From: Paramacrobiotus metropolitanus
Taxonomy: Eukaryota; Tardigrada; Eutardigrada; Parachela; Macrobiotidae
Direction of reading: 5' to 3'
DNA: 64,000 nt
NCBI RefSeq assembly: GCF_019649055.1
Contig: NW_026570327.1
Span: 1-64,000, forward strand
Every line of letters begins with the position of its first letter. Positions within the stretch are counted from its first letter, which is position 1. Position numbers and translations under genes: made by a program. Below the pieces are notes generated by a model, which saw nothing but the letters and a program-made list of their open reading frames with translations, had not been told where the DNA came from and did not search any database. Positions 1 to 64,000 of this stretch are shown here, piece after piece.

Positions 1-313
1 AAAAAGTGATTCGAGTGCACAAGCGAAAGTTTTAGTGTATGTATACCATTTTGGACGCTATGTACCGGGCCATTTCCCTTAAAGCAGCACTGTTAAAGTG
101 GGAGATCACCCCTAATTACTTCCTACAACTGCCCCATCAAGGGTTGGCATGTCTTCATTTTCTTTGCCAGGGTGCCTTTTCTTGTCGAGCTTCTTCTACA
201 AGACGGGCACTTTTTATTCGAATGCGACATTGGCAAAGGTTGCTATTTGAGGTGCCCTATGTTCTTCATTAGCGTTTTAAGCATACAGGAAACACCACAT
301 TACCATTAACGGT

Positions 314-520
314 GCTTCCCTAACAGACACAAGATAAGCAGCGCAAAACTGTTCTACAGTCTCATGGCGTTATCCGGCTAGTCCGCGATAAAGGCATATT
401 TGCGACTTCCGTAACGGACACAAGTGAAGCACTGCAAAACTGATGTATAGAGCCGTGACGTCATCTGACTTATCCAGGATGACGTCATAGCTGGACTTCC
501 GTAACGGACACAAGTGAAGC
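314..520. repeat. Tandem repeat, ~90-bp period, 2.3 copies
   Basis: Three copies start at about 314, 404 and 494, so the period is about 90 bp. The second and third copies share an identical 27-bp opening that includes CTTCCGTAACGGACACAAG. The first copy is diverged (CTTCCCTAACAGACACAAG). The third copy is only partial. Confidence 0.7.
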
Positions 521-624
521 TAAGCATTGGAGCTGAATTAGGAAGACCTTCGCTTCGCTCCGGTCAATGATACTCTATCGTGGGGCGTATTCCCATTTCC
601 CAATACAACTCGTACTGTACTATA

Positions 625-720
625 CAATTCTTCTCGGTGATTTGCTTAACAGTAATTTTTAGAAGAATTAAAAAGGATCTGACTACAGATTACACGTATT
701 GGTCAAAAACCTCTGATATT
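625..720 (+). repeat. Dispersed repeat, copy 1
   Basis: This ~95-bp segment recurs at 3797–3875 in the same orientation. Shared blocks include GTAATTTTTAGAAGAATT, AAAGGATCTGACTA and AAAACCTCTGATA. Copy 1 carries about 13 extra bases in the middle. It is probably part of a degraded mobile element, but no termini are recognisable. Confidence 0.65.
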
Positions 721-2572
721 TGGAGCTTACCGTAATAACGCGCACGCTTCATAGCGCTTATGTCGTTATTAGAAACAACTTACGCCACAGCATGTGGTAA
801 TGGCATTGGTGGGATAAAGCTTCTCAATCACTAGTTTCATAATTTTTCACCCACTCACTAGTTTCATAATTTTCCGGCAGGCGGTGGCGGTCGCCATCGC
901 GACAGAGGGTGTTTAGCACCCGAGACCATATGGGCTCTGTTGTGTAGAATTTGTAAGGGTAGTCTTTTTTGTAGAAGCTATAGTTTGCCCATATGTGTCC
1001 TGTCAAGGACAATTTTCGACTTGGGTATTTCGATATAAATGAGGCCGCTTTTGAAGTTCGCTGACGGATTGATTTTGGATTGGAAGTTTTTAAATGCAAG
1101 GGTTTGGCATTTCTCTGGGATTGGTAGTTTTTTTAGCATAGTGTGGTTTGTGTATAAAAAAGGGAGTCGGAGTGCGGTGAGAAGTTAGTTGGTGAGGTGG
1201 TTGCTGGAAGTTTGTTGGTTAAAATTGTTCTGTTGTTAAGTACTCGTGAGCAATGGTTGTAATGGTTGATACAATTGTGAGTCGTGTATGTTTCTGAGTT
1301 GAAGCGTTGTGGTTTGAAACTGGAATCCAGTTACGCTGAAATTTTTCATTTTATTGCTGGTGATTCAGTTAACGGTATGTTTATTATAATAATGTCGTAT
1401 CATAATGACGTATAAAAATGATAATAATATAATAATGACGTATAATATGATTTTATTATTGGTAAGAGGAAAAGCGGAATGAATAACACGAAAATAGTGG
1501 GCTTGGAAGATGAGTAGTGTCTTGATCACTGTAGTGTGGTTGGAAAGGTATGAAAAAGAAAGTCCATAAAATAAACAATTTGTTCTAGAAAATCTTGTTA
1601 TTTTATTACTTGTATTAATATTCGTTTAAAGTAAGTAATCGAATGTTTCAATATTGATTAAGTTTTTATTGTAAAGTATGGTTTACTGGTGTAGTTATGA
1701 AGAAATATTTATTTTTATAGGTAACATTTTTAAAAGAGTGTGTGATGACATTAACTGTTGGGTTAGTTGTTATAGTTAATAGCAAATAGTGCTTTATTTT
1801 TACAAGATTATTAAATTTGCAGTTAACCTGTTAATAAGTTTATGTAACAGATAACAGAAAGGATGGTTAGGCTCTGAGTTTTCTGACAGCATGCAACAAT
1901 AGTTTTTATGATTAAGCGAATTCCATTTTGATGTTCGATAAAGGGTGAAAAAATTTTAAAGTCATGCATTGCAGTATGATAGTATCTTTTAATTAAAATT
2001 CATATGATAATATCACACATCAAATTGGTAGGTGAAAAAACACAGACAAATGCAGTTGCAAAATTTAGTTCAAATAGGTACTAAATTAAAATTAAATTAA
2101 TCACTACTTATGTCTGTACAGTATTATTTACTTAAAGTATGTTTAAATTTGAGGTATTTGTCGAAATTCAGAATAAATGCATCGTAATTGATTACGATGA
2201 GGTTTTAACATGGAGTTTTGGCAGAAGTAAACTAAACATGAAAACAGGTGGATCCAGTCATCCGATTTCTTTAATGATCATATATTCAATGAGCCGTTTC
2301 AATATCTCTACTGATTTGTTGGATATTTATTTCCAGAGCATAAATTAGGAGATTTGGAGCATGAAAAAGTATGCCGTGATAAAATCAAGCATTAATATCA
2401 GTTAGATACAGCCATCCGAAAAAATTTTATGGCTGTGCTTGGCAAAGACTTCTGGCGCATTTTATCAGATTTGTCTGTATGTAGTAGAAAAGTGCAGAAA
2501 ATGAATTTAGGCATAGTAAATGGTAATTCGCCAAAACAGTTTGGCTAAACTGTATTGTGTAACGACTTATTA

Positions 2573-3057
2573 TACGAGGACGCACGCAGTCAAACCGACA
2601 GTACAGTAAAACCGACAAACAGACAGTACAGTCAAACCGACAGGACAATTCCTCCGACAGCCACTTTCTCTGGAGATACAACGGGGCAATGCGGCGTCAG
2701 TCATGGGTACAATGGGGGAAGCGGAAAAGTTAAGTGAACTCTGGATGTTATAAAGTGTAGCTTTTTCGCTTGCTCTCAATGTTTTTTTTACTGGCTCTTC
2801 TGTGTTCGGTTTTCATCAATAAAGAATCTTCCCGTACAGTAAATTTTTTCAGCGAGACCAACCGACAACCATGCACACAAGCAGATTATTTTTTCGCATA
2901 AAAACCACCCGTGGAAGGGAGGTATCGTTTACACTGTATGCGTAGTACAGGTGACAGCCATCCGTGGATGGTTGGCAGTCGCTTGCACAAAGCGCGCGGT
3001 TGTCGGTTGGTCTCGCTGAAAAAATTTACTGTCGGTTTGACTGCGTGCATCCTCGTA
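2573..3057. mobile_element. MITE-like terminal-inverted-repeat element
   Basis: The left end (2573–2604) and right end (3026–3057) form an inverted repeat of 32 bp with about two differences, beginning TACGAGGA. Just inside the left end the core motif GTCAAACCGACAG is repeated in tandem. A second, perfect 35-bp inverted repeat lies inside the right half (2837–2871 against 2998–3032). No transposase is encoded; the frames across it are short and unrelated to known proteins. No clear target-site duplication was found. It is most likely a non-autonomous DNA transposon or foldback element. Confidence 0.7.
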
Positions 3058-3755
3058 CTGGAAAACTAAAAGCTTTCTTTTGGCATGAAAACATTTTACA
3101 TGTACACAAGTGTGTGCAGTCATCCGATGTGTTTCCTATTAACTGAAAAAAACATTTAAAACGCACAACCCACCGCGTTTGAAAGACGTTCGCCATATTG
3201 CATAACACGCAGTTTACGCTAATTGAGAAAAATGAGTACATGACCGCTGTTACCGATTCGCGGACAGTAATAAAACTTAAGGCTTTAACGCAATACTGTG
3301 TTATGCAGTATAAAAATCAGTACAGTACTATTAGCATTAGGTGCCGTACTATATTATAAGTATGCGCCCAACCGCGCCCAACCACAGATTTACTGCCACC
3401 CGTAAGCGGTTGTGGGCGTGCGTGTTACTTGCTGCGTTTGAGATACCGATTAACAATATACAGATATACAAAGTACAAACTATCTTATAATAATATTAGT
3501 ATATCAGCAAATTGTAACAATTTGCCGATATATGCTCTGTAAACTTCGAATAATTCTAACCGAATGGAAAAACCAGAACCCAAAAACATTCCGAAGACAC
3601 CCTGTTAACATAAAAATACTTCACATCAACAAGCAGCACTAACCAACAGTTAATCTTGTATGCTTCAAATGCTCAAACGCCGCACATGTGCTGTATATAC
3701 AGGACCACAGGTGACGATCCTAGCTCCTTAACCCGCCTGCACCTGGCTCTCTTCC

Positions 3756-3775
3756 AGAGAGAGAGAGAGAGAGAG
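3756..3775. repeat. (GA)n microsatellite
   Basis: Ten uninterrupted AG dinucleotides. Confidence 0.95.
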
Positions 3776-3796
3776 CCGCCCGTGAGGCTTTTGTTT

Positions 3797-3875
3797 AATT
3801 CTTCTCGATTATTAACAGCAGTAATTTTTAGAAGAATTGCAAAGGATCTGACTATTGGTCGAAAACCTCTGATAC
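3797..3875 (+). repeat. Dispersed repeat, copy 2
   Basis: This is the second copy of the segment at 625–720, in the same orientation and without the ~13-base insertion of copy 1. Confidence 0.65.
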
Positions 3876-4659
3876 TGCCCGGTACACTATTACGGTATTC
3901 CCAGTACATAGTGCTGTATGTATTAAAGCACTTGAATTAAGTTTAGCCACGCCCACTTAACCATGGCCGATGAAAATATTTTTTAAGTATACCCAAGGGT
4001 TACTCTGTCTTCCTGCAAAAAAACGAAATTTTTCGGAGCCGGGAGCCGGTGACCGGGCCCTGGTTAGTACCATGTATTGCACTTGTACAATACTCTAACA
4101 ATGTGTTGCCATGTGGCATGTACAAGTACCATGTATAGATATTGCTTGCTTACTGTGCAATCCTATCAACGCAGTGAATGGCGTGCATACTTGAGTTACA
4201 TGCAAACTTTAAAGTGTTCTTAAGATTTCACTTCGAGTTCGTTCGTGTTGATTTCAAGCCTTCTAGCTTTGCGTTTTCTCGGAGCTCATCAAATACCGAC
4301 GCGATCAACAAGGTTTTGTCGCCTAAGTAGCGGATTACCGCCATGATATAATACACCGTTAGAGACTTCATAAATGCATTTGTATTGCAAACCTGAATTT
4401 TTCCGGAAGTCCGCCGGCTTTTTAGTTACAAAAATCCGGCCGGGATTTGTAAAAAATATTACATGACGAGACAACAATATAAAAGGTATTATCATTACAA
4501 CGGTACTTATGCAAACAGCTGCTGCTGATTGAATGCTGTTATTTACAACAGTGCCCAGTGCCCACCGATCTATGAATGCCGTCAGGATGTTTGCATTTAT
4601 CCAGTTTGCATTTATCCAGTCTAAAGTATAATCAAAGTAAAACTGATTAAAAAGGGTCC

Positions 4660-4884
4660 GCGAGAGCACTCGATCCGCGTGCGGAAACACCGGCCAATTT
4701 GTCCCTGGAGGTGGACACAATTTATCCGGACGCCAACGAGTGTTTCTTTCTGGACGCGGGCAAGACGCCGCGCAAGCGGAAACGCGCCTCACCCGATTTG
4801 CGCTCGCACGCCCGCGCAGGATACCAGCGCGATGGCGCGCATAAAAATGACCGCCAGCTCCGCAATGTCTTTTCGGCAGTTTGA
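4660..4884 (+). pseudogene. Possible coding-exon remnant, unknown protein
   Basis: A GC-rich block stands out from AT-rich surroundings. One plus-strand frame runs through it to a stop at 4884 with many G/C third positions, as in real exons. It encodes an acidic stretch (EVDTIYPDANECFFLDAG) followed by a basic nuclear-localisation-like motif (TPRKRKRASPDL). No start codon, convincing splice acceptor or companion exon was found nearby. I do not recognise the family. It could be the last exon of an unseen gene, a relic, or chance. Confidence 0.3.
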
Positions 4885-5250
4885 ATGAGCGGCTAATAGA
4901 AGGGTAATGGTGGTTAATGCCTCGGTGGCAGACAAGCCGGGGAATTTGTTTTGTTTGTGTTAATAATATTTGATGTTTCGCTAATATTGTGGTGTTCATC
5001 TTTTTCAAGGTTTGACGTTTTTACGGGGTCATGTGAATATTTCCTTGTGTTGTGAAACGACAGAGAAGTGTCTGTCGTCTGGGGCTATCGCAGAAACTGA
5101 AAATATTTGTCACTGGAAAAATAAAAAAATTGATGGAAAAATGCATTTCTTTCCGTGTTTGAGATGCGAAATTAAATTTCATAAAGTAACGAATAACTGG
5201 TTTCTGTTCTGACCATGAATTAAACGGCACACAGCTGTCAGCCGGACTAC

Positions 5251-5361
5251 AGCGTACCGCCAGGAAAACTTAAGTTATTTTACCTATTTAGTTTTAACAA
5301 ATAATGACTATTTGTAAAAACTGAATAGATAAAATAACTTAAGTTTTCCTGGCGGTACGCT
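5251..5361. repeat. 111-bp near-perfect palindrome
   Basis: Arms 5251–5295 and 5317–5361 are reverse complements with about two mismatches in 45, beginning AGCGTACCGCCAGG. The loop is about 21 bp. It can fold as a hairpin and resembles a small foldback element or MITE. Confidence 0.85.
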
Positions 5362-5363
5362 TA

Positions 5364-5610
5364 TTTTTTTGGTAATTCAAAACAGTTATATTTTAGCTGC
5401 TTTATTAAATTTACTTTCCCATCTCAAACGCTGAAAGATATTGAGTTTTCAACCAATTTCCCGATTTTTCCAGTGCCTACTAGGGTAGTTTTCTTTCAGC
5501 GTTTGAGATGGGAAAGTAAATTTAATAAAGTAGCTGATATAACTGTTTCTGTTTGAATTACCAAAAAAAATCGGCGTACCGGCAGGAAACCTTTAGTTAT
5601 TTTGTCTACC
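5364..5610. repeat. Second nested inverted repeat plus a third terminal copy
   Basis: Arms 5364–5438 and 5492–5570 are reverse complements over about 75 bp with a few differences; the core is TCCCATCTCAAACGCTGAAAG and its complement. Directly after the right arm, at 5573–5610, a diverged copy of the arm of the preceding palindrome appears again (GCGTACCGGCAGGAAA). The two structures are therefore parts of one composite, perhaps one foldback element inserted into or beside another. Confidence 0.8.
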
Positions 5611-6140
5611 TAAGTTCGTATTTTTCGATACATACGCATTACATTAACATGACTGCATGATTACATTTTGCTGTTTGCTCTGCATTTAGTTACTATGTAG
5701 TACAGAACGTTTTTTACCGACACGTCATTTTTACGACAATCGATCGCAGAATTAATATTTCAGCGAGACGCCCTTTCCGACAGTTTAATTGATTTCAGTC
5801 TATTGCTTCCACAAAGTTCCACAAGAGCAGTTAAATGGAAGTTTCATAAAAATTCCCGTGATGCCACCAAAACAAAAACAGCGGATACCCGTTATGCATT
5901 ACGATGCCGTCATAAAAAGTTAACAAACATTTCCGATGAGACCTGATTACAGCAGGAAAAAGAAACATGGCAACCGTTAAATAAAGCGAATAACAGCCAC
6001 AATTATGCCTTAACAATACGCATTCGTCAGCGCAACAATATTCCCCGACAACCAACACTTTCCTGACAGTAAAACGGTGTATCCAGTAGAGGTGAATGTA
6101 TGTGATGGCCCGGAAGTGGAAGCTGTTGGTGATCCACCCA
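5611..6140. other. Intergenic, no gene seen
   Basis: AT-rich DNA downstream of the SRSF1-like 3' end. Only short shadow frames are present. Confidence 0.5.
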
Positions 6141-6600
6141 TTAAGCCGGGCTCTTGCTGCGGGACGCCGGTGTCTTGCTGCGCGAGTGCGAATGCGCCGA
6201 GCGACTGCGCGAACGCGACGCCTCCTTCTTGCGCTTACTGTCGTGGTCGCTGACGGCGCCATCATCCCCGCGCGCTAGCGAGTCGTTGCGTTTGGAGCGC
6301 ACAGGGGTCCGGCTGCGACTGCGTGGGGAGCGGGAGCGCGAACGGGAATGACTGCCGCCTTCCGCCGGCTTCAAGCGGATGTACGATGTTTCTCCCTGTA
6401 AAACGCCGAATTAATTCTATCTATCACAGAACCGAAATACTGTACCACTCGGGAAGCTGTGACTGATCACAAATGCGTACAAGCAGACGCACCTCGTGAG
6501 ATCGGAACTTGGTGTCGTCCAGTTTCTTGATGGCGTGGTCCATGTCGTCACGACGGACAAACTCCACACTGCCGGTGCCGTCCTTATTGTCGTCCGCATG
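6141..6600 (-). pseudogene. Truncated SRSF1-like SR splicing factor (end of RRM2 and RS domain)
   Basis: Two minus-strand exons are clear. The upstream one, from about 6600 down to 6493, encodes the end of RRM2 ([15 protein letters not shown]…[11 protein letters not shown]). It joins in phase 0, across a GT–AG intron, to 6395–6141 (GETSYIRLKP, then an Arg/Ser-rich tail ending SRSKSPA and a stop). This order matches SRSF1, which binds exonic enhancers and recruits the spliceosome in the nucleus. RRM1, the linker and the start of RRM2 are missing: the frame upstream of about 6600 no longer resembles RRM2, and a Mutator-like element begins at 6770. No 5' exons were seen as far as 12 kb. The family call is firm. 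Calling it a pseudogene is inference; a divergent functional 5' part cannot be excluded. Confidence 0.7.
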
Positions 6601-6760
6601 ACGGAGAGACGAGTACGATAGGGATAATACCGTAATATCAATCCTACCGACCTGACTCAACGACAGAGAATGAGCTGATAATTTCAATGTGGCATAACTA
6701 AGCAATATGCATAAGCTACGAACTACGCGAAGCAAGAATACGACACTGCATTCCGACGAT

Positions 6761-6769
6761 ATATTTTAA
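6761..6769 (+). repeat. Left target-site duplication (9 bp)
   Basis: ATATTTTAA immediately precedes the left terminal inverted repeat and is identical to 8403–8411. Confidence 0.85.
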
Positions 6770-6871
6770 CGAAATGGCTACGCGCGAGAGCCTCCCGCGC
6801 TATGAGTTTTGGCTACGCGCGAGAGTATCTCGCGCTATGAGTATTGACTACGCGCGAGAGTTTTTCCCCGC
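6770..6871 (+). repeat. MULE left terminal inverted repeat
   Basis: Three subunits begin at about 6778, 6813 and 6848 with CTACGCGCGAGAG. It ends in TTTTTCCCCGC, mirrored at 8301 onward. Confidence 0.9.
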
Positions 6872-7033
6872 ACAAAAAAAACCACCAACAAACAGTTTAA
6901 ATCAGTGCGTTTATCACCACATGGCAACCAAAAATTACGGGAAGTTCACCTTTTAGTGCAAGTAATAAAACATCTGACCGTACCGGCATTTTACATTTTC
7001 TAATAATTCAAGTATTCACAACCATCAGCCGAT

Positions 7034-8010
7034 ATGGCCTCAGAACTTAAAGTGGGAAATAGATACGAATCCTACGCGGAAGTTTTGAGAGCAATGGAGC
7101 CAGCGAACACATCAAAAGTCTATAAATCCCGGCGGCAAAGCACTTTTTGAGCGGCGATTTCACACAAATTGCGGTGCTGAAGAGCGTTTCCTCGACATGC
7201 CCCTACTTATTTGTGCATTCCACGCAATAAAGACATGGAAGTTACAGATCGCAAAAGAACAGTTGAATGTCACGGAGAAGCAAGGTCTGCTGACGGCTTT
7301 CCGTGGTTTACTTGTACGCGCCACAAGAAGGCATGTTCCAAGAACGGGAAGCCATATTTCTGCAGAGTTGCACCGACAGGCTGCGAATTTACTACGAAAA
7401 GAATTGGGCGTAGGATTCTGCGATGTGGTGCATGGCAAAGCGGCGTGAACTGAGAACGTTTGGCAACAACACCACAAATCAAATAGAAAGGTTTTTCCTT
7501 ACTGTGAAAACAGCGCTGCGCGGATCGGGACGATCGATTGCCAAACGTTTCCATCTAACAGAGTGCATCGAGATTGTCATGTCCGTCATTGACCATAAAG
7601 CCAACCTTGCAGAATATCAGGATTACATCAACATGGCAAAGACGATGATACTACACAAATATCCAATTCCAGAAATCGGATCGGCGATCGAGGCAAAGGT
7701 CACTGACCTTGCCGCTCGAGTCATCAGAGGACAGTGCGTCTTGTACTTGAAGGAAACATACGAAGTAAGCTCTGGAGCGGAACGAGGAAGCTGGGTACTC
7801 GCTAATACCAAAGGCGGAAGAACTTACGAGGTAAATGCGTCTGCATCTTTGACCGGTGCTCAGTACGTTACTTGTGAAAATTTTCGATGTAACGTACTGA
7901 CCGGTGCTCAGTACGTTGCATCGAAACCGGCACGTTGGCGCCTCCTCCCAGATCGCAGGGATGTAATCCTCGAACGAAAACCACGGTGCAAGATCATAAC
8001 TTCACAGTAA
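7034..8010 (+). pseudogene. Broken MULE transposase
   Basis: A 38-codon frame from an ATG at 7034 (SELKVGNRYESYAEVLRAM) stops at 7148–7150. A T5 run just before the stop marks a one-base frameshift, after which the next frame continues (around 7145–7448) with AFHAIKTWKLQIAKEQ and LLTAFRGLL. After a stop, a third frame (7423–8010) resumes with RELRTFGNNTTNQIERFFLTVK and a long helical region. This order resembles the middle and C-terminal parts of MULE/ZSWIM-type transposases. I cannot see the full DDE catalytic core or a complete zinc-binding region. A short direct repeat containing ACCGGTGCTCAGTACGTT (about 7853 and 7901) disturbs the 3' end. The frame breaks argue that it is non-functional. 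Confidence 0.7.
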
Positions 8011-8300
8011 CAGCAACAGATACGGTTGAAATACGCCGGCGGTTGCATCTGCCCAGCGGATACAGAACAGTTTCGCTTCGAAAATTGCTCACATACTGAA
8101 TGATACAATAACTGTTCTGTTTCTTAACCTGACCACCTCAAGAAAAAATAAATTTGACGTACGTGGACGTGTGTTCAAAAATAATTGAAAGAACCGTACA
8201 ATTTCCAGTTTATGCCGTAACTGGCGGTCTAAAATATTCCGTGAGATATTCTCGCGCGGTTTTTTCTTCTCTTAAACGTTTTGTTCGTAGTTTTATTGGG

Positions 8301-8402
8301 CGGGGAAAAACTCTCGCGCGTAGTCAATACTCATAGCGCGAGATACTCTCGCGCGTAGCCAAAACTCATAGCGCGAGAGTATTCTCGCGCGTAGACATGA
8401 CC
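8301..8402 (-). repeat. MULE right terminal inverted repeat
   Basis: Reverse complement of the left repeat, with the same three subunits and a few substitutions and one indel in the outermost subunit. Confidence 0.9.
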
Positions 8403-8411
8403 ATATTTTAA
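8403..8411 (+). repeat. Right target-site duplication (9 bp)
   Basis: ATATTTTAA, identical to 6761–6769. Confidence 0.85.
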
Positions 8412-9357
8412 TACCAAACTCCGACACTGCCAAACTCAGAATGCGAACCAACTGATGCCAAAATACTGCAACTCTCGGACTTATATAGGCGCGAAGCGCC
8501 TCCGTGTAGAAACAACCAAAAGTAGATCCGAACACAAAAGAGAAACTGCGAGAAAGTACAAAAATATAGCCGTAAAGTACGAGTACATATATCTAGAAGT
8601 ACGTACATCACTGCTACTGTACACCATATTCCGTCACGCACAGCAGACATCGCTCGCTTCCCGCATATGATCCTTCAGATCCTGCCAACTGCCGGATTTG
8701 GGCAGACCTGTGCCACCAAGACAAAGTTGTTGCTGAACAAACTGGCGACCATTAACAGCAAACAAACCTCAACAACAGTCAACCAATTCCATTCAACACT
8801 TCCGTCTTACCGAATTACTTATGGTAAATACGAGTATATAACAATCATTGGTTGGCGGCATTAAACAACCTGCTCAAACTACCCGTTTACGATAAGATCA
8901 TCATGAGTGCTTAGAATTGTGTGTAACGCGCCCTTCATCATATCTTCGCGAATTCCGCGGGGTTCCTGAGAGTAACCTCCGTCAAAGACTCAAGAGCCCC
9001 ATCCGCGCATTAATCCCACTGATAAATTTTCATAAAACCAAGCTTCACCGTCAAACAAAACCACATTCAACCAGAATTTTAATAAACATTTATTAACAAG
9101 CAGCAACAAAAAGCAAAAGACGATATAAGCCTATAAGAAAATTAAGAGTCTAACGTGTGTGCATACCGAACAAGAATACAGCAATTTGCAATATCGTCTT
9201 AGTCCTTCCACGCTATCATGCCACAATTGCCAAAATTCACGGTATCTGATTCAGTGATTCTGCAGTTCTATCGATAGCGACAATTAATGTGACATGGCCG
9301 CATGAAAAACAAGCAATGAAAGCTATCCAATGATGGTACAGTCACTACAGTGCATGA

Positions 9358-9771
9358 TTACCCAGTAAGTCCTCGCACAGTATTCCAGTGGCCGTCAAAA
9401 AAGAGGCTAATTGCCCATCGTTCTTCTTCGTACGGAAGGAATCGGAGTGTGCTGCCCTGCGGGTCCACGTTAAACATCTGTAGTTCAGCCGGCAGATGCT
9501 GTAGACCCGGAACACCCAGGATTTCGACGCTGGTTGGCCGCTGTTGCAGAATAAGATTTTGCACAGGAAGCAGGTGCAGCGCAGGTGGCCCTGTGCAGTT
9601 ATAAGCAAGAATTAATCTAAACATGAATGCAGATTGAAGCACGATTAAAAATGAACAAGAGAGCATTTACGTACTCATTGTGATAATCATATTAAGGCGC
9701 TCAAGCGCCTGATTGGCGTTATTCATATTGTCCAATGTCCATATTTCTGAATGAATGACAGAGCAAATTAT
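9358..9771 (-). CDS. Hypothetical protein, two possible exons
   Basis: I do not recognise this. On the minus strand an acceptor (CATTCAG) near 9751 opens a frame reading IWTLDNMNNANQALERLNMI, which ends at a GTACGT donor near 9672. A second acceptor (ACTGCACAG) near 9592 opens a frame that fits that phase (HLLPVQNLILQQ, LQHLPAELQMF) and ends at a stop at 9358. Together they give about 100 codons with plausible protein composition. No start codon or upstream exon was found. It may be the 3' end of a small gene, a relic, or chance. Confidence 0.25.
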
Positions 9772-9822
9772 CTCAGCTGGGCTGGCGCCTATGGCGTACC
9801 AAACGGGCCAGAGTTTATCCAG

Positions 9823-10053
9823 ACAAATGCTAATGACAAATGCTTTTTCAACATTAAACAAATGCTACTGACAAATGCTTTTCACTACCAGACAAATGCT
9901 TTCAGAAAAAAACTTTAACAGACAAATGCTACTGACAAACGTTTTTTTCGCTATCAAACAAATGCTTTTAGAAAACACTTTAACAGACAAATGCTACTGA
10001 CGAATGTTTTTTTACTATCAAACAAATGCTACTGACAAATGCTTTACACTACC
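9823..10053. repeat. Minisatellite of ACAAATGCT units
   Basis: Ten exact copies of ACAAATGCT occur in about 230 bp. They alternate in longer blocks such as AACAGACAAATGCTACTGAC and are separated by T-rich spacers. The higher-order period is irregular. Confidence 0.85.
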
Positions 10054-12028
10054 ACCGCAAATCTGATTGCGGACTTCGAAACTTTTTCACATTTAAAAAT
10101 TCCAATTCCACTCTTCCAGTTACAGGGAATTTATTGGAGATCACTGTAGTTTGGTGGGATTGGTCTGAAACCATTTGTTTGATAGTTGTACGGTTGTACG
10201 TAGCGTGGGCCCCCGAATACCTTTTCGATTTTCGCCTTTCACCGTCCCCCGTGGTCCGACGTGGGAAAACACTTTGCAGTTTATTTCCTGCACAATAATT
10301 TTGCTATGTTTGAAAAGATGTACGCATTATTGTAAACATATTATTGAATCCCGGAAGTTATTATTCTTATAAATTCCAGCAATAAATTCTTCTGAAATTC
10401 AGAAATTACTCCAAATTGTATGCCCAGAAATTCACTGCGCGACAACGTAATTGGTATTTTGTCCGACTGTTTAAAGCAGTATCATGTTTCGGACATTTAC
10501 GAAAATTATACTTTAGAAATATCTTGACGAATGTAAGTGAATGTACAGTACAGCACTATTTTGAAAACAAGCAACTGTGGTGAAAGCAAATGCAAATGTC
10601 GAGCGAAGGAAATTTTGACTTGAACCGTTGGGCCAGGCATTAAACGGAATGAACGGAGGGAAAAGTAGTACGAGTACCGAAAGTTTCAAAGTTTTTTTTG
10701 TGTACAGAAATACGAGTACGATTGAAAGGCAATGAAAAGTTCAAAAGTGGTGAACTGAGTCGTCCAATTAATAAGTTATTCTCAAATCTTCTAAACGGTG
10801 CCACCGCGAAAGTGGTTTTTGGTTGTTCCACTGACTGGTCATTAACACTGACTGCTGATAAGTACGTATTTATTACGATCGTAGTGTTATTAACGAAAAT
10901 TAATAAGTATTGTACGCAGTACGAGTAGATCTCCATTATTGAATGTTCGTGCAGTTTTCAGCCACTGATTTACTTCGCGCAATTTGCGCGGGGTCCACTA
11001 GTTCTTTTATATAGATAGATAGATATTATGGGAAATAAAACCGTAGCCATCACTGGAAAAAGTCCTGCTACACAAAAAAGAAGCACCAACTACACAAAAA
11101 CAACAAACCATGAACAAGAAAATTTCCAGTGCATTGCATTCCCTCATTCTTTCCCTTCGATCACAAATTAGGAGCACTTTTACCACTAACAAAACGTAGT
11201 AACTAGTAACGTAACACCAGTAACTAGTAACGTAACACCACTAGTAACAGAATCTATTCTGTTTGAACCAGTTTCGTTATATCCGATGATTAACTGATGA
11301 AAACTGGTTCTGATTACAACTTCGATCGTAATCCCGGCATCTAGAGGCTCCAACAACAACCGAAATCCAAAGAGATCTCCGAAAATTTCCCACGCAATAT
11401 TCGAAAATTTCCCACACTGCGTAGTATTCGCATTTTTTCACCGTGCTGACTGGGGCAAAGAATCTGCATAACGGAGAATCATGTCATTTTCAGTCAGTTA
11501 AATAGCATACAGTTACAACTAAGATTATAGTACAGTTATAAAATATATACCACCACTAAACAATTGGCCAACTAACGAAATGGTAAACCTGTTTTTACTT
11601 AATGGGAATACATTTCAAAGTTGCAAGAATCACCTTGCAACCAGCGGACTAGTGATTGTGACAGAGTTAGTGATTTACCAGCTTGCTGAAATCGAGCTGC
11701 TGTGTTTCTTCAAAACTGCTAAGAAAATATGGCTGTAAGCCTATAAAGTACTGAGAAATGTGGCCATCAGGCCATTTATATAACCATGTGTCAGCGGTAA
11801 TTTCATTATGTTCGTACACGAGCTCACTCCATAGTTATCAAAGTTCTACTTTTGCCAAACTGAAGCTGAAAAACACAAGCTTTCAGATTACTAGCCTGGT
11901 ACATCAAAACAAAAATCTCACTGTCAGAGGACAGCTATCAAATGACCCAAACATCGGTTTACAGTAGAAGCTCAACAAACTGCAACCCACATAAGAAACT
12001 GGAACACCGAAAAGCGGTCAGCAGATCC

Positions 12029-15000
12029 TCACTCCGAGCCGCTATCATTCAAACTCAGCTTTGATCTTTTCGGCTCATCGTCGCTTTCATTGCCTCCTTT
12101 GTCCATGTCCATCCCAAAATTTGCATGTTCCGTTTCTTCATCCGAAGACGCCAGTGCCCGAACTTTCTTCGGGGAGCTCTTCTCTTGCGCCTTCTCGGTT
12201 TCTTCTTCATCACTATCCATAACCCGCGCTTTTTTCTTTACCGTCTCCTTTTCCTCGTCCGAAGAAGCCAGTGCGTCTCGTCCGCTCGGCAAATTATTCC
12301 CTTCATCATCGGACGATGCAACAGTATCTTTCTTACTCTTACCACCCCCGTCGTCTTCGCCTTCTGAAGATGAGCTAGTATCCGTGTCACTGACGGTCTC
12401 TTTTGTGAGATAACGTTTTCCTTTTGGCCCAGCATATGGATCATAATCCTTGCCTTTTTCTTCATCAGAATCCGACCCAATTTCTCCTTCCCGTTGGTCT
12501 TCACGCTTTTTCCGACCAGCGAGTCTCTTCTTTCGGCCTTCGGAATCATGTTTCGATCGCTTTCGACTCGGCTCACCTAAAGTATTTAAAGGGTTAATAT
12601 CAATAACGATTTACGAGTATACGAAGAAAAACACGGCATGCCATGTCAAAAAAACACGGTCAGGTTCCGTATACTGCCAGTCGTGAAAAATTAAAAACAC
12701 TGTCGACATATAAAATATTATTACAGAAAAATATTTCTATTAAATTATTTCTTTGAATAAGCAACCCACCAGGACGGTCTTCGTAAACATCACCGTCGTT
12801 AACGAATCCATCGTCCGCGTCATGTTTCTTCGTCCGCTTACGTGGTCTGACAACAGCGTCTTCCGTTGCTGACCGCAACAGCTTCTCCTTGACTTCCAGA
12901 GCCCTGTTAAGCACTTCTTGGCGTTTCTTCATCAAGTCTTCCTGCTCCTTCAACTTCTCTTCTTCCTTGCGGACGCTTTCCTCTTGAACTCGTTTCTGAT
13001 AAGCCAATCTGGCTTCTTCCACTTTTTGACGTGTCAGTTTCTGAGCGGCATCTGTCTCTTTCGCACGATCGAGGTGATAATCCGCTTGATTCTTATAATC
13101 ACTGCACATTCGAGCCTGCTCTGAGGCTTTCGTTGGATCAATGAGAAACGATTTATCGGTTTCCAGCGCTAAATTCTCGAACATTTCCTCAGCGCCTTTG
13201 AGATCGGCAATTGCCCCCATCACATCATACAGTTCGGCGCGCGAATCTTTCAACGTAGTCACCGCCATTCTCTTCATCACTATGGCCAGATTATAACGCA
13301 CTTGCGAATTTTGCGGTACAAGATGACGGGCCAACTGTAATGTGCGTCTGGCGTCTTTAAGATCTCCGTTGAAGTACTGAGCGCGCGCAAGATACAGATG
13401 AATTTGCGGATCCAGTTGTGCATCTTTAAACCGACGAAGCGCATTTTCATACATTTTCATACCGGCAACGTACTGCTTAGCTTCACAATATTGATGACCA
13501 ATATTTAACCACAAATCCAATATGTCGGCCGATGATTCCCGCACAACTGCGAACATTTCTTTGGCTTCCTCGGTTTGACCTAACAAATGTAATCACATTC
13601 AATTTCGCAGTTACGTAGACTACTGTAGGAATACAAAATAAAAAAACAAACCCTTATCCGGAAATTTATTACATACCAAATTATGGGAATAATAACGGCA
13701 ACAAGAAAATCGTAAAGAAATATTTTTTTGCGTGAAAAATTACCGATTCTGGCCAATAACGCTCCCAATCCGTTCACCGCGTAGATATTAAACGGGTCAA
13801 CGTGCAACACTTGCTTGTAAAAGTCATACGCCCTGTCGACATGTCGTTTCTTCTTCTCCGGATCGGCTGTGCTCATATACAACGACTCCAACCAAATATT
13901 TCCCAAACTCAGCATGGCATACGTATCGGTTTTCGACTTCGGCAGCGTCAGCACCTTTTCGTATTTCTTCTGAGCCAGGACATATTCCGCTCTGGACATA
14001 TGCAGGTTTCCGAACAACAACTGCGCTACTGGATGATCTTGCCCGACACTGCCAGCCAGTTTGAACCAATCTGCCGCCTTGGGAAAGAAGCCTCGATCCC
14101 GCTCCATGCACCCGTGACGGAGATAGCAATCCAGATAACTAGGATTCTTCTTCAGAATGCTGTCATAGCACTCCCGGGCTTCTTTAAAGTCGCGAGCTTC
14201 TTCCGCCAGCCGACCTTGATTGTACGTCATCGTGGTGAGCAGTGCACCGTAATGTCCGTCGGGGACTTCTTTCTGAGCTTCTTCCGCTCGTGCTTTAGCC
14301 ATTTCCAGAAACTTCCGACTATTCGGAATTTCGTTCAGGTAGAAGTACAAAACACTGATGTTGTTGAACAGCTCGGCCGGCGCATCGTCTTGTGACGATC
14401 GCTCGTTATATATCTCCAACACCCGAAGGTACGTATTCAATGCAGAACGCTACAAGCAAACGAATTTAGCTACTAATTGCAAATATGGGAACAAGAAGAT
14501 TTCTCACCGGAGCATTTCCTTCCTGCAGTTCGGCAAACTTCATATGCGCGTCAATATCATCCGGGCACAACTCGGTGACTTTCTTCAAATAACCTTTTGC
14601 CTTTTCTCTTTTGTCGGCCTCCCCCGTTGTAAGATATAATAGTCCCAGAATCTTCAGCGTCTCAACATTATTCGGGCTCTGTGCCAAAACTTTCTCAAAA
14701 CACTGTGTCGCGCTTTTGTTATCCCCTCTCTGAATGTACATTTGGCCCAAACCATACCACGGCAAAACAAAAGTGGCTTTAGCAAACTGGGTTGCCTGAT
14801 AATAATACTGGAATGCCTGATCGAAGTCCTCCTTGTAATGGAAACTTCTTCCCAGCATATACGCCGATTCGGCCTTCAGGGTGTCCGAATACGACGTCTG
14901 GAATGCCACTGTGGATAGATTGATGGCCTTTTCGGTTTCGCGTCGATAAAAGAAATGATCCGCTAAAAGGTTTAGATTGATCGGATTGGATCTGTCCAGT

Positions 15001-16192
15001 TTGTACACTTCACCGATCATTTTTCCGGCTTCGAAAATCGAGGCGGGAGTTCCCTCGTTCAGTAAGACCACGGCACAGCCGACGTTGGCTCCCACACAAG
15101 TCCGGTCAATTTCCAGTGCTTGTCTGTATGCCATTTTGGCTTTATCATAACGACCCAACTTGAAAAGACAATGTCCGATCGCCATTCTACGAATCACCAA
15201 AAGCAAAACATAGTTGTATTTCACAAACTGCAACAAAAAACGTAAGCAATAAATATTTGGTCCTCCAAAAACTGATAACAAACCCAAGTGAAGCCGCATG
15301 TTTACAACACTTTCACGAAAAATCATTAGAAAATACGCTGAATAAAATCTATAAAAAGGTGAAAAAAACAAGATATCTCCGAAAGCCAGACATAAACAAC
15401 GAAAAATGTTTCGAAAAACTGCTTTTGTTGTATTTAAATGTTTTCGCTGTGTTTAAAAATCCGAAAATATTACCTGACATCTGCTGAACATTGGGGATAA
15501 GCCGAGAGCAATCGCCTAAATTGTTGCAGTGCCAGCTTGTAGTCCTGCTGATGAAAGGCAACAATTCCGCGACCTTGCAGCGCAAGCGGATCATTAGGCC
15601 AGCTCTTCAACACGAAATCAAACTGGGTTTTAGCCTGCTCCATCTTCTCCGGATCCAGGACACAGAAATACGCGCGTCCCACCAAATGGTACTGATTATA
15701 GATGGCCATCCGGTCCACATGTGTGTACAACACCGTGGCTTTCGACATGAGCTCTTTTTTACGATCACCCGTTTCCTTGGTCGACTTGAGAGCATAATAA
15801 TTCGCCAGTAAATCCAGGCAGAAAGCCATATCGATGAGATCCTCCTGCGAGTCCTTATGCTGCATCTGGTACATAAAATTCTGATTGGCCTGCTCGAGGA
15901 TCTGACAGAAGACATCCTCGCGCTGATGCACCAGGTAGTGCAAGGCCAGCAGATTCCAGATGCGAGCGGGGGGCTTCTCGGATTTCAGCATCTCAAAGAC
16001 TTCCTCGGGACTCGTCACGTCTTCAGGATTCGTGACATCATCGTTGGCATCGGGTTCCAGTTTAAATTCTACAATCATAGGCACGCCCATCGAGGATGGA
16101 TCGGTACTTCGAACAGGAAACGGGAATTTCTTTTCCTGCAGAAAATCATTGTACCAGTAGTCTGGCACAGGTTGGATCACGTGTGCATTCAT
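12029..16192 (-). CDS. CTR9: CTR9, Paf1 complex TPR scaffold subunit
   Basis: CTR9 is the TPR scaffold of the nuclear Paf1 complex, which travels with RNA polymerase II and supports histone H2B ubiquitination and elongation. Five exons read 16192–15474, 15186–14508, 14449–13744, 13579–12770 and 12576–12029. Junction phases agree throughout and give 1153 residues (human 1173). Matching segments include FDQAFQYYYQATQFAKATFV, GLGQMYIQRGD, KSDTYAMLSLGNIWLESL and QYCEAKQYVAGMKMYENALR in tandem TPR repeats. A Lys/Glu coiled coil (about 785–875) follows, then an acidic, serine-rich tail with repeated ALASSDEE units, as in the family. The ATG at 16190–16192 is the first in-frame start of the open exon; it gives an N-terminus about 40 residues longer than expected. 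An inner ATG at MIVEFKLE is an alternative start. It is transcribed divergently from HDAC11. Confidence 0.95.
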
Positions 16193-16954
16193 TTCGGCGA
16201 AGATGTGAAAAGTACTCTACACGATAAGAATTATTTCGGTATCTGAGACTGCTACTATACAATGCAAAATATTAAAGCATTTTACGTGAAGAAGCATTTA
16301 AAGCATTTTACCGCGTCTCAAGAAAAGAATTCTTCGCACAGAGACAAAAAATTAAGAAATCGAGAAACTCAGGAACTGCGAACTGTCACAGTGGCGCATT
16401 GCCATGCTGCTGCAGAACGAGTCGATAGAGTCGCGTGTGACCATGTGGCCGACCACCGCAAGCGGAAGTCCAGTATTTACTTCTACACCTAAATGACGTA
16501 ATATTGTATACGGTGTTTACCGTTTACGGTAACAGAGACTGTACATAAACCTAGATGCATTAGTGCGTGGAAAATTTCGTTGGATTTTCCGTGTCACGAA
16601 ATTTTGCCGAAAATCATTAAATTATTAATTACTTCTCACACTTCTGGAATTCTCATTATCCTTAATTCATAATTACTTCTTTTAAGAAATTAGTGAACAC
16701 TTTGATTTTCATTTCCCCACAGAAACTCGATCCTGAACTGCAGATGTTGGACCGATGATCACCGATCTAGTGTTGGCTGCATGTATTAGTTGTAACACTT
16801 TTTCCAAAGAACTTTTCGTGTAGAATGCAAATCTTTCCCTTTGCCAACCAAAGTGCGGTTCTTCCTACGAGGTCTTATCAGCCCTGTAATGGCGCCATGC
16901 TCTGGATTGTTTAGTTGTTTTGGCAGAAGCCGATCGCGACATACCAAATCATAC
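16193..16954. promoter_or_regulatory. Shared intergenic region of divergent CTR9 and HDAC11
   Basis: The two start codons face away from each other across about 760 bp, so this DNA must hold both promoters unless one has a distant 5' exon. No clear TATA box was found for either. A short plus-strand frame at 16262–16492 shows no similarity to any family. Confidence 0.5.
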
Positions 16955-19900
16955 ATGGATCCCAATCAAGAGCGGTATGTATGTGGCTTGTGCTCAAGAA
17001 ACGATCGACTGTGCTCAAGAAACGTTTTTGCGACTACGATCGATCGACTGTGCGAACGATCGACTGTGCTCAAGAAACGTTTTTGCTCGTGACTCGAGCG
17101 TGATTCTGCTTATCGCTGAGTAATAATTGCTTAACTATTTGAAGTGTTTATCATTCCATGGCTTCTGCTGGAGTATTTGACGTCATTTTTTCTACGGTCC
17201 TTTAGTTTATTACGAATACTCGTATTAGTCGTTCTCTAAATTTCTGTTTTTGTGCAGTTTGTCGCCGAGTGAGCAGTGTCGCCAAACGAAAATCTATCGC
17301 GATGTCGCTGAGCACCAGTGGCCGATCGTGTACAGTCCCGAGTATAATCTGTCCGTTATGGGAATGGAGAAGCTCCATCCGTTTGACGCGGGAAAATGGG
17401 GGAAAGTGTACGAAAAACTGAAAAGTGAGCTGATTATTAACATACTGGTTTTTTGCGTCGGTTCGGACTCCTATCCCTCCGATCCGATGCATTTTGCCTG
17501 CAGATTTATTATTTATTTACGTTCGTCACTGAAATAATCAGCAGCACTATCTGCATTGACTTGATCAGCTGATATGAAAACAGATTGACTTCAGCGTGCG
17601 TAAGAGCATTCTGTGAAGTAGATCTAGATAAGAGGTTGTTATTTTATTAGAAATTTTACTGATATTATTTTTATATTGGATGATTTTCCTTATGTCTTTA
17701 TTTTGAATTTTTATTTTATTATTATTTTGATTTTAAAGGAGTTGTGTCTGGTTGTAGCCATGAGAATTGTGAATCCCAAATATTGAATAGATGATTTGTT
17801 TTACCGATAGAAACTCGAATTGTATGTCCAGCGAATGGTTTAGGAAGCGTACAGTACGATGTTGTACATTAATTACGCTGGTTATTCTGCAGAACAGGGG
17901 ATGATCGGCGATGATACAGTTGTGGAGCCCATCGAAGCATCGGAAGCGGATTTGTTAGTGGTGCATACGCCGCGTTATTTGGAAAGTCTTACGGTAGGTA
18001 TTGACATGATTACCAACTGGTTTGATAAAATCTTTTACTTATGCCAACTACGCAGGATAAGTGCTACACTGGGGTGATGGAGATTTAGGATTAGGATTTT
18101 TACTGCTTTAAATTTTAATTTCGTACGAAATGGTCGAAGTGATAGTAGCAGGCAGCATCATAGTGTCCGTGCTGGTAATTGCCGGGAGCAGCATTTTACC
18201 TTATTCGTATCAGTTTTATCCGTATTAGTTTTCGCAAACTATGTTGAATTTGATAAATAATTCCCAATATAATTGACTGAAGTAAATCCGTTTTTAGTCG
18301 AGCGTTGTGGTGGCCAGAATTACGGAAGTCCCACCAGCTGCTATGCTCCCGAACAGTGTGCTGCAGCAGAAATTCTTGCGACCCATGCGAATGCAGACCG
18401 CCGGTACAATTCTGGTATGTGTTTTCTGAAACTCCTTTTTAGCCTTTGACCAGTGCCGCACTTTGTTAGAATTGTTCTGGCAACACTTTTCGACACTGTT
18501 ATTAACGGTTGCACTTATTTGTTGATTGATTAGGCTGGCAAATTAGCATTGGAACGGAAATGGGCGATAAATATTGGTGGAGGTAGATACTACAATACGA
18601 TACGCTCGTTTCAAGTATTTTTGTGAAAAGTTGAATTTTTTGATTTTGTTATCTTGTTTTGAATTTTGTTGTTTTGATGCTGTGCTAATATTAATGGGAG
18701 GTGTTCAAAATGCAGTACGTACTTTTTCGCTAATGTTACTTTGTATTATCCTGTCCTTCAGCCGGCTTGAATTGTTTTTTAGGGTTTCACCACTGTTCCG
18801 CTGACAATGGCGGCGGTTTTTGTCCATATGCGGATATAACGCTATGCCTGCACTTTTTGTTTCATCGTGACTTAATCAAGAAAGCTCTCATCATTGATTT
18901 AGACGCCCATCAGGTTAGTCCCGGGCTGGATATTTGTGAATTGTTGGCTGTTTTTCAGTTACCGTAAAGTTTGTTTGCCGACGCCGTAAAACGTAAATAT
19001 GAAATGCATTTGCGTACATGCAGGGAAATGGGCATGAACGGGATTTCATGAACGATGACCGAGTGTACATCTTGGATATTTACAACGAATGGATTTATCC
19101 TCATGATTCCACAGCAAAAAGTATGCTTATTGGTGCTCGCTTTATTTGCGTCGAACGAGCAAACATCTTATTGTTAACAGACACTAATTTAATTCTTTTC
19201 TTTTGCTACAAAGTTTTGTTGTGGAAGCGAATAACATAAGATCGATGTCTTCGCTGCAAGCGCTTTCTCGGTTTGATTTTCACCTTTTGCGGTTTTTTTT
19301 ACAGGAGCTATCAAGCGCAAAGTGGAACTGTCTTCGGGTACAGCCGATGAGGAATATCTGGATAAAGTGCGAAGGTGACGATGAAGAGTATAGTGCGAAT
19401 AACGAAGGTTAAATTACATGATACCAATACCTCGTAATTACTTTTCCTATGGTTAGGTAATCTTATACAATAAAGAGTTTGGAAAGTTGAGTGTAAAAAT
19501 CTATTTTCTTCGATTTTCCTTTTTAGAAAAGAGTTTGTGAATTATTTATTGTTTGCGCAGAATAAACCGACATATATTGAAAGCGCGCTCAGTTTTACGC
19601 ATTGAGTATGCAGATTTACGCTGTACTGTATACTAGTAATGATTTTGCTTTGACCTAACCCTTATTTGAGTATTTATTTGCCGTTTTAGTCAGTTGTGCA
19701 ACGTATCCTAAATAATTGAAAATATTGAATTGCAGACATGTTGCTGGTGCCATGAACGAATTCCCGGCGAATATTATCATTTACAATGCCGGTACGGACA
19801 TTTTGATTGGAGATCCTCTAGGCGCAATGAACATAACACCAGAAGGGATTATCACGCGCGACCAGATTGTCTTCGAGGAAGCCGTAGCGCACAGCATTCC

Positions 19901-20057
19901 CATTGTGATGGTGACCAGTGGTGGTTATCAGAAGCAAACCGGGCCAATCATTGCCGATTCGATTCTGAATCTGTACAGGAGAAAACTCATCCAGTGGGAT
20001 CCGGCCGAGGCCTTTGAGAAGCAACATGGACGTTCTGTGGACAAGTCAGAATTGTGA
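16955..20057 (+). CDS. HDAC11: Histone deacetylase 11 (class IV)
   Basis: HDAC11 is a zinc-dependent class IV deacylase; the vertebrate enzyme is an efficient lysine defatty-acylase. Nine exons in consistent phase are 16955–16974, 17258–17424, 17893–17993, 18298–18414, 18534–18582, 18783–18913, 19024–19120, 19305–19374 and 19736–20057. They give 357 residues (human 347). Family signatures are WPIVYSPEYN, GMEKLHPFDAGKWGKV, GGGFHHCSADNGGGFC (catalytic His pair near 154–155), DLDAHQGNGHERDF (zinc ligands D192 and H194), NAGTD (zinc ligand D272) and TSGGYQK (transition-state Tyr315). All catalytic residues are kept, so the enzyme should be active. The 20-nt first exon (MDPNQE) was chosen because its phase-2 donor fits exon 2; it is the least certain part. 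A candidate AATAAA signal lies at 20396–20401. Confidence 0.95.
16990..17086. repeat. Direct repeats in HDAC11 intron 1
   Basis: GATCGACTGTGCTCAAGAAA followed by CGTTTTTGC occurs twice (starting about 17003 and 17058). A partial copy (GTGCTCAAGAAACGATCG) lies just before, at about 16990. The GATCGATCGACTGTGCGAACGATCG stretch between them is built from the same words. Confidence 0.75.
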
Positions 20058-21410
20058 TGCCTGTTGTATTATATTCTGCACGAATGTGAGCATCGACTTC
20101 TTGATCTTCAATCTTGCCGAATCATAATTAAAGGTACTTACTCGTATTTGTACATTTTGTAACGGTGTAACTATGTGATCTGCAAATTCTGCATGCTGTA
20201 CAGAGATGTGATGCTGGTCATAAACCTCTAGAGCACTTTAATAATTTAAACGGTGTTTGTTATGAAGTTGTTCAATGTGGAAAAGTTGCTGTGGATTTGC
20301 GTGGTCATAATATTTTGTGATACATCATGTTTTCTGCACCATTGGAATTTCAGTCGAAGATTACCTCGTTGCTACTTTTGTGGTATATAATTACAAATAA
20401 ATTATTTAGTACAATTATTTGTGATAAAATAAGCGATATGTGCAAAACTGCAAATCTGATTGCAAATGCAGCTTTGCCCGGTATCGCTACGAGTAGCCAT
20501 TTTTTGTAGCCATGAGTACTTAATTAATTTAATGTACGTTTCAGCTTGCTTTAATACCAAATTTCGTTTAGTAGGTAGATTACTTAGGTTTGACTGAATG
20601 TTAGAAAGAAACTTTTTTGTTTTCTTCGATATTATTTTTTGTTGATTACGTGTAATCAGTGAAATTACAGTACAATGCAAATATAATGCAGCAAATTAAA
20701 TGTGTTTTGCATAAAAAATTAATACGGTTATACGTTATACTTATCGTTAGTTGCTGGACCTGCATGGTTTTCCGTATTCCGTAAGTACTTTGTATACGAG
20801 TATAGATCTATCGTAAAATAAATAATTGGATGAAATGGTCAAGTACTTACACTACCTACACTGACACACACTTCTACATCGTATGTAAACGGCTAGTGCT
20901 TGTCATAAAATTGTAGTTTTATGGATTGTGCTCGTATTGTTGGGTTTCGAGCGAAATGACGCACAATCAGCAGAAAAGTGATAAAGACGGTAGATTCACC
21001 TTATGCTTTGACTTGTAACAAGCGGATCACGATTGACGAGCGTTACTCATCGGTTCCCTAACGTGTACGTACATGAACTTGAAATTTTATCGAACACTCA
21101 CGAACAGCAAGGAAGTGCAGATGACTGCAGCATGCCGCAATGGGCGACAACATGCTGTAACATGTTACGGGATGCATGAATTGTCGGCGTGCCTGGGATA
21201 CGACTACCGGTTTAAAAACTGCACGCATCACATAAACGCAAGCGTCATATGAATTTTTGTAAATTATCCTGACGCGTTCTGGCTCGTCTGGCGTAGATTT
21301 GTGAGCTCGCATTTATCCTTTATTCCGTTGTTCGATACATTTTGTTTTCATCCAGTCTTTAGACGCGTTAAAAAGTTTATCTGATTTTTATATTAATTAC
21401 TGTATTGACG
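20058..21410. other. Intergenic between HDAC11 and PARP3
   Basis: About 1.35 kb between two plus-strand genes. It should contain the HDAC11 3'UTR and the PARP3 promoter. It carries three copies of the TACTCGTA/TACGAGTA 8-mer (20139, 20488, 20795). No gene or clear core-promoter element was recognised. Confidence 0.5.
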
Positions 21411-24400
21411 ATGCCGCCGAAGCGAAAAGTTATCGCTAAGAAAACTGCGCCGAAGAAGGCTGCGCCTGTTTCCGCAAAAACACGCGGAAAACCTCCCACC
21501 AAGAAGGCAACTGCTGCGAGTGCCAAGAAGAGCGCCACCACATCCGCTGCCCAACCGGATGTCGACTGGTCATCTTTGACAGTGGCCAAGTTGAAGGAAG
21601 AACTGGAAGCGCGTGATCTCGACACATCTGGGAAAAAGGCCGATTTGATAAGACGCTTGGAAGAGGCGGACGAAGGTATGTACTATGTACTACTACTTTA
21701 CAATAAACTACACTGTGCTATTTTATTTTATTATTTTTAATTTTTTCGATCCATTTATTTTTTCTGTTTGTGTATTTTCATGTATTTATTTACATTAACT
21801 GTTTATTTCAGTTTTATTTGGTAGCGATTGTTTCTTATTTTGCATTTATTACAATTTGTATAATACTGCATACTATGTAGCATACAAATACTACCAAATT
21901 TTCATTTATTTTATCCATTTGTGTATTTTCATGTATTTATTTACATTAACTGTTTATTTCAATTTTATTTGGTAGCGATTGTATCTCTCTTTCTTTCTGA
22001 ATTATTTTCGTCTTATTATTTGCGTTTTCGTGTCCTTTTTATTTTCTCGGGTATTACTGCAGTGTGGGTTTGTACACCGTAACCTTTTTTTCTATTAGAT
22101 GAAAGTGGCCCGTCGACGAAGAAAACCAAAGCCTCGGATGGTCAGCCGAAATCCGTGATCCAGAAAGCTATCGATAAACTGAAAAAGTCCAATAAAAATA
22201 AAGCGGCTGTTTCCTATAAAGTGGACACCCTGGCGGCCAGCCAGAATCCGGGAATTTATGCCGGAGTGCACGAGGATTACTCCTTTATGCTGAACCAGAC
22301 CAATATCGGGAACAACAATAATAAATTTTACGTGGGTCAGCTCCTGCATCGGAACGATGGGAAATTCGACGTTTTTACAAAATGGGGACGAGTGGTACGT
22401 TTGAGTTTAAAAAGCTTTCTAAAAATGTTTGCATTCGATTGCTCATATTTCTTTTTACAGGGTGAGCCCGGCGCCGTCCAGTTTCTCGGCCCATCTGACA
22501 TTACCGAGGCTATTCAGGCGTTCGGGAAAAAATTTCACGATAAGACCGGCAATAAATGGGAAAACCGGGATGACTTCCAACCTAAATCTGGTAAATACAC
22601 TCTACTGGAAATGGAAGCCAGTGATGAAGATACCAGTGCTACCGTGGCCGTTGACACTTCGGTAAATGCCTTTAAAAAGCGGTTGGCTATTTTAGTAGCT
22701 GTGGTGTTTGATTAATTAATAAAAAGTTTTTTATGCATATATTTTACCATAAAAAAATAATTCATTGGATAAATCAAATAGTTGTAAAAACTACCAGATT
22801 TATTTTCATCTCTAGCAACATTCGCTTGCGTTTTAGAACCAAATTGTTGGTGACCCCAAAGCCAAGTGTTCCTTAGAAGAAGTGACCCAAGATTTGGTGA
22901 ATCTCATTTTCGATCACGATATGTTCAACGATGCTATGCAGAAGCTGAATCTGGACACGAAAAAGATGCCGTTGGGTAAATTGAGCAAATCCCAAATTGC
23001 GCGAGGATTTGAAGTTCTGGAGAAAATTGAAAGCGCGTAAGTCAAGCCGATCCTGTTCTGAATAATAAAATGTCCTGCTGTTAATCTTTTTCTGTTACCT
23101 TGAACGTTTTCTTGTTGATTAGACTGAAGGATGGAGATGCGACAAATGCTACGTTGACACAGCTTTCCAATGAGTTTTACACGGTTATTCCGCACGACTT
23201 CAAGCGGTCGCGTCCGCCGGTGATTGACAGTCTGGGCACGGTGCAGGATAAATTCGACATGTTGGCTACGCTGGGCGATATTGAAATCGCCCAGGAAATG
23301 CAGAAGAGCCAGAAAGGCAGCAGTCAGAAACACCACCCTTGCGACATTAAATACGACTTGCTGAAGTGCAAACTGCATTTAGTGGATTCTTCCAGTAAAG
23401 AATTCAAGGTACTGTACCATGGAATACAGATACATATGTTTTTTATTAATGTTTTACCATTTTGAATTACCATTTTTATTACAATTCTGGAAAGCCGCAT
23501 TAACTGCACTTAATGACTGATTTTTTATACTTATTTTGACGTTGACAAAATAATTGAATTTTGCTATAGATGGTTCTTAATACTGCGAGTAGACGGTGGG
23601 AAAAAAATTTAGGAATCCCAGTTTTTTACAATCACAATTTTGCAAATTTCGCTTATTGAAAACTTTTTTAAAGGAAGGAAATTTGCTGCAGGTGATTCAA
23701 AAGTACTTCGACAGTACGAAATGGAATAACAGCAACATGAAGTTGAAGCACATCTGGGAAGTGGACCGCGAAAGCGAAGGCCCCCGCTTTAAAAACCACA
23801 ATACCATCCAACACCGTAAACTATTATGGCACGGCACCAATGTGGCCGTCGTCGCCGCCATCCTGAAGACGGGTCTGCGCATCATGCCGCACAGTGGCGG
23901 TCGCGTGGGTAAAGGCATCTATTTCGCATCGGAAAATGCCAAAAGTGCCGGCTACAGTACGTACTAATAAGTTGTAAACCGGTGGAGATCTTACATGCCT
24001 AAATCTGTATATGTTAACAGCTCGTCCGGCGAAGAACACCGGTTTGATGTTCCTGAATGAAGTGGCATTGGGGAATGAATGGGAAATCACCCAGGATGAT
24101 TCTAGTTTGGTCTCAGCTCCCAGTGGTTATGATTCCGTAGTGGCGCGCGGTCAAGTTGAACCCGGTATGTAAACAATGCCATCTAGAATTGTTTTACCTT
24201 CATGCTTTATCCTTGGTAGTGTGCTTTCCAGTTTTACGGAATTTCTCTAATAACAACCTTTTTCATTCGGACAGATCCTAAATTTGATGTGAAGTTGAAA
24301 TTCGACGGACATGAAGTGATCATTCCGCAAGGCAATCCTATCCAGCAGGGCAAATTCAACCGCAGCAGCTTCAGTCAGAGCGAATACCTGGTATACCGGG

Positions 24401-24459
24401 AAAGCCAAGTCAGAATACGTTACCTGCTGGCATTCGACTGGGGATATCCTGGATTTTAA
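21411..24459 (+). CDS. PARP3: PARP3-type mono-ADP-ribosyltransferase with SAP domain
   Basis: PARP3 is a nuclear ADP-ribosyltransferase activated by DNA breaks. Eight exons in consistent phase are 21411–21675, 22099–22394, 22461–22661, 22837–23036, 23123–23408, 23692–23956, 24021–24164 and 24275–24459. They give 613 residues (human about 530–540). The order is a Lys/Ala/Pro-rich basic tail (1–48), a SAP DNA-binding domain (54–88, LTVAKLKEELEARDLDTSGK), a WGR domain (WGR at 184–186), the helical regulatory domain and the catalytic domain. The H-Y-E triad is present: H463 (LLWHGTN), Y493 (GKGIYFAS) and E589 (SEYLVYRESQ). GLRIMPHSGGRVGKGIYFAS and the SEYLVYRESQ ending match PARP3 better than PARP1 or PARP2. 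Human PARP3 has no SAP domain; plant PARP2-type enzymes do. Candidate AATAAA: 24896–24901. Confidence 0.93.
21768..21981. repeat. 64-bp direct repeat in PARP3 intron 1
   Basis: Copies at about 21768–21831 and 21918–21981 are identical over 64 bp except for one base. They run from TTGTGTATTTTCATG to GGTAGCGATTG and lie 150 bp apart, pointing to a recent local duplication. Confidence 0.85.
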
Positions 24460-25121
24460 GAGTGGTTTGCAGATCGTACTATTGCTTCTCGCACAGATAG
24501 TTGCAGCTTTTGTCCTTGTGAAAGAGATTATGATATATCATAATTATACTACTAATCGCAGTGTTTCACAGATACAGTGTATATGTTCCGTTACTTCCAT
24601 ATGAGTTGCCTGTTTTGATTATCCTTCTTATTTTATTTTTTCGTGTTCGGTTATACGCAAAACTTTAACGACATGACTGTTAGATGACGGGGTATATGGC
24701 TTGGAATTCGGTTACGAGTTGCGTTTGTCGAATTATAAAGCAAGCTACTTGAGTGGTCTTTTTCTGATGGTGAACTGTAATTCAAAAATCGGATTACCAT
24801 ATACTACATCAAAAAGCACTAATGGCAAGTACCGTTGGGGTTTGTTGATTAAAAGGTCATCGTATGTACACCTATTTAGCTTCATCTGTGGTTTTAATAA
24901 AAAATAGTTTACTTTAATCGAGGTGGTCATCTCCACAGGGTTGTTGATGCCGTTTCTGTTTTACCTGAAATTTTATTCCAAACATTTGACAAATTATGCA
25001 AAATTATATTTTCAGTGTGGACATGTCTATCAGTTTATTTCCATCTCCCAATTCAGCTGTTAACAACCAAAACAAAAGAATTAAAATTTGTTTAACTTCT
25101 TCAATATGCATCGGCAAAAAC
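24460..25121. other. Intergenic between convergent PARP3 and receptor genes
   Basis: Both genes end here, so it should be mostly 3'UTR. Candidate polyadenylation signals are AATAAA at 24896–24901 on plus and its complement TTTATT at 24972–24977 for the minus-strand receptor. No further gene was seen. Confidence 0.5.
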
Positions 25122-28100
25122 TTAAAAAACGCTATCCTTGCTGAGTTGTCGTGTGGCCTGCTGTTTGATCATAACGGTTTTCTCCGTGGCCTCTGAGCCG
25201 CCGCCGTTATCCATATGATTACCGGCCGGCACTGCCGTGGAGTACACGTGGGTGGTCTCGGTCAAGGAGAAACCCAGGCTGTCTTTGTTGCCTTCCCGCC
25301 CTTTCCGCTTGAGGGCCTGTGACAGACGAAGGGAGCGGCTGCGGATGAAACCGGTGGCCGTTTCCGCACCGCTCATGTCTGTCCGCTCAAAGTCCACGGC
25401 ATGGGTCGGTGAGCGGAGTTGGCCGCACAGGAGGAGATTCTTGAAGCTGCTCCGGAAGCCCGGATGGGCGGCGGCATAGATAAACGGGTTCAGACAAACA
25501 TTGGAGTAGGCCAGAACGTGGGCGGCGATCTGTACCGGCACGGAGACCGTGTCCACCGGGTACAGATCCAGAGATTTCAGAGCCAGTATAAAGGTAATTG
25601 GACTCCTGCATATTAACAAATTATACAATCGAAGAAATATAAACTTCCACTTAATGAAATGTGTTTATGAATTGTGAATGTATCGCATTGTGCAAGTACA
25701 AATATATGGTAAAATTATATAACTTTGTATGTTTATTAATGACACTTTTGAAATCTTTGAAATTTAACTATATATACCGAAGCACGAATCTGTGCCTACT
25801 GTACTTGACCTTAAGTCCAAAAGCTGAAGTACTTTGTATTAACAGAGATACCTAGAACACTTTCCGAGCCGTGTAAGCGGGATCAGTTTACATAAATTAT
25901 TCGTTACTGAATTTACTGAATTATGTATTTCTTACCAGCACAAAATAAAAATAATCACGACCGCAATAACCATTCGCGTAACGCGCTTCTTGGAGCGGTT
26001 GCCTTCGTTTGAGCGGTGCCCGACCGGGCCACGAATATCCCAGAGTCGTCGCAGCATAATGAAATACAGCGATGATATTATTGTCACCGGTAATATAAAA
26101 AACGTGCCCAGGAAGGCCAATCTGAAAAAGCAAAAACTTTATTGTCATCGTTAATCAATATGAATGAAAGCGAAATTAAGTGGCTCGAGCTGGTATTGAT
26201 TTCTGGGATAGATGGATAACAATATGCGATAGAGTAGACAAAATCTGCAACTATATTACGCTAGTACGGTGATTACCAAAGCCATGGCGTCCCATGCATG
26301 TAATGTGTCTGTTCCATTTTTTGTGTCCTTTGGCATTTTATAAATTTTGTGGTATCATGACGGTGGATTACCGTAATTGAATTACAATAGTGCGACATAT
26401 AGACTACGCAAAGAAAATACTTGCACGGCAATAATACTTAACAATGTAAGCAATCGATTAACGATTATCGAAAATACTACTGTTACCTGCATAAAGTTAC
26501 ATAACTGGCCAATTTCTAGGAAATTACATCAATATCTCGATTATCGTCAATTTTCTTATTTACCGAGCAGAGGACCAGTGCAATCTGCCCGTGATGCAAA
26601 AACTGCAAAAAGCTGTTGATATCGCTTTTCTTCAGTACATGGTGTTATGAAAAACCATTGGATCTGAATAATTACTAAGAGAATTACAGGTCGATTCCGA
26701 AATATAAAGAGATAATGTGCAAGACGTACCGGAAACTAATTTCATCATAGACCAGATAATGGAACATACAGGGCACCGATTGTTCACAATCATGTATGGG
26801 TAATTTAACAATTCCATGCGCCAGGATCAGCGGAATATTAGCCGACATGATGACCACCCACTGGATGCCTATTGCTATGTAGGTATTCTTTTGCGTTCGT
26901 AAGGTCATGGAGGATATCGGGTGTACCACAGCTGTACATAAAGCAAAAAAATAAAATTAATTTATATATGCAGAGTACAGATTGCGTTAAGCTGTGCCAA
27001 AGATCAATAATTTATTGCCAACATGTATGTTTATGGTAATAATGTTTGGGGAGTATTTTTAATCATCGGTGGACCCCGAAAATATCCACCATGGGCAAAT
27101 AACATTTTCCCTCGTGCGCCCGCGAGAGACGGAGTTCACAACGCAAAATCCCAGTTGTAATGCGATAGTGTGACACCCCGTACACTACAACATTACACTC
27201 ACGCACTCACCCAGGTATCGATCCACCGACATCAGCACCAGCGTGTACACGCTGGAGTACGCACAGACATGGATGAGATATTGGACGATTTTGCACCAGA
27301 TTACACCAAATGGCCATTCCCGAAACACATAATCGGCGGCGGTGTAAGGCACGCAGAAGACGATGAATAATAAATCGGCACACTGTTCCGGGATCACCCG
27401 AGAAAAAACACACACATAGTATAAAGGTTGATATCCATATGACGGGACAGCATATTTTGTCATTATTTATTAAAACATCTGACACGTAGTATGTGCATAA
27501 TTTATAATTAGCGTTATTTGCGAGATGCGTCACCTGACAAGGTCGCCTTTTATCCAAAAACCGGAGGCATTTCACTTGTACTTAATTAAAAAGTGCATTC
27601 TATTAAATAACGCCAGCAAGCTTATTTGTTTCCATAAGGGAGAACGTGTCGTGACAAATGAAAACAATTTATTTTTTCAATCAAAAAAGTAGATTGTATC
27701 GCAAAAACTAGATCTGCCAGCACAAAACTTATTGTGATAACATTAAAACGAGGAAGAAGCAACCAGTCTGCACTCTGCAGAAAGGTTACGCTTTAATAAA
27801 CTGTAATAAATACGCCTATGTTTTTTGTTAGCGGCATATAAATGCTTTGTGCGGCTATGTTTACAATTTTTGCGCAATTACATGCGGCAGTAGATCACTG
27901 ATGTGCCTCGCTTACCGCTAAATTGACAATTAGCAGATTAGTGCTATTGCGGATTTGTTTTGCTCGCTTCCCAAGTACAATGATAATGACAAAGGCGTTG
28001 CCGATAAATCCCAGAACAGCAATCACTCCAAATAAAACCTACCGCGAACAACAGGAAGTGAACAAATGTTTAAGACGTCTTCAATGCACTGCAGCGTCAT

Positions 28101-28268
28101 CAGTGATGACAATAGCTGTCCGCCTACCGGAACGGCAATGGACACGGCATTACGTAGACGTCGATCGTCTTGATAGTCGTAATTCGGCTGCGCTGTGCAA
28201 TTAGCTGCTGGATCCGGATCGACTGTTAATGCTGCCGCCGCATCCATGGACATACTGCTGACGGTCAT
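25122..28268 (-). CDS. Allatostatin-A/galanin-type neuropeptide GPCR
   Basis: This is a rhodopsin-family peptide receptor of the plasma membrane. Six exons in consistent phase are 28268–28128, 28038–27916, 27382–27211, 26931–26730, 26121–25936 and 25605–25122, giving 435 residues. TM1 is GFIGNAFVIIIVL and TM2 CADLLFVIFCVPYTAADYV. TM3 ends in DRYLAVVHPIS (DRY at 142–144). TM5 is FFILPVTIISSLYF. TM6 is CWSPITFILALKSLDLY, after the basic SKKRVTRMV loop, and TM7 is YSNVCLNPFIY (about 308–318). LVLMSVDRYLAVVHP, KKRVTRMV and ALKSLDLY are typical of insect allatostatin-A receptors. The N-terminus has a candidate N-glycosylation site (NCT). The ATG at 28266–28268 is one of three close choices. An acceptor at about 28365 suggests a 5' non-coding exon upstream. 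The ligand is inferred from family only. Confidence 0.9.
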
Positions 28269-28379
28269 GACACTCTGCCTCGTGGTCCACTCAGCCAGAC
28301 CGGCTAGCGGGGGCGGAAATGCTCGCCGAGGAGTGCTGTTCCTCAAGAAGGGAATTCTAGGATGATCTGTAATAATTCT

Positions 28380-31300
28380 GCACAGTCAACAAGAAATATA
28401 TCGTTACATTTAATCCAGCGTGGAAGATCAAAATTAGGGGCAGAAATGTTTATGTATATATATATTTTGCATTATCGCGCTAATTACCATACGAGAAAAT
28501 TATCCATATAGCTATAGTGTAAATAATTATAGGCATTATTTTATGTACACACAGTTAAAACTGCTTGCGTTGTATAAATGTGCATGCAAGCAGTGTAAAA
28601 TGTAATGTTTGACGCAGGATTAATGACGATGAAAATTTTATGCCCGCACGGCTGCACATGCAACTACAACGTCGTGGATATAAATACTTCATACGTCGTT
28701 GATATATAAATACATCATACGAGACTTACGAGTAATATAATTAGCTATGATGAACATGTGCCGCAATTTTTTTTGTAGAAATTTTTGATTGTATTGCAAA
28801 TTCTAATCAATTCTACTACCTAAATAAAAACGCTGTTGCTGACCAAAGTTTGTTTGTCTAACTCATAACAGAGACGTAGCCGCAACAGAATGCAAACGTA
28901 ATGATCATGAGGTATTCGTACCTTTAACTCGCTGCATTACGATAGCGGCATTACATCAATCCCAAAAATTTTAAGCGTATGATATTGTGTACAGCATTCG
29001 TCAGCTGGATGAAAGTCCGAATCCGTACACCAACGCATGCATCCTTGCAGCGGCTCAATTAAGCGCGCCAGGGTAGATAACAAATTAATGTCAAAGTAAC
29101 ATTTTTTGTCTCCATCCACACAAGAAGCCTTTGAAAAACTCGACACACTGCGAATTATCAGCCTACACAAAAGTTCATTCGATACTGAACTGCGCGTGTA
29201 AGTTGGTGTAACGTTCAGCAGGCGCGCCTGCCAGGCTCAATACATATGAGAAACGGTAAGCCAATCCAGAGTTAGTAGTGTAATGGTATTTCCGTTACAC
29301 TACCTTAACTTCCGGCTGTCTGCTATTGTACCGGAAACAGCTGTATTCATCCAGGAATAATCGTGGCTAAATCTTTGAGTGTATGTTTGTGCTAAAGAGC
29401 CAACAAACCAGCTGGCCATCACAGCACGTCATATTTGGGAGGTTGGTTGGTGTTTCGTAATTGTACTACTACACTGCCGGATAATAATGGAGTAACACAG
29501 TGCACCGGCTTATTAGTTCGCCGAATCATTATTATTACTCCCCATTGACAAACTGACATTACAATTCGTAATTCGATTAGGCCGGGCATGACAAATTAAA
29601 TTGCAGCAGATAAATGCAATTATCAAGGCGATATTTGCCGGTAATGGTGTCCAGTATCAACGTAATCAATATATGCGCCTCATTTTTTGTGCGGCCACCA
29701 AAGGTTCTTTTGCTTAATCGGTTTTCTGACGTCGATTGTGTACGACTGGTGGATTGTTTAATATGGAAAAGCACTAGCAGTGTAGCACCTTCTCTGATAA
29801 AATCGATGCATAGTGCAAACAAAAGAGCCATGTAATTGTTATTTTTTGTCGGAAACTAAGTTCACTCATCAAATTTTTTATTGACAATGGAATTGCTAAT
29901 CACGGAGAATATCGATTACTATTGAGCATAGTATGTTCAAAGAGATATACGCCGATCATAAACAAAACTACGCACTGTTCCACACTGAATCGTATGCTTG
30001 CAGATATCTTACAATTACTCTTAAAAATCGTACAGATGCGTTCAAAATATTTAGAGTTCAACCAGTTGCTTTCGTACGAACATCAATAAAATTGTTGTAA
30101 TGCTGTAAACAATTTGTAGGCATATGGTTAACGTAAACATATTACATAATCATATACACGCAATCGTAATTGTTTTTTCTTATGTAAGACGCTCGGTAAA
30201 AATCAAAAACCCAGTTTTTGAAAAAATCCCCTACGAACGTCTATATTGTCAGTTTTCGTTCTTAGATTAAACTATGCAATAAAAAACAGTCATAATTTAT
30301 TAATTTTGTGTTTTCGTAATGATCCACTCCCGCAAAACAATGCTCAACGCAGTTATTATATAAGACGGTCAGTTCATAAAAGACGCTAATTAATCGGCAA
30401 CTCTCTAACCGATGCCGGTTTTTGCCGGTGATCTTGCGGCTCAGCAGTCGAATGGCATTCACACACTGCAGGATGATACATACTACACACTAAAATGGAG
30501 AACACATTTTTTGCCGGGATTTTCTTCCACTTGGGTGCCTTTCGCGGGCCCCTACGCCGCATCACAACCAACACAATCCCCGGGAATGGTTAGTGGAGCA
30601 TGAGCGCATCAGCTCTGGGGAATATACGATATAGTCTGGCAACAGACAGTGTGAAAGTATCTTTCCTAACCGTTGCCCTCCCTTCTGCCCGTCAGCGCGG
30701 CCGCAACCGAGCAGCGACAACGTAAACGTTGAGGCGTGCGGGGGGTGGAGCGTGTTGGGGAGTGGAATTGGAAAATGAGCCCGCGTGCCACCGACACAGC
30801 CCCTATCAATCATCCGCCAGCCCCGTGGGAACACTTTCTCACCAGTCCCGCGCAATCTCAACAAACTCCTGCAGTTTTTCGCGCTCGCGACTTCTTCGAT
30901 TGCGAGTGCCCAGCCATCGTGGTTGGCAAGAAAACGTAAAAAAACCGATTCATATATAGAAGTGTAGATAGTTGTTAGTGATAGGTACATGCAGCTATTA
31001 CTTGTTCACTGTTTTCGCAGGTATTAGCAAAATATAGATATTTGATAATTATATATAAGCTCTGTTCACTATATTTTGAAATCAGCGCCGAAAGACAAAA
31101 AATGTCTGCTCGTACGCATCTGCATAAAAATTTTTCTTCTAAAAATAAAAGACATGGAAGTACTCGAATTACGAATTTCGCGAAATTATTTTAAATTGTG
31201 GTAAAAAATTAACATTGATCGGTCATTTTATTACAGTTTTTGTTACGGGTAAAGTCGAGTTGCTAAGAACTTCATACAGCATCAGGCGAACACTGATGAA

Positions 31301-34300
31301 CAAGAGCGATGCGCTTATAAGGCGGCTGACGTAATTGCCAACAGGAGGAAAAAGATTGGCTCAATAGGATAATTACCTGTAAATGGATAACTGGAAAATG
31401 TACAAGTGTACCATTTTACATGTGGCAGTGTTTGATTGCAGCACAAAAGCGGGGATTTGGTTAATTGAGGTTTACCACGGAAAAAGAACATTGGACTAAC
31501 GGCTGCAAATTATAACGACACAGACGGAAATGCAAGTTCGGTATCATGGGACCTAATTAGATAGCGTTTACCGCAGGGGTCACTATATTTACCCGTTTCC
31601 GGCTATTTATCCATGGCGCATTCTGTTGAATAATACACGAAATTCCGCAGCATCTGTTTGAACGCTTTTACCACGATTTTATTACAGCATGATTCTCCTC
31701 ACGCAAGAGTCAGAAAATTGGGACACACTATGCAAAATATTCCCTTTAGGAAAACTGAAACAATTGTTTCGAAAATTTCAATGGTTGGTACTCAGCGTAA
31801 ATTTGCATTCGGCATCTTGCGACTTGCTTTGTTTGACATAGCAAAAAAAAACTGAAATAGCTGTTCGCCGTAATGTACTTAATACAATGCCGGTATCCGC
31901 GAAACTGGCGCTTTCCACAGATTGGTAGCTGAATCTGTACAAGCATAAGGGTTCTTTACGGGATAGAGCGGTCTTTCTTTAAGGCTCCTACACTCTCATC
32001 GTGTGCGCCTCATTAAATAGTCAATGAGAACGAAATCAATTAAACCTACCACTAACTGGCCGAGCATTTTCTCCGTTTCTTGCCAGTGCGTGGAAGATCC
32101 CGAATACTCTCCAGGGTATTGTCACCATCAAGCCGGCGGAATCTTAAGATGGCCATAAACAAAAACCGCGCGGTTTTGCGTACTTGAGTACGTCTTCATG
32201 CCGCCATGAAATGATATTGCGGACACGATGCACTGTAATATTAAGCCGGCGATCAATGCCGGGGTCATATACACTGCTCGTTGTAAATGCATTTCGTAAA
32301 GCGTCAAATTAAATCTTGTGTCGTCTTTGATGATTACGTAACAATCAATTTCGGTTTTTTGTTGGAGCAGCTGGTTATAAAAGTATTTAATATGGAAAAA
32401 ACCTAGCAGGCTTTCTGCCCAAAAAGATATTTAGTACTGCTTATGGCAACGCATTTAAGGTTTTTGGTTTGCATACAATGTTCCGTTAATTTCATTAAAT
32501 GTTAATAAAGACATATGAACCTTTCACGAGATGTACAAAGTCTACCGCAGCTTTGTACAGAAAATGCACAAGCAGATGGTAATGCCATTCAAAGTGATGT
32601 ACATGAAGTAAATTTGATCAGAATGTAGTTTCCGGTGCGGTGCATCGGGCGCAGACACATGTAGGATACGCATAGGTCGCGTAGAGTGAACGTGCCGCTT
32701 GTCTAAATGTTTTGGCTAAAGGCATTTTGACGAATGGTTCGGGCCCGCGCGTTTTGCTGTTTGTGTGTGAGCCTTGTAGATGGGATGATCCGCATTTGAC
32801 CCATCTTCCTGTATTCTATCCGATTACCATTAGACGCGGACTGCGATAAGATTGTTCAATATGGTTAGTACGCTTTGCACCACTAACTGCTGGCTTTTAT
32901 TCACTTGCCAAATAACCCACATCCGCCTTTACATACACCGGAAGACCCATTCCATATATTCAATTTCTCCACTTGTGTCTGTGACCATTTTTCTCTTTTA
33001 CAAGATGTGCATACATTTCACATTTGAGTAAAGGAGCTGGGAGGAGAGAGCAATTTATGGCTCTCGTAATTCACCACTACATTAAGGTTTCCATCGTTTA
33101 TTTATCATGTCACTTTATATATATCGTACCCAATCAAAACCCAGGCAGAATCCAAACAGTTATGCAATACCACGCCAAACTCCCGGTTTTTTATACGCAG
33201 CTGTCACTGCGTGCACTTTCATTTTGCATTGTTTGCTACTTAAAAAGTGTAGCGAACACTCCAAATAAGCCATGATAAAAATCGTTTCCAGCCGGTAAAA
33301 GCCCGCTTAACTATGTCGATGTGAAAGACATACACAAATTTAACCATTTTATCGCATATACAATTGTTTATACAGATATGGTATGATGCAGTTTGCAGAT
33401 TCCAAGGTCAGATTTTGTAACCAGAAAATTTATCTAAATTAACGACTGGCTGCGAATAAATTGTCCTTCATAAATTGTAACTAAAAAGTTTTCCACGAAT
33501 CGGGAAATGCCATGCACAAAAGCCGGCTTCCAAATTGACGATCGTATAGTACTGTGGATGCGGGACAGTGAAGTGGTATGTTGATTTATGCGGACGCATG
33601 GGCGAATGATTGCGGCAGCAATATAGGTCCTTTGCATAGCTGCGTTTTCATGGAACTTATGTCCATCAAAGGGATCTCACAAATTGGACGTTCGTGCTCG
33701 GCATTACTCGTTGCTCAACTAGTTGAGAAAGATCCCCTGATCTTGTGTTGCACATATATATACAGTAGTTGGGCTTCTTTAACACGTTTCTCCCATTCCT
33801 CGCCGTATAGTGTAGTGTTATGTGTGAATGTAGAGTTCGGGATAAGTCAAGGGTGAAATTGTGAGCTTGACGCTCATTTCCGCCAGCAGAATTAAAGTAA
33901 CTCGCGTGATGATTAACACAACATCGTAGCCTTACATCATGCATCATTTGTATGGGTGCTTTAAATGCCCGACGGATTAACGCTATCAATCGTGGCAATA
34001 TTTAATGGCTGTGTTAGTAAGAAAAAATAATTCGTAAAGCTAATTAGATGGCTGAAGAATTAACTATAACAGGGAATAATTTACAGTGTTGTAACAATAA
34101 TTTATCCCCGGTAACATAATATAGTCCCACGTACCTCCTAAATGCAATTATGTATCAGAAGATGTTTGATTTGTATTGAACTAGTGTGCTCCTGATAAGT
34201 TTTATCGTTTTGATTCTTGTCATCGTTATTAATTTGCTGCTCCTAACGTAACATATACAGCTTCGATATTATCTGCACATATCTGTAAGGTTACCGCACT

Positions 34301-37300
34301 AAAATCTCTGCATGTTGATTTGGATTCAGAATGATTTTTAACTTATGTAATTGACGTTGGGAGATGAGTCGATTTAAAACCTTCTGTCGGATTAATGAGG
34401 CAAATCAGGAAAAGTTGCTGACAGCGGCGAAAATGGGCATTAACGAGATAGGAAGGCCGCGATGAACGGAGACAGGAAAAATGATGCTTGTTGGCCACAA
34501 GAAGATGATCCCTGTCAAAGTCATTAATCTACGGAAAATGTCAAACGTTTTACCGAGATTTTTCTAGGGCGGATTTATCATAGAACCGGCATATTGTCGG
34601 CGCGGCACCAAGCTCAACCGGCAAATAATCCCCCGTAATAGCACACATCCTCATCCCGGTAAACTCAACGAGCCACCACGTATGCATACACCGAGCTGTC
34701 ATCCATAAATGCGCGCGAGAGAGAAAATTATTTCGTCCCTTCTCCCACAACGCGAGGTGCCCCCAAATGTTAATTCCCCTTTATCCAACATAAAGTTGGC
34801 CCGGCTCAGTATTTAGATAAGAGAGCAAAATGGGAATACCCGCAAGTTTCTTAATGGAATTCTATTCTGTGGATTATGGGCTTATGCAGTTAAGGGTAAA
34901 AACACACCGCGGGGCATCGCGATTCATAGGCTGTCCACACTGCACTATAGCATACACCGAGGCATTGAGCCCTGATTTCGGCGTCCTGCACATTCATCAG
35001 GAAAATGAGCGCTCGTCCAATTCATCCCTCACAGATCTAGTCAATATACACACATACAACACACCGGACTCCGAAAATGCCCGTTAAGCTACTTTAACCG
35101 TTCGTGCGGCGCGGGCACTGACGGATGTCGAATGAGTTAGGATAATTGACGCGCTTGCAGAAAAAAAGGGACTTTTCGACAAATAAGCACCACATACACT
35201 GATATACAAAAGCATATATGCATAATGTACATGACGCTATCAGTCTGTGAGAAATCTCCTTGCATTGCGTGTATTGATTCGCTACTTTTCGACGGACGTT
35301 TGTCATTATCGCCGCAATGGTATATTTACATGACATACTTTTTCATCAAGAATACTGTTTTGTGCAGATTCACAGAATTCAAAGTGTTACAAATTGTATT
35401 CCATGGATAATAAAGCGCGCTCGATCGCTTACATTTAATTACGTTGCATTTAATTATATGTTATTCCTGGACCGACGCGGCTGTATATATAACACTGACT
35501 AGTAATCTAGTATCAATTTCCGTCTGCCTGTCACATTCAGTAAATTATATTTCGTCGAGAGCTTACTCATACGACATTTGTGTAATTTCTATAAAAGTGT
35601 TTTTCTATGCCAAGTATGTATGTACGGTTTCCAAGAGGGAAAATCACTTTACGTTGTGATTACGTCGTTACAGTCGTCCCTTGAAAACACGATTGATCAT
35701 ATATATGCGTCTATTGATACTGCATTTTAAGTGACATTTTCCGTCGATCCTTACCTTTTTGTTAACAAGCTGGGATAATAAATGGGGTCGCCGGGGTTGT
35801 TACAACCTGCGACTAATAGGCATCCAAACACAGATCCAGGGCGGATAAGGATCTGGCCGCTGCACTGCCACCGGTAACTGAATCGCTCTGGATAAACAGG
35901 TAGTACGATCAGCTATTTATCACCCGAATACACATCACATTCAGCGACGATCATCTTTCATCCCCCTCCGATCATCTCACGGTAGATCAATGGATTGTGT
36001 TATTTGTGTATAACGTAACTTTTATTCATTAACCAACCGGTAACCATCAGCGCCTTATGAATGCTGAGTTGATCACCTGCACGGAGAGAACCGAAATTAA
36101 ATATGCATATTTAATGTTCAATGCCGTAATTGCAAAGCGTTCAGCGATGCGCCAATGCATGATGTCCAATAAAACATTAATTACGGTCAATTTTGCGTAA
36201 TTCCAATGTAAAGTGATCAGAACTATTTGTGAATGAGACAGAAATTAAATATTTATGTGCAGTGGCCCGGGTCAATCATACGGCACTTAAACGTATTTAT
36301 GCTTGCAACAGGCATCGGCAGGACGACAAATTCCACAAATTTAAGTTTATCAACGTGCTTGTTCTGATTCCTATCTAATGCGGATGCTTGAATCTTGCAG
36401 TAAAACCTCGTAATTAATTGAACGTTCATTTCGTTACGTACCTGCATCAGTTAGTTAAAACCAGGCCGGTTATCCGATAGGAGAAACCCGCGAAATAATA
36501 ATTAACCGGTGGTAACAGATATTATGTTGATGCCGGGATGCACGTGCATCCAGGAAAACACGGCTACTTTTTTCCGGGCAAATGGAAACGGCAGTTGCAC
36601 AGCTGCCGAGTGTATCCAATCAATCAGTTAGCACGCGCGCGCGCCCAAAGAAACAACTGGGTTAAACCAAGCATGTTCAGTTGGGGCACAAGACGAAAGA
36701 CATATACACAGATGGTCATATATATATAAGGCGACCGGGACATAAAGTGAGAGGAGGATTTCTCTGTGTAGATTTAATGCCGATACGGGATAATGATCGG
36801 GCGGAAAAAAGACAAAATGTTTACGGGCCGGGATGGATCGTACGGGTATATGCAAATTGATCCACAATGACCTTAAAGCACAAAACGATCATGATCCGCT
36901 CCTCCATAAGGAAGCCACGCGGAGACAATTCAACAATTCCCGCCGCACTCTATACGGCCAGCTGCAGTGCCAACGACGTCCAATATAAATTCACACCGAA
37001 TCAATAAAAAAGCACAACAAGAAGCCATTTTCCCGTGTGGCATTACATGGGTATTATAGGGAAGGAAGCGTTTTTGCCGGGGCTTGTCAAGCGATATATT
37101 ATTATATGTCTCTCCCTCGGCTGCGGATATATGTGCGCTCAGATACAACACCGATCGCCGATCGGCCCCCTCCTTGATACCGGCGCGTGTACAGGCTATA
37201 ACGATAAAAGCCCGTTTGGGCAATCAGGCAGAAAGAAAACAATAATCAAGAAAGTCTATTTGCCGTGGATGTCCATTGCGATGTTTATGGGACGATGTTG

Positions 37301-40300
37301 GCAATCAAAGAGGCAGTCAAGTGTCGATCGCTTCGATATCCAATGTAGCAACATTGGTCGCCGTATATCGCTGCAGCGGCCACAGGCGCAGACAGTCATA
37401 TACCAGCACATAACACTGATACCAAATCCCCATCGTGCCGGGTGGGAGGTCCCCCTGATGGCCGCATTCGAGCAAGGGAATGGGCGGGATGTGAATTAGG
37501 CACATTTTTTCGCCGCCACAAGTACTAACCACTTCTCCGGCTGATTTCAAGAACGTTTCCAGTTGCCATACAGACACCGTAAAGAAACATACTGGATTAC
37601 CCGCTATGCGCAATTGTATCTTCTACATCTTGAGTATTTTACTTGATTAAAAAGTTTTACATAATTATTTTCAGTAAATCGAAAACATTCCATAATCTCC
37701 GCTGCGTAACGTTAATTCAGCGCTGCACAAATTTGTATTTCGAACAAAATTTAAAAATAAAAGGTTTTTTGACAGTTTCAACAATAAATACACAAAATGT
37801 TTAGCAACTTCAGACGACGAAACGATAGACTACATTAAACATTTTAATGGATGTCGTAACAAATGTTATTTATTATAAATGGCTCATGGAAGAATCGGCG
37901 TCTGCAGTATAAACCCCGCTTCCGCATTGGCGGTTTTTTCCCGTTTTATTACTGTGTAGTGCGTGCGTGCAGTTTTGCGGTTTCGCAATCACTGCAAAAT
38001 TTTCAAGATTATGGTCCAATCGGCAAATGAGTTTTCGCTGCGGTAAACTGCAGTGGCAGCCTGTAACTGATCTTTGCCGGATGCGTCACGTTTCGTCTGT
38101 ACACGAAACTTTTCCATCCAGCAATCCATCACCGCCCATAACCCTACGTACCGACCCACATTATTTTCTGGAATAGACACACCGTGGTTTTCTTGAACAA
38201 CCACATCGCTGTAAATAATCACTGCATTGCACCACCGCCATCAACTTGACTGGCCATTCTGCCAGCACTCGAGCTGTTGCCGCGCTGTGGCATCGGTTTT
38301 CTGCTGCTGTCAGACGTGCAGCTTTTTGTCTTGGCTATCAGCTGCGACAACATATCTCTCCCGTCCCTGCACATGTTCTCGATCTGTGCGCCGAAGCAGT
38401 TGGGCCCGATTCAAAGCGACACTGAATTAATTTAATCTTACAGTTTTCTCTGGCAACCGGAAATTCAGACAGTTACAAGATTGTGTCTGTGTACATTCCT
38501 GTCGTCGATCGGCACCACGGCCAACGCCAGCCGCAACGCAACGCAACACACACAGTCACACACATTGACGCGGACAATGTTTGTTTCCCGACCTATCGTC
38601 GCCCGGCCGCGCGCGCGCTCGCCGACCAGGGATACGCGCTGCTACGGCTGCCGTACAGTGTGTGTATTTGTACAAGGGAACGGGAAGTCTTGATCATGTA
38701 ACGGAATGGGTGTTGCCTTTATCCGGTTGTCCGTCAAACGCGCTGCCTGCAACACTGCCGTGTGTATACTGTACTGTGCAGATATGACATGTGTGCTAGC
38801 TGATCTCCCTTGTTGTCGACGGTTAATGATGTGCCTGATTTAACAGCAAGAAAAAACATCCCATACACACTCTTTCCACTCCAGTAATCCAATTCTCATT
38901 CAATACAGCTCGACAAACGCTTCCCCATAATGCACAAGACCAGAATTCCTGTTTATTCACACAGGATGCTGACAGAAAATAATTGCCAAGATATATTGTA
39001 CGACATTCAAATCTTGCCGTTCGAATCAAAACGCACAAAACCTGATTCGAGTAATTACAAAAATCGCTTAGAAACTGTTGCTATTACTAATTAAAGTTAG
39101 CAAAAATTAGTGTTTACACTAAACATACATCGATTTGATTGTAATTCATCAATTCCAAAACGGTTGCACAAATAAAACTTAATTAATAAACCGTGCACGA
39201 AAAATTGTGTTTAACAATCAACCATATAGGCATATACAAAAACAACTCCACGAGGAAAAATAAAATTACGTGCAGTTGTTTTGCCGTTATATTATTGTAA
39301 AATGCCGGCCCAATCAGAAATTGTTGTTGACTCGATTGCAGTAATGTCATTAAATGAATGACATAACTGTACTCTGGACAATTCAAATTTTGTTGAACAT
39401 ACAGCGGATGCGTCGCATAAGCTATTCATAAATCATATACGATTTTTTTGCCGGTCTCTAGGCAGTTGGCTTACATCTGTCCGTGTCCGCGCGCCTTTTG
39501 AGGGTGCACTTCAGACGTTTAATGCAATAATTGTCGAAAGAGAAGCATGAAAAGCAAAGTGCTGAGGGAACCCCTCGGACATAAATCGACGACGGGCTGT
39601 GTTTAATCGCAGGGAGAATCCGAACATAATACGGCTTTCTTCGCCAACCGGAAGTCCCTGGCTGCCCGGCGAACGGAACCGGGCGCGCATGCAGCAGTTC
39701 GATTCACTAACTACTTTATTTCACTTAGACAGTTTTCCTTGTTCGCTCTCCACTGCTGTTCCAAAGTAAAAATGCACGTCTGCCCTTCAAGTGTCATTCG
39801 ATGCCAGACTTGTGAAAGGTCACGAAAAATGTGTTTCAGTTTGGCGTTTTTCGACACCATAATACGTTAGCAGTTTTTATCGTTTGCAGTTTACACTAGC
39901 CGACAAAGCCATCAGGTTTAAATAGTGAATTGCGTAACACTAAGTTTTTTCTATAAATTTACGCTAGAAAATACAGCATTGAAACCGGTAAAATTTTTTT
40001 GCAGTCGCGATCAAACAGTCGCGATTGCACACCATTTTTTTCAGCAAGGTTTTAACAGAATACTTTCATAAAACTAATCTTAAAATTATTTACTTTGATT
40101 TCTAAAAGTGTTGTAACTCCGAAAAAATTTGTTCGTTTTTTGCGCTTTAGATTTTCTGACCGGCTGGTTTTACAATAATGATAAACAATGAGCATCTGCA
40201 TCCGGATTGACCAATCACAGTGGCGTGGTGGTTTGCGCGTGGGAGTTTAGTTTAACCTGGTATTTCGTTGTGGTGGCTGCGACGGTGGTTATTTCATTGC

Positions 40301-42073
40301 CGGTGATGTACGGAACAGCCGTATCCCATTAACATTTGCTGGAGTTCATGGCCTGAGTCCTTGTACAGTTATACACAAGATCCATAATCGTATGTGCTGT
40401 CTGCAAATTCCAATCCGTGCCAGCACAGACGCTGGTTATTTGCTCTCATCCGCATCACTGCCGTTTTACCGTTTGACGCTCGAATACAACCCGGGCGCCG
40501 GCATGTTGCGCGATTCCCGGTTGCAGCCGCGGATCGAAAGACGGTTTGGAGGAACATCTTTTCCCCGGAAAATCTCACCAGTCACAAGCAATTGACATAA
40601 CCATTTTGCCTCGCTTCGATTGACGGATGATGTAACCGTGTACGAATGTTCCCCCATCCAGTCATCCAGTTGAAACAATTTGTTAACATTTCGTTTTTTC
40701 CTAGTTACTGCTTCACCGAACAGTTCTGTCGGCGATTCGTCACACAAGTGGCTAAATAAAACTTTAATCTTTCATGATCTGAATCGGTCTGTTTATCGTG
40801 ACGAGGCCGTTAGGGAAACGTTGAGTGCGAATGTTGTAAAGTGTTGAAATGTAGCAATAAATTATCCGAAATTATTATGGTATTGAGCTCATAAAGTGAT
40901 TAAGTATTACCGTACGCGCTCTGAGCTCTCCAGCGCTGCAGACACTGTACGCGGTATTTACCGTGCGATCCGTCATCTTAATTTCTTACTTTAAAAAATT
41001 AATTATTCAAAAATTAATCACATAAGTATGCTTGGTATTCCAATATAAACAAATACATTTTCAACGAATGCCATTTCAAAGTGCATCCAGCCCATCTGCC
41101 GATATAATTATTATTTAGAAATCTTTATTTCGATTATTCCTTCCTAAATTAAAATTAAAAATTCAACGTTTCAATGGATTCTTGATTTCTGAATTTCTGT
41201 ACTCCGATTACCAAAATTAACACAATAATTTTGATATTATTTTTATAATTTTTGTAAGCAACTGTGAACGCGGGTAACGTCAAAATTCCTATTCAAAAAT
41301 TTCAGAATTCAACTTAACCAAGACATATACCAAAATAACCATAATGTCACCCAGAAAACTCGCACAGTTGCACAGCGCAAAAATTAATGGATAAGTTGTT
41401 GGTATTCCTGTTGGAAAAGCGCTGACACGGATCTGATTTATCACGGTCATACTCGTAGAAAACGAGTGGCATGATATTTCGAATGTTATTAGGCAATTGA
41501 AATGACGGTTAACACCTCGTCCAACCCATTTGGACTCAGTCTGTTGCTAATTTGACGATCATTTTTTACACGACTTCGCCGTACTAGCCCTACTCTAACC
41601 GACTAGCAGCGCTAAGAAAATCTTTCACAAATCCAAGGCATACCCATTAGTCAGTCAAGTAGAAAAATGTTCCACAGATGTTGACAAGCTACAAACTTCT
41701 TTGCCGTAAATTCTTCTACTCAGACTTAATTTAGCCCACTCATAAATTAAAATTCCTTCCTCTCAATTCGCATTGTTTTAAATTACAAACACTGTAGAAA
41801 AACAGATCATGATCCATGATCCACAATGTCAGGTTGGTGCCTCGAGCTTCTTTTCTATGGGATCTTTATGTTACTTCCTCCAGGAAGAAGACCACAAAGT
41901 ATACTGCCATGTTAATGCAACAAAAGGAAAGAAGTTTAGCAAGACTGCTGACGAAGGCCACTGTAAACACTTGACTCGTTAGCATTTCAAAATAATTTTA
42001 GCAACCGTACAAAAACCAGGGCGTAATTAGCGAAAAAAACTAACAGAAAATGGTCGACAGATAACAAGCGGTT
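28380..42073. other. Gene-poor 13.7-kb intergenic region
   Basis: No gene with family support was found between the receptor and NARS1. Frames are short, and splice-compatible chains with protein-like content were not seen. It holds a duplicated ~28-bp motif at about 28672–28722 (CGTCGT[GT]GATAT…AAATAC[AT]TCATACG), short GC-alternating tracts (36634–36644, 38603–38615) and several TATA-like strings (for example 36717–36730). One cysteine-rich minus-strand frame is at 28937–29170. The 8-mer TACTCGTA is nearly absent (two copies, 28727 and 41450). Much of it may be regulatory DNA or introns of genes not recognised here. Confidence 0.45.
28937..29170 (-). CDS. Cysteine-rich open frame, doubtful
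   Basis: A 77-codon minus-strand frame has seven or more cysteines, in SCVDGDKKC, GCMRWC and ADECCTQY. An acceptor-like TTTTGTGTAG lies just upstream. There is no ATG at the beginning of the frame, so it would have to be an internal or last exon. It sits on the same strand as and upstream of the receptor gene, but no link is shown. Function is unknown and it may be chance. Confidence 0.15.
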   Translation of the reverse strand: MCRLIIRSVSSFSKASCVDGDKKCYFDINLLSTLARLIEPLQGCMRWCTDSDFHPADECCTQYHTLKIFGIDVMPLS

Positions 42074-45000
42074 TTATGGTTTACACCGTTCAACGAATCG
42101 TGGATACAGCGTACAATCGCGAATATGATACCGGTTGCACATCCACGTCAAGTAGCGCTCCAATCCCAATCCGTAGCCACCATGGGGATGGGTGCCGTAC
42201 TTGCGCAGATCCAGGTACCAGTAGTACGTATCCGGGTTCAGACCGTTCTTCTTAAAAGCCTCCACCAAGTCATCGTACTTCCACATCCTCATCGAGCCTC
42301 CGATAATTTCTCCTACGTTGGGCAGCAGCATATCCACCGATTCGGTCAGACGGGGATCCTCTGCGCAGCGCTGCATGTAGAACGCCTTGATCTCCGCCGG
42401 AAAACGACAGAGCATAATCGGCTGAAAAAACAACCAAACACTCCTTTTAACCGGATAACAATCAAAGTAAATTCGCTTGTTGACACAAACCTCGTTAATC
42501 TGATCAGTCATTTTACGCTCAGGAGCTTCCGGAATGTCCTGTAAGGAAGATAAAAAATAAAATAAAAAGGATAATCTCTAACAAAGGAAAAATATATGCT
42601 CTTTAAGTTCTAAATGACTGGACCACAAACCTCTCCAAATTCGTAAAATGTCCCATCATCTTTCGTGATACTGTGCTCTTTAAGGTACGTAATGGCGTCA
42701 GAGTAGTTCATCCGCCGGAATGGGCGCTTGGGCACCTTGAAATCCTGCGAAAAGTAGGACAGTGTCAATCGACATTCTATTCATTACACTTCAACCACTG
42801 AGCGACAAGCTAACCGATTCCGATAGAAAAATCAACATTCTGGTGAAAAGTCTAAACCTCTGTTTACTGGGTTCAAGTCCTTGATTAAATAAGCAAACGG
42901 TGAATCCATCACTCGCTGCGCGACATCCACAATCAAATCCTCCAATCGATCCAGCATCTCATCAAACGTAATAAACGGACACTCAGCCTCAATGTGCGTG
43001 TACCTGGAAAAAGGCCACCTTAGACACTGGACCAGCGACTAACAAATCAGAGCCTACTCAGCCAGATGACGTCGGGTCCTTGACATTTCCGCCCGATACG
43101 ATTGCGCAATGCAGTACGTATCGCCCAGGACCGGGATGGCCGTCTCCAGGTACAGCTGCGAACTCTGCGTCAAGTAGGCCTCCTCGCCAAAGTAGTTCAA
43201 CTTAAACAGCGTCGAGCCGCCCTCCACCTGCGTCTGCACGAGCGTCGGCGGGCTGATCTCAAAATAGCCGCGATCGCGGTAATGGTCACGGAAGGCGTTG
43301 ATCAAGACAGATCGGGCTTTCATGACCTTCGACAACTGAAGAGGAAGCGAAATCACAACAATCCCCAGAAAAGAAAACAAGTGGGCGTGTAAATTTTGTA
43401 CCGTTTCTCCGCGTAGATGAATGTGACGGTTATCCAGCAACACGTCCACACCCGATTCTTCGTTCAGAAGGTTGTCCACACCGCCGGCCGGTGATGCACC
43501 GATCAGCTCCCAGTAATCCACTTCCATTTCATGCCCGTCCGGAGCCGTTTGACCTTCTGGAACCGGTTTGATCACACCGTACAGAAGCACGGCTGCTTCC
43601 GTAGCTAATGTCACGGCTTCGTATGTTTGGCACTACAATATCACGAACATGCGAACCAGAATCACAACATAAACAAATAAAACAGATTACAGAAAAACTG
43701 ATATCGGAGCAAAACACAACAGTGAACAGATTCGGTATAATATTGCCCAACCGGACCGGAAATGAAATTTCTATTCAAATAACGACTAACACTGCCGTTT
43801 CGTACTAGTTCACCGGCTGTGATCACCAAACAAGATTTCGGAAACAGAAATTCTCCAGCGTATTTCGTTGAAAAGGAAATACTAGCAATTATCTGGCGAT
43901 CTGATTTTTTTGCGTATTTTTTTCCAAACTGGCACTGCTTGCAATCGTGCAGCAAATTGTATGATGCGTAGTACTTAGACTTCAATCTCGACACTAGTTC
44001 ACCGACTGTGGGCACTGTAGAGATGTAGACTGTTAACACTACAATTGACCACATGCTAAGCATAGTGCACGAATGCTCTTACCATTTCACCGGTCAAGAC
44101 GCACTGGAGATAACCAGTTCCATCGCGCAGCGTGATGAACCACAGCACCTTCCCTTGTCGTCGCAGATGATGCACCCATCCGTAGATCTTCACGCGAACA
44201 CCACGGCTTTTTGTTGCATCGCGGATTTTTATCTAATCACAACAAATCACTGCAGATTAAACGGATTGTCGACGCAAAATTATTCCTAGCTTTACCTTGG
44301 TAGCTGCGGGAAGACTAGGGTTTTCCTTGATGGTGACGGATTTGGCCTGCTCGAGATTCTTTTCCCTGCGTTCTTTATCCTCTTTTTCTTTCTCCGCCTG
44401 TTTGTCCGCTTTTCGCTGATCTTGTTGGTACAATTTCTTGGCTTTCTTCAGCGCCGAATCGGATATGGGCAGCCATTTCTGGAAGGGAAAAATATTTCTG
44501 TGATTAAAAAATCCACGTCACTATACAATATTATGGCAACGTTAACTTCCGGTCTGAACGAAGTGTTCGCAAAAAGCAAAAAAGCCACAGCAGGTACAGC
44601 CAAAAATCTTTAGCCACACTGTTTCAGCCTTCCATTGAACAGATACTGGACACAGCAAGGGATGCTAAATTAGTACTGCACTGAAAATTGGTAGCATTAA
44701 CGGTGCCACGATAAAGTATCCCAGTAAAATATTAAATAATCATCATCAATGCACGGAAAACGTGGCAGTTTTCAGAATTCACCTGAAACTAAAAGCAGTA
44801 CTCGTACCTGCTGGGCATCGCCGCCATCGGCACTCCCTTCTACCATAATGTCCACATCATTTCCGTCAGAATGCCGCAGTGCCTAAAGTCAAATTTTGGT
44901 CCAATTGCATACGGACAGATCACAGACAGTTCAAAAACCATCGGAACTCGGAAGTTCTTCGACCATATGCGATATCGTCTTCATTTTTGGTGCTGCTTAC

Positions 45001-45226
45001 GCAAATGGCAGTCTTGAAAGGCTTTCCCTCCGATCCATTTCCCGTCTCGTCACTGCCGTTTTTATCCGAGATGTAAAGCGTAGCTGCAATAACGGAAGGC
45101 TTTGATAGTTAAGAAGCGTATGAGTACAAGTTCACTGTTAAAAACCTGGAATACACTCAGTACAGTTCAAAATCTTCGACGCATGAAGGACAACAAACCT
45201 AATTTTTTCGTAGCTTCTTCAGTCAT
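42074..45226 (-). CDS. NARS1: Cytosolic asparaginyl-tRNA synthetase
   Basis: This class II enzyme charges tRNA(Asn) with asparagine in the cytosol. Eleven exons in consistent phase are 45226–45199, 45083–45001, 44882–44808, 44478–44296, 44232–44083, 43632–43402, 43335–43058, 43003–42868, 42744–42631, 42538–42491 and 42421–42074. They give 557 residues (human 548). The N-terminal extension ([14 protein letters not shown]…KPFKTA) and the charged helix ([19 protein letters not shown]) are as in animal cytosolic enzymes. Next come the OB-fold anticodon-binding domain ([21 protein letters not shown]) and the catalytic core. Motif 2 ([15 protein letters not shown], about 328–343) and motif 3 ([13 protein letters not shown], about 523–535) are intact. 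The 28-nt first exon (MTEEATKKL) was chosen by phase and homology. It is divergent from INTS3. Confidence 0.95.
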
Positions 45227-47178
45227 TTCTTTCGTAAAGACAGATCAACACTAACAATTTAGAGACCCACAGACACGCAAAATTCAATCGCGAAAATAAT
45301 TAAATTTGTAAATTAAAGAGAAATGCGATTATTCCTTTTATGCACCTCCGCAGAACACAAACCGGAGAAATTGCAAGTCTGATTTCGTACGCACTTGTGA
45401 GTAGTGGGTTCGCGATTACTGTTAGCGTAGCGATGTACACCATAAGGGAACCCTGCCCCAAATGAGGATAGCTTTTTATGGAGGCGGAAAACGCAGCATG
45501 TTCTTCGCTACGTCGGTGGGTCATAGATTAGATTGGCTACGAGTAAGTACGTAAGTACTGATGCCACAAATGACCGGTTTACATCAGGCTACGACGTGTG
45601 TAGGACTGTGTGAACATCCGATGCCGCACTCGTGTACACCGGAACCGGGTTCAGCGTGGTATTGCAAATTTGCAATGGTCAATGAGATATCATGCTTTAT
45701 ACCGATACTACAACTGTCTGTGAGTACTTTTTTGTAACCTTTTGACGGTCCGAAGAAACCAAAACAAGAAAAAGCCGTGTTTCGCGGAATTGCGATACAG
45801 AAGAAGGGATAAGACGGATACGCAGAGCTCTACAGTAGAGGCTAAGGCCTACAGTAGAGCTCTAGTCGGAGGCACTCGTAGTCGTCTGACTCGCTGGCGC
45901 AATCGCGCCGTACTCGTAAGTACTGATTTTGTTACATAGGCGCCTTGCCTTAGGACAGCAGCACCAACGCCACGGCCTCATGGGGAGCGTTTCTGCAGTT
46001 TCGGACTTCCGGAAACTTTCCCAAAAATTTTGGGAATGCTTACGGTGAGCAAGATTGCTAAGATTTTTATAGTCCAACAAGACTCCATTATTGTGAGCTA
46101 GAATAATGGAGTCTCGATGGACTATGAAAATTTACTGCAGATAAACTGTGTTGGCAAGTTTAAAGAATTCATTTTAAGTTAAATCACAGTACTTCCCAGT
46201 TCCTACTTCCTACTCGTAGAGAGAGAATCGGAAGTGTCCAAAATTTTACTGTGTATAAACTATAAACCAGCCTGAAATCCTGAGGCATTATACAACCGGT
46301 AAGGCATGTAACAAACAATTTACGAAGTGATTTTTGTTTCCATTGATATTCAAAATTCTCGGACTTTGTATCCCACATCGGGCCACACACAGTCACACAC
46401 TCGTTTATGAATGCCGATTGCCGAGCGCCGACATGACTATTCAAACTTGTTTTACCGTATAAAGAACGCACAGACGGTACAGCACATACTATTAGTGCTT
46501 ACTTAAAATGTGGAGACTTCAGTAGGTACAGTGCTGTTCTTGTTATGGGAATGGATGTGTTTGTTGATGCCCTGCAGAATTCAGACCAATCCACAGTCTC
46601 GCTGTCAGCCGGCTTTGCGAACTTCCCGCGTGCGGGGCACCTAGTGCCCATTAAGACCAAAATTCCTGATAACACATACCGAAGTTTGGGCTTGGAAACA
46701 GGATTGTACGTTACTGGTATCTCATAAATTGCAATGCAATTATGCAACCCATAATCACTTTTGTGTTCTGATTGTGAGCTGATGATGTTCTCCGGTCAGT
46801 TAATGGCGAACAAATGAAAAAGAATGGTATTAAACAAGCCACCCGCCACGGGGCAGCGCTCCTAAACCAAGTTCAGATTGGGTATATTTTGCGTTCATTT
46901 TCGCGTATACCAAACGCTTACAGCCATTTCGACTGTAAGGAAGCCTATACAGGGATGCAGCGATTGTCACGTGATGCGTACCGTATTTTTATTGCGGGTA
47001 CATCCATCGTGACTGCAGATCGTTTCAAAGCTTGATTTTCACTGGTTGCTAGCAACCGTGAGCTGAATTTGGAACACAGCCAGGGCTGTTGGCTCCGCCC
47101 ACTACTGCAGGCCTCGATGGAAATCTAACATTTTGCGCCTATATAAGCCGAGTGCGGGCGAATCGCGAATTAGTCTTG
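45227..47178. promoter_or_regulatory. Region between divergent NARS1 and INTS3
   Basis: About 1.95 kb must hold both promoters. TATATAAG at 47140–47147 lies about 40 bp before the chosen INTS3 start and could be its TATA box. It contains three TACTCGTA/TACGAGTA copies (45538, 45911, 46211), an imperfect inverted repeat GAGCTCTAC(A/T)GTAG at about 45823–45862 and a strong hairpin at about 46063–46127. No further gene was recognised. Confidence 0.5.
46063..46127. repeat. Hairpin-forming inverted repeat
   Basis: ATAGTCCAACAAGACTCCAT and its near-complement ATGGAGTCTCGATGGACTAT form arms of about 24 bp with about two mismatches and a short loop. It resembles a solitary MITE or foldback remnant. 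Confidence 0.75.
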
Positions 47179-50100
47179 ATGTTTGCAGCTATGCAGTTAA
47201 CATTGCAGAATACAGCCGTTTCGCAGGGTTCAATGGCTGGGAAGGGCAGGCCATATCGGCAGCATTTATTTACTTTATTAGCAATAGACGATCTGGATGA
47301 GTTAGGCGAGGTTAGTTCTTCACGGGACCCCTCAGGGAGCTTCTTTAGTCTTGTTTGGGTTCTCAGTCAGATGCGTCAAGTACAACTCGTACAGCCCCGG
47401 TTCATACTGTTCACATAGGCTCGGCCCGGGCATGCATGTGGTAGAATGAACGGACTGAACGCAATTGTGTGGGGATTGTTTGTAAAAGAACGCGTTCAAT
47501 CACGTGACCAAACAATCACGCGCTCTGCCAAGACCCAACAAAGAAGCACCCCGAGGTGTGCGATAACAAGCCATTTTCGTACGTGTAGGCCTTTGGGTGT
47601 TTTTTCACAGCGTATGACTGTCTTTTGCAGAAGCTAGAAGACGACTTTAACAAAATAACCAGCATCCAGAATGGCTGTTCAGAGAACGAAGGACGAGACA
47701 AGCTCGTCAGCTACGTAAGTGATTCCGACTTCCGAGTACCCCGTTGGGTTCTTGGACCCGTTCTCGTCGCATACGTCCGAAGACGAAGCGGAGGCCTGAA
47801 ATAAGACTGACTACGCTATGATCATCCGTTTCCGCGGTGGCTTCGAGCTGACAATCCGCTTGTTTGATAGGCACAGCAGGGAACCGATGAGTACGTTAAA
47901 GCGATGGACGGACTGCTGTACGGAATCCTCACAGACCCCGGACTCTGTGAAAAGGTGCTGGGGAATGATCATATTGCAGCCAGATTGTCCGTTTACATTC
48001 CGTCATCTTGCAGTACATGGGGGATGCGACAACCCTTTCGCTGCTCAATGCAGAAGCCTTCAATCCTCTCACCAGATCTCTGTCACTCCTCGCCAGCGAG
48101 AAGTATGCCAAGCTGTCCGATACAGCCCGAAAACAGAGTGTCTGGTTGATGAAAACCTTCGCTAAGAAAAACATCCCGGGACTAGACAGGATTTTTATTC
48201 CCTGGATGAGGAACCTTACAGGTACTGTTGAGAACTCCACGTGAGCTCGCGCGGTTCCTGTTCAGCATGTTGTTTGTGCTCATAGTGGGCGATCACTGGA
48301 AAAATGTGTCATTGATCGAAGGCATTTTGGAGACGCTAGTGGAATGCAGGCATGTGTGCATTTTGCCGTTCTTGAGAAATTTTTTGAAGTCAAATTCATG
48401 GCAAAGCATGTTGTTAGGCCGATATTAGACAACGGTGCAGGAGTTCCTATTCTCCAGATGGCTCTGTTGACTTTTATTCAGCTGATCCAGTATCACCACA
48501 CTTCCTTGCAATATTCGGTGATCAAAGATAAAGAAGTGGATTTTTGTCTGGACTTATTGCGCAATAAAGTACGTTTTTCACTAAGAAATGCCTAACTTTT
48601 ATTTTATCAGCCTTATGCCCTTATCAGGCCTTTTTATCGTTCTGGTTATCTGTTATCAAAATGCCGCGAACTTTGGCATATGCAGATAATGCAGTGTAAC
48701 TTACCAAGAATTAAGTTCCGGTTCAAAATTTATATTAAAACGTAAAGTGTAAGAAACTTATTTTTCTTCTACCTTATTTTGAAAATTGTCATTTCCATTT
48801 TTTCTTTACGAAGTTTCTGGTGAAAGTATTAAAGCTGTTGTTTGTTGAACAGTTGTATGTGCGTGCGGACTGTACAGTACGGTCATGTCTGATCTTGGAA
48901 ATTAATAAAAAAAATGCTGTTTTTAGTTTGGAGAATGTATGGCCATCGGGAAAGATTTTATCCGCATCTTGATGCAAATTTGTAAAATGCCTAAGATGAA
49001 GGAATTCTGGAGTGACTTAGTCAATGATCCCAAAAAGATTGCTCCCAGTGTGCCAAATTTTACGGGTGAGCGAATCATTTTACATTTTATTGCTGTCGGG
49101 GATTTAACGATATAGGTGACGTGTTATAGGTGTGCCATACATTTTACAACTGAAAACGTCGAGATGGATTTATCCACACCGTATCACAGCGGACCTGGAA
49201 GCCAAAATCGCTTTTCTTTTGAGCAAAGTTCGCGCTCCTCAGGTGTCGCGTTATGCCGATATCTTTTTGAAACAGGTAAGACTGCCCTTCAGGCTTCGTC
49301 TGTAAGATGTTCGGAGCAGCCTCACAACTATTAAATTTTAAACTGTTGCAGTATTTATCCAGCGCTGAAGGGGAAGCTTTAATACCGGAAATCATTCGGT
49401 TCGTGTGCCGATCTATCCACCCGACCAACGAAATTCTCGGTTCGGACGTGCTGCAACGATGGAATTTTTTCCTTATCTTGATCTGCACATGCAAGGTTTG
49501 ATGCATGTTTTTTCCAGTCTATGACATTTGCTCATTAATCGACAATGTTGCGCTTGCTCATGGTAGACGGTTGCCGGTCTGAATCAGTGCCTGTTGGCGC
49601 TGTTTTACGATTGGATGCTGTTTGATCCGCAGGGCGAAAACGTCAGCATTATGTTCATTGGTAAGTTGACTGTTTACATAACAAACATGTGGCGGTAAAA
49701 AGGCTGTATGAACGGACGTTATGTTTTTCTATAGAACCTGGAATACTTCTGTTGATGAATGTACTGCAGAAGAATATCAAAGTGCTGCAAAAGCCGTTGA
49801 TGGTTACCTTGGTAGAATATCTTTGCAAGGTACGATGTGGATAGCTGAAATGGTTTTGTAGATTCTCAGCTGCTGTGTTTGCTGTAGATTCCGTTTGAAT
49901 TTTTTCCTCCAATCAGCGCCAAAGTTCGTTCATCAATCGTCGCTTCCTTTCGCTATATTTTGGAGAAACGGGTTGTGGGTTCGGTTGCGCCTATTATTGA
50001 TTTCGCTCCCGAAGAGCAGAAGATTCTTCTGAGGAAAACGTACCCGGAGATTTTTGGCCCGGGCGAAGCTGGTTCAGGTAAATAACCAGCCCATAAGTAA

Positions 50101-53100
50101 ATCGATTATCCCCCGGGCGTTGATCAATAAGATTATTAATTTTGCGGTCTGTAATTAGACCTAATATTTACGTGAAAGGCACATAGTACTCCTAAGTGCG
50201 TCTGCCGATTCATTTGGAGGCTGCGGAGCGTTTAGGCGCCCGCATTAACTAGGTTGCACAGATTGCAGCCATCAAATTCAGCATGCTTTTTACGCTGTGA
50301 TGATATTACTGCTCTGTGCGTTATGTCATTTATGTGTTGTGTGTGCCCCACATTACGAAATCTGATATAATTAATAAATGCGGTAAAGCGGCGTTGTAGC
50401 TGGTCGCATAACTTGATTGTTTTTCTCATTGGTTTTACTTTGCGGTTATCGTTCAAACACTGCGTAATCACAATAATTGAGGTAAAAGTGTAAGTTGAGA
50501 TTGTAAATTTTGCTGTTTTCTGCATTTGACATTCGATATTTTCACATTTGGAACGGCTTGTTTTTGATCACTTTCGTGGATTTTGACTTGTTTAGCGGAT
50601 ATCGATGGTTAAACAAGGGAAGCCTATCATTAGGTTTTAGTAAAACCATTTCCTAATTGGTTTAAAAAAATTAGGCTCCAAAAATTTATTGTGTATCGAT
50701 TTGTTGTGTATCGGTTTATTGTTTTTCAGTTTGAGTGTTTTATCTTTGGATTGTGTTATATGGATTTGGCTTTTCTTTTGCCGTATTGTTTTATATGTTT
50801 GTTTGCGAAGACACGTTGTTCGCGGTGCTTCATTTAGTTACTTTTAATACTTACTCTTAGTTGCAGGAGTTGCTGTGAATGGCGGTCCCGGTAATATCAA
50901 AATCGATCTCGATTCACTTCCATCACCTGCATCATTGCTGGGCTCTATGCCGGAATTGAAAACCGACGACGATGAGCCGATGGATGATTGGCCGGAACCG
51001 GTGATGCAAAATAAAACCCCCAAAGCAGCCGCTGTCGCGATTAATCACAAACCCATAGCGCGTCATCATTCCATCTCTGCCGCATCGAAAGTGAAACGGA
51101 GTCAGGAGCCATCTCTGGATGAATGTATTGGGATGCTACCGGAGACAATGCAGCCGTTTCTGTGTGCGATGCGCGATGGGTAATTACTTAATTATTGATT
51201 TTAAACGAATTCGCCTTGGGATTAATTGGATGCTTGTGCACTTGCAGGCCGGTGGAAGAGAAATGCCAGATCATGGAGGAATTTGTTGATGACGTTATTA
51301 ACAAGGTAAGCAAGCGGTCGAGATAATCATGGTCACAGCTTCCAGGTTAAAGTGACGTTAACGCGTTTTTTCCTGCAGGGAAGAAACTTTGATTCTGAAC
51401 AGTATGAAGCCGTCTCGTTATTAGCAAGATCGTTGGTGTTAGTATTGAAACCATATTACGACGACTTCCGGTTACCGCAGACGATCAATGAAGAGTAAGG
51501 TTGTCCTGTTCACATCGCCGGTTGGTTCTAATTCTGACACTTTGAAATTGAATAGGACTCTGGATGACTCTATCCAGTCTCCTCTGTTCATTTTGTACAG
51601 GTGAGGCTTTTGCCGATAATTGAGACTCTGTTTAAAACTATCACAGATCTGTTTAAAACTAATTAAAACTATCAGTCTCCTAACTCTTCCTTAAGTATTT
51701 GATAGCTTGTATGTGGTTTAGGTTTTTGAGTTCGCTTACAAATCAATTATAGTATTATATAATGTTTTTGGTTTTTGATAAGTCTTGAGTACTTATTTCT
51801 CTTCATGTAAATCCAGTTTTGCTTCCGTACTCGTATAAATGCTGCACTTGATGTCTGCATTATTTAACAGTAATTGCAGTTTCAGTATTTCCCATATTTC
51901 AGTATTTCGCATTTTTTCCGAGTAGTTCTTTTGTGCGTTGATTTGAATGTTTTAATAAAATATTAGGTAAATTGTAAAATAGATGCAGTAATTCTGGCAG
52001 CTGATTGTGACTGATCGTGGTTTAAGCACTTATTTATAGCCCAAATTTGAACGTTTATACAAATCGTTAATGCAAGTATTATGCAGGCGCCTATGGGAAG
52101 AAGAAGACGGTTCATTGCCTCGAAAGCGTGTAATCGATCTGCTGGTGGCGATGTACCCATTAATGCCGGTTCTTGGGTATTTGATCATCTATTATCTGTA
52201 TTATCGCAAAATGTCACCTTCCTGGACAACGACATCCGATGCGCGGGATGTAATGGCGGATTACGAAGAATTCTGTAGTGAATATCTTCGGCGTACGAAG
52301 CAGGAGGAGATCTGCGAAGCTAACTACACAGTGTGCATAGCCGAAGATTTGGAAGCGTGTGGTCAGCAAGACCATGCCATGCTGACAGAATTGGTGCCAT
52401 TTTTGTACAAAGAGAATCCCCGTATTGCCATTGACAGTGCATTGATCATGAAAACTGTCATCGGGTACATTGATGCCTTTGAGGTGCAGAGGTTAGCGTG
52501 TTTGGTGCTCAAGCGAGAACTGATAATGCTCTCGGACAAAGGATGTGTGGATGTTATAAGTGAGTATCTTGATGGACAAAGTTTTGCATTTATTTTTGTG
52601 AGCGTCTCTATGTTTTCCTGGTAATTTGTAATTGAAATCCCAGTGTTGTGTATACTACGTAATCGTAATTTACACCGCGTCTTATCAGTCATATGGTACG
52701 GCATTTCGAGTAGCGAACCTGTCTATGGTAAATCAAATTCATAATTTTTTGACTTTTCTCTTTTACAGAGGATAGTTTAACATGGGAAACAATCGAACAG
52801 ACCTTCTTTTGGAAGTTATTATTGGTGCACGACTTAAAAATAGATAATATCCTAAAGGAAATTGTTGCCTACATTGACTTCCGTCATCACCCTGAGGCGA
52901 CATTGCAAGTGATGGAGCTGCTTCGCAATGATCAGTACGTAAAGGAATTTGGAATTTTTTTAAAATGCCAGCTCCGAAAAAAAACAATGTTGTATAAAAT
53001 GTATAAATGAATTTGCAGTCCTCGGGAAGCCTTAGTGGCGGAAGTTTTCCGCCGTGACCCGGTTGAAGTGGAAAGCAATCCGTTTATTACTATCTGCCTA

Positions 53101-53961
53101 CACTGGACCAAGAAAAATAACGCAATGTTTACCACTTCTTTAAGCAGTATCATTACGAAAGCCGGTGCGACTAACAAGAAGCGTGTTGTGAAGTGAGTTC
53201 ATGCGGAGATTAAATCCCGATTACAATGCGTGTGCTAAAACATTCTTTTGTATAGCAAAGCGACAGTGAACGTGAAACCCGACTTGACCATCGATCAGGT
53301 ATTAGCACATTTGGATTTGCTCCGACTGTATATGGTGTCATTGGATCAGAAGAATGACAAGCGAATGCGGGATTTCGCATCAGGTAGATAGTTTTTTCTG
53401 ATTGAAGGAGCTGCCGTCCAGTGGAATTGATGTTGCAGGTTTATACGCCACTCTCTATAACAGTAACGTTCTGCTATCTCTACGAACAATTAAAGCGGCG
53501 TTGGCCTCAAACCTGAAAGAGAAGTAAGTCAGATGAGATGTCATGTAGAGAATATTTGGATCAATTAACCGAAGTATTAATCACTCTGACCAGTATGCAG
53601 GACGTTCGTTATTTGAGCCTTTGAGGAGAATGCTTACTTTGTTGTTGAAATCGCACGTTTGGTTTCGGTTTAACCGGCGTGAACATTAGAAATTTTCCCA
53701 AGATACTCGTAAGTGATTGATATTAATCTTGATTTTTGATACAGGTTCAGAGAAGTGTTGCAGTTAGTGGAAGATCCTGAAGATGACGTTAAAGCCTCCC
53801 CTGGCAAGAAAGGCAGCACCGCCAAGCGTGGTCGAACGAAAGCCGCGGCCAAGAATACCGTAGCCAAAGACAGTGATTCGGATCGGAGTGATGAGGAGGA
53901 TGACGTGGCTCCCGTGAAAAGCAAGAAAGCCAGGAATAAGTCGCCACCTGTGGAAGACTGA
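47179..53961 (+). CDS. INTS3: Integrator complex subunit 3 (INTS3, SOSS-A)
   Basis: INTS3 belongs to the Integrator complex on RNA polymerase II and scaffolds the SOSS single-strand-DNA-binding complex in break repair. I read 22 coding exons and 1099 residues (human 1043). Exon starts are 47179, 47631, 47877, 48014, 48286, 48418, 48927, 49130, 49352, 49567, 49735, 49888, 50867, 51248, 51379, 51556, 52087, 52769, 53019, 53256, 53439 and 53745. Family matches include DKEVDFCLDLLRNK, IHPTNEILGSDVLQRW, LALFYDWMLFDPQGE, EKRVVGSVAPI, FDSEQYEAVSLLARSL and HLDLLRLYM. The C-terminus is Lys/Asp/Glu-rich (AKRGRTKAAAK, SDRSDEEDD) like human INTS3. The third exon start (47877, or 47871/47880) and the N-terminal ATG are the weakest points. 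The intron at 48350–48417 appears to use a GC donor. Confidence 0.93.
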
Positions 53962-54928
53962 CAGGTGTACGGGTAGTCATTGTCAGTTGACTGTTTTGGG
54001 CTGTGATGTTCTAGCCAGAGGAATCGCTACGGTTTGATCTCAGTGAAATGGTGACTGCGTGGGGGTGGCTATTGTGACTTTTGTAAAGTTGTGTCTCTCT
54101 CTTATCTTCTCTTTTTGTTGGTATCCTTTTAAGACATTTTTTAGGTGACTTCAATCGGTTTTCTTGGGTTTCGTGCAGAGTTGGAGTCGCTTTACGATAA
54201 TTTTCAGTTGTATGTCGGAGCTGTCAGTGTTTTAAAAAATGTGTGGATATTTTGTTGTTGTTGATTACGGGATTGCTACTGGAGAAATTGCCATTAGACT
54301 GGAAGCAGTTCGTTGTAATGTTAGAAGTTGGTTAAGCAGCCTAACGAGAGCTTCTAAAGAAATCACATTTGGAATATTTGTCGCCTACCCCAAATAGTAT
54401 TAAAATCTGAACGTGAGGTATTAAATTCTACAGGTAAGGTACTAAAATACGATATGTGGACGAAAACTTTCGCGCATGCCCCAACACCCTTTCGCTTTGT
54501 TTTATGATCATGCATTCTGTAGCCAGATAAATTACAATACATATATTGGCGTGAAAATCGTTTGTGCGCGCAACATCCGGTTCGTGAATAAAGGCTGGAA
54601 ACCTGGAACGAAATTCCAAAACGCTTAAACGCATTCGCGTTTATACAAGTCGTGTTTCGACGATCTTATTTTACACCTTAACGCACGTAAGTATAAAGAT
54701 CATGTTTACGCCGATACCAAAACTGTACTATTTTTTCAAGTTTTTAAAAGGACTTTTTAAAAGTATCCCGAACCGGATGTTGCACAAACGGTTTTCCTTT
54801 TCACGCTAATGTGTACAAATCATCTGGTTACAGAATCAGTCTGCCGGAATAAGTTAACTACAACATATCCTCTGATTCTACTGAACAACAATAAGATTTG
54901 ACTATTCCTTCATTTAAAATAAAGGTGA
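53962..54928. other. INTS3 3' flank
   Basis: Probably INTS3 3'UTR and intergenic DNA. AATAAA strings are at 54587–54592 and 54918–54923. No gene was seen. Confidence 0.45.
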
Positions 54929-55003
54929 CTGCTATGCGCCCCCACAAACCGGGCGCACAGAATTTGGCTTTGCGCCCCGAATTTCCGGGCGCCGAAATAT
55001 CGA
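54929..55003 (+). repeat. Left terminal inverted repeat
   Basis: About two subunits ending in CCGAAATATCGA, mirrored by TCGATATTTCCG at 56147. Confidence 0.75.
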
Positions 55004-56143
55004 CGATTTGCTGTTTTTCCGAAGGTTTTTTATATTTTATTCGGCTTCTCTTATTAATTATTTAACCACTCAATTTTCCTGTTGTATAGTCAAATGCGTT
55101 GTACGTATTGTTTGATGAGTTATTGCTTAAACTGCGATACCAGAATGCACCCAAACTTTAAGTAATGTGTGCTTTCCAGAAAAGAATCTAGAGAAGCAAC
55201 AGCAAAGTTGTTATTTATTGTGTCAGTCCTGAAGTAGCAGTTTAGTTTCACCCCCCTACAGCCGTAAAGGTTGCAACGCGCATGAAAGTAGGACAGTTTA
55301 CAATACATATGCCTCAACCTGTGGATTAATTTGCGTTAACGCAGACTACGGCAACAACAGCGACGACGGGTAATTAATGAATGAGCTTTGTTTGGGCATT
55401 GGGTGAAGACACTAGCACCGGAACACGGGTCAACGGCGCAACCGGCCCCGTCGTCCTGGTTAAATAAATCCCTCGTTTCCTCGCAAACGAGGGTAGACGG
55501 GAGGGAAGAACGACTTGATACATGTAAATCAACTTTACTTCGACACAACAGCAACAAAAGTGTACTGAACGCAAATATGCAATCGCTATGCGACATCGTC
55601 AAACAATTTCATTACTCCCCTTTTTTAATCAGAGCTACTACATACGGCGCACTGGCGCAGTATCCGGATGGGCATCCCAACGGCTTTTCTCGGCTGGACA
55701 CTGGTCAAACAAGTCGTCCAGCCTTGCAACCACCTCCGCTGCGTGAACCGACCGGAATCACCTTTTCTGTTTTGCTACATTTTACGACAGTTCTGCTAAT
55801 TCCATTTTGCCACAGTTTTGTGCATGGAGTGGACATCCGTGCCGTCCTAGATAACCTCTAACAATTGTTACGCACAGAATCTGATAAACGTGTTCTTAGC
55901 CTTACCTTGCTGTAAAGTGGCTGGAAATCAGGATTTCTCAGACATATTCCGTGCATGTGATGTTTTGAACAACCTCTTCAGTAGACCAGGCGATAAAAAG
56001 GGAATACACCAAACGAAAACTTGGCTATTACAGGTTCTCAAATTCTGCAGTGCTCTCTCAGCTTCTGCTCTCCTGCAACCTTAAGGGTTAATCGACTAAA
56101 AACATTAAGTAAAAACAATCACCTATTGGAAAAAAACATAAAA

Positions 56144-56262
56144 ATTTCGATATTTCCGCGCCCGGACATTCGGGGCGCAAAGCCAAATTCTGTGCGCCCG
56201 AACACTCGGGGCGCACAGCTAAATTCTATGCGCCGATTTGTCGGGGCGCACAGCCATTTCGT
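56144..56262 (-). repeat. Right terminal inverted repeat
   Basis: About three subunits, with GGGGCGCA at each subunit boundary. It is the complement of the left end plus one extra ~34-bp unit. Confidence 0.75.
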
Positions 56263-56726
56263 AAAATAAAAGGTGAAATGTACATTATATGTAAGTAATT
56301 TATTTATATAATAATTTTTTCAAAATCATTTTTTAAGTTGTGCAGCGTCACAGCGTGCTACTTTTCAACGTGCTTCCGCCACATGAGGACGGCTACGTGG
56401 GTACAAGCACGTTGTTATCACAGCATTGGATGAAAACTGAAGTTTGAGCGGTGAACCGCGGTCAGCTTGTTTTTTCGTACTCGTAGTCTCGTACATGTAC
56501 AATTGTACATATACAATCGTAAGATAGCCTGGGTCAGTCGCGAAGCTTTTCGGGAGTTTGGTCGAGACTTTCGAATACCAATTGCTATTTTGTTCAGTGG
56601 ATCTGTTGATCTCATCAAATTTCTGTTGTTCTTTATGCGTTGGACTTGATTATCGCCTTGATTTTGTTCGGACTCTCGACCGTTCTCTTGGCAGAGTACA
56701 AGTTTGACAAGAACTCACCATCAGAA

Positions 56727-57960
56727 ATGTTGCGATCACGAACCTTTTACGACGCAAATGGCGTTCTTCGTGAGCGAAAATTCTTATTTACCTTTACAGC
56801 GGAGTTCTTGCTGCGGGAAGTGTAATTTAATTGTTATCGTTCACAGGGACGGAGCTGATTCCCATCGCACAGCCACGTGTTTTCGACATTTCACGGGAAA
56901 GCGTGAAAATCGTGGGCTACTCACAAATCCGTATTGTGTGCACTGGCACTCTGTAAGCGTTCGCGGTAAAATATGTAGGAGTTGAAGAACCATACTTGAT
57001 TAATGTCGATTATGCTGCATTACTAAATTAAATTTTTTATTTATTGTTTTTTAGTCCTCGTGATGTGGATTTGCCCTTGTGTGGCGTCATCAAGTTGGTA
57101 AGTCTGGACCTCGAACGTCGTAATATCAGTTCTATAAATTGAGCTTACGCTCAAGTCGTTTCCAGCTGATGCAGGGTTATATTAGTATTAGTTAGTTTCC
57201 ATTCAGTATAAATTGCAGTTTTAATTGTTTTAGTGTTACAGTGACGCACTCACAAATTTTGTACAGTGTTGATTGGTTTTTGCATTACAGTTGCAAGCGC
57301 ATCCGCTGTTCCTCCTTTGCGATAATCGTATGACAGTGCAGGATCTGATGGGCTACATGAAGGAGCATTACCGGCTGGCAGATGCGCAAATCGTAAGGCC
57401 GTGTCAATTGATGACTGCTGCTTATCACTCAACAGTCAACAGTATCTAATACAATGATTGGTTTATCGTTTGTGCTGTCCAGGTGTTTACGAAAAATGGT
57501 GAGGCACTGGCAAGCACGGAAACCATTCGCGACTGGATTAACAGTATTAAATGGCCGAAAGTAAGTACTAGTAATTTCGGTTTGTTTTTAATTTAATTTC
57601 GGAAATAATTAATTTAATTTTGTTTAATCTTTTATTTATTTCAAATTTGCGTCTGGTAACATGTTTGTATACGAGTAGCCAAAATACAGCCGTATTTTGA
57701 CCCTTCTTGTAATTATTAGTACTGGACCGTGTGGTGAGTAAACATTGCGTTAAATATTTTGTTTGCAGGAGCCCGGAATGTACGGGGAGGTGTGTTACAG
57801 TTTGAATCTGGATATTCGCCTGCCGGGGCCGGGTCCGGGTGCTCCGCAGAGTTTGCCGGAATTAGTGCGAACTTTAAGTAGTATTGCGCCAATCAACAAG
57901 TTAACTGTGACGTTGGAGTTTGAGGATGGAGAAAAGATGGTTATTTCAGGAACATATTGA
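56727..57960 (+). CDS. Small protein of unknown function, possible RAWUL/ubiquitin-like fold
   Basis: I do not recognise the family with certainty. Six exons in consistent phase are 56695–56769 (first ATG at 56727), 56847–56952, 57055–57097, 57291–57392, 57483–57560 and 57769–57960, giving 187 residues from that ATG. The middle part (LFLLCDNRMTVQDLMGYM, then KNGEALASTETIRDWINSIK and a later YSLNL) has the spacing of a β-grasp fold. It recalls the RAWUL domain at the C-terminus of Polycomb RING proteins. No RING finger was found upstream. A good acceptor (TTCTCTTGGCAG) before the first listed exon hints that the gene starts further left, perhaps beyond the inverted-repeat element. Gly/Pro-rich LPGPGPGAPQ follows the domain. 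A candidate AATAAA is at 58126–58131. The gene structure is convincing; the domain assignment is not. Confidence 0.65.
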
Positions 57961-60812
57961 GGTAATTATCGAAACTTTAAAGGTGGTTATTTAAAATGCA
58001 ACTATTTTCCATAGCTGGCGGTAGTTGCTATAATGGGTCGTTTGACATGCTCATGATAAACTATTCAATGCAAGAAAAAATCTTTTTTTTGGAAATGTAA
58101 CGATTTTAACAAAATGCATCATCGTAATAAATTTTATTTTGGATTCGGTGTAATTATAAATTTGAAACCTGTTGTTATGTTTTGTTTTCAGTCTCTGCCG
58201 TGTCTTTCAAAATCCGAACCTTGCCTTCGTCCCCCCAACTTAATCTCCCGACAGGCCCGTTATTATTGTGTTTTAAGTTCTTTCTTTTTTAACCAATTTA
58301 AATGGCATTTGTGATATATAGCCGTCCGTCAGCTAATGACGAATCCCATTTTTGATTTAACTAAACACAGAATCCTACGGTATACACTAACTAAGCAGAC
58401 TTCAGCTATTTGGAACTAGATATCTATATTTTATAAGTACGTGATTATTTCACACTGGGATACATGCCCGAAATGCAATAAGATGTTTTACACATGCAGT
58501 AAAATTTTGCGTGATGCAGGGATAGTTCTCGTGCTATTTAAAACACTCGGTATGTTAAAATCCAACGAGTAGACATTTGAATTAACTCTTTAGAAATAAT
58601 AACACGTGATGTGGCACGATATATAGGATAGAGCGGTAATTATAGCCGAAACTATTTATGTTGACCTTCGTCAAATCACCGGGGACACAGTCAGTGTGCC
58701 GACTATCCCGATCAACAGCCTACATATAAACGGGAACCTCACAATAGCAGCCGTATGACCAATTGAAATTCCTGTTTCAAGTTAATTGTTATTCAAATAA
58801 GTATCTATTTCGGGTGGCTGACTGGCTGGTGCCGATACCGCAGCATTTGTGGTGATTAGCCGTGGCACGGGAAACGTGACGATGCCGGCGTTGACGTCAG
58901 ACATCCGCTGGCCTTGCACATCGCTGTGTTTCCTCTGCGGCGCGCGCGAAGTGGGAAAAGGGTTTCCACTGAGAGCGGAGGAGAGGATGTGTATAAGGCA
59001 CACAAGGAACGGCATTCCTATGGCCCCGGCGTCGTCCTGTCACTTCCATTCCGTGAACAATCAATCTGGACGGATGGATTTGAATAGAGCCAATCACTGT
59101 CCAGTTAAAAAGCTCCTGTGTCTTTGCCCATTTGCATGGGTAATGTGTACGCCGGTTCTGACCATAAATACCCGCCGCTGCATTGCATTTCCGCTCTTCT
59201 GATAATAACGGCCGGCATCTTGTCGACTTCCCGGCCTGTTTCCCTTTCCAATCGATGATCCCTGGCAGTGTATTAAGAAAGTGTATGCGTAAATAATGTG
59301 CTTTTTGTGGTGAGCATAAGATGGTTTGATCACGATCAGTTGTCCCTCTCGACGAAGTCAAATACGGTTAACTTTAAGCTGAACAGTATACCCTGTAATA
59401 CAGTATAGTGCATTTGGTATACGATATTTTATTGTTAGCAGGAGAGTATATATGTAAGGTTACCGGCCGGAAACAAAACAGCTGCTGTGTACAGCTGCTT
59501 AGGAATGCATAAATTTAGGAGTTTCTTGCTTTTGTAAAGTATTTGCAAGCCAGTGTTTCTGCTCAGCCACATGATTCCACAGCGAGCGCCGAGCACAAAG
59601 TTGCTAAAAAATTACGGCAAAAGAGTTTCAGTTAATGGCAATCCACAAAGCATGTTGGACATATTTGATATTCGACCGTAATCCATAGACGAAGTACTTG
59701 TACAGTAGCCAAAATATAATTTAATTAACTGAGTGACAGACTTGTGGAATAGTACAAAATTCACTTAATGAGAATTTGTTAAGATGTATCCAAAATTTAA
59801 TGAAGGTTCGGCTTCGGATTAGTCTTTACAAAAATACCGTGCGTTATGCAAAATTAATAGATGCGGTTGTATACTCGCTGCGGTCGCTTCGGTATATAGA
59901 TATCTATATATCATATACCGTACCTGTGCAAGTATGTATTCTGCAATCGAAATTAAACATGTTTAATTATTAAAGTACCGAGTCAGCGCCCGATAAGTAA
60001 GTTATTAAATAGGAAACTAAGGGAAGGTTGACCGGTAAATACTTTGTAGTTCGAGAACATCTGTAATATACAGTATTTACGCGCCCATTTGCTAACTGAA
60101 ACGACAAAGTTGTTTTTTTTGTAACCCTGTCAACAGTCAACAGACGCGGAATGAGTTTCCCATCATGTACCCTGACATATACAGGATCGACCTCAGTATA
60201 TAACTAGTCCCGCTAACTGAATGGGATTGGCTGAGCCACTCACTGGAAGTGCTATCCCAGACTTCCGTGATATCCTGTCGTTCGCTTGAAAACCAAACGC
60301 ATTCAACAGTCTGTGGATGCGTACTGCACGTACGGGATGGTGGATTTGTTATTCCAGCTTTCAACCAGGTGCAGTAGACTTGACAATCGCCTGTTCGCCG
60401 CTGCACATACATATCCAGTGATCCACCACCGTCGACGTCGTTGGCTGACAGGCTTGTTTGTTATAAAGCATTCTGCCCGTATATATATCAGCATCCACAC
60501 GCACACTGCCTAATAGGCAATCCCAACCGGAAGCGCAGTGAACTAACCAGCTGTTTCAGCTGGATGCGCTTATCCAGTGCGGTGCAGCATTGCTAGAGGT
60601 GAGAGAGGTGTACAAGGATAAAGCGCTGTATACGCCTAGTGTGTTATTTGTTCATGACCTGTTTGGCGAGAAAACATCTGCTCGTAAAAGGCTTTTGTGT
60701 TGCGGTGATAATTCGGTTTTTGTGGTTATTTGTGAGGGTGTGTAGGCTTTTTGCAGATTAGCATACATCTTCAGTCGGCCATATGGAGGAGACACTGTAA
60801 AATATTTTCAAC
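57961..60812. other. Intergenic before the synaptotagmin-like gene
   Basis: About 2.85 kb, AT-rich to about 58.8 kb and more mixed after that. It should hold the 3'UTR of the preceding gene and the promoter and 5'UTR of the synaptotagmin-like gene. No additional gene or clear repeat was found. Confidence 0.45.
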
Positions 60813-62904
60813 ATGGCTGTTAAAGGCACCGGTGGTAAGTGACGCCATATTAAAGTAAACGGTACACATATTACGCAAATTATCGTATTTTAATTTATAC
60901 CAAGGTACTTTACAAAAGATTAATTATATCCAGACCAATTTATTCAAGACTTTGACGTTTGTCACGATTTTCTCTACAAAAGCAATGTGCAATGTTAATT
61001 ATGCAAGTATGCTACAGAGTACTATCGAAATTACTGGTGCGAAGTGGCTCGCCTCAACGTGAAACAGCTTAATTTAGAGTATGAAAAGTATTTCGATATT
61101 AATAATCATTAACACTATTTGTATGCCTGATTATTATTGACTCTGTTCAACTAACCAGAAAGTTATTTTTATCGATTGCACTGGTAAGTTTGAACAGAGC
61201 TCGAAAGCTGGTCACGTTTGTTATCCATGTGCCGGTAGTAGCACATATTTTCAACTGACTCGTTAAATAATTTTAGGAATCTCGGTATCATTAATTTCTG
61301 GCCAAGTATAAAAACATTGTGGCGGAAGTTTTTGTTGACTGTTAAATAAAGCACGCGCATGTGTGTTCTTAATTGCCTCATGGCGAGTTTGATCGCTGTT
61401 TGTATACGTTTTTAATCGGATCCCATCTTTGAAAAATTGATATCTTTTAAGATTACGGACACCATGCATGTTTCCAGTATAAACTGGGTGAACGAACTTG
61501 TGCCCATTATCTATACAAGAGCAATTCACGTATACAATATCAACAATATAAAAACCGAATAGAAATCCGGGCCGGTTATAAATCTCATCCCAAAAGCCCA
61601 CTTTCACCCGGCCAACGGCAGGTGCCGATGGACCCGCGTTATACGCGGGGGCAGCTGGCAACGTTAACGTTGTAGGTATTCCTAAACCGGAACAAGCAAC
61701 CGTACTCGATTACCGGCTTACGTCAATCATCCCATGACATATGGAACACAGTCTGTGTGCACGGGAAGCCCCCGCACCGCACTGCCTGTAATGGAATTAA
61801 ACGTGGAAGTCTGCAAAATGGGAAAAAATTCATTGCTCTATCAGGCTGACTGCAGGGAAGATTTGCGAAGCCGTGTAACTGTGCAGCAAAGGCCATAGTC
61901 AGATCAGACATCACGCAAAAAATGGAGTGCGTCAGCTGCCTACTTTACAAGTAGATTGTTTTCCCAGCAAGGCGACTGCGTACATTTATTTACATAACTC
62001 CGCAACATGGCAAAATGCAGCTTTTACGCAAAGCAGACAATCTATAGAGAAAACATCATCAATATCGATCCGCTTAATTATTTTAAAAATAATTTAAAGC
62101 TACAGCGCGAATGCCTGCCTTATACTTGCACAGTACATATATATGCATCCTAGGCTAACTAATTTCCGATGTCACCTTTGTACGAGGATGATATAAGCAC
62201 TATATTATGGATTTGTCGCATACCCATCGAATACAGTTTTAATATTGTGAATTTGAACAAAGAAGACCGCTTAATTTACTATCTGTAAATTAGATTAAAA
62301 GGCCCAGCGCCGAAAGTATAACGTTGTTTTAAATTATTTTTCACGACAAGTTTAATCTGTCAATTTTAATTAATTGTCCCTTATTTTTTATAGTTTCCGG
62401 CACCACCATCGTTGGCATCGTGCTGAGTGGCCTCCTGGTAGCGGTACTCAGTGTTCTGGCCATTCTCTCCGTCATCCGTAAATTCCGCGCCAAGAAAGCG
62501 AACGATCTGCGTACTCCGCCGGCCGACATCGAGTGCGCTATCCTGGGTAAGGGCGTGGTCGCCCACGGTCCCCCCACCGAGCGTCGCCGTGTCCAGAAAC
62601 ATATCCGCAGCGGCACCGTTGCGTCCTTGGCGGCATCCGGCAAGGCGTCCTCACCGTCCGGCAGTTCCAGTCATCCGGCATCCTGGACCGAGAGTGGTGG
62701 GGCGTATGAGGAAGGCACTGAAGCGGAATACGACCTGGAGGAAGAGGATACCGAGGATGAGACGCTGACGGAAGAACGAGAAAATAAACCGGTCAGCTTT
62801 GGGACACTGCATTTCAGTGCGCGGTACAATTTCGAGAGGAATGCACTGACCATTAATGTGCTGCGGTGTGAGGAACTGGTTAGCCGGACGACATCGAAGA
62901 AAAG
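60813..62904 (+). CDS. Synaptotagmin (4/11-like), 5' part only
   Basis: Synaptotagmins are membrane-anchored C2-domain proteins of secretory vesicles. Exon 1 (60813–60834, MAVKGTG) joins across a 1.56-kb intron to 62394–62904. The protein begins with a very short luminal end, then one membrane helix (GIVLSGLLVAVLSVLAILSV, about residues 13–32) followed by basic RKFRAKK. A low-complexity linker comes next (Ser/Gly-rich, then acidic YDLEEEDTEDE). The first strands of C2A follow (FGTLHFSARYNFERNALTIN), which resemble Syt4/Syt11. The frame then meets a GTACAA donor in phase 2. The rest of C2A and all of C2B lie beyond the window. The calcium-binding loops are not visible, so calcium dependence cannot be judged. 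Confidence 0.75.
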
Positions 62905-64000
62905 GTACAAAAATATTTCCTTACTACAGTACAGTATGCGTATTGCGTTCCTGTATATGGTTAAATGTATAATAACTATATCGCTTTAAAGCCCCGATTA
63001 TCTCGTTAATCTGTATTATTATTATGGCTGGCTGGACACGTTTTGCAGATCTGTTCTATAACCTACAAATTAAATGGTGTATATACGAATTACTTCAGGC
63101 ATAAACACGTGGTCGGTAATTATAAGGCGGGTGTAATGGTTGCCCATTTCTGAAAATTTCAGAGGTACGGCGAGCGTAATTATTTATTGGATGTACACGT
63201 GATGAAAAATTAATCGCGTTGCGCCGTCATAAGAGCCCACCGTAGTGCAGTAATAAGTAATTCCATCCCATCTATTAGCGGCCATTAATCCGCCAGCTGG
63301 ACAGTCGCTGCCCGCACACGGGAAGAACGGTGCCGACGTGCTTATTGTCTGCTCTTCCATGGTGTAGACGGGATATTAGGGCAGCGAAATTTGATTAATC
63401 TGTTGCATAATTCACATTGCTGGCAAACATTGTTATTGTGCATCCGGACTCATTTAACGACATTCATTCTGGCTGTCAATTTTGTCTCTATAATACGTCT
63501 CCAATGCATTTGACAAATGTTCTACACCACGGAAGCTTTTTATATACAGTAGCATATGCGGGCATCATATATATAGTGGGAAAAATCGATTTTAAGTATT
63601 CGATGCAGTGACATTATTGGGTCAGATAGGCGGCGTATATCTTCCGCGACTGGGATAAATTGTTGTATGCTGTCCGGTAATAAAAATATCCATTAATGCC
63701 CGCTATTGTGTTGCTTTTTTAATTCGCGCTTTTTACTCTCTCCGCGTCGAGTGCGAGAGTTTTTCAATAAAAATTTCTGTGAATGGCTGCAAATACAGTG
63801 CAGCGCATAGCTTTTACGGAGACTGTTTGGCGTTATGCTCAAAGGATATATTGACGTAATCGTTATCTAGAAATCCATTTACTAAGCGAACTTTCTTCAC
63901 ATTTGCATTTATATAGCTATTTCTGTTCATAGTATGAACAGAAATTAAAGTGTGGTATTCATGCATGCCTGTTTAAGGATGACACAGTATATATCAATTT
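62905..64000 (+). other. Intron of the synaptotagmin-like gene, to window end
   Basis: After the donor at 62905 no further C2-coding exon appears. The DNA is non-coding as far as I can see, with a short inverted repeat (CTATTTCTGTTCATAG and CTATGAACAGAAAT) at about 63918–63944. Confidence 0.55.

Follow-up and report, generated by a model that had tools for sequence, protein, structure and literature searches.

A sharply defined octamer, strongly over-represented in 64 kb of Paramacrobiotus metropolitanus DNA, as a putative site of an abundant DNA-binding protein

In insects the DRE, TATCGATA, is the site of DREF and an 8-bp regulatory word of promoters, and in Caenorhabditis elegans the piRNA-gene motif CTGTTTCA is a short word scattered through the introns and intergenic DNA of this nematode. 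A third system is provided by the Aspergillus protein SomA, a Flo8-type factor. For SomA a ChIP-seq motif GTACTCCGTAC has been obtained with a frequency of 119/476, and it is reported to be bound upstream of genes, with one peak lying between two oppositely oriented genes (PMC7667024). A study on cyanobacteria describes HIP1 (GCGATCGC), a single octamer that is strongly over-represented and whose function is left unexplained there (PMC3219970). Here we describe an octamer from a tardigrade, TACTCGTA/TACGAGTA, that shares features with several of these words, and weigh what might account for its excess. Among the literature matches listed, no description of TACTCGTA as a named genomic motif was found.

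The DNA analysed is a single stretch of 64,000 nucleotides (hereafter the window), with a G+C content of 42 per cent and a CpG observed/expected ratio of 1.16. Searching both strands we recovered 20 copies of the octamer, which coincide exactly with all 20 positions listed in the first-pass annotation that had drawn attention to the word, and no further copies (Table 1). They are divided between the strands (9 on the forward, 11 on the reverse) and between the halves of the window (11 and 9), and amount to one copy per 3.2 kb. Markov models predict 1.3 (order 1), 1.6 (order 2), 1.7 (order 3) or 2.8 copies (order 4); the order-5 model predicts 6.2, which is too high because the 20 copies themselves inflate it. 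Consistent with these figures, 100 dinucleotide shuffles of the window gave a mean of 1.34 and a maximum of 5 copies, and 60 order-3 simulations a mean of 1.2 and a maximum of 4, while 60 order-5 simulations gave a mean of 5.8 and a maximum of 15. The excess had been put at about ten-fold, which is right, if rather low, the actual figure being 12-15 fold.

With a z of 14.5 against the order-2 expectation TACTCGTA ranks at the top of the complex 8-mers with at least 6 copies in the window. Since the word was picked from among all words, we compared this value with the best that any complex 8-mer reached in the simulated windows, and found these maxima to be 7.5 (order 3) and 11.9 (order 5; 60 runs each). 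Likewise, a scan of 4+4 words with gaps of 0-15 after masking of repeats returned TACTCGTA as the strongest word (20 copies against 1.9 expected, z 13.2), followed by a runner-up with z 7.8; among the words with gaps of 1-15 the top z was 6.8. The excess of the octamer is thus real for this window.

To characterize the form of the word we examined its close variants; in the tables of Markov counts, neighbour sums (observed and expected alike) and per-position counts, each palindrome enters two times. Its 24 single-substitution neighbours add up to 55 occurrences, mildly above the 42 expected, and at each position the three alternative letters sum to between 4 and 12 occurrences against the 20 of the exact word, with palindromes counted twice. 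All eight positions are required for the enrichment. The octamer is a near-palindrome, in which TAC and GTA flank an unequal TC (TC/GA) centre; of the corresponding perfect palindromes, TACTAGTA has 2 copies in the window and TACGCGTA none. Within the TAC-NN-GTA frame with a spacing of 2 only the TC/GA centre is in excess (20 against 1.6), and any word with another central dinucleotide has at most 5 copies. The wider TAC-N-GTA family yielded TACAGTA/TACTGTA (28 against 14.7), a weaker relative only. Masking leaves two related words in excess as well, GTACAGTA (14 against 2.3) and AGTACGTA (11 against 1.9).

The edges of the word are equally abrupt, the two adjoining columns carrying 0.07 and 0.04 bits. 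No consensus extends beyond the octamer in 30 flanking columns of the 20 copies; four of these columns (-11, -9, -8 and, barely, -4), all A/T-rich, attain the 95 per cent threshold set by random columns. Accordingly, the longer form GTACTCGTA that had been proposed is no real extension, as G precedes the octamer in 7 of 20 copies and this column is the one with 0.07 bits. In pairwise BLAST comparisons of the 60-bp flanks the longest stretch common to any two copies is 14 bp including the octamer, if two copies 42 bp apart, whose flanks overlap, are disregarded, which bears out the earlier remark that the flanks differ. Companion words near the octamers, AGTACT and AAGTACT (8 against 1.4-1.6), were rejected, since in 300 permutations for each length the best word did equally well in 22 per cent of cases with 6-mers and in 34 per cent with 7-mers.

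When the window was searched for the words of the described systems, none of them accounted for the octamer. The insect DRE resembles it in its length of 8 bp and in being an animal word but differs in sequence, and TATCGATA has 2 copies against 0.94 expected, a count equalled in 26 of 100 shuffles. The nematode piRNA-gene motif also differs in sequence, and CTGTTTCA has 5 copies against 3.3 expected; a fixed partner element, looked for in comparison with this motif through the flanking columns and companion-word permutations, was not seen at the 20 copies. HIP1 itself is present at chance level (one copy of GCGATCGC), and TACTCGTA, unlike HIP1, is no palindrome. In its pattern, however, the tardigrade word is similar to the cyanobacterial one: the exact octamer is found 20 times against 1.3-1.7 expected while its neighbours are in mild excess (55 against 42), which recalls the single, strongly over-represented and functionally unexplained HIP1 octamer (PMC3219970). 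The SomA motif GTACTCCGTAC is again a near-palindrome of the TAC...GTA type whose TC-type centre is unequal (PMC7667024); the site is nevertheless fungal, its centre has three bases (TCC) rather than two (TC), and its core word TACTCCGTA has no match in the 64 kb. SomA is the closest precedent with a known protein, and it is a matter of conjecture whether animal relatives of SomA/PtaB might be linked to TACTCGTA.

The genomic setting of the copies was studied with gene models built by a home-made ab initio gene finder, which had been trained on this same window with settings adjusted by hand and returned four convincing models and a weak fifth. The gene content points to an animal. The first codes for CTR9, one exon of which matches the chain of a solved CTR9 homolog (E = 4e-77); the model has five introns, and a search with this exon in viral contigs found no relative. 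NARS1, the cytoplasmic asparaginyl-tRNA synthetase, scores 743 bits against the best solved chain, and its model includes two stretches absent from solved chains, which probably represent unspliced intron. Several residues of the synthetase, e.g. an 11-residue stretch, agree with the chains 2xti and 2xgt, which we take to be from Brugia, and not with the best-scoring chains; the overall scores to these two, which are shorter chains, are lower (579 and 578 bits). Together with the five introns of the CTR9 model, the G+C content and the CpG ratio, these residues are reminiscent of a nematode, perhaps one of the Trichuris group. The INTS3 gene was recognized by the Pfam domain HEAT_Ints3_C on two exons, its start (47600) being an estimate by eye, and the PARP-like gene by a WGR domain and a model that by eye resembles PARP. 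Scans of the window for tRNAs and for Rfam families (gathering threshold) gave no matches.

Table 1. The copies of the octamer TACTCGTA in the window, with strand and surroundings; genes, introns and exons are as predicted
Position	Strand	Surroundings
8578..8585	-	Outside the inverted repeats of a transposon-like insert
8829..8836	-	251 bp from the copy at 8578
10669..10676	-	In the 10.7-10.9 kb trio
10711..10718	-	In the 10.7-10.9 kb trio
10920..10927	-	In the 10.7-10.9 kb trio
12612..12619	-	Within a predicted CTR9 intron (12567-12769)
17217..17224	+	Upstream of CTR9, 1.0 kb from its predicted start (16192, - strand)
20139..20146	+	Trio 0.6-1.3 kb upstream of the predicted start of the PARP-like gene (21411, +)
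20488..20495	-	Trio upstream of the PARP-like gene
20795..20802	-	Trio upstream of the PARP-like gene
28727..28734	-	Gene-poor stretch
41450..41457	+	About 0.6 kb past the predicted 3' end of NARS1 (- strand)
44799..44806	+	Start of predicted NARS1 intron 1; 1 base from a 39-base first exon that is weakly supported; overlaps the predicted splice donor
45538..45545	-	Trio between the divergent NARS1 (-) and INTS3 (+)
45911..45918	+	Trio between the divergent NARS1 and INTS3
46211..46218	+	Trio between the divergent NARS1 and INTS3
51828..51835	+	Predicted INTS3 intron
53704..53711	+	Predicted INTS3 intron; the predicted last exon (53745) follows after 33 bp
56478..56485	+	DNA without a gene model
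57670..57677	-	In an intron only on the fifth, low-scoring gene model

That the copies are non-coding, as had been noted at first reading, agrees with these home-made models: none of the 20 overlaps the approximately 10.7 kb treated as coding sequence (p = 0.026 if copies were spread evenly). The coding mask includes five stretches added by eye (6144-6410, 6427-6600, 47589-47760, 47969-48241 and 52753-52960) and omits, besides the 39-base NARS1 first exon, the two final exons of the PARP-like gene and every exon but one of the fifth model. The copies also tend to be grouped, with trios at 10.7-10.9, 20.1-20.8 and 45.5-46.2 kb and a pair at 8.6-8.8 kb, such that 7 of 19 gaps are shorter than 400 bp against 2.46 expected (p = 0.005, at a threshold picked after seeing the data); below 1000 bp there are 8 gaps against 5.5 expected (p = 0.12). 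Two of the groups lie upstream of predicted gene starts, those of the PARP-like gene and of NARS1/INTS3. Of the 20 copies, 7 are located at most 1.5 kb upstream of one of the four gene starts against 2.2 expected (p = 0.004, a distance likewise picked afterwards), with 3 against 1.5 at 1.0 kb (p = 0.18), 7 against 2.5 at 2.0 kb (p = 0.009) and 7 against 2.9 at 2.5 kb (p = 0.019); the other 13 are outside the upstream 1.5 kb of any modelled gene. Between 24001 and 44000 there are two copies only, the largest gap alone not being unusual (p = 0.29). Grouping and upstream bias, each varying with the distance chosen, are in keeping with regulatory DNA.

An exact word in both orientations, devoid of a flanking consensus, located outside predicted coding sequence and showing some grouping and upstream bias is best explained as the site of a sequence-specific protein. 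We therefore consider it somewhat more likely than not that TACTCGTA is a cis-regulatory recognition site of an abundant and very specific DNA-binding protein. Such a protein would bind the octamer with strict specificity for all eight bases, and selection would maintain the word in upstream regions and introns, in part as sets of two or three sites, from which the bound protein may act on transcription. A dimer or a zinc-finger array would be compatible with the TAC...GTA half-sites about an unequal TC/GA centre. The binding, the selective upkeep and the transcriptional action are all inferred. Of the three readings offered in the first-pass annotation, that of a regulator's site thus fares best, and that of a mutational product is not upheld by the palindrome counts (2 and 0) or the neighbour counts (55 against 42); a general chromatin or replication mark is indistinguishable in this window from a protein site. 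Most transcription-factor sites tolerate mismatches, with the consequence that near-matches are clearly enriched too. In this respect the neighbour count of 55 against 42 is unusual, and counts against an ordinary transcription-factor site.

Because such sharpness is unusual for transcription-factor sites, we also considered that an all-or-none DNA process, such as a modification enzyme, repair or replication, might keep or regenerate the exact octamer across the non-coding genome in the manner of HIP1. The sharp word with its little-enriched neighbours, the density of one copy per 3.2 kb in the window, and the presence of copies in predicted introns and 3' flanks besides upstream DNA all speak for this possibility, as does the existence of a precedent in HIP1, described as a highly over-represented octamer of unexplained function (PMC3219970). 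HIP1 is, however, bacterial, a perfect palindrome and a target of methylation in some species (PMC3219970), while TACTCGTA is non-palindromic, and the CpG ratio of the window shows no sign of CpG loss by methylation. Moreover, the copies are grouped (p = 0.005 at 400 bp) and only two lie between 24001 and 44000, even if the largest gap has p = 0.29. On balance we regard a process of this type as unlikely, and a true animal equivalent of HIP1, i.e. one octamer every few kilobases of the non-coding genome, kept letter-perfect by an all-or-none system that would read it and hardly tolerating a single changed base, as less likely again. Just as little credence is given to a chance or local excess, whereby the window would be rich in a word that is moderately or not at all enriched genome-wide: in its favour, a single window was counted, the word was selected from all words at first reading, and order-5 simulations fitted to the window, copies included, reach up to 15 in 60 runs; yet the z of 14.5 surpasses the best simulated values of 7.5 and 11.9, a comparison that allows for the search over all words, and both halves of the window contain copies (11 and 9).

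Two further explanations invoke the origin of the copies. A favoured product of mutation, generated by local sequence or by hairpin-templated repair, would be in keeping with the near-palindromic TAC TC GTA form and with the parallel excess of GTACAGTA and AGTACGTA after masking (14 against 2.3 and 11 against 1.9). Templated correction, however, predicts perfect palindromes, of which TACTAGTA has 2 copies and TACGCGTA none, and context-driven mutation should clearly raise the neighbours, which stand at 55 against 42; we hold this origin to be very doubtful. The copies might instead be remnants of a dispersed short mobile element of which the octamer is the sole conserved part, since the neighbours exceed expectation by about 13 and the exact word by about 18, figures compatible with a burst at about 8-9 per cent divergence per base. 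Such an origin is highly improbable: apart from the overlapping pair, the 60-bp flanks have at most 14 bp in common including the octamer, a comparison by eye places none of the window's listed repeats and tandem arrays over a copy, and we know of no element that inserts only eight bases. Thus descent from one transposon family, which the first-pass annotation had named as what would refute its proposal and which was checked within the window, finds no support, as the flanks are unshared and the repeats and arrays lie off all copies. A 16-base segment from the inverted repeats in the window was found in 4 viral and 54 prokaryote stretches, with the octamer in 3 of the 58 loci; we take these stretches as chance matches, because about 120 are estimated for an arbitrary 16-mer in 257 billion bases.

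Returning to the putative protein-binding site, were TACTCGTA to prove enriched genome-wide, sequence alone would have revealed where a major DNA-binding protein of an animal lineage binds. Its sharpness raises the question of why near-matches are not kept, unlike those of most transcription-factor sites.

Two further words recur in the window. CGGAAGTC, which is similar to an ETS-type site, occurs in 11 copies, and 9 remain after the masking of repeats as against the 1.0 expected; the copy at 16463 lies upstream of the predicted CTR9 start and that at 46004 upstream of the predicted NARS1 start. GTACAGTA/TACTGTAC is also over-represented, with 15 copies spanning 613 to 62929 (14 after masking, 2.3 expected), and part of these copies sit in a 25-bp tandem unit at 2591-2642.

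Inverted repeats, which themselves contain 35-bp tandem sub-repeats, bound a 1.4-kb segment whose long open frames suggest a candidate transposase; a Pfam search with two of these frames returned no match. This insert is flanked on one side by an RRM-encoding exon (6427-6765, - strand) and on the other by the copies at 8578 and 8829 of the octamer, the exact 8-bp word found 20 times in the window. Three octamers lie between the divergent NARS1 and INTS3 gene models, and a direct repeat falls within intron 1 as modelled for the PARP-like gene.

Coordinates of the repeats, gene pair and word copies
Feature	Position	Length	Remarks
Direct repeat	21752-21835 and 21903-21986	84 bp	94 per cent identical
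Inverted repeat pair	6774-6900 and 8272-8398	~127 bp each	90.6 per cent identical
Divergent gene pair NARS1 (-) / INTS3 (+)	intergenic 44846-47600	~2.7 kb	gene models; INTS3 start estimated by eye
CGGAAGTC copies	16463, 18323, 39649, 46004, 47727, 51463 and others
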